From positions 270,433 to 334,432 of the forward strand of contig BDDD01000568.1 in NCBI GenBank assembly GCA_001972305.1: DNA of 64,000 nucleotides, written 5' to 3'. This document shows, one piece after another, positions 1 through 64,000 of the stretch. The notes under the pieces are model-generated. The model worked only from the letters and a program-made list of their open reading frames with translations. It had not been told where the DNA came from and did not search any database. The position numbers were made by a program, and so were the translations under genes. Positions within the stretch are counted from its first letter, which is position 1. Every line of letters starts with the position of its first letter. This DNA is from Cephalotus follicularis. Its lineage: Eukaryota > Streptophyta > Magnoliopsida > Oxalidales > Cephalotaceae.

Positions 1-457
1 TATTGATATAATGTTGTTTCTTTTAATCTTTTATTTAGTATTTTATCCTTCAATTGGTATCTTTCAATAGGTATCCCTTTAAAATTGTTTATTTGGTGTC
101 AATTCTTTGACATAATCTTTTTGATGCTAACAAAAAGGGGGAGAATGCTTTATGCTTTAGGAAAAATTGATAACGTATGCTAAGGAAGAGCTAGATATGA
201 AAATGTACTATAAATGAAGAATGTGTTAAGAGGGAGTTCATGAAAAAGGGGAGCTAAATAAGATAAGTTGCATAAATCTCCATTTTGAAAAATGAAAATT
301 AGATATCATATTAAGGGGGAGTTTATCTAGAATTTTTAAGTTGGCACATAAAGAAATTTTTTGTCTTGGTATCTAAAGAAAATTTCTTTTTGTCTTAAAT
401 TGGTATAAATTTTTCCATAATGAAGCAAATTTTTGTAATCATCAAAAAGGGGGAGAT
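1..457 (+). mobile_element. B1 copia element, 3' internal untranslated end (runs off the left edge)
   Basis: No coding frame is visible. The stretch holds several purine-rich runs of the type A5G5AGA and 'ttaagggggag', and ends in the polypurine tract at 444-456 directly before an LTR. The same arrangement occurs on the minus strand between 50294 and about 50620 of element B2, so this is the 3' untranslated internal end of a sister copia element whose coding part lies outside the window. Confidence 0.75.
444..456 (+). other. Polypurine tract of B1
   Basis: The run A5G5AGA lies one base before the LTR start TGTTGAC. It primes plus-strand DNA synthesis in LTR retrotransposons. The mirror-image tract of B2 (50294-50307, minus strand) has the same sequence. 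Confidence 0.8.
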
Positions 458-570
458 TGTTGACTTTTAGTCTCAATCCCAAGTTTTAATGATTACAAAA
501 TTACATTTAACTTTGTTACTTTCTGTGCAAGAAAAGAAATAAACAAAATAAAGAAGAGCAGAAACAGGAC

Positions 571-840
571 AAAGCGCCGACGGTTACAATCAAAGCGTCA
601 GCGCTTTATGCCAAAAAGTCGACGCCTGAGAAGCGTGTATCTGCCATTAAAACCAGTGTAGTGCAAAATCAGTTGAAGTACTCAAAGCGGCGACGCTTGG
701 GAGTAAAGCGTCAGCGCTTTATGTCGAAGATTCGACACTGAGAACAAAGCGCCGACAGACAAAGCGAGAAAAATTCAAATTTAACTCATAACAGTAACCT
801 AAGCGCCGACGCTTTAGTCAATACCGTCGACACTTTGGAC
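571..840. repeat. Palindrome block, arm class 1 (B1 U3)
   Basis: About nine imperfect copies of AAGCGTCGACGCTT are present (for example around 571, 592, 613, 684, 703, 746, 800 and 821), with core variants GCCGAC, GTCAGC and GGCGAC. The block ends about 110 bp before the TATA box at 951. In the homologous LTRs of B2 the corresponding block uses the different arm class AGAC/GTCT. Confidence 0.8.
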
Positions 841-950
841 GGCTGGAACAATGTTAGAACTTGTTTTAAAGAGCTAACTTTGTAGCAACAACTTCCAAGA
901 CTTCTCCAACGGCTCTATTTCTTCACCAACGGCTAGAATCAAAAGAATGC

Positions 951-958
951 TATAAATA
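951..958 (+). promoter_or_regulatory. TATA box of B1 LTR promoter
   Basis: TATAAATA lies in the middle of the LTR, about 495 bp from its start, in the usual place for the U3/R boundary promoter. Transcription would start about 30 bp downstream. The call rests on position and sequence only. Confidence 0.6.
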
Positions 959-1454
959 TAAGCCAAGAAACAAGATCTAAGGACAAGGAACAACTCTTGC
1001 ACATCCAAACACAAAATCTCATCTTGCACATCTATCTACAAAGAGAAAGACATCAAGCTAGAGTTTTACATTTTCATATCCAAAGCTTACAACTAGCTAT
1101 CACTTTCATATCCAACCTTTAAGAGGTCTTTGTAAACACAAACCAATCCTTTTATCATCCATTCTAAAAGAGGGGAGTGAACCCTTGTAAGGTGTTTTAT
1201 TGATTTGCACCCGGAACCCAAAATCAAGTGTAAGGTGGTTTTGCTTTGATTTGCACCCGCAAGCCGAAATCAAAGGTTGCTAGTGGATTCTAGTGGAAAC
1301 TCAAGGGGTTCTTGAGAAAGTGGACGTAGGCACGGATTTTGCTGAACCACTATAAATCGTTTGCACACTCTCTATCCCTTATATCTTTACTTGTTATTAT
1401 TTGATTGTTTTTGTGTGGTTGTTTATATTCATAATTTAATTTGTTAATTCCGCA

Positions 1455-1942
1455 CGGATCTTATTTTTTTGGCAAGAGGTCCTAATGTAAATGGGCACTC
1501 ATGTCTACCTATCTTGATATTGTGGTTTGTCATGCACACGACTGAGGCCATGATAGAGAGAGATAGATTCCCATCCCCACTAGAGCAGGGCCTTCCTGAA
1601 TTCCACATGGGGGTATGGGATACGATTAGAATAGTGGGATTAGCCATAATTACAAAAGACCAATGGATTATGGTAATAACATTAATGGACTGTTCTGTTC
1701 ATATTCTCTCTCTCTTTTCTCATATAGGTTGCTAGATTTTCACATACTCAATAATATACTCTAATGGCAGACAGCACAAACAAATTAAACACAAATGAAA
1801 CTCCAAAGTTTTAATATCCTATTTTTCATTTAATGGAAATGCGTTTGGCATAATATTCTCACAAGCATGAGAGTCGCTCATGTCATGGGTGAGATAAACC
1901 TTGAGCTGGTGAACGATGTATCCGACCATCATAAGGATAGTT
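1455..1942. other. Unclassified sequence without a defensible gene
   Basis: This lies between B1 and LTR G. No open frame of convincing length is seen. From about 1880, a plus frame reads through to the G insertion point and continues with few stops after 5517 ('...DSWA, stop, WWDDVYRARTLTIIG...'), so it may be the remains of an old coding region split by G. I do not recognise the protein. Confidence 0.4.
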
Positions 1943-2483
1943 TGTAACGGCCCCATTCTGAGTCAGCGAAATGCTCAAAGCGAGCCTCGAGGAATCGGTG
2001 TGTTACGTGAGGTGAAGCGTTACATCCTTTAGCGCTCTAGTCTAAAGTTATCATACATCAAAAAAGCTAATAATACATAACCTTGAATTCAAACTTTAAA
2101 CATTCTCATCGTATCTAAAGATGTTATAAACCATAATGTCAATTACATTACACAGGATCATCCTTTATCATAAACATATAATACAGCAGAAAAACATTGT
2201 CCTATTACATGTCAAAAGCATTTTATGCAAACCCTATTACATAATACATTTCCTTCACATGACTTCTTCTTAAGAGCTCCTTCTAAAGCTCGCATTCTCC
2301 ATTCAATCCTTTCCTGAAAACATTTTATTTGAAAACAACATCGAAAGGAATGAGCTCAAAATAGCTTAGTAAGGTTTTCATTGTAAAACACATTTCATCA
2401 TATCACTTTTCTAACCAAAACTCATAACTAGAACATTTCATAAAAACATAGAAGTCACAAAACCTTAATGAACCCTTTCACAC

Positions 2484-4945
2484 CTCTTCATCAAGGCATT
2501 GTGCACTCCCCGATTACTATCCTTACCTCACATGCATGTCCATGAGCACTCTATGCTCCATCAAAATCCATCTCGGATTCATCCTCTTGGATCGCAATCC
2601 ATGAGTGGTTCATTTCATTTCATTTCATTAAACATTTCTCATTATTTTGAGTATATAACTCAAAGCATTCATAAATCAGTTTTGCATCACCTTTCCAAAA
2701 CAGATATTTCATATAGAAATAAGCATTTTCATAGAGAACATAAAACAGAGAAATTGAAGTAGACATCTTCACAGATTCAGAAACCTCAAGTTCATAAAAA
2801 TTGACTGAGAACCGAATCCGGTATGAATTTTTAAAGTGGTTGGTTCCCCGTTCTAGAAGTGTAGAAGTAATAAAAGGAAACATGGATTTTCATCAAGAAT
2901 TCAATAGAATTTCAGGAGGCATAAAACATAACAATTAAAGGAGACATCTTGGAGTTTCTAAAACATTAAACCAATCAAAATTTCATCAAGAATTGAGCAA
3001 GATATGAATAAAAAATTCTTCAATAAAATTTGCATTAAAACAGGGAAAACTTTGATAAAAATGGGTGTTGAATTTCCTTACTTTACTTTGGATTTCCTTT
3101 CTTTCTTCTCTAGATGAATTCTCCTCTTTACTCTCAGTAGCAAGCACTCCTTTCTCAGCCAAAAATGGCTAAACTCAGCCTACACTTGGCCTTATATAGC
3201 TGAGTTACTTGGGGAGCAAGTCTCCCTCTCTCTCCTATGAGTCATTCTTCATAATTGCCCATGTGTTTAATTTAATCCAATCCAATTGTGACACTTGGCA
3301 TTACAATATGAAATATCTAGCCTCCTCTCTCCCTGGCTTGACACTTGTCCCATATTTAACGAATTTAACTCACAAAAGGACAAAAAGTCAGACTTTGGGA
3401 ACTGGTCTGCAGCTCAAAGCGTTGGCACTTTTGTTCTAAGTGTCGTCGCTTACGGGCTTCTTCTGAGTTCTTCAACTTCCTTCTCGACTAAAGTGCTGAC
3501 GCTTCTCTTTCAAGTGTCGTTGCTTTTGGGTCTCGTCCAATTCAATAGGGCATAGTTTGACTTCAAAGCGTCAAAGCTGACATTTCAAGCATCGTCGGTT
3601 AGGGGAATTTGTCCAAGTTCAAAACGTCGACGGTTGACGTCGAAAGCGGCGCCGCTTAACCGCACACCGTCGGTGCTTTTGCCAACTTTTGACTACCTTT
3701 CAGGGGTGCCACCCCCTTTTGGGTCTCGTCCAATTCAATAGGGCATAGTTTGACTTCAAAGCGTCAAAGCTGACATTTCAAGCATCGTCGGTTAGGGGAA
3801 TTTGTCCAAGTTCAAAACGTCGACGGTTGACGTCGAAAGCGGCGCCGCTTAACCGCACACCGTCGGTGCTTTTGCCAACTTTTGACTACCTTTCAGGGGT
3901 CTCTTCACCGAGGCATTGTGCACTCCCCGCTTACTATCCTTACATCACATGCATGTCTGTGAGCACTCTACACTCCATCATAATCCATCTCGGATTCATT
4001 CCTCTTCGATTTCAATCCAAGAGTGGTTCATTTCATTAAACATTTCTCATCATTTTGAGTACATAACTCAAAGCATTCATAAATCAATTTTGCATCACCT
4101 TTCCAAAATAGATATTTCATGTAGAAATAAGCATTTTCATAGAAAACATAAAACAGTGAAATTAAAGCAGACATCTTCACAAATTCAGTAAGCTCAAGAT
4201 CATAAATATTGGTTGAGAATCGAATCCGTTATGAATTTTAAAAGTGGCCGATTCCCTGTTCTAGCAGTGCAGAAGCAGTAAAAGGAAACAGGGATTTTCA
4301 TCAAAAATTCAACAGAATTTCAAGAGACATAAAACATTACAATTAAAGGAGACTTCTTGAAGTTTTTAAATCATTAAACCAATCGAAATTTCATCAAGAA
4401 TTGTGCAACATATGAATAAAACAATCTGCTATAAAATTTACATTAAAACAGGGGAAACTTTGATAAAAATAGGTGTTGAATTTCCTTACTTTACTTTGGA
4501 TTTCCTCTTCCTCTTTCTCTTTGCTGAATTCTCCACTTATTCCCAGCAGAAAGCTCTTCCTTCCTCAGCCAAAATGACTGAATTCAGTTGTCATTGTCCT
4601 TAAATAGATTGGTTACTTGTGAGGCAAGTTTCTCCCTCTCTCTCATGAGTCACTCTTCATAGTTGCCCATGTGCTTAATTTAATCCAATCCAATTGTGAC
4701 ACTTCATATTAGAATCTGAAATACCTAGCCTCCTCTCTCCCTGGCTTGACACTTGTCTCATATTTAATGAAAATAACTCACAAAATGACAAAAAGTCAGA
4801 CTTTGGCAACTAGTCAGCAGCTCAAAGCCTCGGCGCTTTTCTTCTAAGCGTCGCCGCTTACGGGCTTGTTCTGAGTTCTTCAACTTCCTTCTCGACTAAA
4901 GCATTGATGTTTCTCCTTCAAGCTTTGCCGCTTTCGGGTCTCGTC
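2484..4945. repeat. Diverged tandem duplication inside LTR G (unit about 1.4 kb)
   Basis: Sequence from 2484 (CTCTTCATCAAGGCATTGTG) is repeated from 3901 with an offset of about 1,417 bp. The copies share long stretches but differ at many positions and by small indels. The second copy has roughly ten percent differences by eye, so the duplication is old compared with the 185-bp repeat inside it. Confidence 0.75.
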
Positions 4946-5165
4946 CAAGTCAACAGGGCATACTTTGACTTCAAAGCGTCGAAGCTCACATTTCAAGCGT
5001 CGTCGGTTACCTCCAAGTGCTACCGCTTTCGTCTAAGCGTCGTCGGTTACGGGAATTTGTCCGAGTTCAAAACTCTCTATTTTTAACCGGCACCAAGAGG
5101 GCTCTAGGCATCGATGGTTACCTTCAAAGCGTCTCCGCTTTAAGTGAAACAGTCGGCGCTTTATA
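3411..5165. repeat. Palindrome blocks, arm class 1 (LTR G)
   Basis: Clusters at about 3411-3690, 3716-3880 and 4811-5165 hold imperfect copies of AAGCGTCGACGCTT, such as 'aaagcgttggcactt', 'aaagtgctgacgctt' and 'aaagcgtctccgctt'. Three clusters exist only because the LTR is internally duplicated. All are class 1. Confidence 0.65.
3523..3900. repeat. Perfect 185-bp direct repeat (3523-3707 and 3716-3900)
   Basis: Two copies, identical by eye over 185 bp, are separated by 8 bp (offset 193). The repeated unit carries class 1 palindromes, including AAACGTCGACGGTT and AAAGCGGCGCCGCTT. Perfect identity next to a diverged 1.4-kb duplication indicates a second and much more recent event, or an assembly artefact. 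Confidence 0.85.
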
Positions 5166-5239
5166 CATCTTCGTCAACTCTTAACCTTTGAAATCGACAC
5201 TTTCAACATGACATTCATCCAAAACAAATAGCCAATTTC

Positions 5240-5516
5240 GAGCGTTAGGGTCATATTACTGGTCCCTTGAAATATTTGCCAACTTCAACAGTGGCAACCG
5301 TATTTTCATATAACTTTAACAAAATTTTCTGGTCATTACACAGTTCCTTGGACAAAGCGCAGATCCATTTCCAGTCCAAAACAAATATCCAAATTAAATA
5401 ATATCTCCATGAGCGTTAGGGTCATATTACTGGTCCCTTGAAATATTTGCCAACTTCAACAGTGGCAACCGTATTTTCATATAACTTTAACAAAATTTTC
5501 TGGTCATTACACAGTT
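5240..5516. repeat. Perfect terminal duplication of LTR G end (5240-5345 and 5411-5516)
   Basis: The outer 101 bp of the LTR plus the following CAGTT occur twice without a difference, offset by 171 bp. Both copies end CATTACA-CAGTT, so the LTR terminus and its apparent target duplication were copied together. Confidence 0.8.
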
Positions 5517-6679
5517 GGGCTTAATGGTGGGATGACGTTTATCGAGCTCGTACCTTAACAATCATTGGCATGCTTCCACCATTGCACCTAAGGGTTATGC
5601 ACTCATAGACCTAGTGTGTCATACTTACACCACTCGAGGAGTTGTTTGGCACCCAGTCGAGGACTGTAAAGGTAGATTTTGACCAGTTGGGATCAAGATC
5701 ATCTGTGATGCCCTGATTTCCTACTTGAATAATCTCGAGGGAGATAGATCAAGTGAATCAAATTCCAAAGGTGAAAACCCAAGGATGAGGCAGTTAATGC
5801 AAAAAGGGAATACCATTCTAGAAAGGATCTAAAAGTTTTATAAGGAGTGTGCCTACTTCTATTTGAGAAGTTAAAGCACTGGAAGACAAATAGTATATTC
5901 CAAAGTCCACAGCAGGAAATGCCTCGTGTTGGGTAGTTCCATATACTTTATCTGGATTACAATGTAAGTTCAACTTGAGTTGTGGGCTCAGGTTGTGAGA
6001 CTAACATTGGTGTCTCTTTACAGAGGATAAGAGACTCTAGACAGCTAAGAGAGCTGGTAGTGCTATGGACTGACGCCATGGTAATAAATCGAGAGTGATG
6101 TACGTGTTTATGAATTGTGTATATGGATATGTATTTTTCAAGACACCGATCAAGAGAGATTGATGTCTTATACAATTTCCATAACAATTCAAGGAATTAC
6201 TAATAAAAGACTATTAGAAACAAAAGGATATAAATCATTTATTCTTATTGCATTGTGGATTAGGCCATCATAGAGATGCTAGATAAACACAATGGTTAAG
6301 GATAGTCTATTGGACATCTAGGACATGTGGTCCTTTCCAACATGTAAGCCATGTTTGATTGGCTTGATGACCAAATCTTCCTTCTCCGTGTGAGGAGACA
6401 GGGTAATGGACGTATTAGGTTAAGTCCACACAGATGATAGTGAACCAATGTCGGTCAATGCAAATGGAGAAATTGGACCTTGATGAATCTGGTCCAATCC
6501 ATTATATCTTTTATATCTTCCACTTTTATGCTGGGTAATGCATTGCAGTTGGTAGAGCATAACCTAATTCAGATTCCTTCGAACTCCGTCCACTCCATAT
6601 CTAGTGAGATAATGAAATGGAGAAAACCCAACCTAAACCATGGTGATAAGGTTAAAGGCTGTCTAGCTTATGTAAGAAG
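5512..6679. other. Unclassified sequence, no gene recognised
   Basis: No long frame and no retroelement motif was recognised. 5517-5800 continues the low-stop frame interrupted by LTR G. The rest (for example 6240-6679) is AT-rich single-copy-looking sequence, possibly part of the leader or LTR of the copia element J whose gag remnant lies at 11263. Confidence 0.35.
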
Positions 6680-8229
6680 GCGGAAACCGAAAAGAGCCCA
6701 TACTTTGCACCATGCTTGTCATAGTTGCCCATAACTTGACCCATGCTTCTCTTACAAACTTGAGTGTCCAACAGGAAAAACATTTTAAATTAAAAATTGG
6801 GCATTTGTTGGTCAATTGAGGTGGCCAAAATTGTGTTCCTAGCACCATAAAAATTTCGGCCTCACATGCATGCACACTCCAAGTGTGCATGTCACCCCCA
6901 TGCTCTCTCATATAAGCAGTCAAGTGCTTACTTGTTCAACACACAACCCTTTGACTAGAATACATTATTGTGGTGATGCTAGGGCTTAATCTTCAAGAGG
7001 CGACAAGTGTCGAGAAAATAAAAGTATCCATGCAAAGTAACATCTCCAAGATGCTATCTCTCACCAAATGACACATGTCCAACACGTGTCAACAAATCCA
7101 ATAATCAGGTGGGACACGAAAGTTCGGTTGGAAATCTGGTACGATGATAAATTCCTGGAACATCCCAGGGGTCATGTATGACAATCCTAATAGTCCCAGA
7201 CTATTAAAATAGCCCCGGTATGATATCCATTATCCCTCCAAAACTGTATAATTAATTTCCACGTTAATCGTTCAATTCTAGTTAACCGGTACTTTATCCT
7301 ATCATCGGTTTACGTGTAGCATTTCCCTTGTCGTCCTTTGCTCCAATCGCGGACTATGGTAAGGATAAGTGTCAACCCTAGATATAGTCGCGATGACTAT
7401 AAATCTGTAAACACATTGCAACAATCGGCAGATTTCCCTGAAAACCTAGTTTCCAGTCCACCGGCACCTGGCCAGGTTTTCCCAAGTCTGTAATGGATAC
7501 ATATATTATAAAGCTGATCACCTTCACTACGAGTGTGACCATACCTTATTGCGCACTCGGTAGCATTAGCAGGTAGATTCCATAAGGCCCAAAGACAACC
7601 CGTTTGCCAGCTCGTAGCTAGAGTTGGGTAAGGCTAAAATTAAAGCCAGGCAGTCACTATACAATGCTAAATAGCCTCTCAGGTCTAAGGAACAACGCAA
7701 GTCACATATGGCCCGACTATACACTAGCGATACATATAGGAATCACTATTGACATAGGTAAGGACTATCCAAATAGGATTCCTATGGTGGGTCAGTTCAG
7801 TGAACATGCTCCCAGCATGCACCCCATATTAGCTTTAGGGGTAAACCCCATGTGGCAATGAAATAATCCACCATCCACTAAACCTGTGAGCAAGTATAAT
7901 ACGACAAGTCTATTCGGTTCATCAATTTCCCTAAGAAAGTGAACCTATGACTTGGAACATTTTATCACAAGGGAGTAAGGTAGTCGTTCTCATAGCCTCC
8001 CCAGCACGATATCCAACCTTTTGAGCGATAGGGCGCCATATTTGTATTCAGTCAATATATATAAATTGAAATGATGAATGATAATAATTTGGGATATACA
8101 TATGGCAATGCCATAACCACTACAATTTTTACAATTTAACATAAATGGAATTTAGATTGTATTTACAATGAGTGTAATACATGTACAAATAGTCACCTAA
8201 TGGCTTCCAGGGACACCCCTAATCTAACA
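6680..8229 (-). mobile_element. D1, copia LTR on the minus strand (boundary partly inferred)
   Basis: The right end reads CCCCTAATCTAACA, the minus-strand LTR start TGTTAGATTAGGGG. About 1.2 kb matches D2 and D3 in order ('aaagacaaccc', 'ttgccagc', 'caggtctaagg', 'gtgggtcagttcagt'). The left end is proposed at 6680 because AGAAG precedes it (6675-6679) and follows the right end (8230-8234). The terminal TG is mutated there. A minus-strand TATA-like CTTATATGAG lies near 6907-6915. Confidence 0.6.
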
Positions 8230-8787
8230 AGAAGAATGTAACATTGTAATATTTTTAACATCCATGACTTGTATGGGATATTAGCATTATTGTAATAAAC
8301 TACATAGATGATACTATTAGTTTAAAAGTCCATGATTACCATTAGGATAAGATGTATGAGATGCATGCTTAGTGTAAATGTGCCATGCTGGAGTTCCAAT
8401 GATCTCTCCATATTATGCCATCTATCTGTCAACCGGACTAATAATGTGATGGCTAATATTAAAGACCTTGAAACCCCTTTAATCAAATCAATATCAAGTG
8501 ATAACGACCACGGACATAAGCACGTATCCGACCGTTGCCTTCCGTCATTGCTATTGATATGAGGAATCTTGTCAAGAGCTCGTAACCTATTGGGTAAACC
8601 CAATGTTTGCTTAAGATAAGTTTTCTTACATCAATTGAATATGAGATATGCATTAGTGATGGGCTATTGATCAAGCCTTGTTGGGTAAACCCAAGGGTTA
8701 TATCTTTAGCCCATCATAATGATCAATGATGGGCTCAACTTGAAACAACGTACTTATGTCTTGATGAATAAACACATGGGCATATAG
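8230..8787. other. Unclassified sequence with a repeated palindrome TTGGGTAAACCCAA
   Basis: No gene is seen. The inverted repeat TTGGGTAAACCCAA occurs at about 8589-8602 and again at about 8680-8693, each near a 'gatgggct' segment. The stretch is probably LTR or leader sequence of copia element J, interrupted by D1 and D2. Confidence 0.35.
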
Positions 8788-10957
8788 TGATGGAAACGGA
8801 TAAACCGAATCCGGTGCCAAAAACGGACTTAGGCATATAGGGTGTAGAACAAAACAAAAACATATACAAAGGCAGCGGAAGAACACCCAATTAAAAAACA
8901 AAAATAGTCCATAAGGCATGTCCACAGGCCACATGGATCACCACATCATCAACAGAATTGAATTGGTGTCACCATATCATACAATGGTGACACACTAGCA
9001 TGGCAAGAAGAGAAGGACCAAGAGATATACCAGTGGGTGAAGGCTCCTTCTTTCTCTGCCGCTACACGCTTGAGTAGATTCCCTCTATAATCTTCTCCAA
9101 GTCTTTGGAACAACAAGCAATCCAACCAGCAATAACCAAGAACAAAGTGTATGAACTCTCTCTCTCTCTCTCTCACTAAGCTTAGAAAAGGTAAATTGAT
9201 ATTGACCAATGAAGTCAATAATCAATCCACCCTAGATAAGCTCTTGCTTGGTGTATCTCAGATGAAAGGAACACATTCTACAGAGAGAAAAACCGAAGTC
9301 ACATTGCCCAGCAAAAACTCAAACTTATCATTTCATTTTCTGCATAAAATACTTATCACTAGCATCCTTCTTCTCTCTCCCACTCTCCCATTCACTTAGG
9401 ATCATGGTCCTCACTCCTAGGGAGTCTATGTCCATGATCCCACGTTCTCATAACATGCAAGAATGGGAGATGGCTACTAGAGATGAGAGAGAAAATGTGC
9501 CCACGAAGTGAGCTCGTGCACAGGTTGCACGTTCTGCTCAAAGACGTCGACACCTTCCAAAGGACATCGACGCTCATGAAATGTGGCACTAAAACACATC
9601 GACGCTTTCTAAAAGACATCGAAGTCTTTAAAAACGTTAAGCATCGACGTCTTTCTAAAAAACGTCAACCCTTTGTCTGGCCAGTGAAGCATTTAGAGTC
9701 TAACTCTTTTAGTGATCTCATGTACCCTTCGAATATTGGTTAAGTAAGATAAAAAATATGTGTTTCCACAAAATGCAAAATCCACATAACTGATATTTGA
9801 CACCAAGACTTAATATGTCTAACATATTAAAGATCTAATCATTATAAGCTAGGGACCCTTTAAAGTCTTGGTTAAAACAAGCGGCGTTCATAAAATAACC
9901 GAAATACCCCCTAGGGTCCGGTTTAGCCATTCTAAATGGTCCTTGACCAATTTAAATGCTATCGGAATAATATCTAATATTATCTAGATGGAAAAATTAA
10001 TCCAATTAATTTTCCCATACACCTCATAAACCCTAGACTTTCTAAGTCATCGGTTCACGTGTACTATAGTCCCTTGTCATGCTTGGCCCCGATTAAGGTC
10101 TAGGGTAAGGACATGTGTCAACCCTAGATAATACCTCAATGGCTAAACTATCTGATCATTACTAGGAACTTTGGTAAACTCTCCGGAAATCTAATTTCCA
10201 GTCTACCTCAACCTTGGCCAAGGATTTCATAAGTCAAAAGTATAATCAGACTATAATAGGGCCGATCACCTTCGCTCAGGTGTGACAATCTCATATTGCA
10301 CACTCACTTAAATTCGTATAGATTCGATCATACCCAAAGACCACCCGATTGCCAGCCCTGCGTAAGGACTGGGTAAGGTGGAGATCAAAGCATAATCGTC
10401 TCCATAGAGTATAGAGTAGTTTCTCAGGTCTAAGGATCAGACGAGTTAGAGAACTTGCTAAGTGATGATCACTTATACACAACCGTAAAAAGTAGGAGTC
10501 ACTACTGACACGAGAATAGCGACTATCCACATAGTGTCTCCTACGCGGGTCATGTTCAGTGTACACGCTCCCAGCGCGCACCCCGTATTTGCCCTAGTGT
10601 CCAACACGGATGGTAGTGAGAGAATCCATCCTCCAATTCCATGAGCAGGAAACATACGCACAAGTCTATCTGGTTCACTAATGCCCACAAAGTGAACCTA
10701 TGACTTAAAACTAATTTGACATAAGGAATAAGGTAACCAGTCTCACAGCCTCCATGCCAGGCATCCAACTTTATGTCAGGGCATCACAAGTATAAGTAGG
10801 TAATTAATAAACTACTTCAATTATGTGATCAAATACAAGTGATATAGCCATAACAAATTAGCACGCATCATATATATAAGGAAAAAGATTGTTTCATACA
10901 AGAACAGATATAAAATGACAGTACATCCAATGGCTTGTCGGGTCACTATATCTAACA
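8788..10957 (-). mobile_element. D2, solo LTR of a copia element, minus strand
   Basis: Plus-strand ends are TGATGGAAAC and ATCTAACA. Exact 5-bp target duplications TATAG flank it at 8783-8787 and 10958-10962. It is 2,170 bp with no internal coding region, so it is a solo LTR left by unequal recombination. Orientation comes from homology with LTR H, whose polypurine tract and RNase H show it is on the minus strand. Confidence 0.85.
9540..9675. repeat. Palindrome block, arm class 2 (D2)
   Basis: About six imperfect copies of AGACGTCGACGTCT are present, for example AAGACGTCGACACCTT, 'ggacatcgacgctc', 'agacatcgaagtcttt' and 'agcatcgacgtcttt'. The homologous LTR D3 instead has TGA/TCA-type arms near 57186-57245. 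Confidence 0.75.
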
Positions 10958-11262
10958 TATAGTACCTATAGGCTAAAACAAAGATGGGGAATTTTATGAG
11001 ATAAAATTGGCAAAGAGTTTTGTCTAACCATAAGGGCCATCACACTTGTTGCGTAAACCGAAGGTGCTGATGTACATGTTATAGGATTCCGATCACCCTT
11101 AGGAAACAGCTTATGATGAAACCATTCACGTTAAATGTTTCCCGTCTTCCATACTGATAGTGGTAGGTAATACTTAAATATTTAAAGACCAAATCTATTG
11201 AGAACATAATTTGAAATAAATATAATTGTCTTTTCTTTTCTTTCATATCTGTAGATATTTCA
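10958..11262 (+). other. Probable 5' leader of copia element J
   Basis: This non-coding stretch lies directly upstream of the J gag start codon. No primer-binding site was recognised. The assignment is by position only. Confidence 0.35.
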
Positions 11263-11658
11263 ATGGCACCCAACCCGCTCTCTGGTATACTGGATACCAA
11301 CAAACTTATCTATCCAAATTTGTAGACTGGATACGAACCTGCGATTGATACTCTCTATCGATTGTAGAGCCTATGTACTTGAGGCTAACATCCCCACAAG
11401 TGTTGCTGAGGATGCTAGTGATGAGGAGAAGGCAACCTTTCTCAAGTGGAAGGAAGACAATGAGATTTTCAGATGCTGCAAAATAGCAGCAATGAGCCAT
11501 GACCTGTAATGTCTGCATGAGTACATGTATGACCCAAGAGCTATCTTGCTTCACCTACAAGAGTTGTACGATGAGAAAAGCAGGACTGCTAGGTATTAGC
11601 TTTCCAAGGAGTTATTCAGCACCAAGATGCCAGAAGGAGCATCTGTAACCGATCATTG
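11263..11658 (+). pseudogene. gag: Copia gag fragment (element J), broken
   Basis: The frame starts MAPNPLSGILDTNKL, as in copia gag proteins, whose UBN2-type domain builds the capsid. Further pieces follow: NFVDW in a second frame, then EEKATFLKWKEDNE and HLQELYDEKSRTARY, then LSKELFSTKMPEGASV. Several stops (first at about 11299) and at least two frameshifts break it. It ends abruptly at the LTR of element H, which inserted into it, so zinc knuckle and pol are absent from this side. Confidence 0.75.
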
Positions 11659-13036
11659 TGTTGGAATTAATTTGCAAGAACATCAAGCCTTAAAATCGGC
11701 CAAAAGGAGATAAAAAATGTTCTAACAAACTTTCCAAGGCACTATTAATGTCATTTCTAGGTTGTTACAAGCATAAGCACCATCATGCAAAAAGAAAATT
11801 CAAGGAACTTGCATGAAGACCAAGTCTCCTTCCTTCAAGTCCCTCCTCCAAGATTTTTCTTCAAACTTTCAACCACCAATGTAGATGGTCTCTAAAGAAA
11901 GTCCACACCAAGAGATCTCCTTTGTCTTCTCAAGATAATCAAATCCAAAAAAGTGTATGTAAGAACTTTTTCTCTCTTTTCTATATATTCGGCCTTGGAG
12001 GGTTTTTAAAAGCTCCATTTTTCTTTTCTATCAAGTGCTAGCAAGGAGAATGACTTAGCTTAAATGACTTAAGGCAACCTAGCTTATATACTAAGCTTTT
12101 CAAAACATAATTTAAATCAAGTTCATGATTTATTAATTAGTGTGATACACTAATTAATTTGCCTTAAACCCAGTATTGGAGATCGTCACTTGTATTGAGT
12201 GTGACGCTTTAAGTTCACTATCACGTTGGCTATAGAAGTGGACACTGCAATTATCCGATAAAATATTTTTCAATCGCATGAAAAATTATTCTAATCGGCA
12301 TTTCAAATTTAAACTCTTCTAATTCTATTAAATTCATGAGACCGACTATCTAAGCGACCTCGGGTACTCTACTGCTCAGCATCGACATCTAGCAATGCAT
12401 ACTGACCCCCAGGTGATATGAATTTTAGTTTGAACCGTAAGATGTAGGTTCGTGAACATCTAGTCCATCAATCGTCAATGCTCTCATCAAACCTAGGGCA
12501 CGGATTATGTCAAACCCTAATAGTTTAATTTCGTGGAACTTTGTGATTTTTCATCGTTAGCTACATTATATTAGAGGTGCCCCTCTAATATGTATGAGTG
12601 ACATCGGTTACACTTCACGATATCACTACTACCCTGGTCAGGGATTAAACTTGCCAACCACTAATCAATCTGAGCATAATCTCCTTTTACAGGGAGTAGT
12701 GGATCCATTATTGCGCACTCACATATCTCCATACATAAACCTGCCACACTAATGCCTCTATACTCTCCATGGTTAGATGATGTATTTAAGCATTATTAAA
12801 GTGTAGCATCTTATGCATAAGATAACCATTGGTGGCTGTTTAGCATAAAAATGTGTTATTTTAAGGATATATTTGTGATATTTTTATGTTTGGAACAGAC
12901 TACTTGGGTTGTGTTTATGTGACTTTCAGGTATAAGGCCAAAAAGATCCAAGTGCATAATTACAAGTCAAATTGGCGTGAATTGAAGAAAAGAAGATCAA
13001 AGCTTGAAGAATGAAACAATTCTGCAGAAAAACAGA

Positions 13037-13283
13037 GCAAAGCGTCGACGCTTACACATAAAGCGGCAGAAGTCAAGAGCACAACGCCAACGCTTTGATA
13101 CAGAAGTAAAAAAAATCGAGTGAAGTGTCTTAAGCATCGAAGCTGTGACTATAAACGTCGACGCTTATATGTAAGGCATTGATGGTTAATGTATCACGTC
13201 GACGCTTAACATATTAAAGCATGGAACATGTCAACGCAAATGACCAAACAGTCGACGCTTAAGAATAAAGCGTCGACGCTTAC
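13037..13283. repeat. Palindrome block, arm class 1 (A1 5' LTR)
   Basis: About ten copies of AAGCGTCGACGCTT-like sequence occur in 247 bp. Five keep the exact core GTCGAC, against about 0.06 expected by chance. The block ends 84 bp before the TATA box at 13367. Confidence 0.9.
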
Positions 13284-13366
13284 GACTGAGCAGAATTGGA
13301 AAGTTTCAGATTTTTGCTAGTTTTGTAACTAGGTTATTTTCTTTCCATTTTTAGCAGTTTTGTAAG

Positions 13367-13374
13367 TATAAATA
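13367..13374 (+). promoter_or_regulatory. TATA box of Athila LTR (A1 5')
   Basis: TATAAATA is preceded by a conserved segment ('gtaactaggttattttc', 'agcagttttgtaag') found in all four Athila LTRs of the window at the same distance from the palindrome block. The other TATA boxes are at 19273, 46482 and 48851. Confidence 0.7.
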
Positions 13375-13647
13375 CACTATAAGGCCGGCCATAACAATGT
13401 GTACAAGCTAGTGACAAGCTTTGTAGCCACCCTTATAGTTTTCTTCTTTAATTCTTGTCGTTTTTATTCAATGTTTAGTAGCTAAACTTTCAAAGTTTTT
13501 AGGATTAGAACAAAGCCTATATTGTATTAACTCAAATCCATAAATAAAAATCCTTGAAGTTTTGATTTGTTCTTCAATTTTCTGCTTTCACACACACTTT
13601 GTCTGTCTGATTAAAATCCACAAACATCTTATCGGTGAATAAGAGCG

Positions 13648-13848
13648 TTGCTGAATGAATGGTTTTTAATGCAATCAATGGAGTCTACTCATACGTTTTG
13701 TCACGCCGAACACACTCCGTATAGACCTAGTATGACTACTCATGTGATTTGTCGCCGCTGTCACACTCTGTATAGACCCAGCATGACTACTAATAAGATT
13801 TGTCATTACAGTCGCACTCCGTATCGATGTAGCTGTTGTTTCAATTAA
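13648..13848 (+). CDS. Small LTR ORF with 17-residue Cys/His repeats (A1 5' LTR)
   Basis: This 66-codon ORF lies downstream of the TATA box, in the R/U5 part of the LTR. It contains three copies of a 17-residue unit of the form CHxxHTPYRPSMTTHTI, encoded by a 51-bp tandem repeat. The same ORF recurs in the other Athila LTRs (19591-19740, 46770-47084 and 55224-55448). The function is unknown. Because 51 is divisible by three, frame conservation could be a by-product of the DNA repeat, so coding status is uncertain. Confidence 0.35.
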   Translation: MLNEWFLMQSMESTHTFCHAEHTPYRPSMTTHVICRRCHTLYRPSMTTNKICHYSRTPYRCSCCFN

Positions 13849-14028
13849 TTAGTTTATTTTGCATGTTTAGGAGTAGTTTTTGATAATCTGCCTCAAATTT
13901 TGCATACTATGATTAGATTGAATAGATTATAACTAATTTAGCTCATTTCCTAGCGTTCGACCGGTTACTACACGACCGTGCACTTACGGTGTAAATTTAA
14001 AACATTCATAAATCAGTGAACACGTTTT

Positions 14029-14046
14029 TGGTGCCGTTGCCGGGGA
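14029..14046 (+). promoter_or_regulatory. Primer-binding site of A1 (tRNA-Asp type)
   Basis: TGGTGCCGTTGCCGGGGA, six bases after the LTR, differs by one base from the complement of the 3' end of plant tRNA-Asp, the primer class used by Athila elements. It starts minus-strand DNA synthesis. Confidence 0.8.
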
Positions 14047-14287
14047 AACAAGTTTTAAATTGGTTTTAATTTATTCAACTGATTCGTAGTATTTGTTTTT
14101 ATTTTTATTTTTATTTTCCCTGTTTTCGTAATTTGACTAACATTTCTAACTTAGTTTAATTAGGATTCATCATAACCTTTAACAAACTCTAACTTCATTG
14201 CATAATCTTTAACAAACTCTAATTTAGTTAATTTAGGTTCTTTGCCTTAGTTAGTGTTCTATGTTTGTTAGTGGTTTCCCTTAGTGT

Positions 14288-16115
14288 ATGACTGATTGGG
14301 TGTGTGGCCCAAATAATCGTTTAGAGCGAATTAACCCACCAATTGCAACCATGGCTGATGAGCACCCAATTCAAACTCTTCATGATAAATTCTATCCTGC
14401 GAGGATAGCGCAACCATCCGGTATCCTATTACCTGCCTCTTAAGGGAACAATTTTGAGTTGAAATCCCAGTTCATTAGCATGCTCCCGCACTTTCATGGA
14501 TCACCCAATGAGGCTACATATCTCTTCCTTTGCGAGTTTGAGGAAGTATGCGCCCTCATGAAACTCCAGCAACTATCTGATGATGATATCGAGTTGCGAT
14601 TCCTTAACTTTGCTCTTAAAGATGGAGCTAAGAAGTGGCTCTATAGTCTCCCCACTAATTTCGTCTCTACATGGGATCAGTTCACAATCTCATTCCTAAA
14701 GAAATTCTTTCCTCTTCATAAAACCAATAAGCTTAGGAATGACATTCTCCAGTTTCGCCCGTGACCCAATGAATCATTCTCTCAATGTATGGAACGTTTC
14801 AAAGACCTTTTCTTAGAGTGTCCTCATCATGGTTTGAACACGTGGCATTTGTGCCAAATCATCTACAAAGGGATCGACTACCAGACTAAGTAATTGATCA
14901 AGTCGATGTGTCCCGATGGGTTCACCTGGTACACCGATGAAAACGAGGCTTGGAATTTCCTTTTACACTTGGGAGAGCAAACTAGGGAGTGGGAGTCCAC
15001 TCAAGTGTCGGAGAGAGATTTTGCCGAATAAAGGGTACGTTATAGAAGGGGCAGTTGCTAAGGAGGCACAGTTAGACAGCCTCATCACCAGATTGGAGTC
15101 GATAGTTAGGGGTCCCGCGTAAGTAAATCACATCAATCAAAGTGCCCCTATGTGTTCTTGGTGTCAGTCACCAAGTCATTTTGTTGAAGAATGCCAAACT
15201 TACATTGAAAATCAATATTCTCCTGAGAATGTGTCCACTTTGAACCAATACAACCCGCATAGTAACACTTACAATCCGGGTTGGTGAAAGCATCCAAAAT
15301 TCTCATGGAGTCAAGGGCATAACCAAATAGGGCCATCGAATATTTTTGGTGAAACAGTGAATTTTTCTTGTCAACCTTCACACTTTTCGGAGCAACCTTT
15401 GAGCTTCGCTAGTCAGTCTGCACCACAGTAGACTTATCAAAGGGTCCCACAAACTTCAAATTACATTCACCCGTCCTTCCCACAAAACCAATTTCAAACT
15501 CAACAATCACCTTGATTATTGAACCAAAGGGAAGAAAAATCTAGGATTTTCTCGCTACAAAAGAGCATGGAGCTACTTATGAGCACTGTTATGACTAGCC
15601 AAAATAACATGGAGAAAAAGATTTCATAGCTTGCATCCGCTCTACACGAAAGAGAGAAAGGCAAGATGCCTTCCCAGCCTGACGCGAATCCTAGAACGAC
15701 CATGATCCAATCCGCGCACACCAAACCAATAACTAATCCGCAATGCTCATCTTCTTCCTCGGGACCATCAGACCAATTGTTTTCCCTAAGGAATGGAAAA
15801 GAGTACCAACCAGTGGATCCATCAGAAAAGTTGAGCGAGCAATTGGACGAGTCCTTAGCGCATGAAAACTTAAATGAAAAGTTGGTTGACTCCTTTACGC
15901 AACCAACAAATGCAAGCGCACAAGAAGAAAAAAAGGAAGAAAAATACAAAAAGAATAAGGAACAACTAGTGGAAGTACCTGAGCGTTCGTATGATCCCCT
16001 AGTTCCTTTTCCCAAGAGATTAGAGAAAAATAAAAAAGCCACAGCAATGGAAAAAATAGTTGAAACATTTAAACAAGTCCAAATCAAAATTCCACTACTG
16101 GAAGCAATTGCTTAG
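14288..16115 (+). pseudogene. gag: Athila-like gag, multiply broken (A1)
   Basis: The frame opens at an ATG (MTDWVCGPNN). It carries the Retrotrans_gag core around 14600-14740 ('KDGAKKWLYSLP', 'FLKKFFPLHKT') and a zinc-knuckle-like CSWCQSPSHFVEEC at about 15155-15195, followed by 'NTYNPGW'. The Ser-rich and acidic linker 15666-16115 is open. Breaks include in-frame stops at 14441, 14762 and 15120 and a frameshift near 15020. Gag forms the virus-like particle. This copy cannot make an intact one. Confidence 0.85.
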
Positions 16116-16622
16116 GTGCCCTCTTACGCAGAAGTCCTAAAAGACTTATGCACGAAAAAAAGGATCCTCCAAACTCCGAAAAAGGCTTTCTTGGCAGCCA
16201 ATATGACTGCGATTATTTCGCAACCAAAGATTCCAAAGTTTAAAGATCCTGGCTGCCCGACAATCTCTTGTGCCATAGGCAACACCAAAATTGAACATGC
16301 TTTGCTTGATCTAGGAGCAAGTGTGAATTTGTTGCCTCGTTTTATTTTTTAGCAACTTGGTTTAGGAGAGTTGCGCTCGACCACAATGACTTGACTTTGT
16401 AATTAGCTAATAGGTCAGTGAAACTACGGCGAGGAAAAATTGAGGACGTTTTAATAAAGGTTGGTGACTTTTTCTTTCCATTGACTTTGTCATTTTAGAA
16501 ACCCAACCTGTTTCAAATATGAAAGATCAAGTCCCGGTTATCCTCAGTAGACCTTTCTTTGCCACTAGTAATGCGTTGATCAATTGCCGAAATGGTCTTA
16601 TGAAGTTAAGTTTTTGAAAGTC
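16116..16622 (+). pseudogene. Athila-like aspartic protease region (A1), broken
   Basis: An open segment of 78 codons begins 'VLKDLCTKKR' and contains PTISCAIGNTKIEHALLDLGASVNLLP. Its DLGA is the retropepsin active-site motif and the context is typical of Athila/Tat protease. A stop follows at 16350. The rest ('GKIEDVLIKVGDFFFP', 'STDLSRPFFATSNAL'-like pieces) continues in shifted frames. The enzyme would cleave gag-pol. The sister copy in A4 is intact over this domain. Confidence 0.8.
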
Positions 16623-16626
16623 GTCA

Positions 16627-17517
16627 ATGGACTTCAACATCTACCGCTTGGGAAAGCATCCAGCTGACTTCAATGAAGTCTATGTGATACGTTCGATTCC
16701 TGACACTTTTGACACGTATTTTGATGCCGACTTTGATCGCGACTTCATTCAGTGTATGAGAGAATTCGAGGAAACAGACGCTACCCAAAAAGAAATGTTA
16801 ACGTGGCTGGAAAATGAGGATGCATTAATGTGGCTGAAAAATAAGATCAATGAGCCAACGTCAGATAGTGAATGGGATCGTCTATCCCATTACACTCACA
16901 AAATTCCCACGCCTGACCAAACATATTTTGACATAGATTTTGAGAGCAACTTCATGGAATGTTTGAAAGAATTCAAGGAATTAGAGGTCACGCAAAAAGA
17001 AATTCTTAGCTGGTTGGATGATGGGATCATTTATTCTACTTAGGATAGCCAATGGGATGATCTGTCCCATTTTACTCACAAGCTTAGCACGTCGTCTCAC
17101 CCTCACACCACCCTCGAAAAGATCTTTTTCTTTACTAAAGATCGAATAGGATGGAGGGTGTGCATTATCAATGCTCAAATGTTTGACTAGTTGGTTGGCC
17201 ACAATAATTTTAGTTCTCTTGATGGTTTTTATTGGTGGAGATCACGGTGGGATAGTTCTTATTTTGTAGAAATTGTTTTCTCACCTTATGACTTGGAATT
17301 TAATTTTGATGGTTTTTACTAGTGGAAATCTTGTTGGGAAGATCCTTATATTGTTGAAACTATTCTTTCACCTCATTTGTTTAAGTTTGATAAGACGGTT
17401 ATTGGAGACATGTTTAAGGTTAACGGGCGGCGATTACATGAGTTTTTAAATTTTGAAGCTACATCGGTGGAGGAGGGCATGGACTTTCATGCTCCTCGTT
17501 ATTTCGAGCCTCCATGA
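16627..17517 (+). pseudogene. Post-protease acidic repeat region and pol C-terminal remnant (A1)
   Basis: After the protease come two copies of a module of about 60 residues (from about 16711 and 16915), each with 'TYFD.DF', 'ECMREFKE', 'TQKE', 'WL' and 'SDSEWD.LSHYTHK'. Next come two copies of a segment with 'DGFYWW(K/R)S.W' (about 17218-17400). It ends DMFKVNGRRLHEFL, then a stop at 17515-17517. 'FKVNG.RL' resembles the end of Athila integrase. Stops occur at about 17041, 17188 and 17320. The RT-RH-IN core is missing. Confidence 0.65.
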
Positions 17518-18712
17518 TATTATCTGGTAAACCCTACCTCTATTGTTCTTTCATTTATTGCATTGTTTCTCATATCTTTCTTGATCTTTCATTGTTATTT
17601 TTTTTAGTTGTTTTCATTGCATTGAGTACAATGCAAAATTTAAGTGTGTGTGTGTGTGTGGGGGGGGGTGTATGTTTAGTACTAAAAGTTCATTTTAATT
17701 TTGAAAGTTGGAATAAATATTGATATGCTTAAAAATAATAGAAAACCCTATAGGAGAAATAATAAAAATGTTGTTTTCAAGGAAAAGAAAAGAAATATAT
17801 CTCAAGGTAGGAGTTTCTGCTTAAAATAAATGAAAAAAAGAAGAAGAATGAATAAAAAAGAGCAACCTTGTATGTTTTCAAAAGCTTCATAAATCTTAGT
17901 GAGGAGTTAAGCCAAAGAATTGATGTTCTTGCATAAAAAAAAGAACAGAACAGAAGAAAAATAAATATTTTACCTCTTTGAATTAAGTATTGGTTTGTAG
18001 CCAATTTGATTCGAGTAATTAAGCATTATGGGTGTTTTACACCTAGTTCCTTAAAGCCAACTGGTTTGAGAGTAACTGGTCGAAAGCTCGGTACATGGGT
18101 CTTGCAGAAAGCTTAAGAGATCAAGACATTGCACGAATTTAAGTTGGTAAAATCTGAAGCTACTCAGTAATTTGGGTGTCTGGTGTTTGCTCCATCAATG
18201 TCATTGAAACCAAAAGTAGTGGAGGAATGAGATCAATAAAAGAAAACAAAGAAAAGATCTGTGAGTGCGAAAGTTCTTTGTTCCACTCCGAAGTAAGATT
18301 TTATGTTACTGAGAATGCATATCTTGATTGGTTTATATATTGTGGAAAAACAGAACAATTTAGTAAAACTCCTTAATTGAGATGTGTTTTGATTTTAGAA
18401 CTTGGGAAGAGATAATAAAATTCAAGTATGGGGGTTGCCTATGAATTTTTATGTAGAGACACATTTTGCCTATTGTCAAAGTTTTGATGAACTGAATTTT
18501 GTGTGTTTATTCGTTGGAAAACACTCGCGAGACAAAACTCGTCCACTAGGGCCAACTAGGGGTTTAACGACATGTTTCATATGCTAAATGCAGTCGTGAT
18601 TCCTATGAAAATGAGTTAGTCTTTTGCTTATGTTTTATGTTTTAGTTTTTGCTTTTGTGTTCTAGTTTTACTTTCCATTTTGTTTACTTGAGGACAAGCA
18701 AAGCTTAAGTAT
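17518..18712 (+). other. Non-coding 3' internal region of A1
   Basis: No coding frame is recognised. It contains a GT-then-G microsatellite at about 17644-17668 and A/G-rich tracts near 17770-17960. Athila elements normally have a long non-coding region here before the polypurine tract. Confidence 0.6.
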
Positions 18713-18721
18713 GGGGGTATT
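18706..18721 (+). other. Polypurine tract of A1
   Basis: AAGTATGGGGGTAT lies directly before the 3' LTR start TGTTTAGCAT at 18722. The preceding 'gaggacaagcaaagctt' is typical of Athila-class elements. Confidence 0.75.
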
Positions 18722-18923
18722 TGTTTAGCATAAAAATGCCTTGTTTTTAATGATATATTTGTGATATTTTTAAGCTTAGAATAGACTACTTGGGTTGTGT
18801 TTATGTGATTTTCAGGTATAAGGCCAAAAAGATCCAAGTGCATAAATACAAGTCAAATTGGCATGAATTGAAGAAAAGAAGATCAAAGCTTGAAGAATGA
18901 CAAAATTCAGCAGAAAAACAGAG

Positions 18924-19190
18924 CAAAGTGTCGACGCCTAGACTTTAAGCTTCGACGCTTACACACAAAGCGGCAGCAGTCAAGAGCACAATGCCAGCGC
19001 TTTAATACATTAAGTAAACAAATCGAGTGAAGAGTCTTAAGTGCCGACGCTGTGACTGTAAACCTCGACGCTTATATATAAGGCGCTGATGGTTAATGTA
19101 TCACGTCGACGCTTAACATATTAAAGCGCGGAACATGTCAACGAAAATCACCAAACCATCGGCGCTTAAGACGAAAGCGCCGATGCTTAC
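18924..19190. repeat. Palindrome block 1, arm class 1 (A1 3' LTR)
   Basis: About ten imperfect AAGCGTCGACGCTT units are present, including 'aaagtgtcgacgcct', 'agcttcgacgctt', 'cacgtcgacgctt' and 'aaagcgccgatgctt'. The block ends 83 bp upstream of the TATA box. Confidence 0.9.
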
Positions 19191-19921
19191 GACTAAGCAG
19201 AATTGGGAAGTTTTAGATTTTTGCTAGTTTTTTAACTAGGTTATTTTCTTTCCGTTTTTAGCAGTTTTGTAGTATAAATACTTTATACACTATAAGGTCG
19301 GCCATAACAATGTGTACAAGCTAGTGACAAGCTTTGTAGCCACCCTTTTAGTTTTCTTCATTAATTCTTGTAGTTTTTATTCAATATTTAGTAGCTAAAC
19401 TTTCAAGGTTTTTAGGGTTAGAACAAAGCCTAGATTGTATTGATTCAACTCCATCAATAACAATCCTTGAAGTTTTGATTTGTTCTTCAATTTTCTACCT
19501 TCACACACACTTTGTCTGTCTGATTAAAATCCACAAACATCTTGTTAGTGAATCAGAACGTTGCTAAATGAATGGTTTTTAATGCTATCAATGGAGTCTA
19601 CTAATACGGTTTGTCACGCCGAACACACTCTGTATAGACCTAGCATGACTACTCCTACGATTTGTCGCCGCTGCCACACTCCGTATAGACCTAGCATGAC
19701 TACTCATACGGTTTTTCATCACAGTCGCACTCCGTATTGACCTAGATTCTATTGGTTATCAAGGTCTGATCAATCAAGTAAGTGAATTGTTCAATATAAT
19801 CTATGGTGAGTTTCTATAACCTAAAAATGACTTTATCTTGCATATTTTATTTTGTGTTATCTATTGCCTTGATATTTAATCGTTTTCCTAACTTAATTTC
19901 TGTTTGTTTTTTATTCAGTGC

Positions 19922-20010
19922 TATAAACGTTGACTCCTACCCTATAAGCGTCGACGCATTCCTGCTTTAAATTAATTCACGTCGATGCCTTAACAAAGCG
20001 TCGATGCCTT
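19922..20010. repeat. Palindrome block 2, arm class 1 (A1 3' LTR)
   Basis: Four units ('aaacgttgactcc', 'aagcgtcgacgcatt', 'cacgtcgatgcct', 'aaagcgtcgatgcct') lie in the U5 side. The homologous block in A4 is at 55587-55678. It is deleted from the A1 5' LTR. Confidence 0.8.
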
Positions 20011-20673
20011 CAGCTGTTGTTTCAATTAATTATTTTATTTTGCATGTTTAGGAGTAGTTTTTTATAATTTGGCTAAAATTTTATTATACTATGCTTAGGT
20101 TGAATAGATTATAACTAATTTATCTCATTTCCTAGCGTCGACCAGTTACTGCACAACCGTGCACTTGCAGTATAAATTTTATAACATTCAAAAATCAGTT
20201 AACAGTGGCTCATGTCTAAGGACCACTTACACTGCTGCTATCGAGGATGTCTGTTTGACACGTAGTAAAACTCCATATAGACATCTCTTAAGCGAGTCAC
20301 CTTCAGTGAACCCATAAAAATTTGGGCATCGACGTTTATACCATATAGTCACTACAAAATGACATGTGAGATCAGTCATCTTCTCAAACGAGCTGGTATA
20401 GGACATGTTGGTCTAACCGGATTGAGTATGCCCTGAGTACAAATCCTCTGACCAGGAAGCTTTAAGAATAAAGTTTGTCGAGGTTCCAATTCTCACATCT
20501 TGATCTCATCAACAACTTGGTCGTCCAACTCTGTTTTTAGGACATTCATTTAATTAAACATACATTAAAGCAGTAAAATGAACTCACAGCCAAGATAGTA
20601 GAAAACACATCATTATTAACTATCAAAGATAAGATTACAAGACTGTAATGGCTTGCAGGACTCATCCCTAACA

Positions 20674-20690
20674 ATCTCCCACTGGGACTA
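20674..20690 (-). other. Polypurine tract and pol stop of copia H
   Basis: On the minus strand the segment reads TAGTCCCAGTGGGAGAT and then the LTR start TGTTAGGG. CAGTGGGAGAT is a common copia polypurine tract. The TAG is the natural end of the pol frame. Confidence 0.8.
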
Positions 20691-21195
20691 CAGCCAATTA
20701 CCATTATGTTTTACACCCATACCCAATAGATGCTTGTTGAAGACAGCCTATGGCAGCGATTTAGTCAAAGGGTCTGCTATATTATCTTCCCCTGGAACGC
20801 ACTCCATTTTTATACCTCCTCTCTCTACGATTTCTCGTATTAAGTGGAACCGCCGTAGAATGTGTTTTGATCTTGCATGTGACCTTGGTTCTTTGGCCTG
20901 TGTTATGGCCCCATTGTTATCACAGTATATGGATACCATATCTGCAATGGTTGGGAAAACACTGAGACGTCCAACGAACTTTTTCATCCACAAACCTTCT
21001 TTGATGGATTCAGATGCCATAATATATTCAGCCTCAGTGACTGAATCTACAGTGGTGGACTGTTTGGAACTCTTCCAACTCACTGCCTTACCATTCAAGG
21101 TGAACACAAACCCTGATGTAGACCTAGAGTCATCCATATATGTTTGAAAATTAGAGTCAGTATAACCCTAAATATTCAAACATTGTCCTCCATAT
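20688..21195 (-). pseudogene. pol: Copia RNase H domain (3' end of H pol), broken
   Basis: The minus frame has 'GYTDSNFQT', MDDSRSTSGFVFTLNGKAVSW, 'SVTEAEYIM', 'IYCDNNGAI' and 'RSKHI..RFHLIRE', then ADPLTKSLP. This is the complete copia RNase H order, the enzyme that removes RNA from RNA:DNA hybrids. Stops are present after 'QCLNI' (about 21165) and at 20748-20750, where a glutamine codon is usual. The upstream RT part lies at 47448-48408, separated by insertion of C1. The duplicated target CATAT is at 21191-21195 and 47448-47452. Confidence 0.9.
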
Positions 21196-21388
21196 TGTAA
21201 TAACCACGATTTTCTATTAATGTATATTACACAATGATTAATAAAATATGCATTATATTGAGATTTAATGTCCAATTACTTTAAAAATTGGGGTTATTGA
21301 ATTGTTGGGTTTGATTTGAAATGCAAATGTGGTGAAATACACTTAACAAACCAAAACCAGCCTAAAAAAACCGTGTGTCACAGAGTAA

Positions 21389-21450
21389 CAACCGACTATT
21401 TTGATTCAGGGAGTGACAGTCAACTGTCACAGGGCGACAATAGACTGGCC
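21389..21450. repeat. Palindrome block 1, arm class 3 (C1 5' LTR)
   Basis: Degraded units of AACAGTCGACTGTT: 'aacaaccgactatt', 'gacagtcaactgtc' and 'gcgacaatagactgg'. The better-preserved 3' LTR copy is 43543-43605. Confidence 0.65.
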
Positions 21451-22368
21451 TAGCTTAGACAGGTGTCTGTGCATGGCGTGTGAAACAGGGCAGAAGCGTG
21501 GCAATTGATGTAACATGTGTACATGGACATGTTAGCCATGCAAGGGAATCATTGCCAGCTGTTGGCAATGCAGACTGAGTGCCTTGCATGTACTCTATTC
21601 CATATGCAGACCTGCAACATGCAAAAATAGGTGAGAAAGAACAAAAGAAAGAAATGTACATGTGAGAGAGAGAAAGAAAGGAGAAGGCTGAATTAATGGG
21701 ACCTGACGAGTTCTAAGGTTTTTAAAACCTCTATATTAGCTATGAGAGTTGAATGCGAGTGTTAGAAATCACTGAGAAGATAGAGGAACTCTTGCTGAAG
21801 GAATTCTTGGAGTGCATGTTGAAGGTTTGAGTTCAAAGAGTTTTGAAGCTTTGATCTCCTGGTAAGTCACCAATCCGAGCTCATTACTAATAGTGAGATT
21901 GTAGTAATGTAACATACTGATGCTAGATACATATAACCACTGATAAACATGACTCAAGAATTATAAACCCTGAATTAGAAGGGAAATCAAGGTGGTTAAA
22001 ATGTGGAACTAGAGTAAGAGATTTCAATAAGCTACTGTTTGGAGTTATAGTTGTTATCATGACTAGATAACTAGATGAACTTACTGGTTTGATATCTAAA
22101 CATGTAACCATGAAATTGTATAGATTAACTTGCTGAAATTGGAAAGTTTGGGTGGAGTTGAGACTTGGAACTCAAAGAGAGAAATCAACTCAATTTGATT
22201 TCAGGATAGCATTTGAGGTCAGGGTTTTGACATGTTTTAGAAGATATGATATGTATAGCATGTCTGGATAATTTCTCTGTGATTGCATGTTATTATTGTG
22301 GTTTGAATTGGAAGTTGAACATGCTTACTCTATTTTGGTTAAACCACTGTCTGGAATTTCTGGACATA

Positions 22369-22486
22369 ACCAGTCGACTGTTTAACCTAACAGTCGACTG
22401 CTCAATGTAACCAACCGACTATTAGGGACAAACAGTCGACTGCTTAATGAAAATAGCCGGCTATTCTAACAACCGACTGTTAAGAG
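22369..22486. repeat. Palindrome block 2, arm class 3 (C1 5' LTR)
   Basis: Six units of AACAGTCGACTGTT type occur at spacings of about 20 bp, including 'accagtcgactgttt', 'aacagtcgactgctc', 'aaacagtcgactgctt' and 'aacaaccgactgtt'. The 3' LTR counterpart is 44525-44642. Confidence 0.9.
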
Positions 22487-23783
22487 ACAAATTATAGATA
22501 TTAGCTGATGTTAGGCTTTAAATTGTATGCAATTACCCTGGCCTCCACATGGGATGATTGTAACAGTCAATCCTGGCCTTGTGTAGTTACATTACAGAAA
22601 GTAAACAACTTAGGCAGTCATTGTGAGAGTTGTGCAAGAATGACTAGGGTATACTAACATCTTATTTGAACCCTTGAATTTTGATTGTTCCGTTGCTGTT
22701 TAATGATGCTGTTACAGATACTGTATAGCTATTAAGTGTTCATAAATACTATTGTTACACTTAATATTAATGATTGAACCAACTAGTACTACAAGCACAA
22801 ATATGGATTTTCTTCTAATTGTTTTCAAAAGGAAAACTGATTGTCAAAGGAGTTACTGATTTTCCTCCCACGAGAGGCACAACTACTTATTGAATACCGT
22901 TTCCTCCAAATGAGAGGCACGGTCACTGAACTGTTAAACGTTTCAAAAAGAAAACAACTATTATATTGCATATTATAGATATATGTAATTTTACTATTGA
23001 ATTGATTGAATTGTTTGTCTATGTTATTGCCGTTAGTTGAGTGATAGGAGACATCACTGGCTACGGGGTGGTCCTATGTGCCAGGAGTTGGCTAGAACTT
23101 CCACCACACTTATCTGCAATGCAGATCCTGATTCTTACCTGCCCGCTAAATACTGGCAGAATTGACCTGATCTATCATCTTTGGAGTGTAGGGTGATAGT
23201 TTGGTGGTGGGCAATTGGTGCTAGGAGTTAGCGACATGTGACACCCAAACCACTGTATTGATTGATTTTACCCTTGTGTGGTATTCTTGAATTTTATTGT
23301 CTATGGCCACTTGGCGTGATTGCTCAAATTTATTGAAGTACTTATTTATATATGCTATTTCAAAAATAAATTGTCATACATGTTTACATTTATATATTCT
23401 TTCTCATGCTTTATTCCTACTTATCCAAGTGAGGACAACGGCTAACCCTCTACAATTTCAGATTAAGTGAAGGCGTTCGGGGAAGTGCTGTTGAAGCTTA
23501 TTCGAGAGCTTCTATCTTGTTAAGGTTGTTATTCACTATGTTTTGTATTGAACTGAACGATCATACTCCGTTGTTGTTGTTTTACATTTCCAATATGTAA
23601 AAGGATAGTTGTTAGTATTGTATAAGCACGTAGTATGGGTTGTGTGTGGATAATTTTTATAATCCGACAATGGAATGCTTCCGCTTATATTAATGAAATT
23701 TCGTTTAATGTTGAATGCTGGATTATTATTTATAACTGATATCACCATATATGTTGTCATGTGGAGAACGGGGTGTGACAACA

Positions 23784-23794
23784 TGGTATCAGAG
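23784..23794 (+). promoter_or_regulatory. Primer-binding site of C1 (tRNA-iMet type)
   Basis: TGGTATCAGAG, three bases after the LTR, is complementary to the 3' end of initiator tRNA-Met. The next base is T rather than the usual C. Confidence 0.85.
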
Positions 23795-23846
23795 TTTATT
23801 TTTAAATAAGCTATCGATGGGATAAGTTTCTCGGTAATTAAGTGAA

Positions 23847-25067
23847 TTGTTTCCTAATGATTATTTCATTCCATATAGGAAACAAATAGATCTACGAAGA
23901 GGTAGAAGGGGAAGGCGTAGAGCCGACAAAGGAACCAATGCTCCGCCAGTTCATGGAAATGATCCGCCAGTGAATAAAGGAGTGAATATTCCTCCAGTAC
24001 AAGACGAGAGGAGTAATTTTGACCGCATGGATGACCTTTTCCAGCAGCAGATTCAAGCCAATGCGGTGAACATGGAACAAATTCAGCAAATGTATGAGGC
24101 TAACCGCGCCTATCAGCATGCTCCTGAAGCTTATCATACTGGTGGATTTGGCAGAGATCTGGAGCGGTTCATGAGACAGAATCCTCCGATATTCAATGGA
24201 GAGTTGGATGTTACTATGGCGGAGCAATGGATTAGAGACATGGAGAAAATATTTGCTGCCTCGGAGTGTACTGATGAACAGAAACTCAACTTTGCTATAT
24301 ACCGCTTACGGGGCGAGGCTACCTATTGGTGGGAGATGACTGAAGCAAAGTGGGAATCTCGTGGACTAGACCAGACTTGGGACAGATTTCAATCTGAGTT
24401 CTCTACAGCTTATGTTCCACAGATGGAGTGTGACCGAAGGGAGACCGAGTTAATGGAGTTACGTCAAGGGGATATGACAGTAGCTTAGTACCAGACTAGA
24501 TTTGTGGAGTTGGCAAGGCATACACCCTACCTTGTGGAGGGTGAATCGAGGAAGATTAGAAGGTTCCTTAAAGGCCTTCGACCTGGCATCAGATCTAAAC
24601 TGATAATGTTGCAGCTAACTTCTTTAGTAGAGATCACTGAAAGGGAAAGAATTCTGGAGGCCGATGCTAATGAAAGGAGAGTGGAGCGGTCTCATGCTAA
24701 TCAATCGAGGCCTGCACAATCACAAGGGCAGGGGAGTAATAATCCTAATAAATTGTCAAAGTCTGGTAACCGGGGTCAAGGAGGTTCTTGACGCAGTAAT
24801 TCACGATCAAGGACTCCTAACCAAAGCAGTCAAGAGAATTCGGGTGGATGTACTTTTTGTGGTCACCAGAACCATGATGAGACTGAGTGCTGGAAAAAGA
24901 TGGGGAAATGCTTGAGGTGTGCCTCATAAGAACATATGTTGAATGGTTGTCCAATGATGAGGGATCAAGCACGCGGTCAACAGGGAAGTGCTGGTGTGAG
25001 TGGTAGTGTTGCGGCTGCTCAACCGCGGAAGGATACCAGAAAAAGGGTTGTGAAAGGTAGGCTCTAC
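23847..25067 (+). pseudogene. gag: Tekay-like gag (C1), interrupted by stops and by C2
   Basis: A basic N-terminus (LRRGRRGRRRADKG) is followed by the Retrotrans_gag core ('LRGEATYWWEM', 'TWDRFQSEF', 'LRPGIRSKL', 'EITERERILEAD'). Then come two zinc knuckles, CTFCGHQNHDETEC and a second CLRCAS-stop-EHMLNGC, both of pattern CX2CX4HX4C. Stops at 24486, 24789 and inside the second knuckle disable it. The frame then runs into the C2 LTR at 25068. Gag packages element RNA in cytoplasmic particles. Confidence 0.9.
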
Positions 25068-25213
25068 TGTAATAACTGCAAATTCAATTCGTGTACATTG
25101 TAATATTGATGAATAAAATGTGCACTTACTTGAATTTGATGTCCAATTATTATACGGTTGTGGTTGTTAGTTTATTTGAACAAATGGGACTAAAATAACT
25201 ATAAAAAAAATAG

Positions 25214-25280
25214 CCATCGACATCCGACTGTCATAGGGGAACAGTCGACTGTCTGATGCGTGGTATGACAGTCGACTGGA
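25214..25280. repeat. Palindrome block 1, arm class 3 (C2 5' LTR)
   Basis: Units 'gacatccgactgtc', AACAGTCGACTGTC and 'gacagtcgactgga'. The 3' LTR counterpart is 36205-36295, which keeps one extra unit lost here. Confidence 0.85.
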
Positions 25281-27124
25281 TCGGTACAGAACAGGTATCT
25301 GTGCATACCTGTGTGACTGAATCAAAAGGCATTGCATGAGGGACAGGTGTTAGGCGAAGTCGCCATCTACCAGAGCCTGCAAAAAGGAGTGCTTGCATGT
25401 CTTCTATTCCTCCTGCAACCTGCAGACAGAAGATGGGAAAGAGAGAAAGTAGGTGTAAGCAAAGTGCATGTGAGAGAGAGAAGGAAATGAGAGAAAACTG
25501 AGTAAGGGAATCTGGCAAATTCAAAGTTTCCTAAGACACTATATCAGCTGTTGGTTTGAGGAGTGAGAGTTAGAAAACACTGAATTGAGGAGAGTTGTTG
25601 AAATTGGTGAAAGCTTGCATTTGAGGAATTGGAGAGCTCAAAGAAGGAGTTGAAGCTTGGTTCCTGGTGAGCTTCCAATCTGTGATTAAGGTTGAAATTG
25701 TAAACTGATAGTAACACATATGGCTACATCGATTGTCCATAATGCTACAATTAGAAATGGTAATGAGAGGGATTAAGAAATAATGGATGTGTCACACCCC
25801 CCGTTTTCCCATAGAGACAACATATAAAGGCGGTAAGGCAATCAACACAAGATATAATCCAGCTCATGTAAATTTACCAATAAACAAATTTCTCGATAGC
25901 TGAAGCATTCTTGTAAAAGCTGAATTTAAATATGCACCGCGCATCCCATACTACGCGATGCCCAACAAGTTTATATAAAACCCAACCTCATTGTCAATCG
26001 CCCAAAACGGAGCGTGATAATACAGTACGAGATAAAATAAATCATGTTACAATAATCCAATTAACATGAACAAAGTTCAATAATTCAGTACATAAAACAA
26101 AAGGAATAATTCAGTCTTCTCCAAAAGTCTCCTTGCATGCTCCATATCATATCCACTCCATCAATCTGTTACAGTAGGGGTTAGCCTTTGTCCTCACTCG
26201 GCTAAGTGAATAAACTTATAAATACAGTTCGAGGTCAAGGTAATGCGTATCATGAATCAATGCATAGTGATGCAGTATGACATGTAATTTTTCACAATAA
26301 TTATATCTCCGTATGTACATATAAAAATATGTGCATGTTCACAGTACAAGTATAACCTCATAAGTTATATCAACGCAAGCAGTAAGTATGTCCCAAAAGG
26401 AACCAGACAAACAAGTCGTCATAACCGTCGCCACCTCCTGGCCCCAACGTCATGCACTCTTACCCCATCCCCGTTTGCAAACGGTTTTGGAGCAAGTCCT
26501 CTGTATGTTGCTTAGCACAGCGGCTATACCAACAACAAGTTACTAGCACAGCGACTGAGTAATCAACAGGTTATTAGCACAGCGGCTAATAATCAACAGG
26601 CACAGGCATTGCACAGTACAAGTCAAGCAATAAAATATGATTACTTGATCACATATATTTGTTTAAAATATATATTACTCCGTTCACAAGTTGTGATAGG
26701 TTATAAAACTTAAAACAATACATTTGATTGTATAGTCAATCTTTTAAAACATTTCTCCGTCTTTGGAAATACTTCCCCAATCATTTCGAAAAAATATAAA
26801 TTCATATGTTGACAAATATACATTTTCGCACGATACATTTGATTGCATAATCAATCCTTTAAAACATTCCTCCATCTTTGGAAATACTTCCCTAGTCATT
26901 TCGAAAATATATAAAATCATATATTGACAAATATACATTTTCGTACAAAAATGATTATAATAATCATACAAGCTTTTCAAAATGGTTAACACTTTTTAGA
27001 AATCAACCATAATGCAAATCATAGTAATAATGCAAACATGTGCTTAGAATTCATCTAGGATCGTTCTAGAGTCGTTTCGGGTCTAGCGGGTCCCATTCGA
27101 ATGAAATCCCATTGATCAGGGGGA

Positions 27125-27562
27125 TAGGCGTCGATGTCTATCCCCAGGACGTCGACGTTTTTTTTTACCCTAAGGCGTCGATCCTATGTACAGTTATTCC
27201 CAGGCATTTTTGGATCAAAGACGTCGATGTCTTTCTAAAGACATCGATGTATTTATGATACCAGAAGGTATCAGTTCACGAGTCTGGATTCTGGAGGGAA
27301 GAATCCAGCCCCTAAATCCTCATATAAGCGAAACTTAACCTCTCAAGGCGTAAGAAAAGCTACTGGTTATCAGAGTATGTAACCAGAACGTTAATTCGTA
27401 ATCAAACATGTAATCCCAAGTGGCTAAATTGCCATCTGTCGTAAACAATACTGTTCTATGATTACCCAGAAAAGGCAACGATGCTTTTACTCAAACATCG
27501 ATGTCTTTTTCATACGAACACGAAGACATCGACGTCTATGGATAGACGTCAACGTTTATCCA
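27125..27562. repeat. Palindrome block, arm class 2 (F1, U5-side)
   Basis: About eight units of AGACGTCGACGTCT type: 'aggcgtcgatgtct', 'ggacgtcgacgttt', 'agacgtcgatgtcttt', 'agacatcgatgtat', 'aacatcgatgtcttt', 'agacatcgacgtct' and 'agacgtcaacgttt'. The same place in F2 (62406-62635) carries class 3 units. Confidence 0.85.
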
Positions 27563-28305
27563 ACCCATAACGTTTTCTCCATAGTTTTAACACAGCAAGC
27601 CATCATCAAAATCATCCATACATAAACCAATTCACACGCTCAAGTAATTTGCACATGCATGTTCACTCCGTACATTACATTAGTCGTCACCACAAGTCCA
27701 GAATCACAATTCAACCATTAACATGCAATTCATCATGTTATTCACTAACTTTAAACCCAAAATGCATGTATAAGATTATCACTTTCCCCTAACTTGTTGT
27801 TCCAAGTTAGGAACTGGAAAGTCCACCTCTTTGAGTTCCCAGGTTCTGGCCACAGCAGCTCCAAGATCCTCTCAGCAACCGCTACCCACGAGCTCCAAGT
27901 TCTAGCTCCAATCAAGCTCAACAATGGTGGCTCTCTCTTCCTCACAGTCACTGGTTTTCTTTTCTTTCTTTCCTTTAGTGTTTTAAACGAGAGAGAGAAA
28001 TGGGGAGGGCTGTTCTTATGCAAGTGGCTCCCCCACCTTCTTTCTCTTAGTATTCAATGAACACTCTCATGTTCTCTCTCCCTTTCCCAGTGAGTTCTGC
28101 ATTCCCCTTTGTTTTCTTCTCATGTCTTCTTTTGCAGGTTCCATGCATGGTAACACTTGTTACCTTCCTCAACCATGCAGGTCAGGAGACCATTGTGCAT
28201 GATCAACACATCTCCTTCCCATGCCTCAAGGCGTCTGGATGATGCCTCAAAATTGTTCATTGCATGTTACTCTGTCAGTGTTTAAAGTGACAAATGTTCT
28301 TTACA

Positions 28306-28466
28306 AAGGCGTCGACGTCTTTCACTAGACGTCGATGTCTATTCCCCTTTTTACACGTGAGGGTCGATGCCTTTGCCTACATCGACGTGCATGTACACAT
28401 GCATTCACGTGTGCCTTTGCTTCCATAGGCGTCAACGTCTTTCCAAAGACATCGACGCGTTTTCCG
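28306..28466. repeat. Palindrome block, arm class 2 (F1, U3-side)
   Basis: Units 'aggcgtcgacgtcttt', 'agacgtcgatgtct', 'gggtcgatgccttt', 'aggcgtcaacgtcttt' and 'agacatcgacgcgt'. The counterpart in F2 (63456-63610) is class 3, so both blocks differ together between the two LTRs. Confidence 0.85.
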
Positions 28467-29165
28467 AAAACTGCACCGTTTTTTATTTATGATGCACATT
28501 TCTTTTCCCAAAACAATAATTAGGGTTTGGAATCATTATTGAGGTCTAAATCTCCAACATTTTCATTAATTCAACATAAGATTACATCTTAGGATGAAAG
28601 ATTCCAATAAGGAAAATACCGGGCGTTACAGGATGTGAAGCTAAGGAAATTGTTGATAACTCTAAATTGGATTATAGCTGTTGTTAGTTAGCATGATATA
28701 AACTTACTAATTCCCTTAAGTATATATATATCTTCTGTCCACACATTTAAGATCAAGAGGTTAGAATTGAAATATACTTGACAAAGAGTCCAAGGGAGAT
28801 TGTAAAAGAATAATTATGAGAGACTTAATGAACTCTTGATAAGTTACTATTGAGGTAGTAATTGTGACTGATAATTAGTCAAACCTACTGGTTTAGATGA
28901 CTGAACCTTCATGCATGGACTGTATAGATCACTTCTGCTAGATTTTGGGAGCTTTGGTTGGTGAAAAAGCTTGGAAACTCAAAGAGAGAGATCAATTCCA
29001 ATTGATCTTGGGATAGCATTTGAGGTAGGGGTAATGACATGTTTATGGAAGATATTTTATGCATATCATGTATGTTTATTTTCTGTATGATTGCATGCGT
29101 GGAATTGGATAGAAATTGAACATTGAAATACATACAACCTGCTACTGCCTGCATTTCTGGGCAGA

Positions 29166-29284
29166 AGCAGTCGACTGTTCTTCATGGCAGTCGACTACTC
29201 AACCTTATCCAGTCCACTGTTAAGAGAAAACAGTCGACTACTCAACCAAAACAGCCGACTGTTCTTGAGAGCAGCTGACTGTCC
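29166..29284. repeat. Palindrome block 2, arm class 3 (C2 5' LTR)
   Basis: Six units, three with exact core GTCGAC: 'agcagtcgactgttc', 'ggcagtcgactactc', 'atccagtccactgtt', 'aacagtcgactactc', 'aacagccgactgttc' and 'agcagctgactgtcc'. The 3' LTR counterpart is 37332-37450. Confidence 0.9.
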
Positions 29285-29544
29285 TGGGTAAAAAATGCTG
29301 ATATAGGTTCTGTTTGGGCCTCAATTTTGAATTAACTTGGCCTCCATATGGATGATTAGAACAGTCAATCCTGGCCTTATATACAGTTACATTTCAAAAT
29401 TAAACAACGTACACACTTCTTGTGAGAGTTTCATATGAATGACTATGAAATGCTATTTCCTTGTGAATCCTTGATTGCTACTGGCTTGTAATGTTGTTAC
29501 TGTATATGCTACCTTTGTATTAGTATATACTATTTTGGTGTTAT

Positions 29545-31177
29545 TGTAACGCCCCGAATTTCATAAATAATTATTTTGAAATTGGTGCGTGTACAGTCGT
29601 GATAAAATCGATAGAGCCCGGAGTAATAAAAAAGGCATTACGCATTTAAGTCGTAATTGCGGTAGCTAAAGACGGCTAATAAAATCTATTTTTTTTATTG
29701 CGCGACAATAAAGCCCAAATGTTCGTAATATTATTGCGATTATTTTGGCGATCGTTTGGATAATTTATGTCGCAATTTGCGGAAAAATCGGGACCCGTAC
29801 CTTAGTATTTTACCAGAAAATACTAAGGAGGAACAAGAATAAAGAGGGGACACACACACACACGGGCGCATCACGCGCCCGTGCATGAAGAAAACGCAGG
29901 CGTACAAAGCGCCTGCATCTGGGAGAGGGGACGAGAGAGATTGGGAGAGAGATCGGCAGAGGGACCGGGAGAGGACGCCGGAGGCAGCTACCGGACCGGG
30001 AGAGCACGCCGGTCAACCCAGGGCCTCCAACCGATGGTAACCTCCTCCCCCTTCTTCTCTTTTTCTTCTTTTTTTTCTTCTCCTGGCTGCCACTGTTCGC
30101 GCAAGATGCCGGCGTTTCCCGACGCCGTTTGAGTCGTGGGTGGCCTGGGTTTTTATGTAGAGGACTAGCTCTACCCGTTTTGACCACTGGTGCGTCGTGA
30201 TTCGGCCGGAAACGGCCAGAATAAGTTGAATGAGTCGACTCAGCGAGTCGACTCACTGTCGCCTGAGACACGGCGTTTGGCGCCGAGTCTTGGCGAGTCA
30301 CAGCCCTGGATGTGTATAACTAGTGGATATGTGGCATTATTGAACGGTTAATGATCGAATGGGTCGCTATCGATTGGATAGTGGTCGAATAGACTGTTAT
30401 CGAATGGATGGGCATTGCGTGAATGCTCGGAATAGATTGTGAATGAACCGATGGGGCGGCCAACTACTTATATGTGCTGGTATGGATAGTATATATATTT
30501 AGTCGACCGTTAGATGACAACTACACATGTTAGCCTCTAGATTCCTACTAGAGTGAACGGATGTGGATCGCGAGCGGCTGTTAGCCGTAACGGACATGGA
30601 TTATAAATTGGTATTGACCGTTAACGGCTGTGGGTCGTAAACGGATACGAATTGTGAACGGCTATGGACCGTAAACGGATGTGAAATGTTATGGATAGAG
30701 CACGATCATGGATTGATACGGGACGAAAGGCCCCGGATGATAGTATATGGTAGAGTTACTGATGATATATTGTGTTATGACTTGTATAAATGTGAAATGA
30801 CATTGTTCACATTGCTTATGCTATGTACGCATCTCACATGATTGACATTTTATATATATCTGCTACACCTCTGCATACATTCATTGCATTTGTATATTGT
30901 ACACAGCCATTGGCTGTTGACCGTTTCATTGAAATGAAGTGGGTCAGGTTCAGGTTCATATGACAGCTACAGTGATTAGTCAAGAACTTTTATGACCTGT
31001 ATTTGGGTAGCGTGCGGTATGGGATGCACGTTACGTTTTGACAGCTTATGTTCTTTTATGCTTCCGCAACTGTTATGCTTGGAAAAGTTTTAAATTTCAC
31101 AGTTTTGCATGAGCTGTATTGTATGTTAATTGCCTTTACCGCTTTAATGCTGCGTTTATTGTAAACGGGGTGTGACA
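29545..31177 (+). mobile_element. E, solo LTR, gypsy-like, plus strand
   Basis: It starts TGTAACGCCCCG and ends CGGGGTGTGACA. Exact target duplications GTTAT occur at 29540-29544 and 31178-31182, and the empty site is preserved in the C2 3' LTR at 37706-37710. It is 1,633 bp, clearly more GC-rich than its surroundings, with no plausible gene. Orientation is inferred from the TGTAACGCCCC start used by other plant gypsy LTRs. Confidence 0.85.
30231..30256. repeat. Palindrome pair, arm class 4 (E)
   Basis: Two adjacent units, TGAGTCGACTCA and 'cgagtcgactcac', both have exact core GTCGAC and arms GA/TC. They are followed by 'tgtcgcctgagaca' and 'cgccgagtcttggcgagtca'. This is the cleanest example of the fourth arm class. 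Confidence 0.75.
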
Positions 31178-32289
31178 GTTATTTAACACCACTACCACTT
31201 ATATTTCAATGATCGAACCAACTAAGTGCTATGTGTACAAATTATGATATCAACTATCATTTTCAAATGAAAACTTATTGTTTAAAAGAACTACTGATTT
31301 TCCTCCTATGAGAGGTACCATCTGTTTTGTTTCCCAAACTGGAAACCACTATTGAATTGTTATCGTTTTCCTCCTATGAGACGTACGATAAATGAATTGT
31401 TAAGTTTCTAAAGAAAATGACTTTTATATTGCATAATATTGATATATGTAATATTTCCTCTGAATGGATTGAATTGTTTGTCTATACTTATTGACGTTAG
31501 TCGAGTGATGGCGGAGGTCACTGACTACGGTGGGGATCCTAGGTGCCAGGAGTTGGCTAGAGTATCATCCAAACTTATATGCATTGCAGGTCTTATTTGT
31601 TAAAGTACCCGCCAACGCCGGTAGTAAATGTTACTTGATCTATCATCTTCGGAGCGTAGGGTGATGGATAGGTGGTGCGCAGTCGGAGCTAGGAGGTAGC
31701 GACAGGTGACACCCAAACCAGGATGAATTGATTGTACCCTTGTGCGGTATTCTTGCATATGTATTGTCTATGGCCACTTGGCATGGTTGCTTATATATTG
31801 GCACACTTAAATGTTATTTTAAATATAAAATGTCATACATGTTGCATTCATATATTCCTTAGCATGCATTATCTTCCTACTTAGCCAAGTGAGGACAACG
31901 GCTAACCCCTACAATTTCAGATTAAGTGAAGACTTTGGAGATTGCTGCTGAAGCTTGGAGAGCTTCTCTTTGTCATCTTAAGGTTGATATTTTATGGTGA
32001 TGTACTGTATTTTGTAATGAACGGTTCATACCCCGTTACTGTTGTACTTTCCTTATGTAAGGATAATTGTTGGATTGTACATGCACGTAGTATGGGCTGC
32101 GTGCGAATGACTTATGTTTTATAATCCATATATGAATGCTTCCGCTTATGTTTTTGAACTGTTATTGGAATGCTGAATAATTATACTTATTCCTAATATC
32201 ACCATATATGTTGTCAATGTTAATGTATCTGATATCACCATATATGCTTGTGCCTATTTTGGAAATGGTAAGGCGGGGTGTGACAAGCA

Positions 32290-32301
32290 TGGTATCAGAG
32301 C
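32290..32301 (+). promoter_or_regulatory. Primer-binding site of C2 (tRNA-iMet type)
   Basis: TGGTATCAGAGC, four bases after the LTR, matches the complement of initiator tRNA-Met over 12 bases. Confidence 0.9.
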
Positions 32302-32354
32302 ATATTCCATATATGCTAAGCTGGGATAAGTTTATCAAAAATTAAGTGAATTGT

Positions 32355-33002
32355 TTCCTAATGATTATGTCATTCCATATAGAAAACTGAATGGATCTAC
32401 GGAGAGGAAGAAGAGGAAGGCGTAGAGTCGATGAAGGTGTCAATGCGCCGCCGAAACCTGGAAATGATCCACCAGTGAACGAATGAGTGAATGTACCTCC
32501 AGCGCACGACGAGAGGAGTAATTTTGACCGCATGGCTGATCTCTTTCAACAGCAGATTCAAGCAAACTCGGCAAATGTGGAATGGATGACCGATTTCATC
32601 TGACAACAGATGACTGCTAGTGCCACTCACATGGAGGAAATGCAACGATTGTACGTTCAAGTGCAACAGGTTAGACAACCTTCTAGACGGTATAGACGAG
32701 CTTCCAAACAACCTCGACAGACTGCTACTCAAGATACTTCTCGTTCAAGGACTCCCATCCGAAGTGATCACCCGAATTTTGGAGGATGCAATTTTTGTGG
32801 TCTTCTAAATCATGAGGAAACGAAGTGCTGGAAGAAGGCAAGGAAGTGCCTGAGATGTGGTTCGTCTGATCACCGCGTGAAAGCGTGTCCCCTTATGAAA
32901 ACTCAACCGAGTAATGATGGAGCTGGTGGAAGTGGCGCGGTTGCTCAACGGCGAGGAGATACCGGCAAAAGAATCATGCAAGGTGAAGTTATACTCATCT
33001 AG
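32355..33002 (+). pseudogene. gag: C2 gag with the capsid core deleted
   Basis: The N-terminal part ('LRRGRRGRRRVDEG', 'DERSNFDRMADLFQQQIQAN') is nearly that of C1. The Retrotrans_gag core of about 200 residues is then absent, and the frame continues straight into a linker and two zinc knuckles (CNFCGLLNHEETKC and CLRCGSSDHRVKAC, both CX2CX4HX4C, intact). Stops occur near 32394, 32485 and 32600. A product would lack capsid assembly but keep RNA-binding knuckles. Confidence 0.85.
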
Positions 33003-34054
33003 AGAAGATATAACTAACATGAAGTTATAGTTGCTCGTGTATCGATTGACCCTATAGCCACATACTCATTCATTGCATCCTGTTCTATACGACTTGCATT
33101 ACATTACTCTTTGTGTACACATGTATTTGGAGGCGAATGCTCCAACTAGCGAATTCTTGCTGACCGATGCAATAATAGATAATAGTTCGATCACGATAGT
33201 GAGAGTTCAGCATTGAACTATTGCCTGGGACTGCTCCTATGTCCAGAGCACCATACCGAATGGCTCCTACCAAACTGAAGGAGTCGATGGTTCAACTGCA
33301 AGATTATCTTGATAAGGGCTTTATCAGACCGAGTGCATCACCGTGGGGAACACCAGTTTTATTTGTCAAGAAGAAGGATGGATCGATGAGGCTATGCATC
33401 GACTACAGACTGCTAAATCAAGTAACGGTGAGGAACAAGTATCCTCTGCCACATATTGAGGAGTTGTTCGACCAATTGCAAGGCTCAACTGTATTCTCAA
33501 AACTTGACCAAAGAACAGGTTATCATCAACTGAGGATCAGAGAAGGTGATGTGGAGAAAACCGCATTTCGAACCAGATATGGGCACTACGAATTTCTGAT
33601 ACTGCCGTTTGGTTTGACAAATGCTCCTGCAGCCTTTATGTGTCTGATGAACAAAGTGTTCCAACCTTACCTGGACCAGTTTGTTGTTATAGTCCTGGAT
33701 GACATCCTGATTTTTTTGAAGAGCATTGAGGAACACATGCAGCACTTGAGGATTGTATTGCAGACACTACGGAAGGAACAACTAGATGCCAAATTCAGCA
33801 AGTGCGAATTTTGGCTAGACCATGTGACTTTCCTAGGTCACATAGTATCGAGTGAAGGATTGTCAGTGGATCCTTCAAAGATTGAGAGTATTGTTGATTG
33901 GCCCCAACTAAGAAACGTTACTGAGGTTCGTAGTTTCTTGGGATTGGCTAGTTATTACCAAAGGTTCATCAAAGGATTTTCAAAACTTGCTGCACCTTTG
34001 ACACAGCTGACACAGAAGAAGTTTAGCTTTGTATGGGATGATTCTTGTGAGTAA
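33003..34054 (+). pseudogene. pol: C2 protease remnant and reverse transcriptase
   Basis: 33003-33220 holds a degraded protease ('ARVSIDPIATYSFIA', normally a DTGA(S/T)-type site, not intact). From 33221 a frame of 277 residues is open. It has '[12 protein letters not shown]', [16 protein letters not shown], '[14 protein letters not shown]', [10 protein letters not shown], 'LPFGLTNAP' and the catalytic VLDDIL (residues 158-163, in place of the usual Y/F-x-DD), then '[10 protein letters not shown]'. A stop at 34052 ends it before RNase H. Confidence 0.9.
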
Positions 34055-34876
34055 AGTTTCCAAGAGTTGAAGAGTCGGTTGATTTCGGCTCCAGTATTGG
34101 CATTACTGGAGGGTAATGAGGGTTTCACTGTCTATACTAATGCTTCTGGAAAATGATTGGGATGCATTCTTATGCAACATGGTAGGGTGATTGCATACGA
34201 ATCAAGGAAGTTAAAGTCGTACGAGGAAAATTATCTCGTAGACGATCTTGAGTTGGCAGCTATAGTGTTTGCTTTGCAGAAATGGAGGCACTACCTCTAT
34301 CATGCTCAGTTTGAGATCTTTACTGACCATAAAAGTTTGAAGTATTTGTTTTCCCAGAAGGAGCTCAACATGAGACAGAGGCGATGAGTGGAATTCTTTA
34401 ATGACTACAACTGCAATATTCAATACCACCCGGGAAAAGCGAATGTAGTGGCTGATGCGCTGAGTCGCAAGGCAATGATTGCTGGAGCAATGGTTTCACA
34501 GTGGAAGCTATTGGAGGAATTTCAGAGATGGAATCCGTTCATGTTTTCCCATGGAATTATAGTGGCAAGTCTGAGAGCACAACCGGAACTTCTTGAGCGT
34601 ATTTTGACTGCTTAGTATAGTGATTATGAATTGTGGAGTATTCGTGAGAACCTAGACACTGATTCTGAGTTCTCCATCCATACTGATGGTATATTGAGGT
34701 TCCGAGGGAGGATATGTGTTCCGGATGACGAGAGCATCAAGAATGAGCTACTGCAACAAGCTCACAAATAGAGGTACAGTGTTCACCCTCGAAGTACCAA
34801 GATGTGACACGACCTGAAAAAGAATTACTGGTGGAGTGGTAAGAAATGGGAGATTGCTGAATATGTAGCAAGATGT
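34055..34876 (+). pseudogene. pol: C2 RNase H and integrase zinc-finger region, broken
   Basis: RNase H motifs are '[18 protein letters not shown]', '[12 protein letters not shown]', '[10 protein letters not shown]' and 'PGKANVVADALSRK'. The first catalytic Asp is replaced: VYTNASGK here against VYTDASGK in C1. Stops occur at 34154, 34385, 34613 and in the HHCC finger region (for example near 34768 and 34806). The finger ends CLTCQRMNAEHQ. Confidence 0.85.
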
Positions 34877-36013
34877 TTGACCTGCCAGAGAATGAATGCT
34901 GAACATCAGAAACCTACGGGACTACTACAATCGTTAGCAGTGATTGAATGGAAATTGGAGCATGTGACCATGGACTTCGTGTCAGGATTACCGAGGTCAC
35001 GAAATCAGCATGAAGCAGTGTGGGTAGTAGTGGACAGACTCACCAAGTCTGCTCACTTCCTTCCGATGAACATGACATATTCTATCGAGAAGCTTGATCG
35101 ATTGTATATCCGGGAGATAGTGAGATTGCATGGAGTGCCGGTCAGTATTGTCTGCGACCGAGATGCTAGATTTACTTCAAGGTTCTGGAAGAAGTTCCAA
35201 ACAGCAATGGGAACAACCTTGAACTTTAGCACTGCATTCCACCCACAGACTGACGGACAGTCTGAGCGTACTATTCAGACTCTGGAGGATATGCTACGGG
35301 CTTGGATGATTGATTTTGCTGGGAGTTGGAAGGATCATCTGGCATTGATTGAGTTCTCTTACAACAACAGTTTTCTCACCAGCATTGGAATGGCTCCCTG
35401 TGAAGCCTTTTATGGGAGAAAATGCAGATCACCTATTTGCTGGGACGAGGTAGGTGAGAGACAAGTGCTTGGACCTGACTTGGTACAAGAGACCACTGAT
35501 AAAGTGGAGATGATCAAGAAGAGACTGCTAGCTGCACAAAGTCGGCAGAAGAGTTACGCCGATAACAAGAGAAGGAAGCTAGAATTCGAGAAGGGGGATA
35601 ATGTTTTCTTGAAGATCTCACCTTCGAAAGGGATACACCGTTTTGGCCTTAAAGGGAAGTTGGCTGCAAGGTATATTGGACCTTACGAGATACTGGAGAG
35701 AGTGGGGGAGGTAGCATATCAGATTGCTCTACCACCTAGTTTGTCGGATGTGCATAACGTATTCCATGTCTCCATGCTACAGAAATACGTACCCAATCCA
35801 TCTCACATTTTGAGCTACGACCCTGGATTCATCAGTCCTAGATTGACATATGAGGAAAGGCCGACAAGGATAGTAGATCGGATGGAAAAGGTTCTAAGGA
35901 ACAAGACCATTCCTATGGTAAAAGTGTTGTGGCGTTTTCACAGAGTGGAAGAAGCTACGTGGGAGCATGAGGAAAAAATTATGGAGACATTTCCCCACTT
36001 GTTCGGAATGTAA
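34877..36013 (+). CDS. pol: C2 integrase with C-terminal chromodomain, open over 378 residues
   Basis: This is the best-preserved frame in the window. The catalytic core has 'VTMDFVSGLP', 'VCDRDARFTS' and 'GQSERTIQTLEDML', the D,D-35-E triad of retroviral-type integrase. 'KFEKGDNVFLKISP'-like GPY/F sequence and 'GPYEILERVGEVAYQIALP' follow. The C-terminus 'IPMVKVLWR' and 'EEATWEHEEKI' is a chromodomain of the Tekay class, thought to direct insertion to heterochromatin. It is the distal part of a polyprotein whose upstream parts are broken, so it has no start of its own. Confidence 0.85.
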   Translation: MTCQRMNAEHQKPTGLLQSLAVIEWKLEHVTMDFVSGLPRSRNQHEAVWVVVDRLTKSAHFLPMNMTYSIEKLDRLYIREIVRLHGVPVSIVCDRDARFTSRFWKKFQTAMGTTLNFSTAFHPQTDGQSERTIQTLEDMLRAWMIDFAGSWKDHLALIEFSYNNSFLTSIGMAPCEAFYGRKCRSPICWDEVGERQVLGPDLVQETTDKVEMIKKRLLAAQSRQKSYADNKRRKLEFEKGDNVFLKISPSKGIHRFGLKGKLAARYIGPYEILERVGEVAYQIALPPSLSDVHNVFHVSMLQKYVPNPSHILSYDPGFISPRLTYEERPTRIVDRMEKVLRNKTIPMVKVLWRFHRVEEATWEHEEKIMETFPHLFGM

Positions 36014-36046
36014 TGTAAGGGCTAAATTCGAGGACGAATTTTCTTT

Positions 36047-36059
36047 AAGAATGGGGGAA
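36047..36059 (+). other. Polypurine tract of C2
   Basis: AAGAATGGGGGAA lies directly before the 3' LTR start TGTAATAACC at 36060. It is preceded by 'attcgaggacgaatttt', a conserved segment also seen before the LTRs of C1 and F2. Confidence 0.85.
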
Positions 36060-37713
36060 TGTAATAACCGCAAATTCAATTCGTTTACATTGTAATATTG
36101 ATGAATAAAATGTGCACTTACTTGAATTTAATGTCCAATTATTATACGGTTGTGGTTGTTAGTTTATTTGAACAAATGGGACTAAAGTAACTAAAAAAAA
36201 ACAGCCATCGACAGCCGACTGTCACAGGGGAACAGTCGACCGTCTGATGCGTGGTGTGCCAGTTGACTGCCTGTTGAAGATAATCGACTGGATCGGTGCA
36301 GAACAGGTGTCTATGCATGCCTGTGTGACTGAATCAAAAGGCATTGCATGAGGGACAGGTGTTAGGTGAAGTCACCATCTGCCAGAGCATGCAAAAAGGA
36401 GTGCTTGCATGTATTCTATTCCTCCTGCAACCTGCAGACAGAAGATGGGAAAGAGAGAAAGTAGGTGTAAACAAAGTGCATGTGAGAGAGAGAAGGAAAT
36501 GACAGAAAACTGAGTAAGGGAATCTGGCGAATTCAAAGTTTCCTAAGACACTATATCAGCTGTCGGTTTGAGGAGTGAGTGTTAGAAAATACTGAATTGA
36601 GGAGAGTTGCTAAAATTGGTGAAAGCTTGCATTTGCGGAATTGGAGAGCTCAAAGAAGGAGTTGAAGCTTGGTTCCTGGTAAGCTTCCAATCTGTGATTA
36701 AGGTTGAAATTGTAAACTGATAGTAACACATATGGCTACATCTACTGTCCATAATGCTACAATTAGAAATGGTAATGAGAGGGATTAAGAAATAATGGAT
36801 GTGAAGCTAAGGAAATTGTTGATAACTCTAAATTGGATTATAGCTGTTGTTAGTTAGCATGATATAAACTTACTAATTCCCTTAAGTATATATATATCTT
36901 CTGTCCACACATTTAAGATCAAGAGGTTAGAATTGAAATATACTTGACAAAGAGTCCAAGGGAGATTGTAAAAGAATAATTATGAGAGACTTAATGAACT
37001 CTTGATAATCTACTGTTGAGGTAGTAATTGTGACTGATAATTAGTCAAACCTACTGGTTTAGATGACTGAACCTTCATGCATGCACTGTATCAATCACTT
37101 CTGCTAGATTTTGCGATCTTTGGTTGGTGAAAAAGCTTGGAAACTCAAAGAGAGAGATCAATTCCAATTGATCTTAGGATAGCATTTGAGGTATGGGTAA
37201 TGACATGTTTATGGACGATATTTTATGTATATCATGTATGTTTATTTTCTGTATGATTGCATGTGTGGAATTGGTTAGAAATTGAACATTGAAATACATA
37301 CAACCTACTACTGCCTGCATTTATGGGCAGAAGCAGTCGACAGTTCTTCATGGCAATCGACTACTCAACCCTATCCAGTCGACTGTTAAGAGAAAACAAT
37401 CGACTGCTCAACCAAAACAGCCGACTGTTCTTGAGAGCAGCCGACTGTCCTGTGTAAAAAATGCTGATATAGGTTCTGTCTGGGCCTCAATTTTGAATTA
37501 ACTTGGCCTCCATATGGATTATTAGAACAGTCAATCCTGGCCTTATATACAGTTACATTTCAAAATTAAATAACGTACGCACTTCTTGTGAGAGTTGCAT
37601 ATGAATGACTATGAAATGCTATTTCCTTGTGAATCCTTGATTGCTACTGGCTTGTAATGTTGTTACTGTATATGCTACCTTTATATTAGTATATACTGTT
37701 TTGGTGTTATTTA
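36060..37713 (+). mobile_element. C2 3' LTR, truncated
   Basis: It matches the C2 5' LTR up to 'ggtgttattta', then breaks off. About 1.1 kb of the LTR end is missing. Palindrome blocks of class 3 are at 36205-36295 and 37332-37450. It carries neither F1 nor E, which shows that both inserted only into the 5' LTR. Confidence 0.9.
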
Positions 37714-38142
37714 GTGTCTGGGACTTGTCCTATATCCAATGCATCGTACCGAATCGCTCCTGCCGAACTGAAGGAGTTGAAAACTTAATTACAGGATTAT
37801 CTTGATAAGGGCTTCATTAGACCGAGTGTGTCACCGTGGGGAGCACCGGTCCGGTTTATGAAAAAGAAGGATGGATCGATGCGACTATGCATCGATTACA
37901 AGCTGCTGAATCAGGTAACTGTGAAGAACAAGTATCCTCTGCCACATATCGAGGAGTTGTTCGACCAATTACAAGGCTTAACTATATTCTCCAAACTTGA
38001 CCTGGGGACAGGTTATCATCAGTTGAGGATCCGGGAAGGTGATGTGGAGAAGACCGCATTTCAAACCAGATATGGGCATTACGAATTTTTGATACTGCCG
38101 TTTGGTTTGACAAATGCTCCTTCAGCCTTTATGTGTTTGATG
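37714..38142 (+). pseudogene. pol: C1 reverse transcriptase, N-terminal half
   Basis: The sequence resumes at a 'CLGLVLYP'-like stretch and then reads 'YRIAPAELKE', [26 protein letters not shown] and '[16 protein letters not shown]', where solo LTR I inserts. A stop lies near 37786. The sequence lost before 37714 corresponds to C1's gag end and protease and was removed with the end of the C2 LTR. The second half of the domain is at 40969. Confidence 0.9.
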
Positions 38143-40963
38143 TGTAATGCCCTGTAGCTGTTTTGGAGCTTCAAATTGTTTTTTATGGTGTATAATTTTG
38201 TTATGGGCTTTGGACTCGATTGTGTAAGAGAAGAAAGTTAAGTGTTGTTAAGTGTTACAAGCCCAAGTGTAAAGCATGATTAGTGATAGTTAAAGGACTT
38301 AAGTGCAAAGCTTGTTGGGGAAGCTTCCACATCCCATGACAAAATACGGCTTAAGTTGGGATTAGTGTGGTTTTTGGAGTTGTAACCATCCTTCTTCTAC
38401 CTTCAGCAGAGAGTTAGAGAGAGAGAGAGTCCTAGTTTTCTTCTTCTTTCCATTCTTAGAGCCTGAACCAGAGGGAGCTTGAAACGTCCGACCTCAGCAA
38501 GAAGAACCAGCGAACGAGGAAAGAAGCAGCCAGCCAGAGGAAAAGTGTAGCAGAGAAGAAGTGACATGAACATCCAGGGAAGTAGCAAGAACTGTGAGTG
38601 GGATATCCTTTCTATGTTTATAGTTATTTCATGATGTTCTTGTTGACTATTTCAGTTTCTAATCCCCAGCACAGTGAGAGCTTTCTAACGGGAATTTGTT
38701 TTCCCTAGCGTCTTTGTATGTTTCCTTCAACAAAAAGAGAGAGAAAGAGAGTTTCTCGAGCACTAGAGCTCAAGTTCTTCAAGTGAACTAGTCACTTTCC
38801 AGTAAGGTAACGAGTACGTGCTCAACCCAACTCCTTGGCCTACTATTGTCTATGATGGAAAGTCGAGCGAGTCTGCCCCCGGGTTCCATACCTGGATCTC
38901 GTTTACAATATTGTCTAGGATGGTGTTTAGGGTATGAGTGCAGCCGAGCACTATGTACATAGTTCCAACCTCCTGGGTCTACTATTGTCTATGATAGGAA
39001 ACAGGGTGAGACTGTCCCCAGATCCTACCTGGATCTCCTTTACGCTATTGTCTATGATGGTGTTTAGGGTTTGAGTACAACAGACCTAAGTTGCTAAAGT
39101 AGAGATTGGAGCCTTTCAGTAAGTTTTCTAGAGGAGGACCTTGTCCTTGAGACTTTTAGTTCCCAGCCCAGTATGTCTCAGTGCTAAGCAGCAAGCAAAG
39201 CAAAGTACAAATGAGTCGGCAGGTAAGCTGCCCAGCTTGGCTTAGGCCAAAATAAACAGAAAGAACTTTGGGTTGGCAAGTAACCTGTCTAGCCCGGCTT
39301 ATGCCAAAAACCAGCTCGGCTCAGTGCCACTATAAGTTGGAAAGTATATATTATGTAACCGGAAGGCTTCGCCCTAGATCAACATAGCAAAGAAAAGCCA
39401 GTTCCTAGCTTAGTTGTTCTCCTTGAGTGTTTAGCTGGGAATGACCCCAGTTCTTTATCAGATGCCTTTCTTTTAATGAGTTGTACTCTTAAGTTTATTT
39501 CCAGCTTATATGAATGTTCTAGAACCAGTTAAGCAGAGAAAGAGTAAGTTTTTCAAGTACTTTGAGCGTTTCTTTATTGTATGCCATGACATATGTTTGC
39601 TACAGTCTTTTTCCCATCTGGGTCAGTTTTTCATGTTCATGGTAAGCTTTCTTTCAACACATTCGTTTTCAAGAATGTAGCAGAGGATGTTTCGTTCTCA
39701 TTCACTTAGTCAGTTGGACTAATCCCCTCATAAACTGTTTTGCAGGCCAGCCAGCAGGAGGAGACCTTCCAGCTCAGCAGCAGCTAGCTTAGCAAGGTAT
39801 TTTTTGAGCTCAGCACCAGGGAACATCAGCTCGGGCGTTAGCTTTGCATAGCATGGGGCATTCTTTGGGTTCTTTTACCCTTGTTTTGTAGTAGAGTAGC
39901 TGAGAGTTTAGCTTTTGTATAGAAGTAAGCTTTGTTGTTCTTTTTCCTGCCAGAGGAGGTAGTGTTGTATACCATAGAACAAATATGTAATGGTTTTATG
40001 CTTTCCAGTTATGTTATGGATGTTTTGAGTTTATAGATCTGTTTATCTTGTGTTTTTATGAACCTTTCATGTTTTGAGTTTTATGATCCCAGGCCTGGAA
40101 GGGGAGCTAGGGAGTTCCCGGGCTTGTTTAGCGGAGACGAGCTTAGCGAGGGAAGAATAGTAAGGCTAAGGTAGTTGCCTTAAGTTTGTGGAGTGTTATC
40201 CGTGGTGGCAGGGTGTCCCCGGGTAAGGTTGCTTTTGAGTATGACCGCGAGAAGGAGTCCTCAGGTAGTGCCAGGGAAGGCTTGTTAGAAGAAGGCCCAG
40301 GTCGGGCAAAAGCTTTGTTGTTAATGTTTAAGTTATGTTGTGCGTTTTTCTTAGTGTGTTGTTGAGTTGAGCAGGGTTGTACGCCAGGGGACAACGTATG
40401 TGTGCGTGGTCTTCCAGGGGAGTTTATGTGAGCACGTGAGGCATGCGTGGGTCTCTCCCCAGGGCGTTAGTTATACACAGCGTTTGAAGTTTGGGCTAAG
40501 GGTGTTTTGCCTGGGAAGCAGAAGGACCTGAGGACAAGGGGTGTCCCTGAGCATGTTGGTTAGTGTTCTCGTGAGTTGCACTTGTGTGCTCTCCCTGGGC
40601 ATGCTTTGCGCGTTATGTTAAGTCCATGTGAGGAGCACGTGGGGCTTAAGTAATGCGAAGCGTTTTGGAGCCTTGGTTAAGTAAAGCGTTGGGTGTTACT
40701 AATACAGTGCGTTTGGAGTTTTAGTTTTAAGTTGTTCGCGGGGCAGGAGCAGGAGTGGAGTTGGACCCTCTGCCCCAGCTTCCCAGTTAGGTGTGCCCCC
40801 AGCCCAGCCCAGGATTTCTCCTCAGGCTTTTGCGCGATAGTTTCCCTTGGAGTTTTAAGATAGCTCCTCAGACAGTTTCAGTTCTAGAGGGTTGTTGGCA
40901 AGAGAAGCACCATCCCTGGTCAGGGCATGTGTCCCATAGAGTTAGCGGGAGCGGGTCTTGACA
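38143..40963 (+). mobile_element. I, solo LTR (gypsy-like), inserted in C1 RT
   Basis: It starts TGTAATGCCC and ends GGTCTTGACA. Exact target duplications TGATG flank it (38138-38142 and 40964-40968). It is 2,821 bp. No coding frame is convincing. It contains a tandem repeat of about 130 bp at about 38820-39080 ('ctactattgtctatgat' units). No GTCGAC-type array is seen, unlike most LTRs here. The absence of an internal region makes a solo LTR most likely. Confidence 0.8.
38820..39085. repeat. Tandem repeat in LTR I (two units of about 130 bp)
   Basis: Each unit contains 'ctactattgtctatga', 'ctacctggatctc' or a close variant, and 'attgtct(a/g)(t/g)gatggtgtttaggg'. The two units differ by point changes and small indels. 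Confidence 0.75.
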
Positions 40964-40968
40964 TGATG

Positions 40969-42282
40969 AATATAGTGTTCCATCCCTATCTTGACCAATT
41001 TGTCATTATATTCTTAGACGACATCCTAATTTATTCGAGGAGCATTGAGGAACACATGCAACATTTGAGGATTGTATTGCAGACATTGCGGAAGGAACAG
41101 TTATTCGCAAAATTCAGCAAGTACGATTTTTGGCTGGATCATGTGACTTTCCTAGGTCACATTGTTTCGAGTGAAGGATTTTGGGTGGATCCTTCAAAGA
41201 TAGAGAGTACTGTTGATTGGTCCCAACCGAGGAGCATTACTGAGGTTTGTAGCTTCTTGGGATTGACTGGCTACTACCGAAGGTTCATCAAAGGGTTTTT
41301 GAAGCTTGCTACACCATTGACACAGTTGACTTAGAAGAAGTCAAGTTTTGTGTGGGATGATTCTTGTGAGGCAAGTTTTCAAGAGTTGAAGAGTTGGTTG
41401 ATTTCGGCTCCAGTGTTGGCATTATCGGAGGGTAATGAGGGTTTTACTGTCTATACTGATGCTTCTGGGAAGGGATTGGGATGCGTCCTTATGCAACATG
41501 GTAGGGTGATTGCATATGCATCAAGAAAGTTGAAGCTGTACGAAGAAAATTATCCTGTACACGATCTTGAGTTGGCAGCCATAGCATTCGCTTTGCAGAA
41601 ATGGAGACACTATCTGTATGGTGCTCATTTTGAGATCTTCACTTACCATAAAAGTTTAAAGTATTTGTTTTCCCAGAAGGAGCTCAACATGAGACAGCGA
41701 CAATGGGTGGAGTTCTTTAATGATTATAACTGCAACATTTAGTACGACCCATGAAAGGTGAATGTAGTGGCGGATGCATTGAGTCGCAAGGCAATGATTG
41801 CTGGGGCAATGATTTCACAGTGGAAGCTATTGGAGGAATTTCAGAGATGGAATCCGTTCATGGTTTCCCGAGAAGTTATCATGGCAAATCTTAGAGAACA
41901 ACCAGAACTTCTGGAGCGTATTCTGACTGCTCAGTACAGTGACACTGAGTTACAGAGTATTCGTGAGAACCTAGACACTGATTCTGAATTCTCCATCCAT
42001 ACTGAAGGTATACTGAGGTTTTGAGGAAGGGTATGTGTTCAGGATGATGAGAGCATCAGAGATGAGCTACTGCAGCAAGCCCACAAGTCAAAATTTAGTG
42101 TTCATCCCGGAAGTTCCAAGATGTGGCATGACCTAAAAAGGAACTACTGGTGGAGTGGTATGAAAAGTGAGATTGGTGAATATGTAGCAAGATGTTTGAC
42201 CTATCAGAGAGTGAAGGCTGAACATCAGAAACTTGCGGGACTACTACAATCGTTACTAGTGGTTTAGTGGAAATGGGAGCAT
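40969..42282 (+). pseudogene. pol: C1 RT C-terminal half, RNase H and integrase finger
   Basis: The frame continues from the RT half at 38142: [17 protein letters not shown], '[10 protein letters not shown]' and '[10 protein letters not shown]'. RNase H follows with [12 protein letters not shown], '[12 protein letters not shown]' and 'VVADALSRK'. The second acidic position FTDHKS is changed to FTYHKS. The finger region ('QQAHKSKFSVHPGSSKMWHDLKRNYWWSGM') is nearly intact. Stops occur near 41332, 41740, 41752, 42022 and 42265. Confidence 0.9.
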
Positions 42283-43361
42283 GTGACCATGGACTTCGTG
42301 TTAGGATTGCCAAGGTCACGGAATCAACATGAAGTAGTGTGGGTTGTAGTGGACAGACTCACTAAGTCTGCTCACTTTCTTCCAATTAATATAACGTATT
42401 CTATCGAGAAGTTGGCTCGATTGTATATCCAGGAGATAGTGAGATTGCATGGGGTGTCGGTCAGTATTGTTTGTGACCGTGATGCTAGATTTACTTCAAG
42501 GTTCTGGAAGAAATTCCAAGCAACAATGGGAATAGTCTTGAACTTCATTACTGCGTTCCACCGACAGACCAACGGACAGTCCAAGTGTACCATTCAGACC
42601 CTTGAAGATATGTTGCGGGCTTGTATGATTGATTTCGCTGGGAGTTGGGAGGATCATCTATCACTAATTGAGTTCTCTTACAACAACAGCTATCACACCA
42701 GCATTAGGATGGCTCCTTATGAAGCCTTGTATGGGAGAAAGTGCAGATCGCCTATTTGCTGGGACGAGGTGGGTGAGAGACAAGTGCTGGGACTAGACTT
42801 GGTACAAGAGACTACTGATAAAGTGGAAGTGATCAAGAAGAGACTACTAGCTGCACAGAGCCGGCAAAAGAGTTACACTGATATAAAGAGGAGGAAGCTA
42901 GAATTCGAGAAGGGGGATCATGTTTTCCTGAAGATCTCGCCTTTGAAAGGGATACACCGTTTTGAACTCAAGGGAAGTTGGCTCCAAGGTACATTGGACC
43001 TTATGACATACTGGAGAGAGTAGGGGAAGTGGCATATCAGATTACACTACCGCCCAGTTTGTTGAATGTTAATAACATGTTTCATGTTTCCATGTTACAG
43101 AAATACGTACCCGACCCATCTCACATACTAAGCTACGACCTTGGATTCATCAGTGATAACTTATCTTATGAAGAAAGGCCGACGAGGATTGTGGATCGAA
43201 TGGACAAAGTACTGAGGAATAAGACTATTCCTATGGTAAAGGTATTGTGGCGGTTTCACGAGGCCAAAAAGGCGACCTGGGAAAGTGAGGCTGATATGAT
43301 GGAAACGTTCCCTCACTTGTTCAGAATGCAAAAGCTAAATTCGGGGATGAATTTCCTTTAA
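42283..43361 (+). pseudogene. pol: C1 integrase and chromodomain, frameshifted and catalytically altered
   Basis: Core motifs are 'MDFVLGLPRSRNQH' and 'VCDRDARF', but the catalytic Glu of GQSER is replaced (GQSKC). A frameshift near 42975 moves the GPY/F and chromodomain part ('RYIGPYDILERVGEVAYQI', 'IPMVKVLWRFHEAKKATWE') into another frame, open to 43361. Compared with C2 it lacks both catalytic capacity and a continuous frame. Confidence 0.9.
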
Positions 43362-43372
43362 GGAGGGGGGAA
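43360..43372 (+). other. Polypurine tract of C1
   Basis: AAGGAGGGGGGAA lies directly before the 3' LTR start TGTAATAACC. Confidence 0.85.
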
Positions 43373-44524
43373 TGTAATAACCGCAATTTTCAATTAATGT
43401 ATATTACATAATGATGAATAAAATATGCATTATATTGAGATTTAATGTCCAATTACTTTATAAGTTGGGGTTATTGAATTATTGGGTTTGATTTGAGATG
43501 CAAATGTGGTTAAATACACTCAACAAACCAAAACCAGTCTCAAACAGCCGACTGTTTTGATTCAGGGAGTCACAGTCGACTGTCACAGGGCGATAGTCGA
43601 CTATCCTAGCTCAGACAGGTGTATGTGCATGGCATGTGAAACAGGGCAGAAGTGTGGCAATTGATGTAACATGTGTACATGGACATGTTAGCCATGCAAG
43701 GGAATCGTCGCCAGCTATTGCCAATGCAGACCGAGTGCCTTGCATGTACTCTATTCCATCTGCAGACCTGCAACCTGCAAAAATAGGTGAGAAAGAACAA
43801 AAGAAAGAAATGTGCATGTGAGAGAGAGAGAAAAAGGAGAACGCTGAATTAATGGGACCTGACAAGTTCTAAGGTTTTAAAAACCTCTATATCAGCTGTG
43901 AGAGTTGAATGCGAGTGTTAGAAATCACTGAGAAGATAGATGAACTCTCGCTGAAGGAATTCTTGCAGTGCATGTTGAAGGTTTGAGTTCAAAGAGTTTT
44001 GAAGCTTTGATCTCCTGGTAAGTCACCAATCCGAGTTCATTACTGATAGTGAGGTTGTAGTAATGTAACATACTAATGTTAGATACATATAACCACTGTT
44101 AAACATGACTCAAGAATTATAAACCTGGATTTAGAAGGGAAATCAAGTTGGTTAAAATGTGGAACTAGAGTAAGAGATTTCAATAAGCTACTGTTTGGAG
44201 TTATAGTTGTTATCATGACTAGATAACTAGATGAACTTACTGGTTTGATATCTAAACATGTAAACGTGCAATTGTATAGATTAACTTGCTGAAATTGGAA
44301 AGTTTGTGTGGAGTTGAGACTTGGAACTCAAAGAGAGAAATCAACTCAATTTGATTTCGGGATAGCATTTGAGGTTGGGGTTTTGACATGTTTTAGAAGA
44401 TATGATATGTATAGCATGTCTGGATAATTTCTCTGTGATTGCATGTTATTATTTTGGTTTGAATTGGAATTTGAACATGCATACTTTGTTTTGGTTAAAC
44501 CACTGCCTGGCGTTTCTGGACAAA

Positions 44525-44642
44525 AACAGTCGACTGTTTAACCTAATAGTCGATTGCTCAATGTAACCAGCCGACTGGTAGGGACAAACAGTCGACTGCT
44601 TAATGAAAACATTCGGCTTTTCTTATGAACAGCCGACTGTTA
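44525..44642. repeat. Palindrome block 2, arm class 3 (C1 3' LTR)
   Basis: Six units: AACAGTCGACTGTT, 'aatagtcgattgctc', 'accagccgactggta', 'aacagtcgactgctt', 'aacattcggctttt' and 'aacagccgactgtt'. The spacing matches the 5' LTR copy, with independent point changes. Confidence 0.9.
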
Positions 44643-46016
44643 AGAGACAAATTACATATATTAGCTGCTCTTAGGCTTTAAATTATATGCAATTACCCTG
44701 GCCTCCACATGGGATGATTGTAACAGTCATTCCTGGCCTTATGTAGTTACATTACAGAAAGTAAACAACTTATGCGCTCCTTGTGAGAGTTGTGCAAGAA
44801 TGAGTAGGGTATACTAACATCTTTTTTGAACCCTTGAATTGTGATTGTTCCGCTTCTGTTTAATGATGCTGTTACAGATACTGTATAGCTATTAAGTGTT
44901 CATAAATACTATTGTTACACTTAATATTAATGGTTGAACCAAGTAGTACTATAAGCACAAATATGTATTTTCTTCTTATTGTTTTCAAAAGGAAAACTTA
45001 TTGTCAAAGGATTTATTGATTTTCCTCCCACGAGAGGCACAACTACTGTATTGAATACCGTTTCCTCCAAACGAGAGGCACGGTCACTGAACTGTTAAAC
45101 GTTTCTAAAAGAAAACAACTACTATATTGCATATTATAGATATATGTAATTTTACTATTGAATTGATTGAGTTGTTTGTCTATGTTATTGTCGTTAGTCG
45201 AGTGATAGGAGACATCACTGGCTATGGGGTGGTCCTATGTGCCAGGAGTTGGCTAGAGCTTCCACCACACTTATCTGCAATGTAGATCCTGATTGTTACC
45301 TGCCTGCTAAATGCTGGCAGAATTGACTTGATCTATCATCTTCGGAGTGTAGGGTGATAGTTTGGTGGTGCGCAGTTGGTGCTAGGAGTTAGCGACATGT
45401 GACACCCAAACCACTGTATTGATTGATTTTGCCCTTGTGCGGTATTCTTGAATTATATTGTCTATGGCCACTTGGCGTGATTGCTCACATATATTGAAGT
45501 ACTTATTTATATATGCTATTTCAAAAATAAATTGTCATACATGTTTACATTTATATATTCTTTCTCATGCTTTATTCCTACTGAGCCAAGTGAGGACACG
45601 GCTAACCCCCTACAATTTCAGATTAAGTGAAGATGTTCGGGGAAGTGTTACTGAAGCTTATTGGAGAGCTTCTATCTTGTTAAGGTTGTTATTCACTATG
45701 TTTTGTATTGAACTGAACGATCATACTCCGTTGTTGTTGTTGTTTTACATTTCCAATATGTAAAAGGATAATTGTTAGTATTGTATAAGCACGCAGTATG
45801 GGCTGTGTGCGAATGTTTAGCATAAAAATGTGTTGTTTTTAATGCATTATTTGTGATACTTTTATGCTTGGAATAGACTACTTTGGTTGTGTTTTAATGA
45901 TTTTCAGGTACAAGTGTTAAATCACCAAAGTGCAAGAATACTACCCAAAAGTGTGCAAAATTAGAGTTAAAAGTGTAAAGATTGAGGAATCAACAAATTC
46001 TGCAGAAAACATCTTT

Positions 46017-46400
46017 CAAGAAGACGTCGATGTCTTTGCTTGCTTTGATCAAACGCATTGATGTCTTCCATTAAAATCGATGTCTTTTCTTAGTTTATAC
46101 AATCACGTCGACGCCTTTCCAGATGAAGTCGACGTCTTTTCTGTAAAATGCACCAATCTTCAAAGGAGCTATGAAAAAGAAGTCGACGTCTTTTTAAAAG
46201 AAGTCGACGCCTTTCATGCAGACCGACGTCTTTCACACAACACATCGATGTCTTTGAACAAAATTGTCCTGTAACTTTTGACCAAAAGACGTCGACGCCT
46301 TTCAAGAAGAAGTCGACGCCTTTCTCTCGCATTTTAGCAAAGTCGCGATTTTTACACAAAGAAGTCGACGCCTTTCAGAAAGAAGTCGACATCTTCCTCT
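46017..46400. repeat. Palindrome block, arm class 2 (A3)
   Basis: About fourteen units of (A/G)A(A/C)GTCGACG(C/T)CTTT type occur in 384 bp, eight with exact core GTCGAC. The block ends 82 bp before the TATA box. In the other Athila LTRs the block at this position is AAGCGTCGACGCTT (class 1). Confidence 0.9.
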
Positions 46401-46769
46401 GCAGCAGAAATAGAAAGTTCAGATTTTTGCCATATTTTGTAACTAGGATTACTTTTATTCCGTTTTTGATCAGTTTTGTAGTATAAAAACAATGCTATGG
46501 CCGGCAGAAACAGTATGTAGAAGGTAGTGTAGTGTAGAAACAATCCTAATTTCTTTTCATCGATTTAATTTTCTTCACAATGTTTAGTAGCTAAACCTTT
46601 TAAGGTTTTGTGGAAGAACAAAGCCTAGATTGTTATTGTTTCAATTCCATCAATAAAAATCCTTGAATATTTGATTTGTTCTTCAATATTTCTGCCTTCA
46701 CACACAATTTGTCTGTCTGATTAAAATCCACAAACATCTTGTCGGTGAAGCTTAAAGATTGGCGAATAA

Positions 46770-47084
46770 ATGGTGTTCAATTCAACGGAGTCTACTCATA
46801 CGATTTGTCGCAACGAACACACTTCGTATAGACCTAGCATGTCTACTCATAAGTCTTGCCGCCGTTATCGTTGCCGTACTTCGTATAGACCTAGCATGAC
46901 TACTCATACGCATTGTCATCACCGCCGCACTCCGTATAGACCTAGCTCTCGTTGTTTATCAAGGTATGATCGTTCAGCTACATGGAATTGTTCAGTACAA
47001 TCTACGGTGAGTTTTTATACCCCAAAACCGTTTCTTTACTATATTTTCTCTTTACTTTTATTCATTGCATGTTTTATTTCTTAG
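46770..47084 (+). CDS. Small LTR ORF with 17-residue Cys/His repeats (A3)
   Basis: This 104-codon ORF has three CH-rich 17-residue units ('TICRNEHTSYRPSMSTH', 'RCRTSYRPSMTTH', 'HCHHRRTPYRPS') followed by a hydrophobic tail. Relative to A1 and A4 it has a 3-bp-multiple insertion and stays in frame. Function and expression are unknown. It may be only a DNA-level tandem repeat. Confidence 0.35.
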   Translation: MVFNSTESTHTICRNEHTSYRPSMSTHKSCRRYRCRTSYRPSMTTHTHCHHRRTPYRPSSRCLSRYDRSATWNCSVQSTVSFYTPKPFLYYIFSLLLFIACFIS

Positions 47085-47447
47085 TCTTTTAAATTCAACG
47101 CTTTTACTTATCGAAGTTTTAATTTCTAGTTTTGTTTATTTATTTTATTTTGCCTAATTAGGAGTAGTTTTTAATAATTTATCCCAAATTCAGTATACTT
47201 CGCCTAGGTTGAATAAATTATAACTAGTTTACGTTTCCCTGAGTTCGACCTGTTACTGCATGATCCGTGCACTTGCGGCTATAAATATTAAAACATTCTA
47301 AATACGTGAACAACGAATAATTTTCATAATCCGGCAATGGAATGCTTCCACTTATATTAATGAAATTCCGTTTAATGTTGAATGCTGGATTATTATTTAT
47401 AAATGATATCACCATATATGTTGTCATGTGGAGCACGGGGTGTGACA

Positions 47448-48408
47448 CATATATTAAGAACAAATACTTAGTCCCATTAAGGTATTTAAAGATGTCCTTG
47501 ACAACCTTCCAGTGTTGTTTCCCTGAATCTGATTGATATCCTCTTGTAACACTTACAGCGTACAGGATATCTGGTCTAGTGCACAGCATAGCGTACATGA
47601 TGCTTCCTATTGCCGAAGTATAAGGAATATGCATCATCCTTTGCTTCTCTTCAGGTGTCTTAGGAGACATCTGCTTAGAAAGTGAGACTCCATGACAGAG
47701 AGGTATAAAACCCCTATTGGAGTTCTCCATGTTAAACCGTTTCAACAGTTTGTAAATATACAAAGACTGGGATAAACCAAGCATCCTATTCGGTCTGTCG
47801 TGGATAACTCTTATCCCTAAGATATAGGAAGCTTCTCCCAAGTCTTTCATGGAGAAGACTGTGGATAGCCATGTCTTAACTTCTGGCAACATGCTAATAT
47901 CATTTTCGATAAGAAGTATGTCGTCAACATATAAGACAAGAAAGGTCACTGATTTCTGATTGAGCTTCTTGTACACACAAAACTCATCCTGATTCTTTAT
48001 GAAACCAAACTCTTTGACAGTCTCATCAAAACGGATGTTCCAACTCCTCGATGCTTGCTTGAGTGCATAAATGGATCTCTGTAGCTTACAAACTTTTTGG
48101 TCCTCACCTTTGGATATGAAGCCCCCAGGCTGAGTCATATAAATGTCTTCCTCTATGTTGCCATTGAGGAAGGCATTCTTCACATCCATATGCCTTATCT
48201 GATAGTCATACTGAGCAGCTATGGCAAGCATAATCCTAATGGATTTAAGCATGGCTATAGGAGAGAATGTTTCCTCATAATCTATTCCCTCTCATTGCTT
48301 GTAACCTTTGGATACAAGCCCTGCTTTCAAGGTGTTAACCTTTCCATCTACTCCGATCTTTCGCTTAAAGATCCACTTTCAACCTAAGGGAGTAATTCTT
48401 TCAGGTTC
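47448..48408 (-). pseudogene. pol: Copia reverse transcriptase (H pol), upstream part
   Basis: The minus frame reads 'WIFKRKIGVDGKVNTLKAGLVSKGY', 'YEETFSPIA', MDVKNAFLNGNIEEDIYM, 'LYVDDILLI' (the YVDD catalytic site), 'LGIRVIHDR' and 'KDIFKYLNGTK'. It then stops at the C1 insertion and continues as RNase H at 21195. It is nearly intact apart from stops near 48297 and 48383. Its upstream part is cut off at 48408 by Athila A4 (target GGTTC). RT copies element RNA into cDNA. Confidence 0.9.
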
Positions 48409-48565
48409 TGTTTAGCATAAAATTATATTTTTATGCTTCGAATATACTACTGCTATTGTGTTTGATTGATTTTCAGGAACAAGAGTCAAAAGATTAAAGT
48501 GCATGAAGAATGGCTCAAATTGGTAAAAATTGAAGAAAAAAGTTCAAATTTGCAGAATTTGCACT

Positions 48566-48763
48566 GAAAGCGTCGACGCCATCAACATAAGCATCGATGC
48601 CTGGACCCAAAGCGCTGGCGGTTTCAAAGGAAGTGTCGACGCTTAACACTAAAAGCTAAATAACGCAAGATACGAGCCGACGCTTAGCGCATTCAACATA
48701 TCAAAGCGTCGACGCCAAACGCCAAACTGTCGACGCCCAAGACATAAGCGTCGACGCTTACGA
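48566..48763. repeat. Palindrome block 1, arm class 1 (A4 LTR)
   Basis: Units include 'aaagcgtcgacgcc', 'aagcatcgatgcct', 'aagtgtcgacgctt', 'aaagcgtcgacgcc' and 'aagcgtcgacgctt'. The block ends 88 bp before the TATA box. Confidence 0.85.
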
Positions 48764-49013
48764 TGCCTGACAACAAATTTGGAAAGTTTCATATTTTTGC
48801 TAGTTTTGTAACTAGGTTATTTTCTTTCCGTTTTTTAGCAGTTTTGTAAGTATAAATACATTATAAGGCCGGTTATAACAATGTGTACAAGCTAGTGACA
48901 AGCTTTGCCACCATTAGCCGCCTTCTTCTTCTTCAATTTTTGTAAGCTTATTTCAAAGTTTAGTAGCTAACTTTTCAGGGTTTTTAGGGTTAGAAAAAAG
49001 CTTAGATTGTATT

Positions 49014-50293
49014 TGAAATAAAACACTCTTGCAATATACAAGAGGGGGGGTGTATTGAATATTGAAGTAAATATGAAAATTTAAAAACTTTTAAATGTAA
49101 ATAGACAAGGAAGGAAAAACTTCTCCGATTTTAGAGTGGTTCGGCTAACTCTTGCCTACGTCCACTTTTCCCAAGGGAGCTCCTTGAGTTTCCACTATCT
49201 TGATTTGATTAAGGCAGCAAATCGTTACACCTCACAAATTCGTGATTGACCTCAATCACAAGACTTTGACCTCAAAGCCTTAGAGGATTCTCCTCTTTTA
49301 CAGGTAAAATGAAAGTGTTTACAAGAACCTCTTAAATAGGTTGATGTGAATAAATATAACTCACAAAATGAAACACTCAGATACACTCAAAGAATGAAGC
49401 TTAGAAGCCTTGTTGAACAATGTAGAGCACTTTGAGCTTTTTGCACACTAGAATGCTTGAATTGGATTTCTCTTGATGTTTGTGTGATTGATGTAGATAA
49501 TTATGAATTGTTGTTATTCTTATGAGGTTTCATGCTTCCTTTTATAGCCAAAAAAGATTTGTAGCCGTTGCTTAATTTGTGGAAGCTTTTGATTTAATAA
49601 TGTGAGTTGCAATTATTGAATTTTTTCTCTGCTGGTATAAAGACGTCGACTTCTTTATGAAAGGCATCGATGTCTTTTCGGTTGGTAGCCATTGGAAGTG
49701 GTTGAACTAGCCGTTCCAGCTTTCCCGGGTCTTGTTTGCTTGAAAAGGCGTCGACTTCTTTTGGAAGGCGTCGTTGTCTTTTCTGGGAAATCTCCAGAGC
49801 ATCAGTCTTTGAACATCACGTCGTCTTCTTCTTTGGAGTCGATGCATTTTCTGGGAATTGCAGGTGGCTATGAAAATGGCGTCGATCTCTATTGAAAGGT
49901 GTCGATGTCTTCTGCTTTGACTTCGATGTCTTTTGTTTAAGGATCGATGTCTTTGATTGCAATTTCATACAGTAGCTTCTGGTTTAAAAAATGACTAAAA
50001 ACGTCAATGTTATCTCGGAAGTAGTCGATGTCATCTTGAAAGTAGTCGACGTCTTTTTGAAGTAGTCGATGTCTTTTGGTACGGACGTCGATGCCATTAC
50101 TGGAAGGACGATGTTTTCTTTGTAGTTAATCTTGTACTAAAGACGTCTATGCTATTTTTGAAAGAGTCGACTTCTTTTTCTGCAGATGGTATATTGCTTT
50201 GATTTTGAACTTGTAATTCCTTGCACATTAAGTAAATTAGTTAAATGCAAATATGTTATCATCAAAACAAGGATTGAGACTAAATCGTCAACA
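49014..50293 (-). mobile_element. B2 3' LTR
   Basis: The minus-strand start TGTTGACGATTTAGTC is at 50293, adjacent to the polypurine tract (50294-50307). A minus-strand TATAAAA lies at 49540-49546. A class 2 palindrome block is at 49641-50177, whose near end is about 95 bp from the TATA box. Confidence 0.95.
49641..50177. repeat. Palindrome block, arm class 2 (B2 3' LTR)
   Basis: About sixteen units of AGACGTCGACGTCT type, mostly written here as '(G/A)GCGTCGATGTCTTT' or 'AGTCGA(C/T)GTC'. At least ten of the differences between the two B2 LTRs fall in this block, often at CpG positions. Confidence 0.9.
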
Positions 50294-50896
50294 ATCTCCC
50301 CCTTTTTGATGATGACAAAAATTTGCTCAAAAGGCAAGAATTATAAGATATACCAATTGAAGGAAATATAAGTGAATGTCAAAAGAGATGCAATATCAGT
50401 AAGCATTGTAAACAAGTTGCAATATCATAAACAACAGAGTTGTGCAGAAGCAAGGAGTTGAGCCTTTTTCTCAAAATGCATAAGTTAGCATTTCTCCATT
50501 TGCATTTCTCAACATAATTCTTTTGAGCCATTATCATTTCTCCCCCTTTTTTGTATAGCATCAAAAAGATTCTACAAAGGCAGAAAAAATATTAGCTCCC
50601 CCTTAATAGCAGCTAGGGTAAAAAGAAGATGAATAAGGCAATAAGCACAAAAATAGCATAATATTGGCAAAAATGTGGGAAAATTTTTGAGAAGACATAA
50701 TCATTACAACACAAACAGAGAATCATTTATACAATTATAAACATAATTCATAAAACACAATCTCATAAACACAAGTGCAATTCATTAATATCATTAATCC
50801 AAACTTGTTCATTACAAAAACAAAACAAGAAAATGAACTCAAAGGTTCATAACAACATCAAAAACAGCAAAAAGAACAGAAACAACAACTGAATCG
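50294..50896 (-). other. B2 3' untranslated internal region with polypurine tract
   Basis: No gene. The polypurine tract (minus A5G5AGAT, 50294-50307) abuts the LTR. Further purine tracts lie near 50541 and 50600. It matches the 3' internal end of B1 (1-457). Confidence 0.75.
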
Positions 50897-52193
50897 TCAA
50901 GATTCAGCAGGAGCAGCAGGAGAAGTAGGAGAAGAGACATCGGATCCAGATTCATCGCCCGAAGTTTCTTCACATCGATCAATGGTCTTCGATTCGGTGA
51001 GCTTCCGTTCCATTCGTTTGAGACGCCTCTTTGTGACTTTTAAATCATAAAAGATGGTGTCATCAACGTGTCGGAAGTCAGACTGAAGTACCCTATGATC
51101 AGCTCTCAATCGACCGAGCTGAGTCTTGATATCCTTAATTTCATCTATGAAGGAGGACTTCATGGCAGCAAATTGAGCTTGCATAAACTTCATCATCCGG
51201 TCATACTCAGTGGAGAATGAGGAGCCTTGAGCAGGGTGCTGAGCAGGGGTAGGGGCAGTTTGAGCTTCCCAAGGAGGGTTGTCCTCTTGCTCTTCCCGTG
51301 CAATCCTTTGAGCTTGATCCGCTTTGGGCACATATGTCCAAATCCCATCCTGTTTCTTCCATCCCATTCGACTTCGTAGAGATCTCTCCTTCAAGCGGAA
51401 TATGACAATGTAGGAAGACTAGGGTAAGAATGGATCCGTAAGGAAGAACGGATTTCTTTTGAGAAAATGCTCTTACCATTGTCTTGAGCATTAAGAGAGG
51501 GAAACAAAACTCGATTTTCGATAGGATGCACCACATAATAAAAACTTGCATCCTAGACAATTTGGCATACCCTCCACCGGTGGGTAGAATTTGATGCACG
51601 ATGAGATGGTGGAGAAGCCTATGATCAACAGACAATCGGTTAGTTGTCAGAGCCATGTTTGGATGAATATTTGGATCGTTGGGATACAAAACCGATAGAA
51701 TTTGGTTAGGGTGAAAACCCTCAACCTCCGGCCATTTTTTATGTTCAAAGACATATATACCGGTATGTGGAATGTGAAGGATAGAAGCTAGAATCCTAGC
51801 ATCTAGATATATCCGTTGGCCTTTAACAACTGAGGTGATTGCAAATTCCTCATTTTGAGCCGAAACCATTTTTAGGTTAGAATAAAAATCTTTAACCAAT
51901 TTTATGTAAAAAGGGTTAGAGATTTGAACTAAAGGAAGAAGATGTAGGTCATCTAACCAGGAAACGAAGGAGAATTCGGAAGAACAGAAATCAAAATCGA
52001 TGTTTCTGCCTCCCATGACTCGTTTTTCAACAAAACTCACACTTCTAATAGGGACAGGCTCTTCTGATGAGGAATCAGAATGAGAAGACTCATAGGAAGA
52101 TTCCCTAAGCTCTAATCTCTGCTTCTTAGCAGATTTCTTGGGTTGAGAAGACGAGGCAGCCTTCTTTTTGGTAGGTTGCTTTGTCCTCGGCAT
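50897..52193 (-). pseudogene. B2 ORF2, resembles 'putative plant transposon protein' family, one frameshift
   Basis: A start at 52193 gives MPRTKQPTKKK, then a basic and acidic Ser-rich N-terminus. The middle region has 'NPFYIKLVKDFYSNL', 'SVVKGQRIYLDARILASILHIP', 'RLLHHLIVHQILP' and 'MWCILS'. It resembles the plant family Pfam lists as a putative plant transposon protein (PF20167), by recognition and not by search. Near 51390-51410 the frame shifts and the homologous tail continues to 50897 ('KKQDGIWTYVPKADQAQR', a probable coiled coil, a Ser/Glu-rich end). It occupies the place of pol or env-like genes. Confidence 0.65.
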
Positions 52194-52424
52194 TTCTACA
52201 AACAGATTGTGAGCACAAGGGGAAAAACACACAGAGTGATACAAAAAGTGAATTGGACAGACGAAAAACGGTGTTGGAGAATAGAGAAGAGATAAGAGTA
52301 TGATTTACGATCAACTAGAAAGATTTTTGAAGAAAAACTGAGTGATAGAAATTTTTTTGAAAACACAGAAGAGAGAGGGCAAGTGAAGAATGAACAAAAG
52401 ATCGAATTTTTATGAAGAAGTCGA

Positions 52425-52685
52425 GATTCTAAGCAAAAGACGTCGACGTGATTCTAAAAGGAGTCGACGCGATCTTAAAATATGGCTGTAAAAATGGTGC
52501 GTTTTAAAAAGCATCGACATATTTGAAAAGAAGTCGATGTGTTTTAGAGAAACACATAGGGATCGACGTTTTTCAAGAGATGTCGACGGCATTTTCATAA
52601 GATACGAGTTTTTCCAGAAAAGAAGTCGACTCTGTTTTGCAAAGCATAAAAAATTCCAGAAAAGGAGTCGACGTTTTTCAATGCT
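52425..52685. repeat. Internal palindrome block, arm class 2 (between B2 gag and ORF2)
   Basis: About nine units: 'agacgtcgacgtga', 'ggagtcgacgcgat', 'agcatcgacatatt', 'gaagtcgatgtgttt', 'gatcgacgttttt', 'atgtcgacggca', 'gaagtcgactctgt' and 'ggagtcgacgttttt'. It lies outside the LTRs yet uses the same arm class as the LTRs of this element. Confidence 0.85.
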
Positions 52686-52740
52686 CATCTTCATCTTCAT
52701 CTTCATCTTTCTCACTATCATTGATTGCCATCAATGCTAT

Positions 52741-53725
52741 TTATGCAATTTCTTGGTCTTCTTCTTCTTCATCGGAACTTGATTCATCACTATCCGACCA
52801 AGTGGCAAGCATGGCTTTCTTCTTTTTGATAGTGTCTTTTGCTTTCTTCAATCTTGGACATTCACTCCTGTAATGTCCGGGCTTGTTGCATTCGAAACAA
52901 ACAATATCTTCTTTCTTTGTTTCGGATTTTGATGGGAATGTCTTCTTGAATTGTTTGTTCCCAAACTTTTTCTTTGCAAGGTACTTCTTGAATCTCCTTG
53001 TGATTAGAGCCATTTCATCATCACTTTCTTCTTCACTTGAGTCCGGTGTAGAGGACTTGAACGCAATGACTTTCTTCTTCTTTTTATCTTGTTCTTCTTC
53101 AACCTCATGATTTTTGATGGTCATTTCATGCATCATGAGTGATCCAAGGAGTTCGTCAAGTGGCAATATGTTGAGGTCTTTAGCTTCCTCTATGTCTGTA
53201 ACTTTAGGCATCCAACTTTTAGGTAGACACCTAAGAATCTTTCTTACCATTTCGCTATTAGTGTAGCATTTATTCAAAGATTGTAAGGAGTTAATGATAT
53301 TTGTAAATCTAATAAACATACCAAAAATATTTTCGTTTTCCTTCATAGAGAACATTTCGTATTCTCTTACAAGCATATTTATTTTTGCATCCTTGACTTG
53401 GTTGGTACCTTCATAGGTAACCTCTAATCTATCCCACATTTCTTTTGCGGTTGCGCAAGAAGATACTCTATTAAATTCATTTGAATTTAAAGCACATATT
53501 ATAACGTGTTTTGCTTTAGCGTTTAGTTGTACCTTTTTGCGATCATCATCCGTATAGGAGCTTCTCGGTTTGAGAGTTTTTATACCTTCTTGTGAGATGA
53601 TGTGAGGAAGTTCCGGGCCCTCGATAATGATGTCCCAAAGGTTGAAATCAAGAGCTTGAATAAAGATAGTCATCTTTGCCTTCCAATGACTATAGTTGTT
53701 TCCATCGAAGAATGGAGGCTTTGAT
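52741..53725 (-). pseudogene. gag: B2 copia gag, nearly intact, 5' end disrupted
   Basis: The open frame runs from an ATG at 53673 to 52741 (310 residues). It contains a UBN2-type gag domain ('LDFNLWDIIIEGPELP', 'CATAKEMWDRLEVTYEGT', 'LVREYEMFSMKENENI', 'LRCLPKSW') and the zinc knuckle CFECNKPGHYRSEC, then an acidic Ser-rich tail. Conserved residues 'PPFFDGNNYSHWKAKM' lie upstream of this ATG in the same frame, to about 53720, but no start codon is found there, so a frameshift or lost start is likely. Gag would let a pol-less element be packaged if a relative supplies enzymes. Confidence 0.85.
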
Positions 53726-53804
53726 GGACATGCTTTCCTTGTTCGACATATTCAATTCCATAAGGATCTTTGTAATCTCTAACAGTTAAGAAATAAGATT
53801 AACC

Positions 53805-53816
53805 GCTCTGATACCA
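53805..53816 (-). promoter_or_regulatory. Primer-binding site of B2 (tRNA-iMet type)
   Basis: Minus-strand TGGTATCAGAGC, two bases after the 5' LTR, is complementary to initiator tRNA-Met over 12 bases. Confidence 0.95.
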
Positions 53817-53818
53817 AT

Positions 53819-55098
53819 TGAAATAAATCACTCTTGCAATATACAAGAGGGGGGGGTGAATTGAATATTGAAGTAAATATGGAAATTTAAAAACTTTAAA
53901 TGTAAATAGACAAGGAAAGAAAAACTTCTTCGATTTTAGAGTGGTTCGGCTAACTCTTGCCTACGTCCACTTCTCCAAAGGGAGCTCCTTGAGTTTCCAC
54001 TATCTCGATTTGATTAAGGCAGCAAATCGTTACACCTCACAAATTCATGATTGACCTCAATCACAAGACTTTGACCTCAAAGCCTTAGAGGATTCTCCTC
54101 TTTTACAGGTAAAATGAAAGTGTTTACAAGAACCTCTTAAATAGGTTTATGTGAATAAATATAGCTCACAAAATGAAACACTCGGATACACTCAAAGAAT
54201 GAAGCTTAGAAGCCTTGTTGAACAATGTAGAGCACTTTGAGCTTTTTGCACACTAGAATGCTTGAATTGGATTTCTCCTGATGTTTGTGTGATTGATGTA
54301 GATAATTCTGAATTGTTGTTATTCTTCTGAGGTTTCATGCTTCCTTTTATAGCCAGAAAAGATTTGTAGCCGTTGCTTAATTTATGGAAGCTTTTGATTT
54401 AATAATGTGAGTTGCAATTATTGAATTTTATCTCTGCTGGTATAAAGACGTCGACTTCTTTATGAAAGGCGTCGATGTCTTTTCGGTTGGTAGCCGTTGG
54501 AAGTGGTTGAACTAGCCGTTCCAGCTTTCCCGGGTCTTGTTTGCTTGAAAAGGCGTCGACTTCTTTTGGAAGGCATCGATGTCTTGTCTGGGAAATCTCC
54601 AGAGCATCAGTCTTTGAACATCACGTTGTCTTCTTCTTTGGAGTCGATGCATTTTCTGGGAATTGCAGGCGGCTATGAAAATGGCGTCGATGTCTATTGA
54701 AAGGTGTCGATGTCTTTTGCTTTGACGTCGATGTCTTTTGTTTAAGGATCGATGTCTTTGATTGCAATTTCATACAGTAGCTTCTGGTTTAAAAAATGAC
54801 TAAAAACGTCGATGTTATCTCGGAAGTAGTCGATGTCATCTTGAAAGTAGTCGACGTCTTTTTGAAGTAGTTGATGTCTTTTGGTACGGACGTCGATGCC
54901 ATTACTGGAAGGACGATGTTTTCTTTGTAGTTAATCTTGTACTAAAGACGTCGATGCTATTTTTGAAAGAGTCGACTTCTTTTTCTGCAGATGGTATATT
55001 GCTTTGATTTTGAACTTGTAATTCCTTGCACATTAAGTAAATTAGTTAAATGCAAATATGTTATCATCAAAACAAGGATTGAGACTAAATCGTCAACA
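53819..55098 (-). mobile_element. B2 5' LTR
   Basis: Same ends and length (1,280 bp) as the 3' LTR. A minus-strand TATA box lies at about 54345-54351, and a class 2 palindrome block at 54446-54982. It is followed on the right by the target duplication GTATT. Confidence 0.95.
54446..54982. repeat. Palindrome block, arm class 2 (B2 5' LTR)
   Basis: Same units as 49641-50177. Several are closer to the consensus here ('aaggcatcgatgtct', 'tgacgtcgatgtcttt', 'aaacgtcgatgtta'). Confidence 0.9.
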
Positions 55099-55223
55099 GT
55101 ATTGATTCAAATCTATCAATAAAAATCCTTGAAATTTTCATTTGTTCTTGAATTTTCTACCTTCACACACACTTTTGTCTGTTTGATTAAAATCCACAAA
55201 CACTTTGTCGGTGAATAAGAACG

Positions 55224-55448
55224 TTGTTGAATGAATGGTTTTTAACGCAATCAATGGAGTCTACTCATGCGGTTTGTCACGCCGAACACACTCCGTATAG
55301 ACATAGCATGTCTACTCATACGATTTTTCACTGCTGCCACACTCCGTATAGACCTAGCATGACTACTCATACGATTTGTCATCACAGTCGCACTCCGTAT
55401 CGACCTAGCTGCCTTTGGTTATCAAGGTTTGATCAATCAAGTAAGTGA
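55224..55448 (+). CDS. Small LTR ORF with 17-residue Cys/His repeats (A4)
   Basis: This 74-codon ORF carries CHAEHTPYRHSMSTHTI, 'FHCCHTPYRPSMTTHTI' and 'CHHSRTPYRPS', then LWLSRFDQSSK. It is the best-preserved of the four copies. Directly after it comes 'caagtaagtg', a possible splice donor. Coding status is uncertain. Confidence 0.4.
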   Translation: MLNEWFLTQSMESTHAVCHAEHTPYRHSMSTHTIFHCCHTPYRPSMTTHTICHHSRTPYRPSCLWLSRFDQSSK

Positions 55449-55586
55449 GTTGTTCAATATAACCTATCGTGAGTTTCTATTCCCTAAAACCGCTTTTATC
55501 TTGCATGTTTTATTTACTATTATTTATTCATTTGTTAGTTGATAAATTGCATGTTTAATTTCTGTTAATTTTCAATTTAGTACGCA

Positions 55587-55678
55587 TAAACCGTCGATGC
55601 CTACCCTATAAGCGTCGACGCTTTCATTGTTTGAAGTCATACCGTTGACGCTTAGTGACAAAGCGTCGACACCTTTCT
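55587..55678. repeat. Palindrome block 2, arm class 1 (A4 LTR)
   Basis: Four units: 'aaaccgtcgatgcct', 'aagcgtcgacgcttt', 'taccgttgacgctta' and 'aaagcgtcgacacctt'. It corresponds to 19922-20010 in A1. Confidence 0.8.
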
Positions 55679-55876
55679 TTTTTGTTTTTTTAAATATAAT
55701 TTATTTCTTGCATATTTAGGAGTAGTTTTTAATAATAAACCTCAATTTTGCATACTTCACCTAGGTTGAATAGATTAAAATTAATTTATCTTGTTTCCTA
55801 GCATTCAACCCGTTACTGCACAACCGTGCATTTGCGGTTTAAATTTTAAAACATTCAAAAATAGCGAACAAGTTTT

Positions 55877-55894
55877 TAGCGTCGTTGCCGGAGA
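55877..55894 (+). promoter_or_regulatory. Degenerate primer-binding site of A4
   Basis: TAGCGTCGTTGCCGGAGA differs at a few positions from the tRNA-Asp complement seen in A1, so priming was probably lost after insertion. Confidence 0.65.
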
Positions 55895-56129
55895 AATAAG
55901 TTTTAGATTAGTTTTAATTTGTCCAACTGATTCGTGGTATTTATTTTATTTTTATTTTCCTTGTTTTCGTGATTTGACTAACAATTCTAACTTAGTTTAA
56001 TTAGGATTCATCATAAACTTTAACAAAATTCTAACGTCATTGTATAATCTTTAACAAACTCTAACTTAATTAATTTAGGTTCTTTGGTTTAGTTAGTATT
56101 CTACGTTTATTAGTGGTTTCCCTTAGTGT

Positions 56130-56750
56130 ATGACTGATTGGGTGCGTGCCCAAATAATCGTTTATAGCGAATTAACCCACCAATCGCAATGATGGATGAT
56201 GCGCACCCAATTCAAACTTTTCGCGATAGATTCTATCCCGCATGGACAGTGCAACCATCTAGTATCCTGTTGCCTGCACCTCAAGGGAACAATTTTGAGT
56301 TGAAATCTCAGTTCACTAGCATGTTCCCGCACTTTCATGCATTACCCAATAAGGATGCATATCTCTTCCTTCGCGAGTTTGAGGAAGTATGCGCCCTCAT
56401 GAAACTCCAGTAACTATCTGATGATCATATCAAGTTGTGATTCATTAACTTTGCCCTTAAAGATGGATCTAAGAAGTGGCTCTATAGTCTCCCCACTAAT
56501 TCCATCTCTACATAGGATCAATTCACAATCTCGTTCCTAAAGAAATTCTTTCCTCTTCATAAAACCAATAAGCTTAGGAACGACATTCTCCAGTTTTGCT
56601 AGTGACCCAATGAATCATTCTCTCGATGTATGGAACATTTCAGGGACCTTCTCTTAGAGTGTCCTCATTACGGTTTGAACATGTGGCATTTGTGCCAAAT
56701 CATCTACGAAGGCATCAACTACCAGACCAAGCAATTGGTCGAGTTGATGT
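56130..56750 (+). pseudogene. gag: Athila-like gag, 5' part (A4), broken and split by D3
   Basis: A one-base deletion near 56145 moves the conserved start MTDWV out of frame. The frame resumes at 56189 (MMDDAHPIQTF). The capsid core follows ('EFEEVCALMKLQ', 'KDGSKKWLYSLPTN', 'FLKKFFPLHKT') with stops at 56411, 56438, 56513 and 56600. The sequence is interrupted at 56750 by solo LTR D3 (target GATGT) and continues at 59012. Confidence 0.85.
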
Positions 56751-59011
56751 TGATGGAAACCTGGCAAGGGTTCCCAGTCGATGTGGTCCTAGGACGCAAG
56801 TGTGTATAATTTTAATTTTTTAAAAACACCAAGACTGGAAGTCATGGTCCACACTAACATCTTAGTACTCAATAAAAAGCCTAGGATCACCATTTAATTA
56901 ACAACCGAACAAAAACAAAATCAAGCATGCACATAAAGATAAACCGAACACACGTCGGTAACAATAAAAGTAAGAGTGAAGCAATCATACCAACGTTGGA
57001 GGCTCCACCACTTTGTCTCTACACGCTTGCAATAGCAAATGCCGGTCACCGGTGACACCGCCGATTTTCAGACAGCCCACGTTTTGTCCGATGTTGACAC
57101 CAACGGACTCAGAAAAAACAGCTGTATCCATATCTGGCAGAGACACGCCGGGAAGTACCTCAGAAGACGGCGGCCAGAGGTGGTGACTCACTGAGTTCAG
57201 ACTCAGTGAGTCTCGGTCAACTCGCCATTGACCGGCCTTGACATATATGGACGCCAACACCATGACGAACGCACTGGTGGCCGAGCCTCGGTGAAACTTG
57301 GCCTGGAACGCAGAGAACGGTCGGCGACGAGTCACGGGGTTTACTCGTCGTTCGTCATCAGCGACCGCAAAGCCACCAAACTGCTCAGCGACACCAGCTC
57401 GACACACCCCAACCCAAGACTGGCCGTGACTCGGTGCATAACGCCAAGTCACAGCAGCCCGACACGTCAACTAGCCTAGTTGACTCATCAAATGCAAAAT
57501 GTCCAGAAAATGACCGGGAAACGCAAAACAAAGATCAAAATGGATAGAGCCATTGATTGGCTCCACCCACTGTGATCAACGGCGGTGGAACAGACGCCGG
57601 GAACAAGTAGCAGCAGAAAATGCGATATGCCACTAGGGAGAAAAGAGAGGAGAATGAGGGAGAAAATGGGGATGAAGCTTACCATGGAAGGTCGCACGCC
57701 TCTTCCTGGGCACCGGCGCGAAGCGCCGCCGTCTTCTTTGGCCAGAACGTGCCCCTGCGCAATGATGCGTGAAGCGTCTCTCTCTCTCTCTCGGCTAAAG
57801 CGAACGCCATGCACTGGGAGAGGATGTGAGGGAGAGAGAGTGAGAGAGATTAAGAGAGAGATTTTTTTAAAAAAATCATTTTAAAATGCATTTTGACTTA
57901 ATAAAAAATTAAGTATCTCTCTCTCTCTCTTTCTCTTTTCTCCTTCTCTATAATTTTAAAGTCTCTTTCAAAATTAAAATGTTTCTCCCTTTTTGTAAAT
58001 TAAAGACTCTCTCTTTAATTTTGATTTAATAAAATTAAATCATGCTCCGGATTTAAATCTCTTATATATAAAGATGACTATTAGTGGAACGAAAAACAAA
58101 CCACTAATGTCAAAATAATATATACTAGTTAAAAACTAGATTTACCACCAAGCGAGCATGTGTGCAGCATGCGTCACTTTTCCAATAATAAGGCGAGACC
58201 CGAAAGCCCGGTGGATTTCCGATACGATGATAAATTTCCCAGAACATCCCTAAGTTCTGGTACGACTATCCAGCTAATAGCCCCGGTGTGATCTATAATC
58301 ACCCCCGGATTCGTGGAACAAAAAGTACCACGTCTATCAATCACCACAAGGCCCAAAGACAACCCTTTTGCCAGCACGTGGCTAGTGCTGGGGAAGGCGG
58401 AAATCAAAGCCAAGCAGTTACTACACATCGTATGCCAGCCGCTCAGGTCTAACGATACAACGTAAATCACATGTGATCTACTAGTCACCTTTGACTAAGC
58501 ACTATCGCGATGATAGGAACTCTATTGACTGAGGTGTTGATTCTCCAAATAGATAACCTATGGTGGGTCAGTTCAGTATCGTGCCTCTGCATGCACCCCG
58601 CATCAGCTTTAGGGTAAAATCCAAATGGCAATGAGATGATCCATCCTCCTTTACCATTCAGAGCAAGCATAACACGACAAGTCTTTACGGTTCATCAATT
58701 GCCCTAAGAAAGTGAACCTATGACTTGGAACCTTTGTCACAAGGGAGTAAGGATCTCATTCTTATAACCTCTCAGGCACGAGATCCAACCCTTTACGGTC
58801 AGGGTGCTATATGTGTATTCTGTTGACATGGTGATCAACTGATCCGTAGAGATGGTATGGGATAATACATATAGCCAGATGCCAATCTTTTATTTAAAAT
58901 GCACAATAAAACATGAATGGAACTAAGAATGTACGATTCAAGAGTGTGTCATATGTCAACAACATATGTCTGCAGCCTTCTTGTGGCTTGTAGGGACACC
59001 CTAATCTAACA
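56751..59011 (-). mobile_element. D3, solo copia LTR, minus strand
   Basis: Plus-strand ends are TGATGGAAAC and CCTAATCTAACA. Exact target duplications GATGT occur at 56746-56750 and 59012-59016. It is 2,261 bp. The half from about 58160 matches D1 and D2. The GC-rich middle (57000-57840) has no gene I can support. It contains TGA/TCA-type palindromes at about 57184-57245 and 57455-57490. A (CT)n/(GA)n-rich tract lies at 57775-57960. Confidence 0.9.
57184..57490. repeat. Palindromes of arm class 4 type in D3 (degenerate)
   Basis: 'tgactcactgagttcagac', 'actcagtgagtct', 'ggtcaactcgcc' and 'ctagcctagttgactcatc' carry GA/TC arms around cores derived from GTCGAC or GTCAAC. This is weaker than other blocks, but it is the same position class as the class 2 block of D2. 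Confidence 0.45.
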
Positions 59012-60090
59012 GATGTGTCCTGATGGGTTCACCTCGTACACCGATGAAAAAGAGGCTTGGAATTTCCTATTAGATTTAGGTGAGAGAACTAGGGAGTGGG
59101 AGTCCACTCAAGTTTCGGAGAGAACATTACCGAGTAAGGGGTACGTGATAGAAGGAGCGGTAGCTAGGGAGGCACAATTAGAGATCCGCCTCAAGCGATT
59201 AGAGTCGATAATTAGGGAACCTGAGCATGCGAATCAAGTAAATCAGAACATACCTATGTGCTCTTGGTGTCAGTCCCCTAATCATGTTATCGAAGAATGC
59301 CAAAGTTACACTGAAAATCAATATTCTCCTGAGAATATGTCCGCAATGAACCAATACAACCAGTATAGTAATACCTACAATCCGGGTTGGCGAAATCATC
59401 CAAATTTCTCATGTAGTTAAGGGGATAACCAACGAGGACCATCGAATTTTTCTGGTGAAACAACGAATTTTTCTGGTCAACCTTCACACTTTTAGGGGCA
59501 ACCTTCGACTCTGGCCAGCCTTCACCACAACAGACTTATCAAAGGTTTTCCCCAAATTCAAATAATGTCCAACCATCCTTCCCACAAAATCAATTCCAAA
59601 ATCAACAATCACATGGATTATTGAACCGAAGGGAAGACACGTCTAGGATTTCCTCGTTAGAAAAGAGTATGAAGCTTCTCATGAGCACTGTGATGACTAG
59701 CCATCATAATATGGAAAAGAAAATCTCTCAACTAGCATTTACGTTGCATACAAGAGAGAAAGGAAAATTGCCCTCCCAGCTAGACCCGAATCCTAGAACG
59801 ACCATGAACAAGCCCTCACACGCTCATCCGCAATGCTCCTCTTCTTCCTCAGGACCATCGGACCAAGTGTTTGCCCTAAAGAGTGGAAAAGATTACCAAC
59901 CAGCGGATCCATCAGAAAAGTCAAGTGAGCAGTTGGTTGAATCCCTGGCGCATGCAAACTTAAATGAACAGTTGGTTGATTCGTTTGCGCAACCAACAAA
60001 TGCAAGCGCACAAGATGAAAAGAAGAACGAAGAAGAGGAGACGAATAATGAACAACCAGTGGAAGTGCCCGAGTGTTCATATGATCCCTA
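59012..60090 (+). pseudogene. gag: Athila-like gag, 3' part (A4)
   Basis: The frame continues MCPDGFTSYTDEKEAWNFLL, 'SKGYVIEGAVAREAQL' and the zinc-knuckle-like CSWCQSPNHVIEEC, then 'NTYNPGWRNHPNFS'. Stops occur at 59418 and near 59492, with a frameshift near 59510. From 59621 an open Ser-rich segment (156 residues) with 'MSTVMTSHHNMEKKISQL' follows, ending in a stop at 60089 where A1 reads on. It would form the C-terminal part of gag. Confidence 0.85.
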
Positions 60091-61238
60091 ACCCTAGCCT
60101 TCCATTGCTGGATGCAATTGCTCAGGTGCCCTCTTACACAAAAGTCCTAAAAGACTTATGCACTAAAAAGAGGATCCTTCAAACTCCAAAAAAGGCTTTC
60201 TTGGCAGCCAACATCACTGCAATTATTTCGCAACCGAAGATTCCAAAGTATAAAGTTCCTGGATGCCCGACAATCTCTTGTGTCATCGGCAACACCAAAA
60301 TTGAATATTCTTTGCTTGATCTAGGAGCAAGTGTGAATTTGTTGCCTTCTTCTGTTTTTGAGAAACTTGGTTTAGGAGAGTTGCACCTGACCACAATGAC
60401 TTTGCAATTAGCTGATAGGTTGGTGAAAGTACCGAGAGGGAAAATTGAGGATGTGTTAATCAAGGTTGGTGAGTTTTTCTTTCCTGTCGACTTTGTCGTG
60501 TTAGATACCCAGCCTATAGTGAATATCAAAGATCAAATCCCAGTTATCCTCAGTAGACCATTCTTGGCCACAAGTAATGCTTTGATCAATGGCCGAAATG
60601 GTCTTATGAAGTTGAGTTTTGAAAAGTCATCAATGGAATTTAACATTTTTCGCTTAGGAAAGCATCCAGCTGACTTCGATGAAGTCTACGTGATACATTC
60701 GATTCCTGACACTCTTGACACGTATTTTGACGTCAACTTTGATCGCGACTTCATTGAGTGTATGAGGGAATTCAAGGAAACGGAAGCTACCCAAAAGGAA
60801 ATGGTAACGTGGTTGGAAAATGAGATTACTGAGCCAACTTCGGATAGTGAATGGGATCATTTATCCCATTACATGCACAAACTTGCCACGCCTGACCAAA
60901 CGTACTTTGACAAAGATTTTGATAGAGACTTCATGGAATGTGTAAGGGAATTCAAGGAATTAAAGGTCATGCAAAAGCAAATTCTTTGTTGTTTGGATGA
61001 TGGGATCATTGATTCCACTTCGGATAGTCAATGGGACGATCTGTCCCATTTCACTCACAAGCTTAGCACGCCATCTCACCCTCACACCACCCTCAAAAAT
61101 AACATTTTCTCTACTAAAGATCAAATAGGATGGAGGTATGCATTATCAATGATCAGATGTTTGACCACTGGCTGGTTGGCCACAACTATTTTGGTTCTCT
61201 TGATGGATTCTATTGGTGGAGATTGTGTTGGGACGGAT
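60091..61238 (+). pseudogene. Athila-like protease with tandem acidic repeats (A4), open but truncated
   Basis: About 380 residues are open from the 'PSLPLLDAIAQVPSY' segment to the F2 insertion. The retropepsin site is LLDLGASVNLLP, followed by 'FEKLGLGELHLTTMTLQLAD', 'FFFPVDFVVLD' and 'ILSRPFLATSNALING', the complete Athila protease order. Two modules of about 60 residues follow (60716-60894 and 60895-61075), each with 'TYFD..FDRDF.ECMREFKE', 'QKE' and 'SDS.WD.LSH..HKL'. RT is not reached. The protease matures gag in the particle. Confidence 0.75.
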
Positions 61239-62405
61239 TGTCACGCCCCCATTCCAAAGAAAGCAACGTTAAAGCAGCAAGGCAAAAAACACAACATAAT
61301 TCAGCTTATGCGATATAACGTATAAACAAAAACTTTCAGTAGCGGAAGCAATAACATGAAGTAAGCTGAATTAAAATACGTATCACACATCCCATACTAC
61401 GTGATACCCACAGAGTTTATATAAAACCCAACATCATTGTTGATCGCCCATAAACGGAGCGTGATGATACAGTACGAAATAAAATAAACCCAAGTTACAA
61501 AAATCCAGTTACATAGTCATTGTTCAATAATCCAGTACATAAAAATAAGAGCAACAGCTTAGTCCTCTCCTTAAGTCTCCTTGCGTGCTCCATATCAAAA
61601 CCCACTCCATAATTCTATTACAGTAGGGGGTTAGCCTTTGTTCTCACTCGGCTAAGTAGAAAAGTTCATGTATACAGTTCAAGGTCAAGGTAATGCGTAT
61701 CATGAATGAATGCATAGTGATGCAACATGACATGTAATTTTCACAGTAATTATATCTCCGTATTTACAAATAAAAACATATGCATCTTCACAGTACAGGT
61801 ATAACCTCATAAGGTTATATCAAACACAGGTAGTAAGTATATCCCAAAAAAAGAACCAGACAAGCAGGTTGTCATAACCGTCGCCACCTCCTGGCCCCAA
61901 CGTCATGCACTCTTACCCCATTCCTGTTTGCGAACGGTTTGGAGCAAGTCCTCCGTATGTTGCTTAGCACGACGGCTAAACCAACAGCAGGTTACTAGCA
62001 CAGCGGCTGAGTAATCAAGAGGTTACAAACACAGTACAATACAAGTAAAGCAACAAAATATGATTACTTGATCAAAATATATTTGTTTAAAATATATTAC
62101 TCCATTATCAGGTTGTTATAAGTTGTAATACTTAAAACAATACATTTCTCTGTCTTTGGGAATACTCCCCCAGTCATTTGAAAATCTAAGTTTATATTTG
62201 TCAAATATACATTTTCTTACCCAAAATGATTATAATAATCATGCAAGTTTTCCAAGATGGTTAATACATTCAGTAATCAACCACAATCAATTTACAGTAC
62301 AGTAGCAGTTCAAATGCAGGGCAAACATATGCTCAGAATGCACCTAGGGTTGTTGGTAATTAACCTAGGCCTATCACCTTTTCTAAAGGTCCAATTTCTG
62401 CTGTA

Positions 62406-62635
62406 ACAGTCGACTATTTTTCCATAACAATCGGCTGGATCCTTGAGTCAGTCGACTGTTCTTCCCCAACAGTTGACTTGTTCATCATAAGTAATCAGTA
62501 GTCGGTTGTCTTCCTTCGACAGTCGACTGTTCTGGGCAAAAAAGCATGCACAGTCGACTGTTCTTACTTGACAGTCGGCTGGATGATCGAGTAGTCGACT
62601 GTTTTACTTAAATAGTCAGCTGTTCTGGGCTGGAC
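62406..62635. repeat. Palindrome block, arm class 3 (F2, U5-side)
   Basis: About eleven units, five with exact core GTCGAC: 'aacagtcgactatt', 'aacaatcggctgga', 'tcagtcgactgttc', 'aacagttgacttgt', 'gacagtcgactgttc', 'cacagtcgactgttc', 'gacagtcggctgga', 'gtagtcgactgttt' and others. F1 has class 2 units at this position. Confidence 0.9.
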
Positions 62636-63455
62636 AGTACCAATAATTCACTTCTAAATCCATTCAACAAGCAATTGAAACTTATCCACACGTATTCAGA
62701 CCCCAGAATATCACCAGTAGTCATATCATGGTCTAAAATACAACTCAATTCATACATTGTTCTCCGTTTTCATCATAATTCAAATGAAATCCAAACATGG
62801 TATTGCATGAAAACCAATCCATAACTCCATCCAAAATTCAGTGTGCATGTCAGGTTATTTATTAACAGTAACCACAACATTAATACAGAAATCCACAGCC
62901 AAACAACTACAACATACATTAATAACATCATTACTCTTAAACTCAAAATGCATGCATAGAATTCTCTACTATTTCCCCTACCTTTGATTTCATTTTAGAA
63001 ATCGAAAGTCCACCTCTTTGTGTTTCCTTTCCAGTATCTTTGAGCCTCCCAGTGGCTCCAAGAATAGCCCAATAGATCCAATCCGAGCTCCAAGCTTAAC
63101 AATGGAGAATCCTCTCAATTCTCACTATCTTCACTCTCAATTTCTCACTATCTTCTCTCTCAATTTCTCTGATTCATTCTTATCAGATTGCAGGGTGAGA
63201 GAGATGAATGGGAGAGAGCATTTATGCAGTCCTCTCTTCCTCAACTCGTTTTGCATGGCACTAAGGGCCCTTCTCTCTCATTATCACTTGCATGCACACA
63301 CACTTGTCACTCTTTCTCTTCCCCTCTGTCCTTGCAGGTCCTGGCGTGGTGGTGCATGCTCAACACGTCTTATTGCATGTGATAGCTTCTGAAGATGCTC
63401 TTCCCTTGTCAGTTTGCATGTGATTTTGCCATTTGTCTAAAAACCAGAGCATGAA

Positions 63456-63610
63456 CCAGTCGGCTGCCCTTCCCCGGCAGTCGGTTGTTCACCTGGAAGT
63501 CTGTTGCCAAGTGTCACGACAGTTGGCCAGTCGACTGGTTCCTCACGCCAGTCGACTGCCCCACACCTCAGCCTAACAGTCGGCTGGTATATCGCACCAG
63601 TCAGCTGTCC
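63456..63610. repeat. Palindrome block, arm class 3 (F2, U3-side)
   Basis: Units: 'accagtcggctgcc', 'ggcagtcggttgttc', 'gacagttggccagtcg', 'gccagtcgactggtt', 'gccagtcgactgcc', 'aacagtcggctggt' and 'accagtcagctgtcc'. Same arm class as the second block of this LTR. Confidence 0.9.
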
Positions 63611-63814
63611 AAGCCAAAATTCCCATAATTATACTTAGAATCACACTTCTAAATGCTCTAAGTTAATTTAAATTCAAGATATCAACCAGGAAATTCACCT
63701 TTTATTAATTCAAGGCAAAAACTACATCGAGGATTACAATAATACATGAAATCGAATTTCCGGGTGTTACAATCCCCCCTCCTTCAAAGAAATTCGTCCT
63801 CGAATTTACATATA

Positions 63815-64000
63815 CTAAAACAAGTGAGGATAACTCTCCTGAATATCCTCCTCCCGTTCCCAAGTTGCCTCATCCGGACGATGAAATTGCCATTGAACCT
63901 TTACCATCGGAATGGTTCGGTTCCTCAATACTTGTGTCTTCCGATCCAGGATTCTCACGGGTGACTCCTCGCAAGAAAGATCATCCCTCACCGTAACTGA
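63815..64000 (-). CDS. pol: F2 pol C-terminus: end of integrase with chromodomain (partial)
   Basis: The minus frame from the window edge to the stop at 63815-63817 reads 'VRDDLSCEESPVRILDRK', 'LRNRTIPMVKVQW' and 'DEATWEREEDIQESYPHLF'. This is the chromodomain end of a Tekay-class pol, the part thought to guide integration to heterochromatin. No stop is seen in the 62 codons visible. It continues beyond the right edge, so F2 may be a complete and relatively intact element. Confidence 0.85.
   Translation of the reverse strand, partial: SVTVRDDLSCEESPVRILDRKTQVLRNRTIPMVKVQWQFHRPDEATWEREEDIQESYPHLF

What the first reader, a model, noticed from the sequence alone, without database searches (positions are those of the whole stretch)
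571..63610. Unrelated LTR retrotransposon families share clusters of GTCGAC-core palindromes with four alternative arm classes
Seen directly: dense clusters of imperfect palindromes with core GTCGAC occur in copia B (571-840, 49641-50177, 54446-54982), Athila A (13037-13283, 18924-19190, 46017-46400, 48566-48763), Tekay C and F, LTRs E and G, and copia D. The arms are symmetric and fall into classes: AAGC/GCTT, AGAC/GTCT, AACA/TGTT and TGA/TCA. A 6-bp core is expected once per 4 kb, yet A3 has eight exact cores in 384 bp and A1 has five in 247 bp. The families are not related by descent in their LTRs, so the core must be convergently gained or actively exchanged. Inference: a trans-acting factor family recognises a constant core plus variable arms. 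An analogy is the short-motif arrays read by VANC anti-silencing proteins of Arabidopsis VANDAL transposons, where motifs also diversify between families.
Basis: partly seen in the sequence, partly recalled or inferred. Interest (0 to 1): 0.92.

Follow-up and report, generated by a model that had tools for sequence, protein, structure and literature searches.

The report
Retrotransposons sharing binding sites of self-encoded regulator
In the pitcher plant Cephalotus, jumping genes carry rows of short mirror-image DNA sites, also in front of a gene whose predicted protein shape resembles a known transposon-made protein that fights silencing, and unrelated jumping genes carry similar sites.

The parts
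458..1200 (+). Sirevirus-like copia LTR (starts TGTTGACTTTTAGTC; its end was not determined) with an array of AAAGCG-NNNN-CGCTTT-like sites at 571-831 and TATAAATA near 951
   Evidence: PPT AAAAAGGGGGAGATTG at 444 and sequence read by eye; the same repeat flanks a copia gag in L010
12837..14022 (+). Athila A 5' LTR; array 13044-13277 (class AAGC), TATA at 13367
   Evidence: LTR pair with 18722-20204, TG...CA ends, TATA
18722..20204 (+). Athila A 3' LTR with an array of the same class, partly decayed
45814..47312 (+). Athila A3 LTR fragment; flanks homologous to A1, but the array 46107-46390 is of the copia B class; TATA at 46482
48425..49012 (+). Athila A4 LTR fragment, array 48572-48755 (class AAGC), interrupted by copia B
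55099..55862 (+). Continuation of the Athila A4 LTR behind the copia B insertion, sites 55614 and 55665
21196..23646 (+). Tekay-type C repeat unit holding the first LTR (inner end not determined), CAGTCGACTG sites 22373-22440
43373..45809 (+). Second copy of the C unit, sites 43575-43601 and 44529-44596
25068..29545 (+). Tekay-type F first LTR, interrupted by other sequence, sites 25244-25276 and 29170-29238
36060..37711 (+). Tekay-type F second LTR, sites 36235, 37336, 37378
49013..50293 (-). copia B 3' LTR, array 49645-50171 (class AAAGAMGTCGACKTCTTT), TATA at about 49546; PPT AAAAAGGGGGAGAT at 50307
53818..55098 (-). copia B 5' LTR with the same array (54450-54976); PBS with TATCAGAGC at 53813
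52741..53751 (-). copia B gag (Retrotran_gag_2, zinc knuckle)
   Evidence: Pfam
52442..52672 (-). Internal array of five exact GTCGAC plus variants between gag and the Transposase_32 ORF: putative promoter array of that ORF
51207..52304 (-). Transposase_32 (PF20167) frame, start codon at 52193; the C-terminal part lies in another frame at 50897-51418 (frame broken in this copy)
   Evidence: Pfam 72 bits; relatives
62409..63556 (.). CAGTCGACTG arrays 62409-62599 and 63530-63556 in repeats not delimited here

Best explanation
The palindrome arrays are binding-site arrays of a retrotransposon-encoded, VANC-like DNA-binding protein. Sirevirus-type copia elements carry its gene, Transposase_32 (PF20167), in the env-like position behind pol; a third clade sits in elements not yet typed. 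Arrays lie upstream of that gene and in the LTRs of the same elements, in several LTRs just before a TATA box. Inferred: a dimer reads inverted half-sites, dimers stack at ~21-bp steps on one face of the helix, and binding activates or de-silences both the LTR promoter and the protein's own gene. Protein clades and motif classes diversified together. Unrelated Ty3/gypsy LTRs (Athila, Tekay) gained arrays of these or similar classes and so use, or parasitise, such factors in trans. Shown: arrays, spacing, positions, clade-specific motifs, promoter/LTR agreement, purifying selection in one clade, a fold match to VANC21. Not shown: binding, dimerisation, activation, demethylation.
Confidence: 0.57

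Rival explanations
1. Host transcription factors (for example AP2/ERF proteins of the DREB/CBF type, recalled to bind RYCGAC) read the arrays; elements use the same host factor for the LTR and for their internal gene, and unrelated families converged on it.
For: GTCGAC and GCCGAC fit RYCGAC (recalled, from no call); both are enriched. Bousios et al. 2010 found mainly stress-factor sites among Sirevirus palindromes and suggested stress regulation (section read). Convergence on a host factor easily explains sharing between copia and gypsy.
Against: One clade uses CGTTAACG, CGTCAACG and CGTTGACG (79 upstream sites), which such a factor should not read (recalled specificity); the motif follows the Transposase_32 clade; arms rarely mix; the adjacent gene has a VANC21-like model in one clade.
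Confidence: 0.27
2. The palindromes matter mainly as RNA hairpins that feed siRNA production (host recognition), as proposed for maize Sireviruses.
For: Two arrays fold more stably than shuffles, z -4.2 and -3.2. Maize palindrome clusters attract small RNAs (PMC10760457, passages read).
Against: Gives no reason for the 21-bp steps, the place before some TATA boxes or the clade-specific arms, nor for elements keeping core CpGs; it may be a side effect.
Confidence: 0.08
3. The arrays in gypsy LTRs were copied from copia elements by recombination or template switching and have no function there.
For: The Athila A3 array and copia B arrays share many short matches, the best about 40 bp at 90%.
Against: The best matches are many-to-many rather than one colinear block; Athila A1 and A3 arrays keep the position before the TATA box. 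Copying does not exclude function.
Confidence: 0.07

Closest known systems
Palindromic repeated motifs (RM) of Sirevirus LTRs (Bousios et al. 2010, PMC2829016; sections 9 and 19 and passages read)
   Same: High-copy palindromes in the LTR upstream of the TATA box and, in env-bearing elements, upstream of the env-like gene (77 of 79 linker copies); the grape element has CGGTCGACCG, which contains this core.
   Different: There 12 of 13 motifs have a CGG-CCG signature, the motif is called Sirevirus-specific among the copia elements compared, and no binding factor was found. Here the core is mostly GTCGAC, arrays also lie in gypsy LTRs, steps are ~21 bp, and the gene behind the array is named and, in one clade, fold-matched.
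VANC anti-silencing proteins of VANDAL transposons (Hosaka et al. 2017, PMC5735166; passages read)
   Same: Element-encoded protein, short motifs accumulated in noncoding regions, motif diversified with the protein, unrelated element AT9TSD1 sharing VANC6 motifs; predicted fold match to VANC21.
   Different: VANDALs are Mutator-like DNA transposons; YAGTATTAY is not a palindrome; binding and loss of methylation were shown there, not here; no sequence similarity detected here.
Additional (env-like) ORFs of plant LTR retrotransposons, including a sunflower Athila ORF with PF20167 similarity (PMC11728184, passages read; review PMC7264820, passages read; survey PMC6317226, one passage)
   Same: Same Pfam domain (sunflower), in an additional ORF of an LTR retrotransposon.
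   Different: Function not known there; the passages seen make no link to palindrome arrays.
Maize palindrome CACCGGACNNNGTCCGGTG shared by Copia elements and Helitrons (PMC10760457, passages read)
   Same: One palindrome class found in unrelated transposon types.
   Different: Other core; [quoted passage not shown]

Membership tests
Sirevirus (Ty1/copia), for copia B and L015-type elements | Polypurine tract followed by AT and the TG of the 3' LTR, with several PPT copies upstream | tested here: met
   AAAAAGGGGGAGAT|TG at copia B 50307 and at 444; several PPT-like copies seen by eye in L042. One PPT each was looked for in the window
Sirevirus (Ty1/copia), for copia B and L015-type elements | PBS TATCAGAGC next to the 5' LTR | tested here: met
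   copia B, window 53813, minus strand; not tested for L015-type elements
Sirevirus (Ty1/copia), for copia B and L015-type elements | env-like gene directly behind pol | tested here: met
   L015: RVT_2 frame 3018-4079, then array, then PF20167 frame; pol ends read by eye before the array in L045, L052 and L064. The window copy of copia B lacks pol there: gag is followed by array and gene
Sirevirus repeated motif | CGG-CCG signature of the palindrome | tested here: not met
   Core is GTCGAC, CGTYRACG or GCCGAC
VANC | fold of VANC21 | tested here: inconclusive
VANC | sequence similarity to VANC proteins | tested here: not met
   No VANC chain among PDB sequence matches with two alignments and one protein; VANC sequences outside the PDB were not compared
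VANC | encoded by a VANDAL/Mutator-like transposon | tested here: not met
   Copia B and L015 clades lie in copia elements; the MPKTKH-clade elements were not typed
VANC | arrays of a short motif in noncoding regions of the element, diversified between families | tested here: met
VANC | protein binds the motif and causes loss of DNA methylation | not testable with these tools
   needs EMSA, ChIP or bisulfite data
Retroviral-type envelope protein | transmembrane segment | tested here: inconclusive
   Highest 19-residue hydropathy 1.4 to 2.0 in six proteins, three above 1.6; no dedicated predictor used

The most novel reading that the evidence does not exclude
The env-like genes of plant Sireviruses are not envelopes but VANC-type sequence-specific anti-silencing factors; palindrome arrays are their address codes, read by dimers in helical register. 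Codes are traded between unrelated retrotransposon families, so that gypsy elements hitch-hike on copia-encoded anti-silencing, and code switching (Athila A1 to A3) is how families change allegiance. Similar Sirevirus palindromes in grasses, grape and citrus would be the same system.
Probability: 0.42. Interest if true: 0.95.

Novelty: new variant of a known kind. Interest (0 to 1): 0.86.

Why it matters
What reads the Sirevirus palindromes, and what the additional ORFs of plant LTR retrotransposons do, are left open in the passages read. A named protein with a named site per clade makes both directly testable. If right, anti-silencing by element-encoded factors is not peculiar to Mutator-like elements but works in abundant copia elements too, and families share and swap its address codes.

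Tried and rejected
Chance or composition: rejected by dinucleotide models and reversed-pattern controls. Simple tandem copying of a 21-bp unit: 7-base spacers are a little more alike within arrays (0.35, n=15) than between loci (0.27, n=334); copying is not excluded, n is small. Of 16 fetched MPKTKH-clade loci, L005 was dropped because its array belongs to a Tekay-type LTR inserted in the gene, L002 because almost no upstream sequence is held, and L036 because the start pattern did not match, though one search shows an array there. L037 (the L015 locus) was left out of the LTR fit; it has no exact site behind the gene. A hAT link of Transposase_32 in L016 (hAT-like RNase-H 26.4 bits, cut-off 27; the Transposase_32 match there is 28.2 bits, cut-off 45) found no Pfam support in L005 and is left open; the search for L016 relatives did not complete, nor was that for Athila ORF-1, PF03078. 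The class B arm pattern was mis-spaced and says nothing. First AlphaFold run uninformative, pLDDT 42, pTM 0.20. In one search most rows below VANC21 match the C-terminal helix. C1:56000-58100, tried as the inside of an AACA-class element, gave no frame over 90 aa and no Transposase_32 match. Genome-wide counts of the chimera AACAGTCGACGCTT and of AAGACGTCGACGTCTT did not complete, so chimera scarcity rests on the 187 local sites. The 20 sample stretches were my choice from large contigs that carry Transposase_32 hits, not a strict random draw; 6,712 of their 200,000 bases are N. Foldseek itself was not run.
Full report
WHAT WAS CHECKED. The window has 70 exact GTCGAC, against 15.6 for a uniform sequence and 5.7 from its dinucleotides; no other palindromic 6-mer is as enriched. 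The window lies in contig C568 of a 1.577-Gb assembly. All 120 listed (of 396) relatives of its Transposase_32 protein are named Cephalotus follicularis, and P0121, 100% identical to the L015 protein over 82% of it, lies on a contig of 1,404,558 bases, the length of C493, where L015 was taken; so the genome is that of the Australian pitcher plant. In 20 further 10-kb stretches (193 kb without N) GTCGAC occurs 136 times against 16.0 expected; 19 of 20 stretches have it. Genome-wide, AACAGTCGACTGTT occurs 11,812 times (reversed control 25) and AAGCGTCGACGCTT 18,108 times (control 15).

ANATOMY OF THE ARRAYS. Of 113 neighbour distances up to 150 bp (window plus 20 stretches, LTR twins included), 46 are 19-22 bp, 15 are 40-43 and 5 are 61-65, while only 7 fall in 7-18 or 23-39 and 15 in 44-60. 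All-pair distances also peak at 49-50, 70-71, 91-92 and 112-113, which are not multiples of 21. The highest-scoring period is 10.25 bp (36.8), but 24 bp (36.0) and 7 bp (33.0) are close, so the reading 'one face of the helix, two turns apart' rests on the 21, 42 and 63 peaks and is an inference. The delimited LTR units hold 47 of 70 window sites in 16.3 kb, 2.9 per kb against 0.48 elsewhere. Of nine LTRs or units scanned, the two copia B twins, Athila A1 and Athila A3 have an array ending 95-104 bp before a TATAAA box; the Athila 3' LTR (decayed), the three Tekay units and L011 do not show this. Arms are dyad-symmetric to position 4, and CA|TG with C|G half-sites meet in one of 187 sites. Centres vary as well. 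So the unit looks like inverted half-sites with a preferred TCGA centre rather than a fixed core with free arms.

WHERE THE ARRAYS LEAD. In copia B (minus strand) an array of five exact sites lies between gag (52741-53751) and a frame with the Pfam domain Transposase_32 (51207-52304). PF20167 is an enormous family here: 13,073 first-look candidates, 150 scored, all 150 above the cut-off. Two of the 20 sample stretches hold a PF20167-like gene with an array in front (L015; and L016, 28.2 bits, below the cut-off of 45), and a third (L011) holds a gene fragment inside an element whose LTRs carry arrays. In L015 the order is copia pol, array, PF20167 gene: the place of the env-like gene of Sireviruses. 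Fetched promoters: copia B clade 20 of 20 with sites, 110 in all; L015 clade 18 of 20, 47 in all; MPKTKH clade 13 of 13 scored, with CGTYRACG at 13.4 per kb against 0.22 in the sample. The host elements of the MPKTKH clade were not typed. In L016 the array core is often GCCGAC.

CLADE AND MOTIF GO TOGETHER. Weight matrices were made from the promoters of one clade only and applied to other sequences. The stretches behind the gene in five further L015-type elements (L038-L042; LTR start and PPTs read by eye in L042) prefer class A at 39 of 39 sites. The sixth, L015 itself (L037), has no exact site there. The copia B LTR fits B and rejects A. Among gypsy LTRs, Athila A1, A2 and A4 fit neither (two sites in the A4 continuation score 4.2 for B), but Athila A3, whose flanks align with A1 at 75-77%, fits B as well as copia B itself. 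So within one gypsy family the array is of another, copia-type class. The matches between A3 and copia B are short and many-to-many, so stepwise gain and short transfers are both possible. Each broad class has a copia user and a gypsy user: AAGC in the copia LTR at 458 (the same repeat flanks a copia gag in L010, 58% identical to copia B gag) and in Athila A1; B in copia B and Athila A3; CAGTCGACTG in L011/L015 elements and the Tekay units. The third pairing is loose: Tekay sites score only -1.5 to 5.4 bits for class A.

SELECTION. In the MPKTKH clade the PF20167 gene has dN/dS 0.10-0.17 in the 11 pairs that include the divergent L001 (dS 1.08-1.46; the pairs share L001); the median of all 65 scored pairs is 0.62, as expected if most close copies drift. 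Core CpGs agree in 84% (class A) and 91% (class B) of copy pairs, other CpGs of the same pieces in 29% and 57%. The core definition demands more matching bases, which favours it somewhat, but the gap is large.

PRIOR KNOWLEDGE. Bousios et al. [quoted passage not shown] the grape motif is CGGTCGACCG. PF20167 similarity was seen in a sunflower Athila additional ORF, and a 2026 paper raises the question whether such ORFs modulate the epigenetic state, citing VANC (passages). A meeting report mentions unpublished VANC-DNA structures (passages). The listings of my ten paper searches showed no title or abstract start that ties PF20167 to the palindromes; the library lacks most subscription journals, and Bousios et al. 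2016 was not held.

VERDICT. Observation confirmed and widened. Most likely mechanism: an element-encoded, VANC-like regulator with clade-specific palindromic sites, co-opted by unrelated families. Direct binding is the missing step.

Noticed in passing
L016:1288-5452: A PF20167-like gene piece preceded by a GCCGAC-core array follows hAT-like transposase frames on the same strand (both Pfam matches below cut-off); PF20167 may also ride in a hAT DNA transposon.
   Followed up: partly
L021:5710-8047: Six of eight sites of the copia B class in a repeat without a listed match to the copia B or Athila LTRs of the window; perhaps a further user family.
   Followed up: partly
window 14729-14835: Rfam match snoR71 (41 bits, threshold 40) in the Athila internal region, minus strand; possibly chance or a captured snoRNA.
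   Followed up: no
window 3523-3900: Two copies of a 185-bp stretch, 100% identical, at 3523-3707 and 3716-3900, each with a GTCGAC.
   Followed up: no
window 30234-30252: Two TGA/CGA-GTCGAC-TCA palindromes 13 bp apart, a different spacing and arm class; a similar pair 13 bp apart in L026 at 6687-6705.
   Followed up: no
L011:1-826 and 4473-5319: One LTR has GTTGAC or GTCAAC where its twin has GTCGAC: core decay by apparent CpG deamination, suggesting that the arrays are methylated in the germ line.
   Followed up: partly
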